Assembly: GCA_002104985.1 (NCBI GenBank)
Contig: MCGO01000003.1
Coordinates: forward strand, 620,001 to 684,000
From: Rhizoclosmatium globosum
Taxonomy: Eukaryota; Chytridiomycota; Chytridiomycetes; Chytridiales; Chytriomycetaceae
Length of the DNA stretch: 64,000 nt
Direction of reading: 5' to 3'
In this document: positions 1 through 64,000 of the stretch, piece by piece
How the letters are laid out: each line of letters begins with the position of its first letter
Numbering within the stretch: position 1 is the first letter of the stretch
Notes under the pieces: model-generated
Told to the model about the DNA's origin: nothing
Database searches by the model: none
The model's input: the letters and a program-made list of their open reading frames with translations, nothing else
Made by a program: the position numbers and the translations under genes

Positions 1-2995
1 GCTCCGGCAGTTCACTACCGACACAGCCGACACTCAAGGTGGTATTGCCTTATGAACTCGCTCCCCGCTCACTAAACCGGAATACACACTCGCCTTGTTG
101 CTCCAGAATCGCGTCCATTTCCACTCCAACTATTCATTCCAGTAACCAGCGAGAGCGCGTTGGACCAAGTCGATTCAAGGAGCCTATTGAGTGTGTTAGT
201 CCTGGCAAAGTGAGATGATAGGGGGAGGGAAGAAGATGAAGTAGAAACACAACAAAAAGTAAACTATAAAATCACATAAAGTGAAGTCCCACTAATCACA
301 CCGCTCAGGCCTCGCTCCGGCAGTTCACTACCGACACAGCCGCCACTCAAGGTGGTATTGCCTAATATACTCGCTCACCCTTTAAACACACCGCTCAGGC
401 CTCGCTCCGGCAGTTCACTACCGACACAGCCGCCACTCAAGGTGGTATTGCCTAATATACTCGCTCACCCTTTAAACACACCGCTCAGGCCTCGCTCCGG
501 CAGTTCACTACCGACACAGCCGCCACTCAAGGTGGTATTGCCTTATGAACTCGCTCCCCGCTCACTAAACCGGAATACACACTCGCCTTGTTGCTCCAGA
601 ATCGCGTCCATTTCCACTCCAACTATTCGTTCATTCCAGTAACCAGCGAGAGTGCGTCGGACCAAGTCGATTCAAGGAGTCTATTGAGTGTGTTAGTCCC
701 GCATTCTGTGAATGGAAAGGGCAAGCTACAAGTAGGAGACGTAGAAAAAAGAGTAGATGGTGGCAGATCGAAAAGAAACAAGAACAGAACCAGAATCGAA
801 AGGAAGGGCTCGCTCGCCACACTTCAAGGGAAACACACTCGCCTTAATTCCCCAGAATCGCGTCCACTTCCACTCCAACTATTCATTCCAGTAACCAGCG
901 AGAGCGCGTTGGACCAAGTCGATTCAAGGAGCCTATTGAGTGTGTTAGTCCTGGCAAAGTGAGATGATAGGGGGAGGGAAGAAGATGAAGTAGAAACACA
1001 ACAAAAAGTAAACTATAAAATCACATCAAGTGAAGTCCCACTAATCACACCGCTCAGGCCTCGCTCCGGCAGTTCACTACCGACACAGCCGCCACTCAAG
1101 GTGGTATTGCCTAATATACTCGCTCACCCTTTAAACACACCGCTCAGGCCTCGCTCCGGCAGTTCACTACCGACACAGCCGCCACTCAAGGTGGTATTGC
1201 CTAATATACTCGCTCACCCTTTAAACACACCGCTCAGGCCTCGCTCCGGCAGTTCACTACCGACACAGCCGACACTCAAGGTGGTATTGCCTTATGAACT
1301 CGCTCCCCGCTCACTAAACCGGAATACACACTCGCCTTGTTGCTCCAGAATCGCGTCCATTTCCACTCCAACTATTCATTCCAGTAACCAGCGAGAGCGC
1401 GTTGGACCAAGTCGATTCAAGGAGCCTATTGAGTGTGTTAGTCCTGGCAAAGTGAGATGATAGGGGGAGGGAAGAAGATGAAGTAGAAACACAACAAAAA
1501 GTAAACTATAAAATCACATAAAGTGAAGTCCCACTAATCACACCGCTCAGGCCTCGCTCCGGCAGTTCACTACCGACACAGCCGCCACTCAAGGTGGTAT
1601 TGCCTAATATACTCGCTCACCCTTTAAACACACCGCTCAGGCCTCGCTCCGGCAGTTCACTACCGACACAGCCGCCACTCAAGGTGGTATTGCCTAATAT
1701 ACTCGCTCCCTTTAAACACACCGCTCAGGCCTCGCTCCGGCAGTTCACTACCGACACAGCCGCCACTCAAGGTGGTATTGCCTTATGAACTCGCTCCCCG
1801 CTCACTAAACCGGAATACACACTCGCCTTGTTGCTCCAGAATCGCGTCCATTTCCACTCCAACTATTCATTCCAGTAACCAGCGAGAGTGCGTCGGACCA
1901 AGTCGATTCAAGGAGTCTATTGAGTGTGTTAGTCCCGCATTCTGTGAATGGAAAGGGCAAGCTACAAGTAGGAGACGTAGAAAAAAGAGTAGATGGTGGC
2001 AGATCGAAAAGAAACAAGAACAGAACCAGAATCGAAAGGAAGGGCTCGCTCGCCACACTTCAAGGGAAACACACTCGCCTTAATTCCCCAGAATCGCGTC
2101 CACTTCCACTCCAACTATTCATTCCAGTAACCAGCGAGAGCGCGTTGGACCAAGTCGATTCAAGGAGCCTATTGAGTGTGTTAGTCCTGGCAAAGTGAGA
2201 TGATAGGGGGAGGGAAGAAGATGAAGTAGAAACACAACAAAAAGTAAACTATAAAATCACATAAAGTGAAGTCCCACTAATCACACCGCTCAGGCCTCGC
2301 TCCGGCAGTTCACTACCGACACAGCCGCCACTCAAGGTGGTATTGCCTAATATACTTGCTCACCCTTTAAACACACCCGCTCAGGCCTCGCTCCGGCAGT
2401 TCACTACCGACACAGCCGCCACTCAAGGTGGTATTGCCTTATGAACTCGCTCCCCGCTCACTAAACCGGAATACACACTCGCCTTGTTGCTCCAGAATCG
2501 CGTCCATTTCCACTCCAACTATTCGTTCATTCCAGTAACCAGCGAGAGTGCGTCGGACCAAGTCGATTCAAGGAGTCTATTGAGTGTGTTAGTCCCGCAT
2601 TCTGTGAATGGAAAGGGCAAGCTACAAGTAGGAGACGTAGAAAAAAGAGTAGATGGTGGCAGATCGAAAGAAACAAGAACAGAACCAGAATCGAAAGGAA
2701 GGGCTCGCTCGCCACACTTCAAGGGAAACACACTCGCCTTAATTCCCCAGAATCGCGTCCACTTCCACTCCAACTATTCATTCCAGTAACCAGCGAGAGC
2801 GCGTTGGACCAAGTCGATTCAAGGAGCCTATTGAGTGTGTTAGTCCTGGCAAAGTGAGATGATAGGGGGAGGGAAGAAGATGAAGTAGAAACACAACAAA
2901 AAGTAAACTATAAAATCACATCAAGTGAAGTCCCACTAATCACACCGCTCAGGCCTCGCTCCGGCAGTTCACTACCGACACAGCCGCCACTCAAG

Positions 2996-5900
2996 GTGGT
3001 ATTGCCTAATATACTCGCTCACCCTTTAAACACACCGCTCAGGCCTCGCTCCGGCAGTTCACTACCGACACAGCCGCCACTCAAGGTGGTATTGCCTTAT
3101 GAACTCGCTCCCCGCTCACTAAACCGGAATACACACTCGCCTTGTTGCTCCAGAATCGCGTCCATTTCCACTCCAACTATTCGTTCATTCCAGTAACCAG
3201 CGAGAGTGCGTCGGACCAAGTCGATTCAAGGAGTCTATTGAGTGTGTTAGTCCCGCATTCTGTGAATGGAAAGGGCAAGCTACAAGTAGGAGACGTAGAA
3301 AAAAGAGTAGATGGTGGCAGATCGAAAAAGAAACAAGAACAGAACCAGAATCGAAAGGAAGGGCTCGCTCGCCACACTTCAAGGGAAACACACTCGCCTT
3401 AATTCCCCAGAATCGCGTCCACTTCCACTCCAACTATTCATTCCAGTAACCAGCGAGAGCGCGTTGGACCAAGTCGATTCAAGGAGCCTATTGAGTGTGT
3501 TAGTCCTGGCAAAGTGAGATGATAGGGGGAGGGAAGAAGATGAAGTAGAAACACAACAAAAAGTAAACTATAAAATCACATCAAGTGAAGTCCCACTAAT
3601 CACACCGCTCAGGCCTCGCTCCGGCAGTTCACTACCGACACAGCCGCCACTCAAGGTGGTATTGCCTAATATACTCGCTCACCCTTTAAACACACCGCTC
3701 AGGCCTCGCTCCGGCAGTTCACTACCGACACAGCCGCCACTCAAGGTGGTATTGCCTAATATACTCGCTCACCCTTTAAACACACCGCTCAGGCCTCGCT
3801 CCGGCAGTTCACTACCGACACAGCCGACACTCAAGGTGGTATTGCCTTATGAACTCGCTCCCCGCTCACTAAACCGGAATACACACTCGCCTTGTTGCTC
3901 CAGAATCGCGTCCATTTCCACTCCAACTATTCATTCCAGTAACCAGCGAGAGCGCGTTGGACCAAGTCGATTCAAGGAGCCTATTGAGTGTGTTAGTCCT
4001 GGCAAAGTGAGATGATAGGGGGAGGGAAGAAGATGAAGTAGAAACACAACAAAAAGTAAACTATAAAATCACATAAAGTGAAGTCCCACTAATCACACCG
4101 CTCAGGCCTCGCTCCGGCAGTTCACTACCGACACAGCCGCCACTCAAGGTGGTATTGCCTAATATACTCGCTCACCCTTTAAACACACCGCTCAGGCCTC
4201 GCTCCGGCAGTTCACTACCGACACAGCCGCCACTCAAGGTGGTATTGCCTTATGAACTCGCTCCCCGCTCACTAAACCGGAATACACACTCGCCTTGTTG
4301 CTCCAGAATCGCGTCCATTTCCACTCCAACTATTCGTTCATTCCAGTAACCAGCGAGAGTGCGTCGGACCAAGTCGATTCAAGGAGTCTATTGAGTGTGT
4401 TAGTCCCGCATTCTGTGAATGGAAAGGGCAAGCTACAAGTAGGAGACGTAGAAAAAAGAGTAGATGGTGGCAGATCGAAAAGAAACAAGAACAGAACCAG
4501 AATCGAAAGGAAGGGCTCGCTCGCCACACTTCAAGGGAAACACACTCGCCTTAATTCCCCAGAATCGCGTCCACTTCCACTCCAACTATTCATTCCAGTA
4601 ACCAGCGAGAGCGCGTTGGACCAAGTCGATTCAAGGAGCCTATTGAGTGTGTTAGTCCTGGCAAAGTGAGATGATAGGGGGAGGGAAGAAGATGAAGTAG
4701 AAACACAACAAAAAGTAAACTATAAAATCACATCAAGTGAAGTCCCACTAATCACACCGCTCAGGCCTCGCTCCGGCAGTTCACTACCGACACAGCCGCC
4801 ACTCAAGGTGGTATTGCCTAATATACTCGCTCACCCTTTAAACACACCGCTCAGGCCTCGCTCCGGCAGTTCACTACCGACACAGCCGCCACTCAAGGTG
4901 GTATTGCCTAATATACTCGCTCACCCTTTAAACACACCGCTCAGGCCTCGCTCCGGCAGTTCACTACCGACACAGCCGCCACTCAAGGTGGTATTGCCTT
5001 ATGAACTCGCTCCCCGCTCACTAAACCGGAATACACACTCGCCTTGTTGCTCCAGAATCGCGTCCATTTCCACTCCAACTATTCATTCCAGTAACCAGCG
5101 AGAGCGCGTTGGACCAAGTCGATTCAAGGAGCCTATTGAGTGTGTTAGTCCTGGCAAAGTGAGATGATAGGGGGAGGGAAGAAGATGAAGTAGAAACACA
5201 ACAAAAAGTAAACTATAAAATCACATAAAGTGAAGTCCCACTAATCACACCGCTCAGGCCTCGCTCCGGCAGTTCACTACCGACACAGCCGCCACTCAAG
5301 GTGGTATTGCCTAATATACTCGCTCACCCTTTAAACACACCGCTCAGGCCTCGCTCCGGCAGTTCACTACCGACACAGCCGCCACTCAAGTGGTATTGCC
5401 TTATGAACTCGCTCCCCGCTCACTAAACCGGAATACACACTCGCCTTGTTGCTCCAGAATCGCGTCCATTTCCACTCCAACTATTCGTTCATTCCAGTAA
5501 CCAGCGAGAGTGCGTCGGACCAAGTCGATTCAAGGAGTCTATTGAGTGTGTTAGTCCCGCATTCTGTGAATGGAAAGGGCAAGCTACAAGTAGGAGACGT
5601 AGAAAAAAGAGTAGATGGTGGCAGATCGAAAAGAAACAAGAACAGAACCAGAATCGAAAGGAAGGGCTCGCTCGCCACACTTCAAGGGAAACACACTCGC
5701 CTTAATTCCCCAGAATCGCGTCCACTTCCACTCCAACTATTCATTCCAGTAACCAGCGAGAGCGCGTTGGACCAAGTCGATTCAAGGAGCCTATTGAGTG
5801 TGTTAGTCCTGGCAAAGTGAGATGATAGGGGGAGGGAAGAAGATGAAGTAGAAACACAACAAAAAGTAAACTATAAAATCACATCAAGTGAAGTCCCACT

Positions 5901-7600
5901 AATCACACCGCTCAGGCCTCGCTCCGGCAGTTCACTACCGACACAGCCGCCACTCAAGGTGGTATTGCCTAATATACTCGCTCACCCTTTAAACACACCG
6001 CTCAGGCCTCGCTCCGGCAGTTCACTACCGACACAGCCGCCACTCAAGGTGTATTGCCTAATATACTCGCTCACCCTTTAAACACACCGCTCAGGCCTCG
6101 CTCCGCAGTTCACTACCGACACAGCCGCCACTCAAGGTGGTATTGCCTTATGAACTCCTCCCCGCTCACTAAACCGGAATACACACTCGCCTTGTTGCTC
6201 CAGAATCGCGTCCATTTCCACTCCAACTATTCATTCCAGTAACCAGCGAGAGCGCGTTGGACCAAGTCGATTCAAGGAGCCTATTGAGTGTGTTAGTCCT
6301 GGCAAAGTGAGATGATAGGGGGAGGGAAAAGATGAAGTAGAAACACAACAAAAAGTAAACTATAAAATCACATAAAGTGAAGTCCCACTAATCACACCGC
6401 TCAGGCCTCGCTCCGGCAGTTCACTACCGACACAGCCGCCACTCAAGGTGGTATTGCCTAATATACTCGCTCACCTTTAAACACACCGCTCAGGCCTCGC
6501 TCCGGCAGTTCACTACCGACACAGCCGCCACTCAAGTGGTATTGCCTTATGAACTCGCTCCCCGCTCACTAAACCGGAATACACACTCGCCTTGTTGCTC
6601 CAGAATCGCGTCCATTTCCACTCCAACTATTCGTTCATTCCAGTAACCAGCGAGAGTGCGTCGGACCAAGTCGATTCAAGGAGTCTATTGAGTGTGTTAG
6701 TCCCGCATTCTGTGAATGGAAAGGGCAAGCTACAAGTAGGAGACGTAGAAAAAAGAGTAGATGGTGGCAGATCGAAAAGAAACAAGAACAGAACCAGAAT
6801 CGAAAGGAAGGGCTCGCTCGCCACACTTCAAGGGAAACACACTCGCCTTAATTCCCCAGAATCGCGTCCACTTCCACTCCAACTATTCATTCCAGTAACC
6901 AGCGAGAGCGCGTTGGACCAAGTCGATTCAAGGAGCCTATTGAGTGTGTTAGTCCTGGCAAAGTGAGATGATAGGGGGAGGGAAGAAGATGAAGTAGAAA
7001 CACAACAAAAAGTAAACTATAAAATCACATCAAGTGAAGTCCCACTAATCACACCGCTCAGGCCTCGCTCCGGCAGTTCACTACCGACACAGCCGCCACT
7101 CAAGGTGGTATTGCCTAATATACTCGCTCACCCTTTAAACACACCGCTCAGGCCTCGCTCCGGCAGTTCACTACCGACACAGCCGCCACTCAAGGTGGTA
7201 TTGCCTAATATACTCGCTCACCCTTTAAACACACCGCTCAGGCCTCGCTCCGGCAGTTCACTACCGACACAGCCGCCACTCAAGGTGGTATTGCCTTATG
7301 AATCGCTCCCCGCTCACTAAACCGGAATACACACTCGCCTTGTTGCTCCAGAATCGCGTCCATTCCACTCCAACTATTCATTCCAGTAACCAGCGAGAGC
7401 GCGTTGGACCAAGTCGATTCAAGGAGCCTATTGAGTGTGTTAGTCCTGGCAAAGTGAGATGATAGGGGAGGGAAGAAGATGAAGTAGAAACACAACAAAA
7501 AGTAAACTATAAAATCACATAAAGTGAAGTCCCACTAATCACACCGCTCAGGCCTCGCTCCGGCAGTTCACTACCGACACAGCCGCCACTCAAGGTGGTA
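2996..7600 (+). repeat. Alternating long/short monomer zone (1.15-kb dimers)
   Basis: Here full monomers (A) alternate with shortened ones (B), giving points 1146-1153 bp apart (3142, 4295, 5446, 6592, 7742). B monomers lack about 256 bp present in A. In B the start of the first module (the version with TTGTTGCTCCAGAATC) is joined directly to the end of the second module (the version ending TTAGTCCTGGCAAAG). This is the product expected from recombination or slippage between the two similar modules inside one A monomer. B monomers also occur at about 1101-1594. Confidence 0.8.
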
Positions 7601-10600
7601 TTGCCTAATATACTCGCTCACCCTTTAAACACACCGCTCAGGCCTCGCTCCGGCAGTTCACTACCGACACAGCCGCCCACTCAAGGTGGTATTGCCTTAT
7701 GAACTCGCTCCCCGCTCACTAAACCGGAATACACACTCGCCTTGTTGCTCCAGAATCGCGTCCATTTCCCACTCCAACTATTCGTTCATTCCAGTAACCA
7801 GCGAGAGTGCGTCGGACCAAGTCGATTCAAGGAGTCTATTGAGTGTGTTAGTCCCGCATTCTGTGAATGGAAAGGGCAAGCTACAGTAGGAGACGTAGAA
7901 AAAAGAGTAGATGGTGGCAGATCGAAAAGAAACAACAACAGAACCAGAATCGAAAGGAAGGGCTCGCTCGCCACACTTCAAGGGAAACACACTCGCCTTA
8001 ATTCCCCAGAATCGCGTCCATTTCCACTCCAATTATTCATTCCAGTAACCAGCGAGAGCGCGTTGGACCAAGTCGATTCAAGGAGCCTATTGAGTGTGTT
8101 AGTCCTGGCAAAGTGAGATGATAGGGGGAGGGAAGAAGATGAAGTAGAAACACAACAAAAAGTAAACTATAAAATCACATAAAGTGAAGTCCCACTAATC
8201 ACACCGCTCAGGCCTCGCTCCGGCAGTTCACTACCGACACAGCCGCCACTCAAGGTGGTATTGCCTAATATACTCGCTCACCCTTTAAACACACCGCTCA
8301 GGCCTCGCTCCGGCAGTTCACTACCGACACAGCCGCCACTCAAGGTGGTATTGCCTTATGAACTCGCTCCCCGCTCACTAAACCGGAATACACACTCGCC
8401 TTGTTGCTCCAGAATCGCGTCCATTTCCACTCCAACTATTCGTTCATTCCAGTAACCAGCGAGAGTGCGTCGGACCAAGTCGATTCAAGGAGTCTATTGA
8501 GTGTGTTAGTCCCGCATTCTGTGAATGGAAAGGGCAAGCTACAAGTAGGAGACGTAGAAAAAAGAGTAGATGGTGGCAGATCGAAAAGAAACAACAACAG
8601 AACCAGAATCGAAAGGAAGGGCTCGCTCGCCACACTTCAAGGGAAACACACTCGCCTTAATTCCCCAGAATCGCGTCCACTTCCACTCCAACTATTCATT
8701 CCAGTAACCAGCGAGAGCGCGTTGGACCAAGTCGATTCAAGGAGCCTATTGAGTGTGTTAGTCCTGGCAAAGTGAGATGATAGGGGGAGGGAAGAAGATG
8801 AAGTAGAAACACAACAAAAAGTAAACTATAAAATCACATAAAGTGAAGTCCCACTAATCACACCGCTCAGGCCTCGCTCCGGCAGTTCACTACCGACACA
8901 GCCGCCACTCAAGGTGGTATTGCCTAATATACTCGCTCACCCTTTAAACACACCGCTCAGGCCTCGCTCCGGCAGTTCACTACCGACACAGCCGCCACTC
9001 AAGGTGGTATTGCCTTATGAACTCGCTCCCCGCTCACTAAAACCGGAATACACACTCGCCTTGTTGCTCCAGAATCGCGTCCATTTCCACTCCAACTATT
9101 CGTTCATTCCAGTAACCAGCGAGAGTGCGTCGGACCAAGTCGATTCAAGGAGTCTATTGAGTGTGTTAGTCCCGCATTCTGTGAATGGAAAGGGCAAGCT
9201 ACAAGTAGGAGACGTAGAAAAAAGAGTAGATGGTGGCAGATCGAAAAGAAACAAGAACAGAACCAGAATCGAAAGGAAGGGCTCGCTCGCCACACTTCAA
9301 GGGAAACACACTCGCCTTAATTCCCCAGAATCGCGTCCATTTCCACTCCAATTATTCATTCCAGTAACCAGCGAGAGCGCGTTGGACCAAGTCGATTCAA
9401 GGAGCCTATTGAGTGTGTTAGTCCTGGCAAAGTGAGATGATAGGGGGAGGGAAGAAGATGAAGTAGAAACACAACAAAAAGTAAACTATAAAATCACATA
9501 AAGTGAAGTCCCACTAATCACACCGCTCAGGCCTCGCTCCGGCAGTTCACTACCGACACAGCCGCCACTCAAGGTGGTATTGCCTAATATACTCGCTCAC
9601 CCTTTAAACACACCGCTCAGGCCTCGCTCCGGCAGTTCACTACCGACACAGCCGCCACTCAAGGTGGTATTGCCTAATATACTCGCTCACCCTTTAAACA
9701 CACCGCTCAGGCCTCGCTCCGGCAGTTCCCTACCGACACAGCCGCCACTCAAGGTGGTATTGCCTTATGAACTCGCTCACCCTTTAAACACACCGCTCAG
9801 GCCTCGCTCCGGCAGTTCACTACCGACACAGCCGCCACTCAAGGTGGTATTGCCTTATGAACTCGCTCCCCGCTCACTAAACCGGAATACACACTCGCCT
9901 TGTTGCTCCAGAATCGCGTCCATTTCCACTCCAACTATTCGTTCATTCCAGTAACCAGCGAGAGTGCGTCGGACCAAGTCGATTCAAGGAGTCTATTGAG
10001 TGTGTTAGTCCCGCATTCTGTGAATGGAAAGGGCAAGCTACAAGTAGGAGACGTAGAAAAAAGAGTAGATGGTGGCAGATCGAAAAGAAACAAGAACAGA
10101 ACCAGAATCGAAAGGAAGGGCTCGCTCGCCACACTTCAAGGGAAACACACTCGCCTTAATTCCCCAGAATCGCGTCCATTTCCACTCCAATTATTCATTC
10201 CAGTAACCAGCGAGAGCGCGTTGGACCAAGTCGATTCAAGGAGCCTATTGAGTGTGTTAGTCCTGGCAAAGTGAGATGATAGGGGGAGGGAAGAAGATGA
10301 AGTAGAAACACAACAAAAAGTAAACTATAAAATCACATAAAGTGAAGTCCCACTAATCACACCGCTCAGGCCTCGCTCCGGCAGTTCACTACCGACACAG
10401 CCGCCACTCAAGGTGGTATTGCCTAATATACTCGCTCACCCTTTAAACACACCGCTCAGGCCTCGCTCCGGCAGTTCACTACCGACACAGCCGCCACTCA
10501 AGGTGGTATTGCCTAATATACTCGCTCACCCTTTAAACACACCGCTCAGGCCTCGCTCCGGCAGTTCACTACCGACACAGCCGCCACTCAAGGTGGTATT

Positions 10601-11397
10601 GCCTTATGAACTCGCTCACCCTTTAAACACACCGCTCAGGCCTCGCTCCGGCAGTTCACTACCGACACAGCCGCCACTCAAGGTGGTATTGCCTTATGAA
10701 CTCGCTCCCCGCTCACTAAACCGGAATACACACTCGCCTTGTTGCTCCAGAATCGCGTCCATTTCCACTCCAACTATTCGTTCATTCCAGTAACCAGCGA
10801 GAGTGCGTCGGACCAAGTCGATTCAAGGAGTCTATTGAGTGTGTTAGTCCCGCATTCTGTGAATGGAAAGGGCAAGCTACAAGTAGGAGACGTAGAAAAA
10901 AGAGTAGATGGTGGCAGATCGAAAAGAAACAAGAACAGAACCAGAATCGAAAGGAAGGGCTCGCTCGCCACACTTCAAGGGAAACACACTCGCCTTAATT
11001 CCCCAGAATCGCGTCCATTTCCACTCCAATTATTCATTCCAGTAACCAGCGAGAGCGCGTTGGACCAAGTCGATTCAAGGAGCCTATTGAGTGTGTTAGT
11101 CCTGGCAAAGTGAGATGATAGGGGGAGGGAAGAAGATGAAGTAGAAACACAACAAAAAGTAAACTATAAAATCACATAAAGTGAAGTCCCACTAATCACA
11201 CCGCTCAGGCCTCGCTCCGGCAGTTCACTACCGACACAGCCGCCACTCAAGGTGGTATTGCCTAATATACTCGCTCACCCTTTAAACACACCGCTCAGGC
11301 CTCGCTCCGGCAGTTCACTACCGACACAGCCGCCACTCAAGGTGGTATTGCCTTATGAACTCGCTCCCCGCTCACTAAACCGGAATACACACTCGCC

Positions 11398-13825
11398 TTG
11401 TTGCTCCAGAATCGCGTCCATTTCCACTGCAACTATTCGTTCATTCCAGTAACCAGCGAGAGTGCGTCGGACCAAGTCGATTCAAGGAGTCTATTGAGTG
11501 TGTTAGTCCCGCATTCTGTGAATGGAAAGGGCAAGCTACAGGTAGGAGACGTAGAAGAAAGAGTAGATGGTGGCAGATCGAAAAGAAACAAGAACAGAAC
11601 CAGAATCGAAAGGAAGGGCTCGCTTGCCACACTTCAAGGGAAACACACTCGCCTTAATTCCCCAGAATCGCGTCCATTTCCACTCCAACTATTCATTCCA
11701 GTAACCAGCGAGAGCGCGTTGGACCAAGTCGATTCAAGGAGCCTATTGAGTGTGTTAGTCCTGGCAAAGTGAGATGATAGGGGGAGGGAAGAAGATGAAG
11801 TAGAAACACAACAAAAAGTAAACTATAAAATCACATAAAGTGAAGTCCCACTAATCACACCGCTCAGGCCTCGCTCCGGCAGTTCACTACCGACACAGCC
11901 GCCACTCAAGGTGGTATTGCCTAATATACTCGCTCACCCTTTAAACACACCGCTCAGGCCTCGCTCCGGCAGTTCACTACCGACACAGCCGCCACTCAAG
12001 GTGGTATTGCCTAATATACTCGCTCACCCTTTAAACACACCGCTCAGGCCTCGCTCCGGCAGTTCACTACCGACACAGCCGCCACTCAAGGTGGTATTGC
12101 CTAATATACTCGCTCACCCTTTAAACACACCGCTCAGGCCTCGCTCCGGCAGTTCACTACCGACACAGCCGCCACTCAAGGTGGTATTGCCTTATGAACT
12201 CGCTCCCCGCTCACTAAACCGGAATACACACTCGCCTTGTTGCTCCAGAATCGCGTCCATTTCCACTCCAACTATTCGTTCATTCCAGTAACCAGCGAGA
12301 GTGCGTCGGACCAAGTCGATTCAAGGAGTCTATTGAGTGTGTTAGTCCCGCATTCTGTGAATGGAAAGGGCAAGCTACAAGTAGGAGACGTAGAAAAAAG
12401 AGTAGATGGTGGCAGATCGAAAAGAAACAAGAACAGAACCAGAATCGAAAGGAAGGGCTCGCTCGCCACACTTCAAGGGAAACACACTCGCCTTAATTCC
12501 CCAGAATCGCGTCCACTTCCACTCCAACTATTCATTCCAGTAACCAGCGAGAGCGCGTTGGACCAAGTCGATTCAAGGAGCCTATTGAGTGTGTTAGTCC
12601 TGGCAAAGTGAGATGATAGGGGGAGGGAAGAAGATGAAGTAGAAACACAACAAAAAGTAAACTATAAAATCACATAAAGTGAAGTCCCACTAATCACACC
12701 GCTCAGGCCTCGCTCCGGCAGTTCACTACCGACACAGCCGCCACTCAAGGTGGTATTGCCTAATATACTCGCTCACCCTTTAAACACACCGCTCAGGCCT
12801 CGCTCCGGCAGTTCACTACCGACACAGCCGCCACTCAAGGTGGTATTGCCTAATATACTCGCTCACCCTTTAAACACACCGCTCAGGCCTCGCTCCGGCA
12901 GTTCACTACCGACACAGCCGCCACTCAAGGTGGTATTGCCTAATATACTCGCTCACCCTTTAAACACACCGCTCAGGCCTCGCTCCGGCAGTTCACTACC
13001 GACACAGCCGCCACTCAAGGTGGTATTGCCTTATGAACTCGCTCCCCGCTCACTAAACCGGAATACACACTCGCCTTGTTGCTCCAGAATCGCGTCCATT
13101 TCCACTCCAACTATTCGTTCATTCCAGTAACCAGCGAGAGTGCGTCGGACCAAGTCGATTCAAGGAGTCTATTGAGTGTGTTAGTCCCGCATTCTGTGAA
13201 TGGAAAGGGCAAGCTACAAGTAGGAGACGTAGAAAAAAGAGTAGATGGTGGCAGATCGAAAAGAAACAAGAACAGAACCAGAATCGAAAGGAAGGGCTCG
13301 CTCGCCACACTTCAAGGGAAACACACTCGCCTTAATTCCCCAGAATCGCGTCCACTTCCACTCCAACTATTCATTCCAGTAACCAGCGAGAGCGCGTTGG
13401 ACCAAGTCGATTCAAGGAGCCTATTGAGTGTGTTAGTCCTGGCAAAGTGAGATGATAGGGGGAGGGAAGAAGATGAAGTAGAAACACAACAAAAAGTAAA
13501 CTATAAAATCACATAAAGTGAAGTCCCACTAATCACACCGCTCAGGCCTCGCTCCGGCAGTTCACTACCGACACAGCCGCCACTCAAGGTGGTATTGCCT
13601 AATATACTCGCTCACCCTTTAAACACACCGCTCAGGCCTCGCTCCGGCAGTTCACTACCGACACAGCCGCCACTCAAGGTGGTATTGCCTAATATACTCG
13701 CTCACCCTTTAAACACACCGCTCAGGCCTCGCTCCGGCAGTTCACTACCGACACAGCCGCCACTCAAGGTGGTATTGCCTTATGAACTCGCTCCCCGCTC
13801 ACTAAACCGGAATACACACTCGCCT
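11398..13825 (+). repeat. 2,427-bp higher-order period
   Basis: Monomers at about 11,398 and 13,825 share several private variants: CACTGCAACTATTCG instead of CACTCCAACTATTCG, GAAGAAAGAG instead of GAAAAAAGAG, and CTTGCCACAC instead of CTCGCCACAC. The ordinary monomers at 12,237 and 14,664 are also 2,427 bp apart. A block of several monomers has therefore been duplicated as a unit in the inner part of the array. Confidence 0.6.
11860..12195 (+). repeat. Run of 90-bp core repeats (representative)
   Basis: One of the longest runs of the 90-bp core, with four copies of the part running from the GC-rich CCGCTCAGGCCTCGCTCCGG stretch to GGTGGTATTGCC. The last copy switches from CCTAATATACTCGCTCACCC to CCTTATGAACTCGCTCCCCG, which leads into the rest of the monomer. 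Other monomers carry two or three copies, so core number is the main source of monomer length variation. Because 90 is divisible by 3, any open frame stays open through the run, which explains the long apparent ORFs without coding function. Confidence 0.9.
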
Positions 13826-15266
13826 TGTTGCTCCAGAATCGCGTCCATTTCCACTGCAACTATTCGTTCATTCCAGTAACCAGCGAGAGTGCGTCGGACC
13901 AAGTCGATTCAAGGAGTCTATTGAGTGTGTTAGTCCCGCATTCTGTGAATGGAAAGGGCAAGCTACAGGTAGGAGACGTAGAAGAAAGAGTAGATGGTGG
14001 CAGATCGAAAAGAAACAAGAACAGAACCAGAATCGAAAGGAAGGGCTCGCTTGCCACACTTCAAGGGAAACACACTCGCCTTAATTCCCCAGAATCGCGT
14101 CCATTTCCACTCCAACTATTCATTCCAGTAACCAGCGAGAGCGCGTTGGACCAAGTCAATTCAAGGAGCCTATTGAGTGTGTTAGTCCTGGCAAAGTGAG
14201 ATGATAGGGGGAGGGAAGAAGATGAAGTAGAAACACAACAAAAAGTAAACTATAAAATCACATAAAGTGAAGTCCCACTAATCACACCGCTCAGGCCTCG
14301 CTCCGGCAGTTCACTACCGACACAGCCGCCACTCAAGGTGGTATTGCCTAATATACTCGCTCACCCTTTAAACACACCGCTCAGGCCTCGCTCCGGCAGT
14401 TCACTACCGACACAGCCGCCACTCAAGGTGGTATTGCCTAATATACTCGCTCACCCTTTAAACACACCGCTCAGGCCTCGCTCCGGCAGTTCACTACCGA
14501 CACAGCCGCCACTCAAGGTGGTATTGCCTAATATACTCGCTCACCCTTTAAACACACCGCTCAGGCCTCGCTCCGGCAGTTCACTACCGACACAGCCGCC
14601 ACTCAAGGTGGTATTGCCTTATGAACTCGCTCCCCGCTCACTAAACCGGAATACACACTCGCCTTGTTGCTCCAGAATCGCGTCCATTTCCACTCCAACT
14701 ATTCGTTCATTCCAGTAACCAGCGAGAGTGCGTCGGACCAAGTCGATTCAAGGAGTCTATTGAGTGTGTTAGTCCCGCATTCTGTGAATGGAAAGGGCAA
14801 GCTACAAGTAGGAGACGTAGAAAAAAGAGTAGATGGTGGCAGATCGAAAAGAAACAAGAACAGAACCAGAATCGAAAGGAAGGGCTCGCTCGCCACACTT
14901 CAAGGGAAACACACTCGCCTTAATTCCCCAGAATCGCGTCCACTTCCACTCCAACTATTCATTCCAGTAACCAGCGAGAGCGCGTTGGACCAAGTCGATT
15001 CAAGGAGCCTATTGAGTGTGTTAGTCCTGGCAAAGTGAGATGATAGGGGAGGGAAGAAGATGAAGTAGAAACACAACAAAAAGTAAACTATAAAATCACA
15101 TAAAGTGAAGTCCCACTAATCACACCGCTCAGGCCTCGCTCCGGCAGTTCACTACCGACACAGCCGCCACTCAAGGTGGTATTGCCTTATGAACTCGCTC
15201 CCCGCTCACTAAACCGGAATACACACTCGCCTTGTTGCTCCAGAATCGCGTCCATATCCACTCCAA

Positions 15267-16830
15267 CTATTCATCCCAGTGACCAGCGAGATCGAGTCGG
15301 AAAGGTCCAGTGGTAGAGTGAAGTTCGTGGATCGTTGACCAAAAGTGGTGCCTGGACAAAAGAGAGTGGTGAGAATTATATTTAGTAGAAAGACGAAAGA
15401 AAAACAAACCATTTGAAAGTATATGAGTAGTTACTTCGGCAGTAATTGTTGGTGTCGTTGATCTGTTGGATGTGTTTGGATTGTCAGGTTTGGGGAGAAA
15501 AAAGAAGTGCATACCCAATTGCTCAAAGAGTCTGAAGCGCGATGCAAAGCAACCATGTGTGTGAAACGTTATTCAGAAAGATCAGTCTTGTGCGTTTTTG
15601 GTGGAACACAGCTGCAGTGCTGATAGGCGGGCCATGAGTTCCTTGCGCAGTAGGCAGTGTCTTGAGCGTTGGAAGAAGGCTACAGATGGTCGGCAAATCT
15701 GTGTAAGAGTGAGCGTGTCAGTGTGTAGTGAAAGAAGAATCAAGAGGAATAGTGAAGGAAATGGATGCAAACCAAAATACCTCGTTTTGGGTTTAAAAGT
15801 TGGATACTCACGGCAGCATATTAAAACAAAGGTCCCTCAGTGGATATCTGAACTGACCAACGAGGAAAGTGAGGTGCAGTCGACTGGAGAACAATTTTTT
15901 TGGTCCAGAATTGTCAGAATTTTTCGGGGGGTTGACAGGTCGTTGAAGACAAGAGACAAGGTCGTTGATCAACGTCGGATACCGTGTCATGTCTTGAAAG
16001 CGAGCAGCGTCAGAGCGGGGTGGAGTCGCTGGAGAAAAAGCTGTTAGTTATCAAGTTTGACATATAGGGTGACGGGGGAAGGAGGAGAAAATAGGGGGCA
16101 ATGACAAATAAAGCAATCTTACGTTTCATAAGGTAGAGAGTATGGCGTGCAACAAGGTGGTGCAGTTGTTGGACGTTTTCAGTTGAAGGGACAAGGAGAG
16201 AAGACGTGACGGAAGAGGTCCAAGTCTTGTGGCCGACGTGTAGTTCCAACTTGGGTCTCAAAAACAGCGTTGAGTGGACCAGAAGAGACTAGAGACGATC
16301 TGGATGGCTCTTGGGCGAGCACCGAAGAGCCGAGTACCTTTGGATGGAACCACCAGAGAAGACAACAAAGCGACTCAGACGCGATGTTCACCATTGGACC
16401 ACCAAGTAAGCTTAGAGTAGTGCCTTAGTAGCTCTGGAAGATCTGGCGGTGTCTGGGAGGTGCTCAGAGGACCGTGGATGACTTGGACTTGACCAACACC
16501 AGGGCGACCTCAACCTCCGAGCGACGGTTGGACTTGAGGTTAGTCCTATTAGCATGGTAAAAATCGTATTAGTATTTGGGCATCAAGCAGAAGGTGATCG
16601 GAGGTGAAGTGGGGATGTGCAGAGAGGAGGGGGGAATCAACCTGTCGAGGGAAAAGAGAAGAGCGCGTTTGGATGAAAGAAAAATGCGACAATTCGAAAC
16701 AGCTCACCTTCTTTTCGCTTCTGAACGAGATGGTCGGAAATTAATGGGAGGATTTCTGGAAGAGAGGTGATCCAACTCGGATGGCGTTGACGACTGAGCG
16801 CTGAATGAAACTTGCGGATTCAGATAATTG
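15267..16830 (-). pseudogene. Degenerate intron-containing gene, left copy
   Basis: On the minus strand there is a string of intron-like segments with good ends: 16,041-16,122 (GTAAGA...CTAACAG), 15,699-15,811 (GTGAGT...ACACAG), 15,463-15,514 (GTATGC...CCAACAG) and 15,352-15,409 (GTTTGT...GTCCAG). Removing the first joins two open frames in phase, giving about 120 residues (start near 16,261, through HLVARHTLYLMK, PFSPATPPRS, MTRYPTLINDLVSCL, to CFNML). After the second intron this copy meets a stop. The right copy stays open at that point because it lacks one C (ATTTGCGACC versus ATTTGCCGACC). The upstream part has further stops. I do not recognise the protein. The last exon runs into the array's boundary monomer, so transcription would enter the satellite. 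It may be a decayed subtelomeric family member or a spliced non-coding RNA. Confidence 0.45.
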
Positions 16831-17960
16831 AGTCGAAATAATTATTCACATCGTTTATGCAACAGATTCCAGGGTGTTCAAGTTTCGTCTGATTCGCATG
16901 TTTGCTTTGTTCCCTTTCAAGTCACCACTGCAATTGAACTTTGTTCATGTGAAATATTCACTTGATAATTCCCATTCACATTTAGTTGTTTTTTTGTGCG
17001 CTGTGCAATATCGCGCAGTATTCCATGTAGATTTAACCAATAATAGTTACGGACGTTTCTGATAAGCGCTCAAAGAAGTGAAGGCAAGCTTTGGATATTT
17101 TGTATATTTTTCACGCAGTTGGTATGTATTTTGATTGGGCACATGAATGAAAGAATGCAATGGATGAGAGCCAGGTAGTCCAAGAATCAAGATAATATTC
17201 GAATAACAGCAAATAACACAATTTCGAACAGTGTAAAACACTGCCAATTGTTCATGACAATGTTGGTTTTGAGGCGTCAATCTTGGACCCTTAAATAGCC
17301 ACAACACTCGTGGAATGAACTGACTTATGATTCAACAACTTAAAGTTGTGCCTAAGTGCCTTTAAGAATGGGTATAGATTCACAGGCAGCTGCTCCCATC
17401 TCTTGCGAGACCACATTGAGACATGATATGACAACCAACAAGGCAGTTCCCGCAAACAATAAATGGGAAACACGAGTGCTTAGACTAATAGGAAAGGAAA
17501 GTGCGGCATCATGGACGATTGAGGAGTAAGCATCCTGATATGTTGGTAGGGTGGGAAAGGGAATCAGTTGAGAAGAAAAACGGGGAAAGAAGGGTCAAAA
17601 CCAGAATAATGTGTATTGTACAGGAATCATGGCACAATTCTAAAATTGATAAGAAAGTTCATTATGCGATTGTTTTGGTTATGGAAATCTCAATCATCCC
17701 CACCCAGCTGCACGAAGACTCTGGCACAACGCAGATCGAAGGCGGAGTACGGATCAACCTCCCCTTGTTCCTGCATGCTCAAAGTAGAATCAATCGTGAG
17801 GAGTTAAAGCCCCTCAGTCTGGAAGCAGTCCTTGTTGGCAAGTGTGGCGACGCTTTCTTCTACAACTCTGAGCCCACTGTCCTATGGCGGAGCTCGTTAC
17901 TCTCCCAAAGTGATCCGCTTCTCGAAATGGCCGCCACTAACAATGCAGGTGGTGGCGGAG
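15300..17960 (+). repeat. Left arm of non-satellite inverted repeat
   Basis: Sequence from the array boundary to inside the arrestin-like gene recurs in reverse complement at 54,101-56,716. Matching landmarks include the stretch around 16,576-16,770 (right 55,258-55,485), the one around 17,047-17,307 (right 54,753-55,001) and the first ~270 bp of the arrestin coding region. The copies differ by scattered substitutions and small indels. For example, the right copy has about 9 extra bases near 54,415 relative to 17,640. Apart from the degenerate gene listed separately and the arrestin start I see no feature in it; 16,830-17,680 holds nothing I can support as coding. Confidence 0.9.
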
Positions 17961-20239
17961 CTCACAGGGAGAATGTATGGAGTTTTGTTTCAGATGTGTC
18001 CACTGGAGACGAAGATCACACACTGGATGATGACTTTAATGAGAACGATCGCATCTTTGATACAGCACTGAAACAAGGCGCTTCTTTGTAGGTTTCCTTC
18101 TTTCTGTGATTGTAGCGGCGTAGTGGCTAAATTGGTTATGACAGCATGCAGTTCCCCTTCTCATTCAAGATTCCCAACACTCTGCCACCATCTATTTCTC
18201 CTTCTCCATCTGCGTATATTGTAGAATCATCTTGTCCGCAATGTACGGTGTTGCTGGACCAACAAAATGGTATTGAGAAACCTGGATTGGTCAAGTATCC
18301 TCAGTACGAAGTAATGGCCATGTTGTCTTTCGAGTCCTTCGCCGTCAGTGCCTATCAAGTTGTTTCGGCAGGCATTCCGGTGACGAGAGGTGTGGAGGAC
18401 GATGTCGTTTTTTCAGAGTTGACCAAGGGAGAAGGAACCTTAGGAGCAGGTAAGGATACGTCTTTCTGGTATGCTGAGCTGACTGAGGCGGTACGAATAG
18501 GGGCGTTCCGATACAAGTATTGGGATGCACCAAAATACTCTGTTTTGAACTCTCAAACCAAATTTGACTTCAAGCTTCAACTTACTTCCGCCGCAACTGA
18601 TTTATCTAAGATTGAAAGCGTATCTATGAGACCTGTATATCGATACAAGCATATGTACGTTCAAATTCAAATCTGTTCAATCTCTGACTCCAACTAATAA
18701 TCCATCAGTACCGCCCCGGAAGCCCCCACCCAACAAACTTCTCACCTCTACACTCCTTTTCAGTCTACCACCCAATTCCCAATCCGTACAATCAACCTCT
18801 CCCCAACAACCTTCACCTCAACAACCATTCCAATCACTCTCCCAACCCTCCCCTTCCCTTACCCTTCCGCCAAGAATCTCGGCGCCTGGACCCTCGAAAA
18901 CGCCCTCGAAGTCGCAATCACCTACCGAAACCCAACAAACCCCGTCGGCTCCCTCTCCCGCATAATGAAACCTCCACACAACCACGCAGTGCACCACGCC
19001 GAAGGCGGTTACATCCAACAAGCAGAAGGAACACGAACAGCATTCCTCTGCATCCCCGTCCAAGTGGTGCACCCATACACCCCAAGCCCTGCATCGCCCC
19101 TCAAAACCGCTGACGAACGACAAGACCTCGAAGCCCTAATGGACCGCGTTGAAGCAAGCGGTGTAACTGCAGGGGGTACAGTGTCATGCCTTTTCAGTGC
19201 CAAGAAGCTCGTCCGAATCGGTTTGAGAGACTGGGTTGACGCTGGACGAGACGATGAGATTTCAGTCGTCCCGGGTGCATCTGGATACATGGAAGAAGAA
19301 TCTGGAGTCGCCGCATATCGAAGTGATGCGAAGCCGAAAATGACAGGTCCTGTGGGTGTAGCCCCTCCAATTCCACCTGTCCCTACGCCACCCACTTCTA
19401 TTCCTACTTCTGCAACTTCGCCAGCGGTTACATCTCCGGTGATCCCTACACGCGGTATCAGTGCAATCACGGTTCCAGCTGAACTCAATGCGCCATCGAT
19501 TCCAGCCCGAAACACATCATCTATTGGTGGAGTTTCCAAAGCACTCAGTAAAGACAAGAACCGCAAGAGTATTGCGTCTTCATTGAATTTGACAGAAATC
19601 ACAGCATCGACTCCAATTGTGATTCCAAAGCGTGCTCAGTCACAACCGAGAAAGATTTTCTTGGATGGAAAGAGCGGGGTAGGAGGAGCAGGGCTGTTGC
19701 CTTTGACGAGAGGGATCGGGCCTGGTGGACCAGGGGTGAGAGGTGTTGGAGTGAATGCGGCACGGAATGGTCCTTTGCCACCCCTTCCGCCTGGCCAGCA
19801 AGCCATTCCTCAAGTTATGGCTTCGAGAAGTTCAATGCTCTCTGACGCAAATACTGTTTCTACAAACGTAAACAGCCAATGGGGAAGCGGGATTCCAGGA
19901 TCCATCAATCGTGAACAATTCGAAGCGGCAAGTATTGGATCCTCTGAAGAAGATATCGTGGCATCGATTCTAGATTCCAATGCATACGGCGACGAGGAAG
20001 AGTTTTTCAGCACAAATGGTGCAGACGATTCCCACATTTCGTTTCACGACAACAATGGAGACCAGTATGGGGCTCCGCCCCAAAAGAAGCAAGTGACGTT
20101 CAACGAAACACTTGAAATGTTTAGTGCAAAGAGCGTGGCATGGACAGACTCCACCATCAGTGACTACGACCCCAACAATGTCAACAATCGAACCAGCTTT
20201 GCAGGCAATAAAGTGCGAACTACTTCGATGCTGGGACCT

Positions 20240-20278
<39 letters not shown>

Positions 20279-20983
20279 GCGGCGGCATCATCACCAACTA
20301 CGCCACTGCCGTCAATTCCAGTCAGTACAAGTCCATCACCCGCGGGAATGACAGCTGAAGAAGCCGCACGTCTCGCACAAGAATTCACGAACCGCATGTC
20401 ACTCACGACACAAGTAGAACAAGAAATCTTGTTCCACACACCATCAAATGAAGAACGCGGTGTGAGTATTGAGTATGGGGAGCCAAGTGGAAGCATGATT
20501 CCAGGAGGAAGAGGAGTGATCTCGGGACCTGGAGGTGGAGGAGGAAGTGGTGCAGGTGATTTTGGACGTCCATTGAGATACGCCAGTGTTCCAAGACACT
20601 TGGTGGATGGTAAAGGGCCAGCGAATGCAGGAGCAGGAGGTTCAGTTCCTGGACCTGGAAGCATGCGACCTGGTCCAGCTCCCGGAGGAGGAGGGTTATT
20701 GTCAAGAATGGTTGGCAATGTGCGCCAAGCAGTTACTGGCGTAGGAGGTAGTGGAGGAGGCGTTGGGGGCGGTGTTGCGAGCGGGTCTCCGTCACTTGTC
20801 CAACAAGGAAATCGTAACCCAGTGCAAGAAAGAAGTGGAGCCGGTGGGTCAATGGGAGGGGTATCAGTTCCGGGATCTCCACCACTTGGAGGAGACAGAT
20901 CTGCAAGCGCATCGCCAGTTGCACAACAAAAGGGACCTGTTGTAATTGCACCCCGAACGTCGTCAGCACGATGGACCGAGTAA
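17681..20983 (+). CDS. Arrestin-like protein with long disordered C-terminus
   Basis: Three exons joined in frame: 17,681-18,087, 18,145-18,654 and 18,709-20,983 (introns of 57 and 54 bp), giving about 1,060 residues. The N-terminal part starts MEISIIPTQL and has FPFSFKIPNTLPPS after the first intron, a typical fungal arrestin N-domain motif. An arrestin C-like beta-sandwich follows (about residues 150-450). The rest is low-complexity Pro/Gly/Ser with a poly-Ala run encoded by a CAG/GCA repeat. Arrestin-related proteins act as adaptors that bring ubiquitin ligases or endocytic machinery to membrane cargo; I see no clear PPxY motif, so the partner is not assigned. The gene begins inside the inverted-repeat block, and its first ~270 coding bases also occur, truncated, at 54,106-54,374. 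This copy is the complete one. Confidence 0.8.
20244..20289 (+). repeat. CAG/CGG trinucleotide run in arrestin gene
   Basis: About eleven CAG units followed by CGG units, read in the GCA/GCG frame of the arrestin-like protein as about 15 consecutive alanines. Pure triplet runs like this are prone to length change, and gain or loss of whole units would keep the frame. Confidence 0.9.
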
Positions 20984-21083
20984 TATGTTTCCAAAAATAC
21001 AAGTTTTTTTAGTTTTTTGAATGATTGGGACAGCGGGTGAGGTTCGATCCGGCTCCAACAAAAGATCACAAAGAAACAACGCA

Positions 21084-22844
21084 ATGGCACACAACACTCA
21101 CACACACTCTCTCTTGCACCACCAACTGCACCCACCGTGGACACTCGACGACGACGACGAAGACGACGACTTGAACAACGGCGGCGAACAAGGACGGCCA
21201 CTCGGCGAAACAACCTGGGCCGACTCCGACGCCACGCTCGCTCCGGCGCCGCTGTCCACAGAGTCCGGCGCCACGTCAGCCGCGAAACTCAATTACAAGC
21301 CGGCGCACGTGTCACCGGCGGGCTCCTCGACGCTCGACTCGCCCGACTTTGCTGTTTTTGGGCTCGCTCCTCTTTCGAACGACCCGCTTCCTTCTGCGGG
21401 CGATGCAACAACAGAGAACAACAACTGTAACGACGACGACGATGACTCAGATCCACTCCCTGAAATGATGTACGTGACCGACGAGCTGGGAAACATTCTG
21501 ACGCTCAAAGACCCAGGTACGTTTGTGTTGTGCAAATTTGCTTGTCGCTCCTGACGGCACTTCTGTTTGATTCGCCGCCTCCTTTTCTAATTCACTTTTG
21601 ATGTTCCTAGGCACTTGGAATAAGTGGCTCACGAAAAACTGTCCAACCGTTCCAAAAGATCGTCTGGGTCGCTCGCTCTGTCCCTGGCTCGTTGGCCGCA
21701 ATCTGTTTGAATACATTGACGATGAGAAAGTAGCCAGCTTCACTCGTCACATCATCTATATGCTTGGAACTAGTCAACAAGAGAATTTCAAATAGTACGT
21801 TTCTGTCAAAAAGAGAGATTGAGTGTGCATTTCTAATACCCTCCGACACCCACTAGTTTCTGGTTTTGCGACACTCCTTCTCATGAACGAAAAATGTTAA
21901 TGAATGTGACGGCTCACCAAGCATTTGATGACTCCAAACTGATTGTCTGGGCATCTCGAATCATCTACGAAAAACCTCTCGCTGTCGCTCAAAATTGGCT
22001 CAACTCTGAAGTTATTGTCTGTAACACCACCGCGAATCCTTCGTCTTCAGCTCAATTAGAAACTGCATCATCAATCTCAAATTCATCTTCAGCAACACTT
22101 CAACCTCAATCAGTAGTCCCGTCCTATTCAGAACCTTCTCGCGTAACTGCATCATCAACCACCTGCCCAGTAACATCAAAACCAATCACAAAATGTTTAC
22201 CAAACAGAAACGTCTGTTCGTATTGTAAACGGATCATGGTCCTTTCTGATGACTTGGATCCAAAAATCGTACAAATGATCACATCCTCATCCCAAACATT
22301 ACCTGCCTCCATCATTTACGAAGGCCCTATTCCTTTCATTGGTGCCCGCGGTCGTTCAGGCGTTCAACCTGCATCTCCATCAGGAAGCGACTATTCATCC
22401 TCATCTTCTTCCCAAACTGCAACCCACACAGCATCCTCCACAACCCCTGTACAACTTTCCATTCAAGGCGTTACAAACCACCTCTGGCTCTCACCCCACC
22501 AATACTACAACATTGCAAACCTAGACGACAATGTCACTATCTATAACGGCGTGTGTGAAGTCTGTTACGCTGAAATCGGATACCTCTTTTTCAAACGCGG
22601 GACGTTTGCAAATGGGATGCGGGTGGTTGCGGAAGAAAGCCTTGGAGCTGAGATAAAGCGGTTGGAGGTTGTTGAGAAGCAAGTTGAGAAGGAGAAGTTG
22701 GGGGCTGCTTTCAAGAGTTTAAAACGAGGGAGTGGTAGTGCTGGAGGAATGGAACGGGAAGAAAAGAAGGTTCGGTTGATTGCACCGAAGCCGGGGTCTG
22801 CGGTTCCTGTTGCCGTTTCAGATGGACCTCGGTCTGTTTTTTAA
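21084..22844 (+). CDS. PAS-like protein with CxxC-KR motif
   Basis: Three exons: 21,084-21,516, 21,611-21,794 and 21,857-22,844, all joined in phase. The start is ATGGCA at 21,084; an in-frame ATG at 21,021 is an alternative. After an acidic, disordered N-terminus (DDDDEDDD; DDDDDSDPLPEM), residues about 145-260 have the layout of a small PAS-like sensor fold: a W-x2-W start, GRSLCPWLVGRNLFEYI, then FWFCDTPSHERKMLMNV. A Ser/Thr-rich stretch leads to CSYCKRIMVL and later NHLWLSP...NGVCEVCYAEIG, four cysteines that could bind metal. A similar order of PAS-like segment then CSWCKR...C-x2-C occurs in many bacterial signalling proteins, as I recall; that link is an inference. The C-terminus is Lys/Glu-rich and helical. 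Ligand and role are unknown. Confidence 0.65.
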
Positions 22845-22983
22845 ACGATTATTGATTGGACTATTTGATATGGGAGGGTCATTTCTGTATATTTCTTTCA
22901 ACACCCTTTTGTTTTTGGTAGTACATACACATTATCTAATGATTTATTTATTTATTATTTACCAACTAAAAAGAACACTGGAA

Positions 22984-24171
22984 ATGTCGCAAGTTATCGT
23001 GACACATAAGGGCAAGAAGCTCGAACTCTCCTTCAATCCAACTGACACGCTTGGTCATCTTGTCGCCAAATGCTCCCAAATCACTGGCGTTCCAACAGAC
23101 CGCATCAAACTACTTGCCTCAGGAGGTGAGAACAACCCCCTTTCCAAAAAGCGAAGATATAAACACACATCCCTCCTTTCTTTCCCTCCCTTTCAGAATC
23201 TCCTGCACCGAAGCGTAAACGGCCGTCGCAGTCCAGTAATGACGATCCTGTTGAGGTGTTGGCTAACTGGGGAACTTCCATCAAAAACACGTTGAACGGA
23301 TGGTTTGGGACAGGACAAGACAGTGAGAGGGATCAGCAGCAGAAGCAAAGACCGGCAGAAGATTTACCCCCGAGGTTGGGGGTGAGAGTGAATGTGTTGG
23401 GACAGGAAGATTTCCGTGGTTCATATGGTTGGTTCTCCCTTCCGCTTCCCAGCTGGCCCTGCTCCTTATCGTCGCATGTTCAATCCTAACGCGGAAAGTG
23501 TATATATGCCCAGTTACTAAATGGTAATTGATAGTTATGATGAAGGACACTTCTGCCGCCCTCCAACACTACGGAATCAAAAACGGAAGCAAGATCATGA
23601 TGTTAGGAGACGCAGCTGTAAGCTTATAGTCTTATTTTAACCACTGGTCACTCCGTCTTAACCCCTAATACTCATACAGCCCATCCCCCAACCTGCACCA
23701 ACATCAACCCCACTTGCAGCCAGCAGCAGCAACGCATCTGCAAATGCATCAGCCCAATCCCTTCACACAATGACTCCCGAAGAACTCGCCCTCCACAAAC
23801 TCGCCGAAATCGAAACAACACTAACCCAAACGACAACACCCCTCGTTGAATCCTATATCTCCCTCGCCCTTGAATACACAACCACACCTATATCCGCAAT
23901 CGACCCTGTCCAGTCCAAGAAACTCAAAGACTCACATGCACGCGTGAGTGAACTGATTCTGCAGGTGTTGTTGAAGGTTGATGGAGTGAAAGTTCCTGAG
24001 GGTGACGAGCTTGTGCGTGGGAAGCGGAAGGAGGCTGTGAAACGGTGTAATGGGTATTTGGATACAGTTGATGGATGGAAGGAGAAGGTGCGGGAGTTTG
24101 AGGAGAGGGTGAAGCAACAACAGCAGCAAACGGGGGAGGGTGAGGAAGGTGGAAGTGGTGCGAAGATGTGA
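22984..24171 (+). CDS. Ubiquitin-like/BAG-domain Hsp70 co-chaperone (BAG1-like)
   Basis: ATG at 22,984 opens a ubiquitin-like domain (MSQVIVTHKGKKLELSF... to DRIKLLASG). Splicing 23,125 to 23,535 continues it smoothly as V-MMKDTSAALQHYGIKNG and SKIMMLGD, the normal second half of such a fold. A second intron (23,618-23,679) leads to the last exon, which encodes a Pro/Ala/Ser linker and a BAG-type helical bundle (ELALHKLAEIETTL to EFEERVKQQQQQ, stop 24,171). BAG domains bind the Hsp70 ATPase domain and promote nucleotide exchange; the ubiquitin-like domain links the chaperone to the proteasome. The 409-bp interval 23,126-23,534 is long for this genome. It contains an open stretch with its own acceptor at 23,196 (APKRKRPSQSSNDDPVEVLA), so an alternative exon inside the UBL loop is possible. 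Confidence 0.8.
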
Positions 24172-24341
24172 TTAGTTTGGCACAGTGAAATAAGAACCAA
24201 TCTGCCTTTCCTTTAAACCGTCCTATGTTCATCCAAACGTTACAAATGGCACCCATAGCGGATTGAAAGCCGCTTGAAAATTGTGGTCTTGATGGGACCG
24301 GCATTTTCTTCCGCACAAACATCTCCAAAAACATCTCCAAA

Positions 24342-27072
24342 ATGCGTGGACTTGTTGTTCTTGTAGCCCTCCTTGCAGCAGCGCTTGAGGTTGTCGCCCA
24401 GAAGTTTGTTGGAGTTTACATTGAAGCTGGCAAGGACATTAGCAAGATCGACTACACCTCCGTCACACATGTCTTCTACGGTACTCTCTCCTTGCATTCA
24501 CTCAATCGTTCTCACAATACCACCGTCAGCGTTCGCAAGTCTCGATGCCGCCACAGGAAACTTGAAACTTCCCTCTCAGTTTAACCAGGCGATTGTGGAC
24601 AGCATTCATGCTGGCAACCCAAGAAGGCCAAAAGCGATCTTGTCTGTTGGGGGTTACTATGAAACAAACTTCTCTCCAATCTTCAACAACAACACTCTTC
24701 GTCAAAACTTCGTCAACTCTACTATTAACACTATCCAACAATATGGTCTTGATGGAATTGGTGAGCACTTTCGTTTTTTGAGTGATTGATGATGAACTTA
24801 ACCTTGCCACAGATATTGATTGGGAGTACCCTGGTAGAGCAGGCATCTCAAACAACTACCTTTCCGTTGATAGTGCCAACTTTGTTCTGGGATTGAAGGC
24901 GCTCAAGACTGGCTTGAATGCAAAGGGAGTGCTCGCCTCTATTTCTGCCACTTCGCTTCCATATGGTTTCATTGGAGCCGATGGAAACTACTTGACAGAC
25001 CTTTCCGGATACGCTGCAAATCTTGACTTTTTGAATATCATGGGCTATGATTTGGTGAGTGGCTTTGTTCCTCCGTCTCCTTCTGATAAAAAATTCAGAA
25101 CGGTGGTTCGTGGACCACTTCGTCTGCACCCAATGCACCATTGGGTACTCCGCTGAATGGAGACAAGTCTGCTGGTGGCATTGATGGTTCCATTCAAAAG
25201 CTGATTAAGGCAGGATTCCCTGCCAACAAACTTGTTCTTGGAGTACCATTTTACGGTCGCTATGTCAAAACTGTCCAGTCGATGGCAACTAACGGGCCAA
25301 ATAATCAAGCCGCTTCCAGCAATTCTGGTCAGCCAGGTGCCTGGATTGACTACAGTGCCATTACGTCACCAGCTTACTCCACTGACGGTCCAGACGTACT
25401 CTTATACAAGACTCTTCAAATGTTTGTCCAGAATCCAGAAAACAACCTTATCCAGTACTTCGATAATGCTACGATGACTCCGTGGTTCTACGATATTGCC
25501 AACAGCGTTTACGTTACTTACGATAATCCCCTTTCGATTTACGTCAAGGGCTCTTATGCTGCCTGTATGGGATTGAAGGGTGTTTTCGCATGGGAAGCTA
25601 CTCACGATAACAACATGTTGCTTCCCTACTTGGCTGCTGGAGCAATGCGAGACATTGCTGCTTCAGATGTCACCACTTGTTTCCCAACCGTTCAAAAAAT
25701 TACCAGTCCCCCAACCATCGCCAATGTCGTAGCGCCAAACTATTTATCAAGCAGATGTGGAACTGATTGGGCGAATGCTGCATCGAAGTGTGGAACTCCA
25801 TGCTTCTTCACAGATGCTCTCTGTCCAAACGGTGAACACTGTTTCGCTCAACTGGACTTCACTATTTGCAGAGACCCTATTGTTAACAACTGGAATTCGG
25901 ATGGTCAACTGGTTGGAATCCGCCAAGATTGGTCGCCTTTGCTCAAAGGAACGAACTCAGCCCAGTGGTCTCAGCTTAATGTCACTTTCAAGGCTACTGA
26001 TATCATTCAAATGCCTGACCTTACCTTTGTTACCGTTGCATACGGCAAGAACGCGAACAGCCTCTCCTGGTGTCCGTCGCTTTCTCCCACTGCTGTCTGT
26101 ACTCAATTCACAGCGGGTGTCAAGAGTATCGCGCTTCTTACTGACCAGTCCACCTTTCTTGGAGTTGGAACCGATGGTACATTGTGGACTAAAGCCGGAT
26201 TCTCTGGTGCCTGGAATTTGGTTCCCAACTCCGGCACTGTTATCGACATCACTGTCTTGTCGAATGGAGTCATCCTCGGAACTGGAACCGATTTCAACAT
26301 CTACTCTCGTCAGACCTTGAATTCAAACTGGGTTCTTGTTTCAGGAGGGTGTTGTGTTTACAGCACTGCTCAAGCTCTGGATGGATCGATTCTAGGTATT
26401 GGAACAGACAACGCGGTATACTGGAAGCAATCTTTGTCGTCAAACTGGCAATATATGCCAAACTCCAAGGGCGTCCTTGCTGTTGCTCCAAGAGTCTTGA
26501 TGGTCGGCATTGGAATGGACAGATCGCTTTGGGCTAAGGGGTCTCTCACTGGAGGATGGACCCAGATTCCATCGAAGTTCCGATTCCTTGATATGGTGCA
26601 GTTGCCAGACCTTACTTTCGTCGCTGTTGGCCCTTCCAATGATTTGTGGACTTGCAAGACTCTGTCTGACTGTGCTCAAGCGCCTCGGCCAGGAGGAATC
26701 AAGAGTATTGATGTATTGACGGATGGGGTCACTCTCGTTGCTGTAGGAATGGATGGCTTGCTTTACACGCGTACCATTGCTAGTGACTGGACTCAAGTTC
26801 CAAACTCTGGAACTGTTGTTGATATTACTGTTTTGGCGAATGGTGTTATTCTGGGCACTGCACCGGACGGATACCTCTACACCAAGAACACATTGACTTC
26901 TAGTTGGCAGTATCTTGGTGCTTGCTGCGTTTCTCGTACCGCTCAGTTGCCAGATGGCTCTATTCTTGGTATCGGTACCGACAATGCGATCTACAAGAAA
27001 CAGACATTGACCGCTGATTGGACTTATGTAGCCAATTCTGCGGCTGTTATTTCTGTTGTTTCGCTCTATTGA
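24342..27072 (+). CDS. Secreted GH18 chitinase with beta-propeller lectin tail (copy 1)
   Basis: Four exons: 24,342-24,480, 24,530-24,760, 24,813-25,054 and 25,099-27,072, giving 861 residues. A signal peptide (MRGLVVLVALLAAALEVVA) precedes a GH18 barrel with the SxGG motif (AILSVGGYY), the catalytic DxxDxDxE signature completed across intron 2 (DGIDIDWE), and NIMGYDL. It should hydrolyse beta-1,4 bonds of chitin by substrate-assisted catalysis outside the cell or in the wall. After the barrel comes a Cys-rich module (CGTDWANAASKCGTPCFF...CPNGEHC) that looks chitin-binding. About 400 residues of tectonin-like propeller repeats follow (VGVGTDGTLWTKAG, LGIGTDNAVYWKQ, VAVGMDGLLYTR). It lies head-to-tail with a close paralogue that has identical intron positions. 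Confidence 0.93.
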
Positions 27073-27255
27073 TATAGTTAGATTGATACTGTTTCATTAT
27101 TTTTTTTGCGACTAGAAAGATGATAAACTTTAGTAAAGAAGATGTCTACGTTGAACTCCAAATATTGCAACAATGAATGCCGACGTTATACCTGCCAAGA
27201 TATTTACATCTCCGAAAAACAAGGAGGGGACTTGATCAAATTTTTCTCTCAAAAA

Positions 27256-29996
27256 ATGCGTGGATTGATTGTCCTTGCCGTCCTCGCAGCGACAGTCTTC
27301 GGAGCAGTCGCGGATAAGTTTGTCGGCCTCTACATTCTAGATGGAGAGTATGTGACCCGGATCAACTTCACTTCCGTCACGCATGTGTTCTATGGTACAT
27401 CTTCATATCCCAAATCACTCAATCACATCGTTGATCACTCTATCAGCCTTCGCCAGACTCGATGCGTCCAGCGGTAACTTGATCCTTCCTTCCGCATTCG
27501 ACCAGACCACTGTGACCAACATCCACAACGGAAACCCAAGAAAACCAAAGGCCATCTTATCCATTGGTGGATACGTGGAAACCGGCTTCTCCACCATCTT
27601 TAACAATGCATCTCTACGTTCCAACTTCATTTCTTCCGTTGTTGGCACCATTCAACAATACGGACTTGACGGCGTTGGTGAGTAATGCTCCCCGTATTTG
27701 TGGAGATTTAATATTAAGTGTTGTCCAAGACATTGATTGGGAATATCCTGGAAGACCTGGAATCTCAAATAACTACCTTCCTGCTGATAGTGCCAACTTT
27801 ATTATTGGCCTTAAAGCTCTCAAGACGGCTTTGGCTGCGGCTAATCTCAATTCCACCGTGTCCGCCACCAGTCTTCCACATGGCTTCACTGGCCCTGATG
27901 GGAATTATTTGACAGACCTTTCTGGATTTGCTGCTAATCTCGATTTTTTGAACATTATGGGATATGATATGGTACGTTGTTACTTAATTGCATCTCTTTC
28001 CTAATAATTCTTCCAGAACGGCGGAAGTTGGACCACTTCCTCTGCACCAAATGCTCCTCTTGGAACTCCAGCCTATGGCGACAAGTCTGCTGGTGGAATC
28101 GATGTTTTGACGTTGGGTTTGATCAAGGCTGGATTTCCAGCAAGCAAGTTGGCTCTCGGCGTTCCATTTTACGGACACTACGCCAAGACAGTACAATCAA
28201 TGACTGCGAACTCTGCATCGAACCAAGCGGCTTCTAGTAACTCTGGCCAACCTGGTGCCTGGATTGACTCAAGCACTATCGTGTCTCCAGTCTACACGAC
28301 AGACTTCTCATCTAACGCGATCTACTACAAGACTCTTCAAATGTTTATTCAGAATCCAGCAAACAATTTGGTCCAAAACTTTGACCCTGTTACAATGACT
28401 CCGTGGTTTTATGATATTGCCAACAGCGTTTACGTAACCTACGATAATCCCCTTTCGATTTACGTCAAAGGATATTATTCGGCTTGTTTGGGATTGAAGG
28501 GTGTTTTCGCATGGGAATTTATGCAAGATGGAAACCTGCTCCTTCCTTACCTTGCGGCTGGATTTAATTCAACTGTCCCAGCCTCTGACCCATCTACCTG
28601 TCTTGCCACCGTTCAAAAAATTTCTGCGGTTCCAAACAGTGTTGCTGCTCCTGCAGCACCAAACTACTTGTCAAGCAGATGTGGAACCGACTGGTCCGAC
28701 GCAGCTTCAAAGTGTGGAACTCCATGCTTCTTCACAGATGCTCTCTGTCCAAACGGTGAACACTGTTTCGCTCAATTGGACTTCGGTATTTGCAGAGACC
28801 CCATTGTCAACAACTGGAATTCGGATGGACAACTTGTTGGAATCCGTCAGGATTGGTCGCCTTTGCTCAAAGGAACGAACTCAGCCCAGTGGTCTCAGCT
28901 TAATGTCACTTTCAAGGCTACTGATATCATTCAAATGCCTGACCTTACCTTTGTTACTGTGGCTTACGGCAAGAACGCGAACAGCCTCTCGTGGTGTCCG
29001 TCGCTTTCTCCCACCGCAGTCTGTACTCAATTCTCAGCGGGTGTCAAGAGTATCGCGCTTCTTACTGACCAGTCCACCTTTCTTGGAGTTGGGACTGATG
29101 GTACATTGTGGACTAAAGCCGGATTCTCTGGTGCCTGGAATTTGGTTCCCAACTCCGGCACTGTTATCGACATCACTGTCTTGTCGAATGGAGTCATCCT
29201 CGGAACTGGACCCGATTTCAACATCTACTCTCGTCAGACCTTGAATTCAAACTGGGTTCTTGTTTCAGGAGGGTGTTGTGTTTACAGCACTGCTCAAGCT
29301 CTGGATGGATCGATTCTTGGTATTGGAACAGACAATGCGGTATACTGGAAGCAATCATTGTCGTCAAACTGGCAATATTTGCCAAACTCCAAGGGAGTCC
29401 TTGCTGTTGCTCCAAGAGTCTTGATGGTCGGGATTGGAATGGACAAATCGCTTTGGGCTAAGGGTTCTCTCACTGGAGGATGGACCCAGATTCCATCGAA
29501 GTTCCGATTCCTTGATATGGTGCAGTTGCCAGACCTTACTTTCGTCGCTGTTGGCCCTTCCAATGATTTGTGGACTTGCAAGACTCTGTCTGACTGTGCT
29601 CAAGCGCCTCGTCCAGGAGGAATCAAGAGTATTGATGTATTGACGGATGGGGTCACTCTCGTTGCTGTAGGCATGGACGGTTTGCTGTACACGCGTACTA
29701 TTGCTAGTGACTGGACTCAAGTTCCAAACTCTGGAACTGTTGTTGATATTACTGTTTTGGCGAATGGTGTTATTCTAGGAACTGCACCGGACGGATATCT
29801 CTACACCAAGAACACATTGACTTCTAGTTGGCAGTATCTTGGTGCTTGCTGCGTTTCTCGTACCGCTCAGTTGCCAGATGGATCTATTTTGGGTATTGGT
29901 ACCGACAATGCTATCTACAAGAAACAGACATTGAACGCTGGTTGGACTTATGTAGCCAATTCTGCGGCTGTTATGTCTGTTGTGTCGCTCTATTGA
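27256..29996 (+). CDS. Secreted GH18 chitinase with beta-propeller lectin tail (copy 2)
   Basis: Four exons: 27,256-27,394, 27,447-27,677, 27,730-27,971 and 28,017-29,996, giving 863 residues. The first three exons have exactly the lengths of copy 1 (139, 231, 242). Start is ATGCGTGGA at 27,256, a signal-peptide start matching copy 1. Active-site signature is DGVDIDWE, with SIGG and NIMGYDM. The GH18 part differs clearly from copy 1. The Cys-rich module and propeller (from about 28,670) are nearly identical even at third codon positions, which suggests gene conversion of the 3' half. Likely role is extracellular chitin cleavage, with the propeller tethering the enzyme to glycans. Confidence 0.93.
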
Positions 29997-30073
29997 TTTA
30001 GTCGTCATTATTGTTTTGTTATAGAAAGATTAAACAAAAACGATTTATCTTTGTATTAATCACTGTAACATAT

Positions 30074-30862
30074 TCAAGAATGAACTGTCGACGCTGCAGA
30101 TTCTCGAGTCGCCAAAGTTCTGTCGTACCAAGCGGAAAGTGATGGTCTCGTCTCCCTCCAATTCCAGTGATCAAATCGGAATGATGCATACCCCAGAGCA
30201 CACAAAGCCACGATATTCCCATAATCAAACGCATCTTCGCTGCTTAACGATTGAATTCGCTCCAATTCATCAAAGGCACGAGAAACCTAAGGTATTAAAA
30301 GTTGAATTCGTTGTTGGGTAACTTATCTGAAACGGTGACAACATACCTTAGCAAGCTGTCCAGCTTGCCAATCATCCCAACGAAGATTCTCAGGACGCAA
30401 AAAAGTTTCGTATCGAATGAGGACGAGTGCGTCTAGGGCTCCATCCGCAAGAGCTTCTCTGGTCAAAACGGTGAAGCGACGGGGACCCTCTGGCAGGAAT
30501 TCGGCCGCCTTTTCTGGCTTCAAAGAAAAGAGGTATTGATTGATAACCTGGTAGCCTGCGTTAGTGGAGACTTGAGGTGTAATGCCACTCACTTGCGATC
30601 CATACAATGACCCGAGCCCAGGAACGTGGAGAGTGGGGATTTTGGCAAGAGGATTATATTGAGATACCTTTACTGGTGGTCACTATGGCGTGTTGACAAA
30701 GGCTGGGTGGCTTACTGTATCAAGTCCCTCCGTTTTTGTTGGGTTGAGTGCCTGAGGGATCAGCTCAACCTTATCGAGAAGACCGAGCTCGCGTATGACG
30801 ATCATGACCTTTCTCACATATGGTGAAGTTGGGGAGTAGAATAGCTTCATTGATTTCGTCAT
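30074..30862 (-). CDS. Glutathione S-transferase-like protein
   Basis: Read on the minus strand from ATG at 30,862 (MTKSMKLFYSPTSPYVRKV); an ATG 12 bases later is an alternative. The N-terminal thioredoxin-like half has YSPTSPYVRKV (possible catalytic Ser) and, after the first intron, VSQYNPLAKIPTLHVPG with the cis-Pro typical of glutathione-binding GSTs. A second intron (GTGAGT...CTACCAG) leads to VINQYLFSLKPEKA and an all-helical C-terminal half (DALVLIRYETFLRPENLRWD). A third precedes VSRAFDELERIQSL to the stop at 30,074. All junctions keep frame. It probably conjugates or transfers electrons through glutathione in the cytosol; substrate unknown. Its 3' end is 77 bp from that of chitinase copy 2. 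Confidence 0.85.
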
Positions 30863-30909
30863 TGCTTCGTTTTCGGAACAATCGGAACTCAATCCAACAC
30901 AGTTAATCA

Positions 30910-32348
30910 TTATTTAAAGGCTCCCATTCCAGTTATCAACTCTTCCAAATCATCCACCTTGACTCGTTTTTTACGAATTTCAGCAATTGTACGCGATGGC
31001 TGATCTCCATCCATTGCCTCATCCTCATCTTCGTCATTCGCCATTCTCTTATTACCCTTCCGTTCAGGCTCCTTACTTTTAATACTCACATTCTGTCCTT
31101 TTTTAGCTCCCTTCCGTTTGGATCCCTGCTTCACCGCTAAACTCCTCCTCGCCTTGACAGCTTTAATAGCAGCAACTGCAAGGTTCCCACCACTAACTCG
31201 CTCTCTCTCTTTAGCAACTTCATAAAACAATCGCTCCTCCTCCCCCTGCATCGCAACTAAGGGCACTTTATCCCCCAGCACACCCAACCCAATTCCACCA
31301 TGTCGCATTGTCATTTCAACAATTTCTTTCGCGATGCCTTTCTTGAATCGGATGTATCCGAATATTTCTCCTTCACGAACAATGCATTCCGCGACAGGTG
31401 CGAGTTTTTCAAATTCAGCTCGCGAGAGTGTTTGTAATGATGACGTTGTAAATCCGGTTTTCGCAATGTCAATGGGTCCGAATTTAACGATTCTGTTGAG
31501 TGGGTAGCCGAGGATAGCAGCTGCTTGAACTGCTGATTGACCTTTCTGCTTAATTGGTTCCGAGCGTGGATCACGCGAAGTAAGACTTGGATGGTTGAAA
31601 TCAAATGTTGGTAATGAAGGCGCGACGGTAATCTGCTTTTTGTTTGTTGCCGTTGTTGAAGGGAAACTTGAAGCGTGGATGGAGACTTGATGATCTTCAA
31701 ATGTAAACGACGCGATTGCAAGAAGCTTGATCATGCTTTGAGGATCCTTGAACTGAATGTGGCATGATTTCTGTTTCCTCTTGTTCAGAATCTGAATCAT
31801 CCAAACCAATGAACGTCACTTACAAACTCAAGCGACAAGTTCCTCGGACTGAACTGGAACCTCTCAACAGATCCATATTTCTCGCTTACATACGAAATAA
31901 AGTCAAGATCAACAGCATCTTTCGGAATTCCATTCACCAGCACACAAGAGCTCGACAGCACCACGCTACCACGCACGACATCCGCAATATTCCTCTGATT
32001 GAATGATACCCTTCGTCTCAGACAGTTCCCATCAGGCGAAACCTCGAAAGCTCCGGGCAGGCAGGATTTTGATGTTACGACGAACGCCTGTGGCGAGATA
32101 CGAGACTCTTTAGCCGACTTAAACGACGCGAGTAAAGCTGCAGGGACCCATCCGTTTTGATAACCGCAGTTTGGGTGTTTGGCGCTTGCTGTCTTGAGGA
32201 TTGATGCAATCTCTTTGTTACAAAAGTAAGTGTCAAGCAGATCAATAATCTTGGATTGTAGAGCTGGTATCTTGACTCCAGGTAAAACAAGAGAGTGAAG
32301 GCCTTGCTCAATGAACGGCAGTTGTTGTGGAACCAAGTCAACCTCCAT
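30910..32348 (-). CDS. La-related RNA-binding protein (La motif, RRM, xRRM-like; LARP7-like)
   Basis: Two exons, 32,348-31,824 and 31,770-30,910 (intron 31,771-31,823, phase 0). The first exon holds a La motif: LLDTYFCNKEIASIL, then GWVPAALLASFKSAK, a known La signature (helix, GWVP, hydrophobic helix), and SPDGNCLRRR. An RRM follows (CVLVNGIPKDAVDLDFISYV...) and spans the intron with LSLEF-KSCHIQF. A second RRM-like part with GYIRFKKGIAKEIVEMTM resembles the xRRM of LARP7 or La. The C-terminus is basic (KRKGAKKGQ, GNKRMAN). La and LARP7 proteins bind 3' U-tails of Pol III transcripts; LARP7 stabilises 7SK or telomerase RNA. Which branch applies here is not settled. Confidence 0.75.
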
Positions 32349-32541
32349 TGTTCAACTCAAAAACCAAAAACAAAATAATGCAGTAATCGAAAGTTAGCGA
32401 CGAACAGTCTTTTTAAATGTATATGATTATAACGAATTCATTTTCATCTTATGTTTTAAATAAACGTTATGGTCACAAAATGAGCTTAACTGCATTATCA
32501 TCAAACACAATTTAATTTATAGTTATTAAAACCCATCATCA

Positions 32542-34794
32542 TCAAATGCTCATTAAATTACCTTTAGGCCCCTTCATAGGCCACACCAACATTGTCGAAA
32601 TAAACAACCCAAGCGCAAGCGATATCGAAATCGTCAACATCTGAAACGTGAACCCAATTCCATCTACAACCCCACCACCCGTCGTCCCCACAACACCACC
32701 TCCAAAGAACCCAAGCGTACTCTTGACACTCAAAGAGCCAGGGACTTGGATCCACACGGCTGTGAAGATGGGAGCTACTGCAACGTCGTTTGTGACTCTA
32801 GAATAAATATTTCCTGTGATTCCAATTGCTGCTGATGCGAGCGCATTTACGGCTGTTGGTTGCGCTTTTAATTGTGGAACTGTGTTTAACAGTGCTGCCG
32901 TAATGTATCCGACGGCACTTGCGAATGTCATCATCGGCCATTGATGCCTGTTTCCTTGGAATAGTAGGTTGATGCTCATGGCCATGGGTACAAAAAATAG
33001 AATCGCCCAAAGCTGTGAGGTTGGTTCACACACTGGAGTTATTGTAGATGGAGAAACGTCCCAGAGGACAAGGGATCCACCAATCGTCATTCCGAATCCA
33101 AGTAACATTGCGCAGAATAACGCTCCAAACATCCTGACGGTGCCGCTGACCATGTTACGCGTTGATAGCTCCAAAATACTGATTGTGAGGGACATTCCGG
33201 GAAGGAAGATAACAAGAGCGGCGAGAGTTACTTTCAAGTAATCGAAACAGATTCCAGCATTATGGAACGGAGTTTGAAGCGTTCTTGCGACAAAGGCACT
33301 GATGAGTGAACCGAAAAACTCGGGTAAGAAGGAGAATCCCGAATACTGTCCACCAAACACACTCAAAGCCCCAACAATAACGCCAAGAAACCCAGCAACT
33401 ACAGACTCAATCCACGTTGTCTGAAACAGAAGCAGCGAAAAGCAAAACGACGAGACAGGGAACGTGAGTAACGAAATATACCACGGATTATCAGGTGCCG
33501 ATCGAATCGCTTCAAGCCGTTCCACCGCACTATGTATATCAATCAATCCATTCACAAGCGTCATACACAGAGCATTCACTTGCGCCAGTTTCGACATATT
33601 CATCCCCGTCGCTTGTTTAATAAAATGCACGTTTGATTTATGCGTCTCACCACCGAATGAGATGAGGACGAGGGCTGGGAGCAAGAAGAACTGGGCATCG
33701 ACTTGTAACGCTTTAGAGACCCCTGTCAAGTGGTTTTCGAGTTTATGTGACGGCGCGCCGTACATGAAGAGTAAGCGTGAGAGTTGGATGATAAAGTTTC
33801 GTTTTGTGTCCTCTTCTTGGAAGGTTACGTGTGGGGTTGGGGGCGGTTTTGATGGGCCTCCTGGGAATCCACGTGAGTTTGAATTTACAAGGGTTCGTCG
33901 CCGTTCTAGGTGGGATGTTTCAGAGACTGTTGTGACGTGCTCCAAGTGACTTTCTGCTTCGTGTGAGGCACGGTCATTATCTGGTTCGGATGGAGGAGGT
34001 GGCGGAGACGATACTGCTGTGGTAGCACTAACTGCAAGCTTGAATGATGTTAGATTTGATGTGGAATTGAGGATCAGAGGGAGGAATACAGTCTAATTCC
34101 AAATCCTCTGACGCTCATACTACATTGACTGATAGATACATACCACAGCAGCCCAAGGACTAATACCCATTTCTTTCATGAGCTTTGGGACATCTTTGGG
34201 TTGGTCCAGACCAAACACTTCAGCAGTTTCCTCCAAATGTGGTGGATCGATAGAGAAGGAAGAACGAAAGAGGGAGGGAAGATAAGTAAAAGACTTTGAA
34301 TGTGCCGAAGGATCTTGAGGTTCTGATGGAGCTGTTTTGGGATGTTCATCGAAAGTATGGGTTGAGGTGAACACTGAATCAGCCAAGCCGGAAGAGGAAG
34401 GGTGAAGAGGAGAGGGGCGAAAAGAGCGTTCGAGGGTAACATCTGAGAAGGAACGCTTTACAAGGGCCGGTGAGGGAAGATCGGGGCCAGGATTAGTTTG
34501 TGAAGGTTGGGCAGCTGAAGGGGTCCATCCAGTGCTTTGAGTCCGTTGCAGTCTTTGAATGGGCAGTGGCAGTGGAGCAGCAGGATTCGAAGGCATCTTT
34601 TGTGAGGCCGAAGAAGAAGAAGGAGGCGCTGTTGTCCAAGTCGTTCAAGTAAGACTTCGTGGCTTCCGAGGTTGAACAACCAACGCACCTGTGTTCAGCC
34701 TCGTTGATGTCCGGTACAAATCAGCGGAAAGAGCCGGTGACGAATGCCGCAGTTCTTCAAGTTCCTGCGCAAGGTCCGTCGTCGAGTGCGCCAT
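32542..34794 (-). CDS. PRM10/ThrE-type multi-pass membrane protein
   Basis: Three exons: 34,794-34,689, 34,628-34,144 and 34,092-32,542 (introns 60 and 51 bp, both in phase), 713 residues. The first intron removes an in-frame TGA. After a Ser/Pro-rich cytosolic N-terminus, the ThrE N-domain is clear: FIIQLSRLLFMYGAPSHKLE, ALVLISFGG, and KLAQVNALCMTLVNGLIDI. About ten hydrophobic segments follow, including FGGQYSGFSFLPEFFGSLI and the C-terminal GSLSVKSTLGFFGGGVVG. Bacterial ThrE exports threonine and serine. Yeast Prm10 is pheromone-regulated with unproven substrate, so the transported molecule is not assigned. It shares a 185-bp divergent promoter with the gene starting at 34,980. Confidence 0.9.
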
Positions 34795-34979
34795 CGTTCT
34801 CTTTCGGTGTGTGAATTGAATCGAATCGAAGACAGAGGTGTGGGCAAGACAGAAAAACGGAAACTGAAGCGGCACTTTCCGGATCGGGAATACGCACAAA
34901 CTTAACTCCTTTCTTTTCTTGTTTATTAGTTGGAAATAACGAGAAAGAAGAAGAAAGGGGAAGGAACAGAAACAAAAGA
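34795..34979. promoter_or_regulatory. Bidirectional promoter region
   Basis: The 185 bp between two divergent start codons (34,794 minus; 34,980 plus) must hold both 5' UTRs and core promoters. It contains purine-rich tracts near the rightward start (GAGAAAGAAGAAGAAAGGGG) and no canonical TATA box that I trust. Confidence 0.5.
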
Positions 34980-36639
34980 ATGACCGAAGACACTCACTCC
35001 GAACACACTCCGCTTCTCATCGAAAACACAGAGCCAGCTAATCCCGATGAAACCGCTGCTTCAAATCAATTGGCAACAGACGATTCGTGGCAGCAACGGC
35101 TTAAATCAGCGTGGGACTCGTTGGTCAAACCACTGCCCTCGCTTCAACTGGAGCTTAAGCCAGGAACTATACGGATTGCTTCCGCGTTTGCGGCACTGGT
35201 TGCTGTCTCGTATCTCGTGCTCGGTGTTTACATTCCACTTAGGCTGCAGGGGTGCGTTACGCCTCCTTACCTACTGCTGCTTGACGATTGCTAACAACCA
35301 TATCACCCCACCCCAATCCTTCAACACCAATTTAAAATTACGTACAATACTCAGAGGCGCAAAGAATCAACAAGACTCAGGGAAACCATTGGCTCTATTC
35401 TCACTCAACATCTCTCACGTATCAGGAGAAGACGTTACCTTCAACGCTCTTGCAGAACAGACTTTGTCGGAAATATCTCCACTCTCATTACGGCTATCCC
35501 CTGCCCGAATCGTCGTCGAATCTCTAGGAAACTTGCCTCTCCCACTTCCACAAAAACCCAGATACCTTCCATGGCCTCGTAGAATCCCTGCCTCATGGTC
35601 AGATGAAGACTCAGACTTTAACATCCATTCAACTCCCCTCCTTGACCTCGAATTTCCTGGTCTCCAAGTTCCCGCTCATGCCTCCAAAGCACCCATCTCG
35701 TTTGTAGATTCCAAGTTGCAGCATTTTTATTCAGATCTTTTGGATCCTCTTGTCTCTGATTCTGTCAAATATTTGGTGGACGTTTCAAACTATGATCGAA
35801 ATGCTACTAATGCCCAGTTCAATGTTTCCAAACCTGTACCACCTTCCCCCATTACACTTCGACACCGTTTCGCTCCAACCTACTGGTTCCCTTCGTTTTC
35901 TTTCTGGAAATGGGATATTCCTATGGTAAACTATACATTACATTCGAAATTTTAACTCTCCTCACACCATACCTAACCTTCCATCTTACTGAAACAGTGG
36001 CAATACCACCGCCTAGACCTCTCCACCCTTCCACAACCCAACAAAACAACCCCAGACACAGACGACCTATTCAAAAAACTAAACCTCACAGTAACATCCC
36101 AAACAATCGACACAATCCCAATCCTCCTCCCCAACCACACACTCCCCACCCTAATCTACGTCATCAACCTAACCCTCTCCTTCACAAACCCCACCGATAC
36201 ACTCATCCGTCTCAACGACATCCACACATCCCTCCACGCACGCGTCTCACACAAAGGAAAAGACATGCTGAACGTCAAAGTCCGTGTCCCTTCTATCGAG
36301 GCCGGGCGGAACGAAGATGCCCTTAAAGTAGATTTGTGGAGTGTTGCAGAGAACGGAGGCACACAGGCGTTGATGGATTGGGTAGGGCTGTATGCGGAGG
36401 GTACGGATACGACTGTGAATGTTCATGGGCTTTGGTTTGAGGATGATGATGAGAATAACATTAGTAGTAGTGTCTTGGAGGTTGGGAAGAAGAAGAAGAG
36501 GGTGGTGAGTAAGATGGGGTGGATTGATGTGATGGTTCAAAAGTGGGCTTTGGATGTGTTCGTGCCGGGTGGTGAGCCAGAGTCTGAGTGGAGACGTTGG
36601 GGATGGGTTGCTGGTGTTTTGAAAAAGATGGGGGTATGA
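34980..36639 (+). CDS. Single-pass vacuolar-type membrane protein (LEA-2/Tag1-like?)
   Basis: Three exons: 34,980-35,251, 35,355-35,925 and 35,998-36,639, 494 residues. The N-terminal tail begins MTEDTHSEHTPLLIENTE, with an acidic dileucine-like signal typical of proteins sorted to the vacuole. Then comes one membrane segment (IASAFAALVAVSYLVLGVYI) and a large lumenal part with several N-glycosylation sequons and beta-rich segments (FSLNISHVSGEDVTFNAL; LTLSFTNPTDTLIRLNDI). The layout of a short cytosolic tail, one TM and repeated LEA-2-like domains recalls yeast Tag1, a vacuolar protein linked to ending autophagy. That identity is a guess from architecture. Confidence 0.6.
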
Positions 36640-36735
36640 TAAGAATCGCCTCTTTTTTTTGGGAAAGACTCTGTTGTTACGGATTATATTGTTCATAAAA
36701 TGCATATGATTATTATCATGAGGGAAAGCGAGAAT

Positions 36736-37913
36736 TCACTGAACAGTCTTTTTGACCCATTCTCCAACAACCTTTAAAAACTCTGGACTCAAAGGCTCCT
36801 TCACTTGTTTATCATATTGTTGCTGTAACTGTAACATACTTGGCTCCTCGTCAGAGTCTCGTAACATGTGGGTCAGCTTGTCTCCAACCCAACAATCCAC
36901 AGACTCGGCATTCGGAAGGATTCTATCCGTATTTTTCTTCGTGACAAGCTCAGAATCACACTGCAAGTCCTTTCTACCTCCCACAACAAGTACCTTGGAG
37001 TCAACTGCCTTGAAATCCCCCAATAAATCCATGGTATAATGGTCCCTCCACCAACCAACCGGAAACGGAGTCCCCCTTCCAAACATGGTTTCAACAACAT
37101 CTTTATCCTTCCACTTAGCTTCATTCACCAAATCAACCCAAAACGCATGATTCCGTTTCATAATTGCAGGTTTGAAGAATGTGCGAAGAAGCCAGCCTTT
37201 GAAGCCTCGCGATAAATCGATTTCCTTGATGGCATTGTCACGCTGGAATTGAGTTGCAGAGGGAATGTCATGTCCGAAGCCACTGAGAAGAATAGCACCT
37301 TTGATGTTGGAGGTTTTGGTGGAGTGGAGGAATCAAAGAGGGATACAGGTGATTTCCAGTTATCCTGTGCGAAACCAGGATTATTGAGTGCAGCAAATAC
37401 GCGGCCCATGAGAAGTGCGCCCTAATTGAATCTTCAGCTCAAGTGTCAACTCATCACACACTCAAATCAAACCTCAGAATGACCACAAACAACCACTTTG
37501 CTGTGATCAATACCCAATTTTGCCGCACCATCAGCATCTGAAGCAAACCGAACCGCACCCACGGTATCCGCAACAAGAGCATCCACCTTTGTCGAGTAAA
37601 ACACGTTGTTGTCCACCTTGCCTCCCAACGACACGCCTCGCTTGTCGAAACGCAGCGACGCCACGCCAATTGAAGCCAAGTACTCAGCGAGGTTTGAGTG
37701 GACCTGTGTTTGGATTTGGATTGCGTTGCCGTCGCGGTCGATGGGTCCTGTGCCTCCAACGAGGATGACAACGGGGGCAGCAGTGGTTGTGGTGGTGGAT
37801 GTGGGAAGAGAGAGCGTTCCATTCGCGGTGTGTTTAAGATCGGCGCTGCGGAAGCTGACCGGTACTTGGCGAGCTGCTGCCGTATTGAGTCGGCGAATGA
37901 ATTGGTTGAACAT
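36736..37913 (-). CDS. Alpha/beta hydrolase
   Basis: Two exons, 37,913-37,473 and 37,421-36,736 (intron 37,422-37,472). The splice completes the nucleophile elbow GHSEGAL. Also visible are an oxyanion-type VGGTGPIDRDGN loop, a catalytic Asp candidate in VGGRKDLQC and a His in DKLTHMLRD, so the triad is intact. The N-terminus (MFNQFIRRLNTAAARQVPVS) is basic and amphipathic and could target mitochondria. The frame slips once near 37,330: an AAAA run would need five A to join FDSSTPPK to the clearly homologous TSNIKGAILLSGFGHD. I treat this as a likely sequencing error. Substrate unknown; it is an esterase or lipase-like serine hydrolase. Confidence 0.8.
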
Positions 37914-38040
37914 TCTTAATTTGAAAAACCACGTCGGCCAGTATTCTGGTTACGAGTTTATTACACGTTTTGCAATGAAGAAAGGACAAGTTGTATAGTA
38001 TTTTGTTGACTGCATGAGATTCCAACGACAAAAACTATAT

Positions 38041-38566
38041 TTAGTCAACCTGCAGAGCCTTCTCGAGCTTGTTCTTCCAGTAGAATCCAATGAATGGAAT
38101 GTTCTATCAATAAACAGTCAGTTTGATTCAACAGATCTTGATCCAACACTATACCTGCAAGACGTCACGACGAGCAATTGGAGTTGGCTCAATCAACCAC
38201 AAGGCAGCAAGACCGATACCGGCTCCCCAAACAACGACAGATTGGGCTCTAATAGTTCATATTGTGAGTCAACAACCACCATCAAGTCCTTCAAGAGGAA
38301 CGCACCCGCTCAAAGCCTTAGCACGGTTTCTGAGAGGAGCAATGGTACGGAGCCAAGGCTGTTATTGATGTATTTTTTAGTTGATGGGCTATTGGAGACT
38401 GAAGAGGTGGGGTTTCAGGTACGACGATTTGTTCTGATCCTTTCAACTGCGATCCCACCGTCCACTCCTCCGCACGCTTCAACCGGTTCGATTTCGATGG
38501 GTTCTTTGATGTGTGGCGGGCTCTGAAGCTACTCACGGCGACAGCGACGAACTGGTTGGAGAGCAT
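38041..38566 (-). CDS. QCR10: Cytochrome bc1 complex subunit 10-like (QCR10 family)
   Basis: A small four-exon gene missed by simple ORF calling: 38,566-38,537 (MLSNQFVAVA), 38,358-38,306 (PWLRTIAPLRNRAKALS), 38,248-38,155 and 38,103-38,041. All junctions are in phase, giving about 80 residues. The third exon encodes SVVVWGAGIGLAALWLIEP, a single membrane helix, then ARRDVLQ, spliced to NIPFIGFYWKNKLEK. This matches fungal QCR10 (VVWGAG...ALF....P....DILQ-KIP..G). The subunit sits at the edge of mitochondrial complex III and helps hold the Rieske protein. Introns of 178, 57 and 51 bp make up more than half of the gene. Confidence 0.8.
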
Positions 38567-38671
38567 TTTTCGATAGAACAGGAAAAAGTGCAAACAACCA
38601 GAAAGTTACTATTCCATATTTTATCCTTAAATATATATGCTTGTTTTATTCCTTGCAAGTAACCGGTTATA

Positions 38672-39564
38672 TCATCTTCTTGTCACATCAACAGTCGTGA
38701 AACCCAACTCAGCCATATCACTCCAAGTCATTCCCATAGTTTTCACACAACCATCTCTGTCCATTTTAGCGTTACATGGATCATTCTCTTGCATACCCCC
38801 TTCACAAACACGCATACAGTAGAACCCATCACCAGCTTGTTCAACGTACTTATCAAACGTAGGTCCTTGAACAGACGTGTCTACTCCAGAGTATGGTTCT
38901 TTGCCACAGTTGCGGTATCGGACAGAATCGTCTGTGCAAGATTTGTTGTCAATTGAATTGCAATGCAGGGATGAATATCAATCCTCACATTGTCCACCGT
39001 CATCGTACATTTCTGGTGCACTTTGAGTGCAATTGATTCCGAGAATACCACAATCCATTTGTCCGTATATCTGAACGTACCTACAAACGTCATTACTTTA
39101 GAAATTTTGATAGTCAGACAATCCATAATGGTGCACACCTATTTCCTGGAACGGAATTATTGATTGTAACGTGAGCACTCCTAATCCCGTTTGCAATCAT
39201 CTTGGATGCTCCCGGCGTCAAATAATCCCCAACACAAAACGCGTGGACGTAGCCTTCAGCTTGGACGATAGATGGAAGTAATCCATGCTTGTAAAACGTG
39301 TCAATCAAGTAAGGGCTATCCGGATCTGGGAGGTTCAAGCAAAAGTTCTGGGATATTGAAACTTAAGTACCGATACAGTCGTGACTGAAAACAACGTACA
39401 TTCGCATCTTTGATGTATACTTGCTGTCCCGGCAAGATTAATCCAGGAGTTGGATCAGAGTCTGGTCCTAGATCCCATCCCGCAGCCTCACAAATTGATG
39501 AATCTGGGAACGCATGTGCCTCGAACGCAAATATAACGAGTGCAAAAAAATATCCTACGTTCAT
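38672..39564 (-). CDS. Secreted Cys-rich fungal protein
   Basis: Four exons: 39,564-39,400, 39,347-39,139, 39,080-38,989 and 38,931-38,672, all in phase, about 241 residues. Signal peptide MNVGYFFALVIFAFEAHAFP. The mature part has LILPGQQVYIKDANNFCLNL, then GYVHAFCVGDYL, and a C-terminal segment with regularly placed cysteines (YRNCGKEPYSGVDTS, GDGFYCMRVC, NDPCNAKMDRDGC). Proteins of this pattern are common among extracellular proteins of basidiomycetes and Mucoromycota, to my knowledge without a defined activity. It is probably exported to the wall or medium. Confidence 0.75.
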
Positions 39565-39680
39565 TTTAGGAATAGTTTCGACAAAGTAGTGTTTGTTGTG
39601 TGGGGGCCGTTTCGGTGAACGGCGGGAATATTAGTCCCGCCCAATCAAGTTCAATCAGCATACTTTTAAGTTGTTTATTA

Positions 39681-42600
39681 TCAAAAACAAAAATCAGAAT
39701 CGAGACCCATTTCTCGTCCTACTCGTGATAGACAAGCACTGACAAGATCAACTAAAGTCTCTTCATCAACATCAGCTGGGGACATGCTTGAACCCCTTCC
39801 TGCTTTTGCAACAGCGGCCATCAAATCTACAAGTTGAGGATAGAGATAAAACAGGTGCGCGGATCGCCCCGATAAAATGTGGGACCTCAGGGGATCTGAC
39901 AAGGCCGTCAGCTTAACAATAAATAGAAATCGTACTCACGTATTTTGTCTTCCGCAATCAATTGATGCAGCACGCCTGGCCTCATTTGAAGATCTCGCAA
40001 ATGTGAAAGAACAAGCAGTATTTCTTCCCCTCGAATTCGCGGTAACGGCAGGCGACCATACAGAGGTCGATCTGATGAGTAACTTGTTATCACCTCCTTC
40101 ATTTTGTCAAGCACGATTGGGGCAGCGATCGTGGCAATGCGCTGCCTTGCATCCTTCATGTCTAAAATACAAAATGAGTTGTCATCAACAACGTAAACAC
40201 TGTCACCTGTCAACTCATCTGAACACAATTTCACCATAGAAACCAGACAGACTTTCGAAAAGTTTTCCCGACCATACGGCATCACGTCAGTTCCAAGATT
40301 CATCTTCTTTGGGGAAAGTGTTTGGGGAGTGATTGGTTGCACCGAAACGTTTGGAATGGACGAGAGCGAGCCCCGTGGTGACGAAACAACATCATCCCGT
40401 AAAATTTTCTTGGCTAGATTCAGTGAAGAGTTATGGGTCGGGGCAGTGACAGAGTTTTGTGCAGATCGCAAAGTTCCAGCTCCAACGGTGGGAACTCCTG
40501 AAGACGGAAGTGATATATCCAACATTGAACTCATATGACTTTTGTACAGTTTACTGCAACGACAAATGATTTCTACATGTTGCTTGACCAAATCGTCCGA
40601 CACATGCAGTTGCCCAAGATGAAGGAGAACATCTTCTTCAAAGGTCTCAAATATTGAGATGTCAAATGATGTGGCCACCTCCAACTCGTCCATAGACATT
40701 GTGGAAGGAGGGTTGCTAAGTAGGATTTAATGTCATGAAAGTATGACACAGGTTTTTCATACCTTTGGGCAACAAGAATCCATCAAACATTTCCAATATT
40801 TGGAAATATATTGAGTTCAAGATTTCTTTGGGTAAGGCTGCAATCGTAAATGTCAGCGAAAGAAATTTCACTATTAAATCAACCCACCAGAAATGTATTT
40901 CTCCAAGTTCTTGAGTCCCATGACAACCAGAGTCATGGAAGCATTAGCAGCACATCTCCAAAGAGGCGTAGAATCTTTAGTTCCAGGACAAGGGCAGTCA
41001 TATTTGGCTCTCATTGGAACATCCAAACAAGCTAGCATCGCCTCAAAAATGCCCCCAGAATACACCGTCAGTGCACTTCCATGGGCTTCGAAATAATTAA
41101 CTAAACACTGAATAGATCGTTTCGCTAAAGTCATGTACGTGAATCCCTTCTCCATTCCACCGGTAGCTGGCTGTAACCGAGCCTTTTCCTTCTCAGCATC
41201 TGACAGAGATTGAAGCCTTACAAAAGGCAGTCTAATGAAACCCGCAACACATAGAATGATAATTTCTGGAGCTCCTTGGATCTTTGCAAAATCCGGTGAC
41301 GTTCCAGTGATCAAATTGAACACAGCTTCTTGAAATGGCGACATTGTTTCCAAATCAGACACGTTGTCTGTTTTATACTTGGAAACGGTGGCTCCTTCAG
41401 GGGATGTAGTATGGTATAAAAGAAGTGAACTCAAGACATTCAGCATCCGCTTCAGCTCATAGAGACCAAATGATGAAGCAATAACCTCATGAATGTCTCC
41501 GAAAACAGAAACGTATTGTACCAACGTAGCTTGTGGGAAAGGTCCATGGATAGCTTTCAACTTTTCAACATCAATCAGTTGACTACCAAATCCACTTGCA
41601 GACTTCACCAAAACACTCTGCACAGGTTCGGAAACACCCTTATTTTCGTCCGCACCGCAACGATTCCTTGTCCAAGTGCTTCCCAGACATCCCATGCAAC
41701 TCTCCACAACTCTGACATTTTCTTTTCAATGGCGGGTGCTACTTTACCAGGAGTGCCATCTGCTTCGACCAAGTCTTTTGTATACCGAACCAGTGACTTT
41801 AAGCTCTTGATAGCCGTTGCTGAAACTTCAGCTCCTCCACCTAAAGCCCAAGAGCGAATGTAATCCAAAAACAGACTCCAGTCTTTTCAAATCCAGATCC
41901 CAAATCAATCAGTACTGGGAAAAACTGAATAATCAAATTTGTGATTCCAGTGAGAGTGAGAGTTTTGGTTTCGTTCCAGAATTTGGTAGGTGAATCGCGA
42001 GGGTTAATTGGAATACCACTAGCAGCCAAAGCATTCGATTGGGGCGCTTGCTGGATCAACTCTGCCTGTTCAGAGGAGATTTTCACTCGTTCCAGAAGTG
42101 GAAACAAGATATTCCATATGCATTCATCCCAAGCTTCCAAAGTCAATCGACGTCCATTGATTGTGATAGTTTTGAAGATGGTTTGATTTGCACTATTTCG
42201 AACTTCTGGCCGCAAATCAGAACAAAGCTGCGATAAGTGTGCCAAGAGGTGCATCCAGAGTACATCCATTGTCTTGGTAGTTACAGGACCGGTAATGTTT
42301 TCTCGGGAAGTGAGCATAGCTCGGGTATTTTGAGGAATACTTAACGCTGAAGTTCCATTTGATGCATCGAGTTTCTCAACAGATCCAACATGTAACGATG
42401 GGTTGGATCGATTCGCTGGACTCTCTACTTTTCCTTCTTTCTCCAACTTTTGTCGTCTTGTGAGAATGTTATCAGATATATTCCAGAGAAGACCGATAGT
42501 TGTAAGGCTGATGTTGATATCATCTGGCTGAGAACCAAAGCAACCAAGGGTTTGGATGCATTCAAATAACACATCAGGACTCAAGGATCCCAAAAAGTCA

Positions 42601-45600
42601 CCGCAGACTAGTTGGACAGACGGGAACGCAGATCGAACAAGTATCGCGGCTTTTGAAGACTGAGCAGCGTCCAAGGAGTTTGATGCCTCAACCATATTCA
42701 TCAATGCACCACTTGAAACTGCGCCTCCAGAAGCCCCACCAAGCTTGCGGCCACCAACAACGACGCTTCGAATAACCTCAAAGATCAAGAACCATCCATG
42801 AACAAGATTATGACCACTAATGTTAAGAGATGAGCAAAAAATGACAACATGGAGTTACTTACCTTGACATCAGAATCTTTTTGACTGTTTCCAAACCAAC
42901 TTTTTGAACATCTACAAACCACGGACCCTTCACAACTCTCTCCACCTCTGTCGTAGGAGTACCAGTTGTTAATGGAACACCAGTTGGGACAACATCATCA
43001 GCACTGACGAGCATAAAGCGTTTAAGCGGCTCAAGCAAAGCCATTTCCACAATTTCGCCATTCCGAATCCCGTGCTTATCATTCTCATTCTCCTCCATAT
43101 GCTGAATCGAGAGCGCCAAAATATCACCAAAGACTGTACTAACTTGGGCACGTATTCCAGGGGTGCAGTTTTGGCTGTGTGCAATGTCAATCAAACATCC
43201 AACTACCATTCCAAACATTTCGCCCGGAGCTGGATCCACAAACCGACCCACATTCAACGTGAACACTTCATGCAGCTTTCCAACAGCAAAACTCTTGTCT
43301 TCTACAACTTTCCCACTCTCCTTCTTTTCCAAAGCGCTGCTAGCAGCCTGTACAGCGGAATCCTTGCTCAACAAGCACAACGCACCCACAAACTCCTTCA
43401 ATCCTTTCTCCTCCATCATTTTACTCCCCTCAAACAAGTTCTTCAAAGCAAGTACAAGATTCATATCCACATTACCTCCACTTCCAATCCCGCTAAAGCA
43501 ATCGCAACGTTCGCTAAAGCATTCAAACTCAGTTTCCGACCGCCTTCCACCATCTTAACACCATCAGCAGCCGGATTCACAGTCTCCCTTCGCTCCGTCT
43601 TTCCACTGCTATGCATCCCTTCAACAGCTTGCAACGTCTCCAACACAAAGAACCAAGTCTCTCGACTCAAGACGCTTTCAAGTTGACTCGCCAATCCCGC
43701 GACAGAAACCATAGCCATCAAGTTCCTCTCACCAAGAGCAAGATGCATCGGGTGGTTAACTCGCGTCTGGAAGTTTTGCGCGGCAGCGCTCGAGAAACTC
43801 GTAAGTTCGCGCACGGCTGCAGACGCATCGCAACTGAGGATCACTGTAGGTGGAGTTGTGATTCGACAGACGCTTTGAATCAATGCGTCGCGCTGTTGGA
43901 CGAGACCTAGAAGTCCAATGAGAGCTGTGTAGCCCATATACGTTCGTAATGTGATTTTGTATACTTCAAGATCCACGTTTCCGATTAATAGGACAGCGAG
44001 GGTTGCGATGGTGACAGGGAAAGTTGAAGTCGCGATTTCGATGGCTTGTAGAAGCTCATCTTGGAGAACAGGTAGGACAGGTGTGCCTGGGAGATGTAGG
44101 CGATAATAGAGATTGAGGAATATGAGCAATCAGTCGAGGGAGAAGTGAATTGACTTGCGCATCTGTGGCGTTAAGAATACATTGGATCGCTACTGCTGTG
44201 ATGTAGTTCTCCGGGAGAGTTGGTGCTGTATCCTTATCCAGAAGTTCCATACTGAAATCGGGTTATTTCACGTTATTTGCACAATAGTACTCACCAAGGT
44301 GTTTTCAGCATCGTGCTCGCCAAACCAACAAATACTTCAGGATTTGGCGCATCCGTTTTCAAAGTAACCGGAGCATCAGGAACTTCACGCGGAATAATCA
44401 AGCTCGCCTGCTTCTCACTGACAAGAATTCGAGCCACAGCTCCCAACATATCTTGCACTACTTTAGTAGCCCCAGTTTTAGCATCGTAACTTTCGTAGCA
44501 GTCTCTCAAGAATCCCTCGTGGAACAGAGTCCTTTGATGGATTCCAAAACAAGAACACGAAGCCATGGCGGTCCATGATCAGTTTCCAAAAGTTTGATGT
44601 ATAGAGAAAGGAAGATTTCGGATTCCATGGCAAGAACGTCGTGGAAGCTTTTTACAAGAACATGGATTACTCGAAGTAAGCGGACAAGAAGAGGGAATTC
44701 GCTCTTATCACTAAATGAGCGCATAAGCATTGGACAAACGCGTTCTTTCAGAATAGCAAGCATTGCTTCGTGCTGACGTGGAAGTATTGGTTAAATCGAA
44801 CTAATAGAAGGGATCTACCTTCTTGAACACGTTCGCATGATCCTTCAAAATAGACTCAATGAATTCCAAACACACTGCTTTCGGTAAACTGGAGACTCTC
44901 CAAAAACTAGTGTTTTCTCCCACCGCCAACAAACACAGGTCCTGAAACAGCATACATGCATCCTTTGCAAAAGGTTTCATATTTGAATCATCTGCAATAT
45001 AGTAAAGCCACACAAGTCACTCCTGACAGACAATCTTACCACAGTAGAGAGAGTTTCATCCTCGACATCGACTTTCTCAAAGGCATGCAAACGATTTGCC
45101 TCAAAGTAGCAGTTGCAATACTGTTCACGATCGGTGATTTGGAATCTTGCAGTCTGTAACATAGGCCCAGAGCCTCAATAATCGCGTCTCCCCCAACATT
45201 GAGTTTGTAGCTTGTCAAGAGCGGTAACACGGTCTGCAACATTTTGAGTTGAACGTTCTGGTCAAGAGACGCCAGTTGATCTGCCATAGTCCTCAAAACT
45301 TTAGCTACGGAGACGAGGGAATGGCCTGGTGCATAGTGAGCCGCTGTAAACAGCCAATAGCGATGGGGACAAGCTTTGGATTTTTTGACTCGCAGGCAAG
45401 GACGAAAGGTCGAACCGTGTCTGAAGTCTTTGCAAGTTCTAGTCGCGGGGGGGTCTAGTTAGACTTGGCAATAGATTTGATTCGCACCTTTCGCGATTGC
45501 ATCGTTTGAGTTTAGCGTCGGATTCGGGCGTGCACCAGCGAGCGACTTTACGAGAGCGAGAAGCAGATCGGCGGCCTGTGTTGTGACAAGGGCGAACCAG

Positions 45601-45779
45601 GGTTAGACAGAGAAACGAGAGAGAGGAGTGTTAATTAAACCACGAACATCTTTCACGTCCGCGTTCTTCTTCTTTGCCTCGACAATCAAAAGACCAAGTT
45701 CCTGAATAAGAAATCCGCCGAGTCCGCCTTGGCCTGCGCTTCCTGGCCGCATCGGTCGTCCGGCTTCGTCCGTGCTCAT
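39681..45779 (-). CDS. MON2: MON2-like Golgi/endosome trafficking protein
   Basis: A long multi-exon gene with at least ten short introns. It starts MSTDEAGRP at 45,779 and soon shows LIQELGLLIVEAKKKNADVKD, the DCB-domain start of Mon2/Sec7-BIG proteins. FVLACESKNPKLVPIAIGCLQRL and a helical-repeat body follow. Near the C-terminus are RGEEILLVLSHLRDLQM and LVDLVSACLSRVGREMGLD, matching fungal Mon2 ends; there is no Sec7 catalytic domain, as expected for Mon2. Mon2 acts with Dop1 and the flippase Neo1 on Golgi and endosome membranes in recycling. Two single-base slips are seen: an AAAA run near 41,650 that fits better with five A, and one near 44,110. Both look like sequence errors because the frames on both sides are coherent. 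Confidence 0.85.
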
Positions 45780-45831
45780 TGTTTTGGTTGGTTGGTTGGT
45801 TTAAACAAACAGAACAAAAGAGTAGTGCAAA
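45780..45831. promoter_or_regulatory. Very short divergent intergenic region
   Basis: Only about 52 bp separate the MON2 start (minus strand) from the isochorismatase-family start (plus strand). The interval contains a TTGG-type tandem (GTTTTGGTTGGTTGGTTGGTT) and no TATA box. Core promoter elements must overlap the neighbouring 5' ends. Confidence 0.4.
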
Positions 45832-46666
45832 ATGCCTCCCCTTCCAAGACCTCTCCACTGCCGCATCTAGACCCGTCTTCTTCCTCTGCGATATTCAGCA
45901 AAAGTTTAAGTGGGTGCTAAACTGCCCTGTTTTTCAGTGTGCTGAAAGTTGGCCAACAGGAACCACATCTTTGCTTACCCCGCAATGCTCGGAACAGCCA
46001 AAAAGATGGTACCTAGATGAGTATAACATGGATGATGCTTTTCTAATTTCTGTAAAAGATTGCGGCGTCATCGATCCTGAACGTTCCATTGCTTGTGACT
46101 GGTTTGTTGCAATCATTAAGTGTAACTTCCTCAACTCATCCCATGAGTAGAGCACATGTCCGACAAGCTTGGAAAGACAGATTCCTCTCTCATTCTTCCT
46201 CCTTCTACCCTCATCTTTCAGAAACAACGATTCAGTATGGTTACTCAAGAAGTCTCAAACACTCTCTCTGGTCTCTACTCAAACAAGGGCGCTGATCACG
46301 TTGTTTTATTTGGTATTGAATCTCAAGTATGCGTTTTGCAAACTACGTTGGATTTGTTGGAGAAGGGTATTTCGGTGACTGTCTTGCAAGATGGAGTGTC
46401 CTCCATTAACCAAGGCGAGATCCCAGTCGCATTGGAGGTAATTGATTAGATCTCATTCGATTAAAAACTAATGAGAATAATGTATTGCACATCCTCAGAG
46501 ATTGAGACAAGCTGGGGCGTTCATTAGTACCTCAGAATCAGTGCTCTTCCAAATTATGCAAGACGCGTCCCATCCTGGATTCAAGCAGATTCAAGGACTT
46601 CTGAAGGAGACAAAAGAGTCATCTGCTGTGGCTTTGAATACTTTCTGTCTTCCATCCAAATTGTGA
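45832..46666 (+). CDS. Isochorismatase-family cysteine hydrolase (ISOC1/2-like)
   Basis: Four exons, with introns 45,910-45,959, one after TAKKM near 46,008, one from about 46,101, and one after VALE near 46,438. After the first splice the protein reads VFFLCDIQQKFK-NHIFAYPAMLGTAKKM, with the catalytic Asp in CDIQ. It continues ASSILNVPLLVT-EHMSDKLGKTDSSL and VVLFGIESQVCVLQTTLDLL, which carries the nucleophilic Cys. The family's Lys is expected in the variable middle part and is less clear here. These alpha/beta proteins hydrolyse or sequester small amide or ester substrates; ISOC-type members have no firm substrate. The ATG at 45,832 reaches a stop after 12 codons unless one C is removed from CTCCCC, so the start carries a likely one-base error. 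Confidence 0.8.
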
Positions 46667-46700
46667 AATGTTTGAATAAATAACAACCATTTTGTTTTAA

Positions 46701-48210
46701 TTATTGCTCCAAAACATTGCTCCACTCCGTGTAAATCAACGCGCTCAATGCTTTCACGTCAGGCACAGCCTCAAGTACCTAAGATGACATTAGTTTCTGT
46801 TGAAGAGAAAACGTACAATACAAACCACAAGCACCCTATTCTTTTCGTCTCCACTCAACACTTCTGGGGAGAACCGACTAATGACAGGTAAAGAACTTGC
46901 CAACTTGATCTTTTTGGGCTCCTCAGTTACTTCCGTGATCTTTTCGTGCTCGGGAACAAGTTCGGTTGGGAATAAGTATTCTTAATCTGAGACTCCAAAA
47001 TTCCAAATGATTTATCGCTAAATTGAGTCAGAAATAGACAGCCATATTTGATGATTGGTACTCACAGACACTTTCTGAAGACAACTGCGAAGTCGGTGCT
47101 AAATCAAAAGAACATCAGCCAGAATTCATTATTTGGTAACACGAACCTCTCCAGAAAGTCTCGCATTTCATTCAGCATTGAAATTAAATCTTCATCCTCC
47201 TTCACAATAACGATCTTCCCAGCTGCTCGATCTTCGTTCATGGCTTCTCGAAGAATCTGAAGTTCCTTTCCGGCTGACGGTAATAAGACTGACGTAAATC
47301 TAATTTCAGGTGATATGTGAGCTTCATCATTCAATTGACAAATGTTTACCCAAAGTGGATTCCAGCCCCACTAACTCCCCACTCTTCAACGCTCGCACGG
47401 ATAGAAGCAATATGCGACATCAATTCATCACTTGTTACTTCGTCCGATACGGAGACTCTGTGCGAGCAAGATTAACTGTTCCGCAGCAGAGAAAGAAAGC
47501 TAATACCCTGCAAGGCCACTCCCCACAGCCTGTTTCACTCTTGCAGCAAGCTCAAAGATACCTTTATGTAAAGATACCAGCTGAACATGATGAACTTCCG
47601 TTCTGTATCCACTGAGATTCCTTTGGCGTCTGGAGCAACAGCGGCAAGGTAAGTGAAGCGACCGACCAAGTTTAACTGAACGTGTGTGAAGCAATACAAG
47701 AGACAGACAAGATACAAAGCGGTGATTGATCGCGTGAAGCCTATAGGCAAAAGTGTAAGGCACCCCTGTCATACTTGGAACACACTCAACTTGCAACTTT
47801 CAAATTCTCCCACAAATCCACCTTTCGTAACCTCGCTTCATCCGGTGACAGGTCCGTCATAGTTCTTAGTTGTTGCAGCGCAGCCGTTGTTTCCTCCACT
47901 CCACAATAGGGTCCAAGCTGCGCCTCGGCAACGGGAAGCAGCTTCGCCACGCTGACAGAACAGTCTTTCTGGTTCTGTTCAAATCGGAGTTTCAATCTGG
48001 GTTGATTGGGTGTTGGTTAACGAAAGAAAGAAGGAAAGAAGTCAGAAACGACAAACGAAACTGTTGCTTTGCCGCCCGGTCGCGCTGGGCATTCTGTTCG
48101 GACTCTTCGAGTTTGTGCATGGCGTATCGGTACAGGACATAGCCGGTTCCGACGAGGGCCGCGGTTCCGAGAAGGACCCGACCCACGAGGCTGCCTTTCT
48201 TTTGGGTCAT
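46701..48210 (-). CDS. PEX3: Peroxisomal biogenesis factor 3
   Basis: ATG at 48,210 opens MTQKKGSLVGRVLLGTAALV, whose hydrophobic segment up to GYVLYRY is the N-terminal membrane anchor of Pex3. A first intron near 48,000-48,060 joins KQQ to LKLRFEQNQKDCSVSVAKLL, the usual (F/R)FESNQ-type start of the cytosolic domain. Then comes KVDLWENLKV, and after another intron GFTRSITALYLVCLLYCFTH, VQLNLVGRFTYL, IFELAARVKQAVGSGLAG, and near the 3' end EMRDFLERFVLPNNEFWLM. Stop at 46,701. Pex3 recruits Pex19 with its membrane-protein cargo to peroxisomes and also anchors the organelle. Its 3' end faces that of the isochorismatase gene with only 34 bp between. Confidence 0.88.
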
Positions 48211-48294
48211 CTTTTGCGAATCTCGTCTTTGAGCGACAAACACAAGTCAGATATCTTTGAATTCATGGTGCAAAAACGCTTTAAATCAAGATTA

Positions 48295-48999
48295 CTACTC
48301 GTGGTAGTATTCCCTTGCAGCACACTCGCAACCTAACGAGTCTTCGACGATTTCCAACCCACAAGTGTAACAAAACTCCGTCGCACATATACCACACACA
48401 ACATGTGTACATCCTCCATCCTTGTCAATTCCGACTCCACACGACGGACAATGCTTGAACCCATTCTGAGCAACAACAGCCTTGTATTCCTTATCCATTT
48501 TCCTCATACCTTTCGAACTCACGGCCTGATGGAAATGCTGGAACTGAAGCATTTCTTCCGCGGACAAAACGCTTTCGACGTAAGTCCGAGAAAACTCGAG
48601 TCTACAGCATTTTGGCTTTCCCAGCGTATGCTTAGCCATTTCATAGACACATTCCTTGCAGTACATATGACCACATTCATTAGTATAAGCAGAAAACGAT
48701 TGACAAGATGCACAGGTGCCAATATTGATCAGATACCCACGTTGAAGGGTTGGATGCAAGTAGGAATAGATGAGATTATGGTTTGTAATTTGCGTCATGC
48801 AAGCTGGACATGAGATGAAAGTGATATTGCGCTGAATGCTGCTATTACAGTGATGCTTGAAGCATTCTTCACACATTCGGTGGTCACATGAGAGTGAAAC
48901 AAATGAACGAGTGCGGGATCGCGGCATTTTGCATCTAATACAGGCTCTCCTCGATGACAACATGGCTTTGAGTCTGGCAATGAGTGGCGAATTATTCAT
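48295..48999 (-). CDS. RING/Rcat zinc protein, paralogue 1
   Basis: Intronless, 234 residues from MNNSPLIARLKAML. Three Cys/His clusters are visible: CIRCKMPRS...LSCDHRMCEECF...CPACM; CASCQSF...ECGHMYCKECV...KCC, a RING1-like finger; and HCPSCGVGIDKDGGCTHVVC with CATEFCYTC, matching RING2/Rcat of RBR ligases including the catalytic-type Cys in GGCTH. A recognisable IBR finger between RING1 and Rcat is missing. RBR ligases take ubiquitin from an E2 onto the Rcat Cys before transfer. Activity here is likely but unproven given the compact layout. A related shorter gene lies 77 bp upstream on the same strand. Confidence 0.75.
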   Translation of the reverse strand: MNNSPLIARLKAMLSSRRACIRCKMPRSRTRSFVSLSCDHRMCEECFKHHCNSSIQRNITFISCPACMTQITNHNLIYSYLHPTLQRGYLINIGTCASCQSFSAYTNECGHMYCKECVYEMAKHTLGKPKCCRLEFSRTYVESVLSAEEMLQFQHFHQAVSSKGMRKMDKEYKAVVAQNGFKHCPSCGVGIDKDGGCTHVVCGICATEFCYTCGLEIVEDSLGCECAAREYYHE

Positions 49000-49076
49000 T
49001 TCTTTTTTGTTTTGATTGATTGTGCAAAATACAAACGAAAATACCAAAGCAACTTATTGCAACAGAGCAAATAAAA

Positions 49077-49520
49077 CTAGAATATTAAGGGTAATACTTT
49101 GCAAGTACATCTTCCGAATTGATATGCAGCAGAACACTCATAACAAAAGTCAATCTTGCAAATTATACACTTAACATGGTCGCAACCATCCAATTTCACG
49201 ACACCACATCCGCAATTGGGGCAAATAGTTCCTCCAATAGACTGAACAGCTTCTCTGTGCTCTGAGTCGTCGGCGTTACGAAACCACATATCCGTATGGA
49301 ATCTCTGGTATTTCTCATATTCTTCTAAAGGAAGAACTTGTTTGATCCATTCGAATGGGAACTGGGTTCCACAACATTTGGCTGGGAACGTTGTTCGGTC
49401 TTTCAACACAGCAAGGGCCATTTTTTTGATACATTGCAGACAGTATTTGTGAGAGCATGGTACCTTCATCAATTGATGGTGAGACGCGCATCCCACGCAC
49501 GCTTGCAATGGTTTCAACAT
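49077..49520 (-). CDS. RING/Rcat zinc protein, paralogue 2 (short)
   Basis: Intronless, 147 residues from MLKPLQACVGC. One RING-like finger (CVGCASHHQL, PCSHKYCLQC, AKCC) is followed by a helical linker and an Rcat-like finger (CPNCGCGVVKLDGCDHVKC, CKIDFCYEC). It has the same order as paralogue 1 but lacks that protein's first Cys cluster and any IBR. The Rcat Cys (LDGCDH) is present. The tandem arrangement and shared linker pattern (LPLEEYEKYQRFH versus LSAEEMLQFQHFH) support local duplication. Presumed ubiquitin-transfer role; partner unknown. Confidence 0.75.
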   Translation of the reverse strand: MLKPLQACVGCASHHQLMKVPCSHKYCLQCIKKMALAVLKDRTTFPAKCCGTQFPFEWIKQVLPLEEYEKYQRFHTDMWFRNADDSEHREAVQSIGGTICPNCGCGVVKLDGCDHVKCIICKIDFCYECSAAYQFGRCTCKVLPLIF

Positions 49521-49579
49521 TGTTTTGATTTTGAGTGGCGAATGAGTTTGAAAAATTTATAACACTGACGTTTATTATA

Positions 49580-49973
49580 TCAAATGAAGAAGAAAAGACA
49601 TATCAAGGGGCTCATAACCAGCTGTATCGATTCATACAGTGCACAGCGAGACGAACGTGCATTGGTGCAAAAGGAATTCCCACCCAAGACACAAGAAAGT
49701 GCAACTAAACCCAAGTGAATCAACGTCATAGGAAATCCAATTATGATCCAAGCAGCGGTACACCAGATTCTCCAAAACAAAGTGAGTCCATTTTCATTTT
49801 CTCGTTTGGCCGCTTCGTTGACTTTGATTTGGTCCCAAGTAGTCTTACTAAATGGAGTGACAATTAAAAGAACATGACGAAGACCTCGTGTCGACGGATG
49901 CTGGGGCAATACGATATTCAAGAAGGAATCCACCTTGCTTCAACATTTCACATCTATCGAAAAGATCAGCCAT
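49580..49973 (-). CDS. Small two-segment membrane protein, unrecognised
   Basis: Read on the minus strand from ATG at 49,973 (MADLFDRCEMLKQ). Removing a 49-bp intron (49,885-49,933, GTGGAT...ACACGAG) joins it in phase to GLRHVLLIVTPFSKTTWDQI, giving 114 residues and ending at 49,580. Two strongly hydrophobic stretches (TLFWRIWCTAAWIIIGFPMT and IHLGLVALSCVLGG) follow a charged segment (KVNEAAKRENENG), and the end is hydrophobic again. I know no family for it. Its start faces that of the TRPV-like gene across 86 bp. Confidence 0.5.
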
Positions 49974-50059
49974 CTCAACTCCTTCGTGGATTTTAAAAAA
50001 TCAAAGGTTAATAAAAGTTGATGGGATTCATTCATCATCGTTGGGACGACACAACATTC

Positions 50060-52966
50060 ATGAACGAACAAGACGATACGGCAGCACCACTCGAATCGGA
50101 AGCACAGGCAGTGAATGAAGGCATCAACGAAGGCAGCGACGGCGACGGCACCAGCGACGATTCATGGATCGTTTCAGAAGGCGTTGACGATCGCGTGTTT
50201 TGCAGCGCCGTCGTTGATTCTGCGCACGTGGACCAGGCGACGCTTTGGAAGGAAGATCGGCTGTGGCGCTCGGTTGTTTCCGGTCTCTTGGACGAGCTCA
50301 AAGACGAGGCTCAGACGATTCGGCAAGGATCGTTGCTGCCGAGGGCCTACGAACGAGGCGCTGAAGGGTGCGTATTAGATTAGATCAAATTAGAGTAGAG
50401 CAGTGGTGGAAGCGAGTGGGGAGTTGTTTGAAACGAGTGATGTTGGTGGGATGAGATCCAGAAAGTGCGCACTGCCACATCACTGTCGAAAGACGGCCGA
50501 ATAGCTAAAGACATGCTTATCGAGTAGATGGAATATTGGTATAAGATGCTGGATAGTACTTACGTCTACGCGGACTGTCTTCATCTGAAATGTCTTGGCA
50601 TTGGAGATTAACATACTCAATCAGTGAAACTATTCTGCACATCGCAGTGCTTCTCGGCCACGAAGAGCTGGTGGAATGGATTCTCGAACGCTTTCCAGAT
50701 TTGGTCAACGAAATCTATTTGAAAGACACTTATTGTGGTGAGACAGCACTTCATGTTGCTGTGATGAAGTTGAAAACGGGAACGAGAATGTGGTCAAGAT
50801 GCTTTTGAAAGCTGGTGCAGATGTAAATGCAGCTCCTGTCACGGGAGCAGCGTTTTTCAACGGTAGTCAAATCGTTTTTAATTGCACCTTGAATACTCAT
50901 CAATTTGATTAGACCAAGACAAGCTACAACTATACTATGGTCAAACAATTCTGCAATTTGCTGCCGCAAACCGGCAAGAAGGCATAACTCAATTACTTTT
51001 GGATGCCGGTGCCCATCTGGATGCCGTTGACTTTTACGGTACGTTCTGTGCACTTCTTTCGTGTGTACGACTCATTTATAATTGAAAAGGAAATAACGTT
51101 CTGCATGTCTTGGCTTTTCTCGGCAACTTTGATCTCAACTTCTTCTTAAAACTCAAAGACCGGAACCTTCGCGATATTGACAACAAAGTCCTGGGAGCAC
51201 ATGGAACAGTTGTTAAGAACCTCATGAAAGAACGCAATCACGATGGTCTAACGCCTTTTCAAGTCGGAATTGCGAGGGGCATCCAAAATCATTGATTGCA
51301 TCAAAGAAATCAAGTGGACTGTAGGTTTCCCTTGTCATTAAGTGCTTATATACTACTTTTCGCTAGTTTGGAGACGCATGTGAATACGAAGTCACTCTGG
51401 AAGACATTGATTCCATCCAACCAGTTGTCCCATCTTCCACAAAAGAACCTCATATCAACTCTACGCAACATGTTTCTGCGTTAGAAATGGCCGTAGAAGG
51501 AGACACAAGCAGATTGTCGATCATCCATTGTTTTTTGCATTGGTAAACGCAAAGTGGCTTCATTATGGTCGCCGATTCTTCCTCTTTCGCCTTCTTGGTG
51601 CCGCCTTCCTCATTATAGTTGTGACTCTCGCTATTTCCTACAACCATCATCAATGGTGGAACGCGCCTCATATACTTTTGACTTACGCCTCATTTCTGAA
51701 ATTGCTTCTCTCGTCGGCGTTACCAATTTGTTCAATTCAACAGCAATAGCCTTGAATTTCAGCGCGGCATATATTTACGTCAGATAAAGCAGCAGTTCCA
51801 TGGATATTCAGTCTTTCTCTTCTTGCGGTTGTCGCTGAACGATTCCTTGTCTCGTTTCTTCCAATACTTTCCCTCTTTCCAACTCTCGAAACCCCGCTGC
51901 TTCATTTTGAAAACATTTTCTGGGTATGAGTGCCGTGTTGGGCTGGCTGAATCTCCTTTACTACTCAAACGGATTTAGAAACATTGGTCCGCTTGTTCTC
52001 ATTTTCCGCAAAGTTTTATTTGTCGACTTGCGCGAGTGGTTACTCCTCTATGCCATGTTTACTGCCGGTTTTGCAGCTGCATTCAATTTACAGATGAAAG
52101 ACGCACATTTGAACAATTCGTCAATTTTGGATTGGGAAAGCTATCATGGTGCCGTGATTTGGACAGTTCGATTCGTTTTTGGAGGCGGTAATTACGATGA
52201 CTTCAGGGAGAGTCAGTTTCCCGTCTTTACGGCTGGTCTGTTCTTCCTCTATGGTTTCTTGGTGCTTGTTCTACTCGTGAATATCTTTATTGCGAAACTG
52301 AGTACAACGTACGAGATCATCAGTGAGGATTCCACACGTCTTTGGAAGCTACAGTTTGCGTCTTTGATGTTGGGTGAGTTTTCCTGAACCTTATGTTGGT
52401 CTATTTATCACTTAAATCACCATGTAGATATTGACAGTCGTCTCAGCCCAGAAATGCAGGCTAAGATTGCGTCCAATTTGGATGGCGCGACTCTGCATTT
52501 GCTGGAAAACCCCTGACCCTCTTGACCGCCGCTTTGTTTCACGGAACGCTTACAACCAACATCCGATGGAAAAACTTCGGAGCCAACAACACTACAAATC
52601 AAAATTGGAAAACGTGTGTATCCTGACGGAAGAGAAGTTGCATCTTGATGGTCCCTGACGCCCATTCATGGGGTGGATTCTTTGTGGATATATTGTACCG
52701 GTGGCCATTAGAAGCGATTGTGAACCCGAATGTGCTGTATGAAAGTTGGTTGAGTGCGAGGAAGCGAATGAACATGTTGGCAAGAAGAAGGGACGGGTTG
52801 TTGAAGAGCCTAAGTGGGAATCCTCTGAAAGTGCAAGAAGAAAGCAGCAGGCTGTTGAGTCTGCAAAAGCTGTTGAGAGGCAAAAAGTTTTTGCAGCAAG
52901 GGAGATGATGGTGGGCAAGAGCACAGTTGCCTTTGTTCCTTCTGTTGTTGATTCCCAAATTAGATA
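50060..52966 (+). CDS. TRPV-like cation channel gene, disrupted by frame slips
   Basis: Starts MNEQDDTAAPLESEAQ at 50,060. A 257-bp intron (50,368-50,624) leads to ankyrin repeats: GETILHIAVLLGHEELVEWI, ENVVKMLLKAGADVNA, GITQLLLDAGAHLDAV and NNVLHVLAFLGNFDLN. Then come WTFGDACEYEV, DHPLFFALVNAKWLHYGRRF (as in TRPV before S1), and membrane segments S1-S6: RLISEIASLVG, SAVLGWLNLLYYSNGF (S4 region), FVDLREWLLLYAMFTAG (S5), a pore stretch GAVIWTVRFVFGGGNYDD, and FLVLVLLVNIFIAKLSTTYE (S6). The C-terminus is cytosolic and charged. The frame must shift at least eight times, near 50,772, 51,270, 51,500, 51,650, 51,790, 51,928, 52,514 and 52,745. Either this stretch is poorly sequenced or the gene is decaying. 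If intact it would be a Ca2+-permeable channel of the plasma or a ciliary membrane. Confidence 0.7.
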
Positions 52967-53025
52967 GATTATTTTGTGAAAACATTATATAATGAAATCA
53001 GAAATTTATTGTTATGCAAAATGAT

Positions 53026-54100
53026 TCAGCTGTCTCTATCGTTTGGGATATCATTCAACTTCCGTTCTGGTTGGGGATGCAACACTTGAAACAATGGTGT
53101 CAATATCTCTGGTCCCAACATAATCGGGTCCACACATCGCCTCATTCCACTTGTGATCATATCTTCTGCCATAGAATTCAATAAACCATCCTCACTAATC
53201 ATTCCAAAGCTTCCAGTCCTCAACATTCGCTTCAGCACTGCACTATCAACTTAAACTCGATGGAGTCAGTTGGCCCAAGAGTCTGCATCCTGATTTTCTC
53301 ATGTAGCACTATCATATTATATGTCAACAGGACTCTGAAACACAAGACACATACCTTGACAAAATCTTCAACAAAGCCGACAAAATGCCGTCCCTCGACA
53401 TATCCAAATTCTTGAATAGTCTGCACGTTCATCAAACATGCGGTCAATGTTATCCAAAAGCGCATCAAACTTGCCCCCGCCATTGCACCCCAACTGACCC
53501 CAGTTTAGCAACTTTCCCAAACTGTGGGCTCGCTGACGAAGCATTACTATTCCCCGAAAACACACCACTCACACTCTTCCCAATCTTGTTCATATTCCGA
53601 TTCGGAGATACAGAAGCACTCCCTGAAACATGAAGACTCGGTGGTCCACCCAACCGTCGTCCACCCCTCCCGTTCCTTCATACACAATCTTCAATTATCT
53701 CAATCCCTTCACAGCACCCAACACTTCTTTCGCCCACCGTCCGTCAACCGTATCAACAGGCGAATCGTCCATCCATCGTGTTTCTTTGATATACCGCGAA
53801 CAGTGGTACAAAGTCTGCTCGACGCAGTGACAACGAACCGTAATGCACGACTTTGCGCAATACCTCTCCATTCCCCGCTCTTCCCCTTCCCCCGCTTCAG
53901 AACCTGTAGATTCCTTGGATCCAAGTCCGCATGTTCCTTGATGGCAGTGTTGGGGGTTTTGGCTTCAAAACGTTTGCATTCAACAGCTTGATTTGCTGAA
54001 CAGCGAGTTGCGCAATAGGATCCAACCCAGATTCTGAAGGTGACGCGGCTGAGTTTCTCTTCATAATTGCAAGCTCTTGGAGTGTTGAGTCAATACGCCG
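53026..54100 (-). pseudogene. Broken, 5'-truncated gene of unknown function
   Basis: A minus-strand gene in many frame fragments: VWRRIDSTLQELAIMKRNSA near the breakpoint, DPIAQLAVQQIKLLNANVLK, AIKEHADLDPRNLQVLKRGK (reached by adding one A to an AAAA run), WMDDSPVDTVDGRWAKEVLG, KFDALLDNIDRMFDERADYS, an intron GTATGT...GATAG, VLHEKIRMQTLGPTDSIEF, and a clean last part (LKRMLRTGSFGMISEDGLLN, CVDPIMLGPEILTPL) ending at 53,026. Its 5' end stops where the truncated arrestin copy begins, so the inserted block may have cut off its promoter and first exon. I do not recognise the family. Confidence 0.45.
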
Positions 54101-56716
54101 CCACACCTGCATTGTTAGTGGCGGCCATTTCGAGAAGCGGATCAGTTTGGGAGAGTAACGAGCTCCGCCATAGGACAGTGGGCTCAGAGTTGTAGAAGAA
54201 AGCGTCGCCACACTTGCCAACAAGGACTGCTTCCAGACTGAGGGGCTTTAACTCCTCACGATTGATTCTACTTTGAGCATGCAGGAACAAGGGGAGGTTG
54301 ATCCGTACTCCGCCTTCGATCTGGGTTGTGCCAGAGTCTTCGTGCAGCTGGGTGGGGATGATTGAGATTTCCATAACCAAAACAATCGCATAATGAACTT
54401 TCTTATCAATTTTAGAAACAGATTATTGTGCCACGATTCCTGCACAATACACATTATTCAGTTTTGACCCTTCTTTCCCCGTTTTTCTTCTCAACTGATT
54501 CCCTTTCCCACCCCACCACCGTGTCAGAATGCTTAGTCCTGAATCGTCCATGATGCCACACTTTCCTTTCCTATTAGTCTAAGCACTCGTGTTTCCCATT
54601 TATTGTTTGCGGGAACTGCCTTGTTGGTTGTTATATCATGTCTCAATGTGTCTCGCAAGTGATAGGAGCAGCTGCCTATGAATCTATACTCATTCTTAAG
54701 GCACTTAGGCACAACTTCAAGTTGTTGAATCATAAGCCAGTTCATTCCACGAGTGTTGTGGCTATTTAAGGGTCCAAGATTGACGCCTCAAAACCAACAT
54801 TGTCATGAACAATTGGCAGTGTTTTACACTGTTCGAAATTGTGTTATTTGCTGTTATTCGAAGATTATCTTGATTCTTGGACTACCTGGCTCTCATCCAT
54901 TGCATTCTTTCATTCATGTGCCCAATCAAAATACATACCAACTATGTGAAAAATATCAAAAATATCCAAAGCTTGCCTTCACTTCTTTGAGCGCCTATTA
55001 GAAACGTCCGTAACTATTATTGGTTAAATCTACATGGAATACAGCGCGATATTGCACAGCGCACAAAAAAACCAACTAAATGTGAATGGGAATAATCAAG
55101 TGAATATTTCACATAAACAAAGTTCAATTGCAGTGGTGACTTGAAAGGAAGCAAAGCAAACAAGCGAATCAGACGAAACTTGAACACCCTGGAATCTGTT
55201 ACATAAACGATGTGAATAATCATTTCGACTCAAATTATCTGAATCCGCAAGTTTCATTCAGCGCTCAGTCGTCAACGCCATCCGAGTTGGATCACCTCTC
55301 TTCCAGAAATCCCCCATTAATTCCCGACCATCTCGTTCAGAAGCGAAAAGAAGGTGAGCTGTTTCGAATTGTCGCATTTTTCTTTCATCCAAACGCGCTC
55401 TTCTCTTTTCCCTCGACAGGTTGATTCCCCCCTCCTCTCTGCACACCCCCGCTTCACCTCCGATCACCTTCTGCTTGATGCCCAAATACTAATACGATTT
55501 TTACCATGCTAATAGAACTATACTCAAGTCCAACCGTCGCTCGGAGGTCGAGGTCGCCCTGGTGTTGGTCAAGTCCAAGTCATCCACGGTCCTCTGAGCA
55601 CCTCCCAGACACCGCCAGATCTTCCAGAGCTACTAAGGCACTACTCTAAGCTTTCTTGGTGGTCCACTGGTGAACGTCGCGTCTGAGTCGCTTTGTTGTC
55701 GTCTCAGGTGGTTCCATCCAAAGGTACTCGGCTCTTCGGTGCTCCCCCAAGAGCCATCCAGATCGTCTCCAGTCTCTTCTGGTCCACTCAACGCTGGTTT
55801 TGGACCCAAGTTGGAACTACACGCCGGCCACAAGACTTGGACCTCTTCCGTCATGCCTTCTCTGATTGTCCCTTCAACTGAAAACATCCAATAACTTCAC
55901 CACCTTGTTGCACGTCATACTCTCTACCTTCGGAAACGTAAGATTGCTTTATTTGTGATCGCCTCCTCTTTTCTCCTCCTTCCCTGTCACCTTATGTCAA
56001 ACTTGGTAACTAACAGCTTTTTCTCCAGCGAGTCCACCCGCTCTCACCTGCTCGCTTTCAAGACATGACACGGTATCCGACGTTGATCAACGACCTTGTC
56101 TCTTGTCTTCAACGACCTGTCAACCCCTCGAAAAATTCTGACAATTCTGGACCAAAAAATTGTTCCACTCCAGTCGACTGTACCTCACTTGTCTCGTTGG
56201 TCACTCAAGATATCCACTAGGTTCCTTGTTTTAATATGCTGCCGTGAGTATCCAACTTTTAAACCCAAAACGAGGTATTTTGGTTTGCATCTATTTCCTT
56301 CACTATTCCTCTGATTCTTCTTTCACTTCACACTGATACGTTCACTCTTAACAGATTTGCGACCATCCGTAGCATTCTTCCAACGCTCAAGACACTGCCT
56401 ACTGCGGAAGGAACTCATGGCCCGCCTATCAGCACTCAGCTGTGTTCCACCAAAAACGCACAAGACTGATCTTTCTGAATCACGTTTAACAGACCTGGTT
56501 GCTTTGCATCCGCTAGTCAGACTCTTTGAGTGTTTGGTATGTACTTTTTTTTTCCTCCCCAAACCTGACAATCCAAACACATCCAACAGATCAACGACAC
56601 CAACAAATACTGCCCAACAAACTACTCATATACTTTCAATGGTTTGTTTTTCTTTCGTCTTTCCACAAAAAATAATTCTCACCACTCTCTTGTCCAGGCA
56701 CAACTTTTGGTCAACG
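54101..56716 (-). repeat. Right arm of non-satellite inverted repeat
   Basis: Reverse-complement copy of 15,300-17,960, ending on the inside within the arrestin fragment and on the outside at the satellite boundary. It has about the same length, with scattered substitutions and indels, more in the non-coding part than in the arrestin fragment. Apart from the arrestin fragment and the degenerate spliced gene I see no other feature; 54,375-55,230 holds nothing I can support as coding. Confidence 0.9.
54106..54374 (-). pseudogene. Truncated copy of arrestin-like gene, 5' end only
   Basis: The minus strand repeats the first ~90 codons of the gene at 17,681, from MEISIIPTQL to EMAATNNAG, with one amino-acid change seen (LSQTDP for LSQSDP). 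Identity stops at CAATGCAGGTG(G)TGGCGG. The left copy goes on into the arrestin exon, while this one turns into unrelated sequence with a stop soon after. It has no arrestin fold and is a by-product of copying the subtelomere-like block. The breakpoint has about 6-10 bases of shared sequence (TGGCGG and neighbours). Confidence 0.88.
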
Positions 56717-56745
56717 ACTGACGACCATGCCTCACGGGAATGAAT
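55230..56745 (+). pseudogene. Degenerate intron-containing gene, right copy
   Basis: Counterpart of the left-arm relic, on the plus strand. Intron-like segments are conserved: about 55,940-56,029 (GTAAGA...CTAACAG), 56,244-56,354 (GTGAGT...TTAACAG), 56,537-56,589 (GTATGT...CCAACAG) and about 56,641-56,698 (GTTTGT...GTCCAG). The exon after the second intron is open here (PFATIRSILPTLKTLPTAEG to KNAQD) where the left copy is shifted. This copy instead has CAA changed to TAA (ENIQ then stop) just before the first intron, and further indels. Different lesions in the two copies suggest independent decay of one ancestral spliced gene. Function unknown. Confidence 0.45.
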
Positions 56746-59700
56746 AGTTGGAGTGGATATGGACGGATTCTGGGAATTAAGGCGAGTGTGTTTCCCTTGA
56801 AGTGTGGCGAGCGAGCCCTTCCTTTCGATTCTGGTTCTGTTCTTGTTTCTTTTCGATCTGCCACCATCTACTCTTTTTTCTACGTCTCCTACTGTAGCTT
56901 GCCCTTTCCATTCACAGAATGCGGGACTAACACACTCAATAGACTCCTTGAATCGACTTGGTCCGACGCACTCTCGCTGGTTACTGGAATGAACGAATAG
57001 TTGGATGGAAATGGACGCGATTCTGGAGCAACAAGGCGAGTGTGTATTCGGTTTAGTGAGCGGGGAGCGAGTTCATAAGGCAATACCACCTTGAGTGGCG
57101 GCTGTGTCGGTAGTGAACTGCCGGAGCGAGGCCTGAGCGGTGTGTTTAAAGGGTGAGCGAGTATATTAGGCAATACCACCTTGAGTGGCGGCTGTGTCGG
57201 TAGTGAACTGCCGGAGCGAGGCCTGAGCGGTGTGATTAGTGGGACTTCACTTTATGTGATTTTATAGTTTACTTTTTGTTGTGTTTCTACTTCATCTTCT
57301 TCCCTCCCCCTATCATCTCACTTTGCCAGGACTAACACACTCAATAGGCTCCTTGAATCGACTTGGTCCAACGCGCTCTTGCTTGTTACTGGAATGAATA
57401 GTTGGAGTGGATATGGACGCGATTCTGGGGAATTAAGGCGAGTGTGTTTCCCTTGAAGTGTGGCGAGCGAGCCCTTCCTTTCGATTCTGGTTCTGTTCTT
57501 GTTTCTTTTCGATCTGCCACCATCTACTCTTTTTTCTACGTCTCCTACTGTAGCTTGCCCTTTCCATTCACAGAATGCGGGACTAACACACTCAATAGAC
57601 TCCTTGAATCGACTTGGTCCGACGCACTCTCGCTGGTTACTGGAATGAACGAATAGTTGGAGTGGAAATGGACGCGATTCTGGAGCAACAAGGCGAGTGT
57701 GTATTCCGGTTTAGTGAGCGGGGAGCGAGTTCATAAGGCAATACCACCTTGAGTGGCGGCTGTGTCGGTAGTGAACTGCCGGAGCGAGGCCTGAGCGGTG
57801 TGTTTAAAGGGTGAGCGAGTATATTAGGCAATACCACCTTGAGTGGCGGCTGTGTCGGTAGTGAACTGCCGGAGCGAGGCCTGAGCGGTGTGATTAGTGG
57901 GACTTCACTTTATGTGATTTTATAGTTTACTTTTTGTTGTGTTTCTACTTCATCTTCTTCCCTCCCCCTATCATCTCACTTTGCCAGGACTAACACACTC
58001 AATAGGCTCCTTGAATCGACTTGGTCCAACGCGCTCTTGCTTGTTACTGGAATGAATAGTCGGAGTGGATATGGACGCGATTCTGGGGAATTAAGGCGAG
58101 TGTGTTTCCCTTGAAGTGTGGCGAGCGAGCCCTTCCTTTCGATTCTGGTTCTGTTCTTGTTTCTTTTCGATCTGCCACCATCTACTCTTTTTTCTACGTC
58201 TCCTACTGTAGCTTGCCCTTTCCATTCACAGAATGCGGGACTAACACACTCAATAGACTCCTTGAATCGACTTGGTCCGACGCACTCTCGCTGGTTACTG
58301 GAATGAACGAATAGTTGGAGTGGAAATGGACGCGATTCTGGAGCAACAAGGCGAGTGTGTATTCCGGTTTAGTGAGCGGGGAGCGAGTTCATAAGGCAAT
58401 ACCACCTTGAGTGGCGGCTGTGTCGGTAGTGAACTGCCGGAGCGAGGCCTGAGCGGTGTGTTTAAAGGGTGAGCGAGTATATTAGGCAATACCACCTTGA
58501 GTGGCGGCTGTGTCGGTAGTGAACTGCCGGAGCGAGGCCTGAGCGGTGTGATTAGTGGGACTTCACTTTATGTGATTTTATAGTTTACTTTTTGTTGTGT
58601 TTCTACTTCATCTTCTTCCCTCCCCCTATCATCTCACTTTGCCAGGACTAACACACTCAATAGGCTCCTTGAATCGACTTGGTCCAACGCGCTCTTGCTT
58701 GTTACTGGAATGAATAGTCGGAGTGGATATGGACGCGATTCTGGGGAATTAAGGCGAGTGTGTTTCCCTTGAAGTGTGGCGAGCGAGCCCTTCCTTTCGA
58801 TTCTGGTTCTGTTCTTGTTTCTTTTCGATCTGCCACCATCTACTCTTTTTTCTACGTCTCCTACTGTAGCTTGCCCTTTCCATTCACAGAATGCGGGACT
58901 AACACACTCAATAGACTCCTTGAATCGACTTGGTCCGACGCACTCTCGCTGGTTACTGGAATGAACGAATAGTTGGAGTGGAAATGGACGCGATTCTGGA
59001 GCAACAAGGCGAGTGTGTATTCCGGTTTAGTGAGCGGGGAGCGAGTTCATAAGGCAATACCACCTTGAGTGGCGGCTGTGTCGGTAGTGAACTGCCGGAG
59101 CGAGGCCTGAGCGGTGTGTTTAAAGGGTGAGCGAGTATATTAGGCAATACCACCTTGAGTGGCGGCTGTGTCGGTAGTGAACTGCCGGAGCGAGGCCTGA
59201 GCGGTGTGATTAGTGGGACTTCACTTTATGTGATTTTATAGTTTACTTTTTGTTGTGTTTCTACTTCATCTTCTTCCCTCCCCCTATCATCTCACTTTGC
59301 CAGGACTAAACACTCAATAGGCTCCTTGGTCGACGCACTCTCGCTGGTTACTGGATGAACGATAGTTGAGTGGAAATGGACGCGATTCTGGAGCAACAGG
59401 CGAGTGTGTATTCCGGTTTAGTGAGCGGGGAGCGAGTTCATAAGGCAATACCACCTTGAGTGGCGGCTGTGTCGGTAGTGAACTGCCGGAGCGAGGCCTG
59501 AGCGGTGTGATTAGTGGGACTTCACTTTATGTGATTTTATAGTTTACTTTTTGTTGTGTTTCTACTTCATCTTCTTCCCTCCCCCTATCATCTCACTTTG
59601 CCAGGACTAACACACTCAATAGGCTCCTTGAATCGACTTGGTCCAACGCGCTCTTGCTGTTACTGGAATGAATAGTCGGAGTGGATATGGACGCGATTCT

Positions 59701-62700
59701 GGGGAATTAAGGCGAGTGTGTTTCCCTTGAAGTGTGGCGAGCGAGCCTTCCTTTCGATTCTGGTTCTGTTCTTGTTTCTTTTCGATCTGCCACCATCTAC
59801 TCTTTTTTCTACGTCTCCTACTGTAGCTTGCCCTTTCCATTCACAGAATGCGGGACTAACACACTCAATAGACTCCTTGAATCGACTTGGTCCGACGCAC
59901 TCTCGCTGGTTACTGGAATGAACGAATAGTTGGAGTGGAAATGGACGCGATTCTGGAGCAACAAGGCGAGTGTGTATTCCGGTTTAGTGAGCGGGGAGCG
60001 AGTTCATAAGGCAATACCACCTTGAGTGGCGGCTGTGTCGGTAGTGAACTGCCGGAGCGAGGCCTGAGCGGTGTGTTTAAAGGGTGAGCGAGTATATTAG
60101 GCAATACCACCTTGAGTGGCGGCTGTGTCGGTAGTGAACTGCCGGAGCGAGGCCTGAGTGGTGTGATTAGTGGGACTTCACTTTATGTGATTTTATAGTT
60201 TACTTTTTGTTGTGTTTCTACTTCATCTTCTTCCCTCCCCCTATCATCTCACTTTGCCAGGACTAACACACTCAATAGGCTCCTTGAATCGACTTGGTCC
60301 AACGCGCTCTTGCTTGTTACTGGAATGAATAGTCGGAGTGGATATGGACGCGATTCTGGGGAATTAAGGCGAGTGTGTTTCCCTTGAAGTGGCGAGCGAG
60401 CCTTCCTTTCGATTCTGGTTCTGTTCTTGTTTCTTTTCGATCTGCCACCATCTACTCTTTTTTCTACGTCTCCTACTGTAGCTTGCCCTTTCCATTCACA
60501 GAATGCGGGACTAACACACTCAATAGACTCCTTGAATCGACTTGGTCCGACGCACTCTCGCTGGTTACTGGAATGAACGAATAGTTGGAGTGGAAATGGA
60601 CGCGATTCTGGAGCAACAAGGCGAGTGTGTATTCCGGTTTAGTGAGCGGGGAGCGAGTTCATAAGGCAATACCACCTTGAGTGGCGGCTGTGTCGGTAGT
60701 GAACTGCCGGAGCGAGGCCTGAGCGGTGTGTTTAAAGGGTGAGCGAGTATATTAGGCAATACCACCTTGAGTGGCGGCTGTGTCGGTAGTGAACTGCCGG
60801 AGCGAGGCCTGAGCGGTGTGATTAGTGGGACTTCACTTTATGTGATTTTATAGTTTACTTTTTGTTGTGTTTCTACTTCATCTTCTTCCCTCCCCCTATC
60901 ATCTCACTTTGCCAGGACTAACACACTCAATAGGCTCCTTGAATCGACTTGGTCCAACGCGCTCTTGCTTGTTACTGGAATGAATAGTCGGAGTGGATAT
61001 GGACGCGATTCTGGGGAATTAAGGCGAGTGTGTTTCCCTTGAAGTTGCGAGCGACCTTCCTTTCGATTCTGGTTCTGTTCTTGTTTCTTTTCGATCTGCC
61101 ACCATCTACTCTTTTTTCTACGTCTCCTACTGTAGCTTGCCCTTTCCATTCACAGAATGCGGGACTAACACACTCAATAGACTCCTTGAATCGACTTGGT
61201 CCGACGCACTCTCGCTGGTTACTGGAATGAACGAATAGTTGGAGTGGAAATGGACGCGATTCTGGAGCAACAAGGCGAGTGTGTATTCCGGTTTAGTGAG
61301 CGGGGAGCGAGTTCATAAGGCAATACCACCTTGAGTGGCGGCTGTGTCGGTAGTGAACTGCCGGACGAGCCTGAGCGGTGTGTTTAAAGGGGAGCGAGTA
61401 TATTAGGCAATACCACCTTGAGTGGCGGCTGTGTCGGTAGTGAACTGCCGGAGCGAGGCCTGAGCGGTGTGATTAGTGGGACTTCACTTTATGTGATTTT
61501 ATAGTTTACTTTTTGTTGTGTTTCTACTTCATCTTCTTCCCTCCCCCTATCATCTCACTTTGCCAGGACTAACACACTCAATAGGCTCCTTGAATCGACT
61601 TGGTCCAACGCGCTCTTGCTGTTACTGGAATGAATAGTCGGAGTGGATATGGACGCGATTCTGGGGAATTAAGGCGAGTGTGTTTCCCTTGAAGTGTGGC
61701 GAGCGAGCCTTCCTTTCGATTCTGGTTCTGTTCTTGTTTCTTTTCGATCTGCCACCATCTACTCTTTTTTCTACGTCTCCTACTGTAGCTTGCCCTTTCC
61801 ATTCACAGAATGCGGGACTAACACACTCAATAGACTCCTTGAATCGACTTGGTCCGACGCACTCTCGCTGGTTACTGGAATGAACGAATAGTTGGAGTGG
61901 AAATGGACGCGATTCTGGAGCAACAAGGCGAGTGTGTATTCCGGTTTAGTGAGCGGGGAGCGAGTTCATAAGGCAATACCACCTTGAGTGGCGGCTGTGT
62001 CGGTAGTGAACTGCCGGAGCGAGGCCTGAGCGGTGTGTTTAAAGGGTGAGCGAGTATATTAGGCAATACCACCTTGAGTGGCGGCTGTGTCGGTAGTGAA
62101 CTGCCGGAGCGAGGCCTGAGCGGTGTGATTAGTGGGACTTCACTTTATGTGATTTTATAGTTTACTTTTTGTTGTGTTTCTACTTCATCTTCTTCCCTCC
62201 CCCTATCATCTCACTTTGCCAGGACTAACACACTCAATAGGCTCCTTGAATCGACTTGGTCCAACGCGCTCTTGCTTGTTACTGGAATGAATAGTCGGAG
62301 TGGATATGGACGCGATTCTGGGGAATTAAGGCGAGTGTGTTTCCCTTGAAGTGTGGCGAGCGAGCCCTTCCTTTCGATTCTGGTTCTGTTCTTGTTTCTT
62401 TTCGATCTGCCACCATCTACTCTTTTTTCTACGTCTCCTACTGTAGCTTGCCCTTTCCATTCACAGAATGCGGGACTAACACACTCAATAGACTCCTTGA
62501 ATCGACTTGGTCCGACGCACTCTCGCTGGTTACTGGAATGAACGAATAGTTGGAGTGGAAATGGACGCGATTCTGGAGCAACAAGGCGAGTGTGTATTCC
62601 GGTTTAGTGAGCGGGGAGCGAGTTCATAAGGCAATACCACCTTGAGTGGCGGCTGTGTCGGTAGTGAACTGCCGGAGCGAGGCCTGAGCGGTGTGTTTAA

Positions 62701-64000
62701 AGGGTGAGCGAGTATATTAGGCAATACCACCTTGAGTGGCGGCTGTGTCGGTAGTGAACTGCCGGAGCGAGGCCTGAGCGGTGTGATTAGTGGGACTTCA
62801 CTTTATGTGATTTTATAGTTTACTTTTTGTTGTGTTTCTACTTCATCTTCTTCCCTCCCCCTATCATCTCACTTTGCCAGGACTAACACACTCAATAGGC
62901 TCCTTGAATCGACTTGGTCCGACGCACTCTCGCTGGTTACTGGAATGAACGAATAGTTGGAGTGGAAATGGACGCGATTCTGGAGCAACAAGGCGAGTGT
63001 GTATTCCGGTTTAGTGAGCGGGGAGCGAGTTCATAAGGCAATACCACTTGAGTGGCGGCTGTGTCGGTAGTGAACTGCCGGAGCGAGGCCTGAGCGGTGT
63101 GATTAGTGGGACTTCACTTTATGTGATTTTATAGTTTACTTTTTGTTGTGTTTCTACTTCATCTTCTTCCCTCCCCCTATCATCTCACTTTGCCAGGACT
63201 AACACACTCAATAGGCTCCTTGAATCGACTTGGTCCAACGCGCTCTTGCTTGTTACTGGAATGAATAGTCGGAGTGGATATGGACGCGATTCTGGGGAAT
63301 TAAGGCGAGTGTGTTTCCCTTCCTTTCGATTCTGGTTCTGTTCTTGTTTCTTTTCGATCTGCCACCATCTACTCTTTTTTCTACGTCTCCTACTGTAGCT
63401 TGCCCTTTCCATTCACAGAATGCGGGACTAACACACTCAATAGACTCCTTGAATCGACTTGGTCCGACGCACTCTCGCTGGTTACTGGAATGAACGAATA
63501 GTTGGAGTGGAAATGGACGCGATTCTGGAGCAACAAGGCGAGTGTGTATTCCGGTTTAGTGAGCGGGGAGCGAGTTCATAAGGCAATACCACCTTGAGTG
63601 GCGGCTGTGTCGGTAGTGAACTGCCGGAGCGAGGCCTGAGCGGTGTGTTTAAAGGGTGAGCGAGTATATTAGGCAATACCACCTTGAGTGGCGGCTGTGT
63701 CGGTAGTGAACTGCCGGAGCGAGGCCTGAGTGGTGTGATTAGTGGGACTTCACTTTATGTGATTTTATAGTTTACTTTTTGTTGTGTTTCTACTTCATCT
63801 TCTTCCCTCCCCCTATCATCTCACTTTGCCAGGACTAACACACTCAATAGGCTCCTTGAATCGACTTGGTCCAACGCGCTCTTGCTTGTTACTGGAATGA
63901 ATAGTCGGAGTGGATATGGACGCGATTCTGGGGAATTAAGGCGAGTGTGTTTCCCTTCCTTTCGATTCTGGTTCTGTTCTTGTTTCTTTTCGATCTGCCA
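56727..64000 (-). repeat. Right satellite array, inverted relative to the left array
   Basis: The same composite satellite in reverse orientation, with corresponding points at 57,837, 58,495, 59,153, 60,110, 60,765, 62,072, 62,730 and 63,682. It consists mostly of uniform 655-658 bp monomers. Two shortened monomers (about 59,309-59,600 and 62,880-63,180) lack the interval between the two internal modules, like the B class on the left. Right monomers carry diagnostic variants (GTCCATATCCACTCCGACTA; TAACAAGCAAGAGCGCG) rare or absent on the left. It runs off the right edge of the window. Confidence 0.93.

What the first reader, a model, noticed from the sequence alone, without database searches (positions are those of the whole stretch)
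1..64000. Gene island flanked by inverted satellite arrays and matching inner blocks
Seen: the left array (+) with its adjoining 2.7-kb block and the right array (-) with the same block form a giant interrupted inverted repeat around about 36 kb of single-copy genes. Known: matching subtelomeres at both ends of a linear chromosome have exactly this orientation. Inference: either this is close to a complete tiny chromosome or extrachromosomal linear element, an internal satellite-bounded inverted duplication, or a chimeric contig. The internal genes include core functions (MON2, PEX3, QCR10), which argues against a mobile element.
Basis: partly seen in the sequence, partly recalled or inferred. 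Interest (0 to 1): 0.75.

Follow-up and report, generated by a model that had tools for sequence, protein, structure and literature searches.

The report
Inverted satellite arrays inside chytrid chromosome
Two facing satellite-DNA arrays in a chytrid fungus turn out to be copies of one local repeat block inside a long piece of chromosome, not the two ends of a tiny chromosome, and they appear to have kept exchanging sequence while changing length.

Summary
In detail: a satellite array plus a 2.7-kb block (window 1-17958, +) recurs inverted at 54098-64000, around 36 kb of genes. The small-chromosome reading does not hold. The window is bases 620001-684000 of a 944,327-bp contig. The left array runs on to a 12.6-kb gene core and a third inverted array plus block; the right array ends beside VPS51. 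Two other contigs, most likely the second haplotype, repeat the array edges, so a chimera is unlikely. All 295 genome-wide hits of a satellite 26-mer lie at this locus. The right copy is the derived one: its block holds a truncated copy of a first exon that is whole only at the left block, and it abuts a partial duplicate of the VPS51 3' end. Consensus units of the two window arrays differ at 6 of 570 positions, their blocks at 4.4%, and all three arrays differ in length between haplotypes. Best explanation: a locus-specific complex satellite, copied in inverted orientation by an ectopic insertion, still turning over and probably exchanging sequence between inverted copies. New member of a known kind; moderate interest.

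The parts
1..15203 (+). Right-hand 15.2 kb of satellite array A2 (whole array C223:616423-635203): 90-bp monomers in runs of 1-5 separated by longer linkers
15204..17958 (+). Block B2, the source copy; its outer end lies inside the first exon of the neighbouring gene
16503..16737 (+). Noncoding segment in B2 with a 70% identical relative in the core between A1 and A2 (C223:610554-610779)
17681..21792 (+). Gene conserved in chytrids (function unknown), whose first exon begins inside B2
   Evidence: tblastn of P0049 and P0052; translation. The predicted protein P0048 starts further in, at window 17927
17959..52838 (.). Gene island of ordinary chromosomal genes (GH18 pair, ThrE-like, MON2, PEX3, IBR)
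52839..54098 (+). F: partial direct copy of the VPS51 3' part (F', C223:685027-687411), lacking 1,141 bp
54098..56795 (-). Block B3, inverted copy of B2
54105..54374 (-). Truncated copy (90 codons, one amino acid different) of the first exon that is whole at B2
55323..55548 (-). B3 copy of the noncoding segment
56734..64000 (-). Left-hand 7.3 kb of satellite array A3 (whole array C223:676734-685025)

Best explanation
This is an internal chromosomal locus with a locus-specific complex satellite. Shown by sequence: array A2 adjoins block B2, which holds the start of an ordinary gene; an inverted copy (B3-A3) lies 36 kb away beside VPS51, next to a partial duplicate (F) of the VPS51 3' part; a third inverted copy (B1-A1) lies across a 12.6-kb gene core; the arrays differ in length between two haplotypes. 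Inferred: A2-B2 is the source of A3-B3, which was copied by break repair or template switching into the flank of VPS51, duplicating part of that flank; the arrays lengthen and shorten by unequal exchange or slippage; and the inverted copies have exchanged sequence since the duplication. The inverted layout is then a result of how the copies arose; no function of it is shown.
For: Internal to a 944-kb contig. Three array-plus-block units in alternating orientation. Array edges repeated on C138 and C115, which are colinear with C223. All 295 of 295 genome hits of a satellite 26-mer (up to 3 mismatches) in these three contigs. First exon whole at B2, cut after 90 codons in B3. VPS51 homologues run through F' and only in pieces through F. 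Array lengths, C223 against the other haplotype: A1 11.2/8.2 kb, A2 18.8/11.3 kb, A3 8.3/at least 16.1 kb. A2-A3 consensus 6 of 570 different, against about 4.4% between B2 and B3 (Fisher p 3e-5) and about 6% between F and F' (p 9e-8). In five block sequences 31 of 45 informative sites group non-allelic copies, and like patterns are clustered (19 runs, 36.1 expected; none of 20,000 shuffles as few).
Against: No reads were seen, so array lengths rest on the assembly, and assemblers often misjudge tandem arrays. Haplotype status of C138 and C115 is inferred; the middle of the island (C223:663000-666000) has no second copy in the assembly, and B3 of the second haplotype is missing except its edge. 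Selective constraint on the units could also keep arrays alike. The origin of B1-A1 is unexplained: no flanking duplicate was found there. Three exchange tests rest on numbers I derived from printed percentages.
Confidence: 0.85

Rival explanations
1. The window is nearly a whole tiny chromosome or linear extrachromosomal element with matching subtelomeres at its ends.
For: Orientation of the two arrays and blocks in the window.
Against: Contig goes on for 620 kb to the left and 260 kb to the right; third array to the left; no TTAGGG runs on C223 where looked for; VPS51 and an ABC transporter gene beyond the right array.
Confidence: 0.01
2. Assembly chimera or false join through the repeat.
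For: Long, highly similar arrays are a usual place for false joins (general knowledge); C138 and C115 themselves end in this region.
Against: Same order and orientation on a second contig for A1, core, A2, B2 and 22 kb of island, and for A3 with its right flank on a third contig. The join across the island itself (C223:660640-676677) rests on C223 alone.
Confidence: 0.05
3. The array-plus-block is a mobile element (foldback or similar transposon with tandem repeats in its ends).
For: Several inverted copies; tandem repeats inside transposon ends are known (Tetris, PMC4079207, abstract).
Against: Copies only at this locus: block search found 6 places, 6 of 6 candidates scored, all on C223, C138, C115; block edge lies inside a host exon; the repeat flanking A3-B3 is over 1.2 kb of host gene, not a short target repeat. 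A transposase was not searched for as such; the ORFs of block and array that I scanned had no Pfam match.
Confidence: 0.04
4. A1-core-A2 is a centromere of the kind with a core between inverted repeats.
For: 12.6-kb core between inverted arrays on both haplotypes.
Against: The core carries aldo/keto reductase and WD40 ORFs above Pfam cut-offs; the satellite is at one locus only, though chromosome-specific sequences remain possible; a third array lies 36 kb off.
Confidence: 0.03

Closest known systems
Satellite arrays in macro-dyad symmetry in Tribolium madens (PMC13081366; abstract read)
   Same: Satellite arrays arranged as large inverted repeats, with a possible role of the layout
   Different: There they fill megabase regions of all chromosomes; here one locus, tens of kilobases, among genes
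Transposed genes flanked by genic direct repeats in Arabidopsis (PMC2869330; abstract read)
   Same: A copied segment flanked by direct repeats that derive from genic sequence of the target site
   Different: Here the copied segment is a satellite array with a promoter-side block, only about 36 kb from its source and inverted; no empty site could be compared
Tetris foldback transposon and its satellite in Drosophila virilis (PMC4079207; abstract read)
   Same: Tandem repeats within inverted repeats, giving rise to longer arrays
   Different: No copies outside this locus and no transposon ends recognised here; the block edge lies in a host exon

Membership tests
Complex satellite DNA (higher-order repeat) | Head-to-tail tandem units of high identity | tested here: met
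Complex satellite DNA (higher-order repeat) | Larger unit built of smaller monomers | tested here: met
   Runs of 90-bp monomers with linkers; about 407-bp unit in A1, longer unit with L2 in A2 and A3
Complex satellite DNA (higher-order repeat) | High abundance in the genome | tested here: not met
   295 monomer hits, all at one locus on two haplotypes; hence called locus-specific
Complex satellite DNA (higher-order repeat) | Heterochromatic packing | not testable with these tools
   no chromatin data
Subtelomere pair of a small chromosome | Telomere repeats or contig ends beyond the arrays | tested here: not met
Foldback or other inverted-repeat transposon | Copies dispersed in the genome | tested here: not met
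Foldback or other inverted-repeat transposon | Recognisable transposon ends and short target repeats | tested here: inconclusive
   Edges printed and read by eye; block edge in a host exon; no systematic search
Segment copied with flanking genic direct repeats | Direct repeats of the target's genic sequence on both sides of the insert | tested here: met
   F and F' on either side of B3-A3, VPS51 sequence
Segment copied with flanking genic direct repeats | Empty target site in a relative | not testable with these tools
   no DNA of a relative held; both haplotypes have the A3/F' edge
Regional centromere with inverted repeats | CENP-A or kinetochore protein on the core | not testable with these tools
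   no chromatin data
Regional centromere with inverted repeats | Core without ordinary genes (recalled as usual in fungi) | tested here: not met

The most novel reading that the evidence does not exclude
The three inverted arrays form one interacting system: pairing between inverted arrays tens of kilobases apart keeps their units alike, raises divergence in the adjoining blocks, and a noncoding segment found only here (one in each block, one in the core) is kept under constraint, perhaps as a pairing or chromatin element of this chromosome.
Probability: 0.07. Interest if true: 0.65.

Novelty: new member of a known kind. Interest (0 to 1): 0.33.

Why it matters
It corrects a tempting reading (a tiny chromosome) and gives a compact case in a chytrid fungus where the source copy, the derived copy, the duplicated target and two haplotypes of a local satellite can be read side by side. 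Whether inverted satellite arrays exchange sequence without inverting or losing the chromosome between them then becomes testable by sequencing further isolates.

Tried and rejected
Tiny chromosome, chimera, transposon and centromere: see rival explanations. RNA gene in the block: no Rfam match at gathering level in the window or in ten 10-kb stretches of C223, none at E up to 1 for window 14300-17990, and for the core segment two hits far below their cut-offs (E 7.8 and 9.3). Folding z-scores: block -1.6 (+) and -0.3 (-), core +1.5 (+) and +1.6 (-); the consensus fold has an unfavourable covariation term, with 6 of 90 pairs keeping pairing through change on both sides. A structured RNA is not supported. 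tRNA genes: none found in the window or in ten stretches. Coding in the array and block: four ORFs scanned without Pfam match at E 0.1 (window 14625-15035, 15565-16044, 17492-18088 and 56315-56740). Mutation bias in the blocks: 49 transitions and 57 transversions among singletons, G to A the commonest (24 of 106); not a clear repeat-induced pattern. An arrestin label for the gene at B2 was dropped: 13.6 bits against a cut-off of 24.9. I first guessed R. globosum JEL800 as the organism (search, listing only); a best hit of 53% to R. globosum for one protein does not support it. Papers: searches (1,067 papers, 12 listed; 17, 10 listed; 53, 12 listed; 52, 10 listed) showed no paper on this locus in the rows seen; that is all that was searched. 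One search listed two papers, seen as listing only.

Full report
What is there. In the window, array A2 (1-15203, +) with block B2 (15204-17958, +), and block B3 (54098-56795, -) with array A3 (56734-64000, -), enclose 36.1 kb. The blocks align inverted over 2,781 columns at 93.0%, far beyond chance.

Setting. The window is bases 620001-684000 of contig C223 (944,327 bp) in a 56.9-Mb assembly of 420 contigs. To the left, A2 reaches 616423; then come a 12.6-kb core (603800-616420), a third array A1 (-, 592629-603800) and a shorter block B1 (-, 591015-592726). The core holds ORFs with aldo/keto reductase and WD40 matches above cut-off and a zinc-finger match below it. To the right, A3 ends at 685025; VPS51 and an ABC transporter gene follow. 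Four exact TTAGGG units occur 90 times, overlapping hits counted, on 16 contigs, not on C223. Runs of two or more units are absent from C223:570001-734000, 1-10000 and 934001-944327; the rest of C223 was not read. One island protein is 99% identical to a protein of Rhizoclosmatium sp. JEL0117 and 97% (over 66% of the query) to one of R. hyalinum; for another the best hit is 70%, in Obelidium. A Rhizoclosmatium-like chytrid is inferred.

Two haplotypes. C138 (60,555 bp, all read) is colinear with C223:589515-660639, and C115 (first 50,000 of 67,541 bp read) with 684873-725891 apart from insertions. Identity of aligned sites between C138 and C223 is 99.5% (left flank), 99.0% (core) and 98.5% (island). 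The right end of C223 has a 98% counterpart on C210, while C223:663000-666000 has none. Haplotype contigs are the simplest reading; paralogous duplicates are not strictly excluded. C138 repeats both edges of A1 and A2; C115 repeats the right edge of A3 and, by about 40-56 bp, its left edge. The edge between F and B3 is seen on C223 only.

One locus. A 26-mer of the monomer has 295 hits in the genome with up to 3 mismatches: 161 in the C223 stretch, 80 in C138, 54 in C115, which is all of them. The block search gave six places, six of six candidates scored, on the same three contigs.

Direction of copying. Relatives of the gene next to B2 (P0049 from R. hyalinum, P0052 from Obelidium) align from C223:637708 and 637681, inside B2, and on into the island; the prediction P0048 starts later, at 637927. 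So the outer edge of B2 (637958) lies in the first exon. B3 holds the same exon for 90 codons, one amino acid different, then other sequence and a stop. Beside B3, F (672839-674098) is a direct partial copy of F' (685027-687411). Homologues of VPS51 run through F' in successive exons, but match F only in pieces, and F lacks 1,141 bp. B2 and F' are therefore the originals. Repair of a staggered break with fill-in, or template switching, would leave F, B3 and A3 as seen; that step is inferred. F-F' (93.7% and 94.9% for its two pieces) and B2-B3 (95.6% of aligned sites) are further apart than alleles of unique sequence, and the A3/F' edge is on both haplotypes, so the event is older than their split. 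How B1-A1 arose is open.

Turnover. Array lengths in C223 and on the other contigs: A1 11.2 and 8.2 kb; A2 18.8 and 11.3 kb; A3 8.3 and at least 16.1 kb. Monomer hits: 57 and 40, 78 and 40, 26 and 54. A1 is built mainly of a unit of about 407 bp; A2 and A3 mainly of a longer one with an extra segment, L2, absent from A1.

Exchange. Consensus sequences from 124 L1 and 70 L2 segments were compared (matches shorter than 215 and 320 bp were dropped and not counted). Differences over 570 positions: A2-A3 on C223 6; A2 alleles 8; A3 alleles 5; A2 of C223 with A3 of C115 3; A2 of C138 with A3 of C223 5; A2 of C138 with A3 of C115 8. Arrays at different places are thus as alike as alleles. By contrast B2-B3 differ at about 114 of 2,589 sites (p 3e-5) and F-F' at about 77 of 1,243 (p 9e-8). 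For A1-A2 it is 6 of 227, against about 117 of 1,601 for B1-B2 (p 0.007) (block and F counts derived from percentages). In the five block sequences 14 of 45 informative sites group alleles and 31 do not: 3 of 22 allelic in the first 900 columns, next to the arrays, and 7 of 9 in columns 900-1500; a cluster of B2-B3 sites on C223 lies at 1529-1603. Like patterns cluster: 19 runs where 36.1 are expected, and none of 20,000 shuffles had as few. This suits patchy exchange. Against it: constraint on the units could also keep them alike, the second-haplotype B3 is missing, and allelic divergence near the arrays is high (up to 10% in 200-250-bp bins of B1 and B2), which exchange or a raised local mutation rate could cause.

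Noncoding segment. About 230 bp in each block (C223:636503-636737 in B2) resemble C223:610554-610779 in the core at about 70%. The core copy is identical on both haplotypes over 261 bp, as is much of the core around it. A pattern of 23 places with up to 2 mismatches has 7 hits, all in this locus. No frame is open throughout in the block or core copy; no Rfam match, no convincing fold. The role is unknown.

Verdict. Comparisons with known cases rest on three abstracts.

Noticed in passing
C223:697711-707750 (L020, L021): About 10 kb present on C223 and absent at the matching place on C115 (position 28959); two ORFs scanned from it had no Pfam match. Possibly a mobile insertion.
   Followed up: partly
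C115:46854-49769 (L034): About 2.9 kb present on C115 and absent on C223 near 725660.
   Followed up: no
window 16503-16737, 55323-55548; C223:610554-610779 (L018): Noncoding segment found only at this locus, one in each block and one in the core, with no RNA family match.
   Followed up: partly
C223:605800-611800 (L017, L018): Middle of the core almost without differences between haplotypes (0.0-0.2% in 500-bp bins, 1.2% in one), while its outer parts reach 2-4%.
   Followed up: no
window 24339-27078 and 27253-30002: Tandem pair, 82% identical, each with a GH18 (chitinase-type) match.
   Followed up: no
whole assembly: Of 90 hits of four TTAGGG units, 89 are on the forward strand and one on the reverse, an oddly one-sided pattern for contigs of arbitrary orientation.
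   Followed up: no
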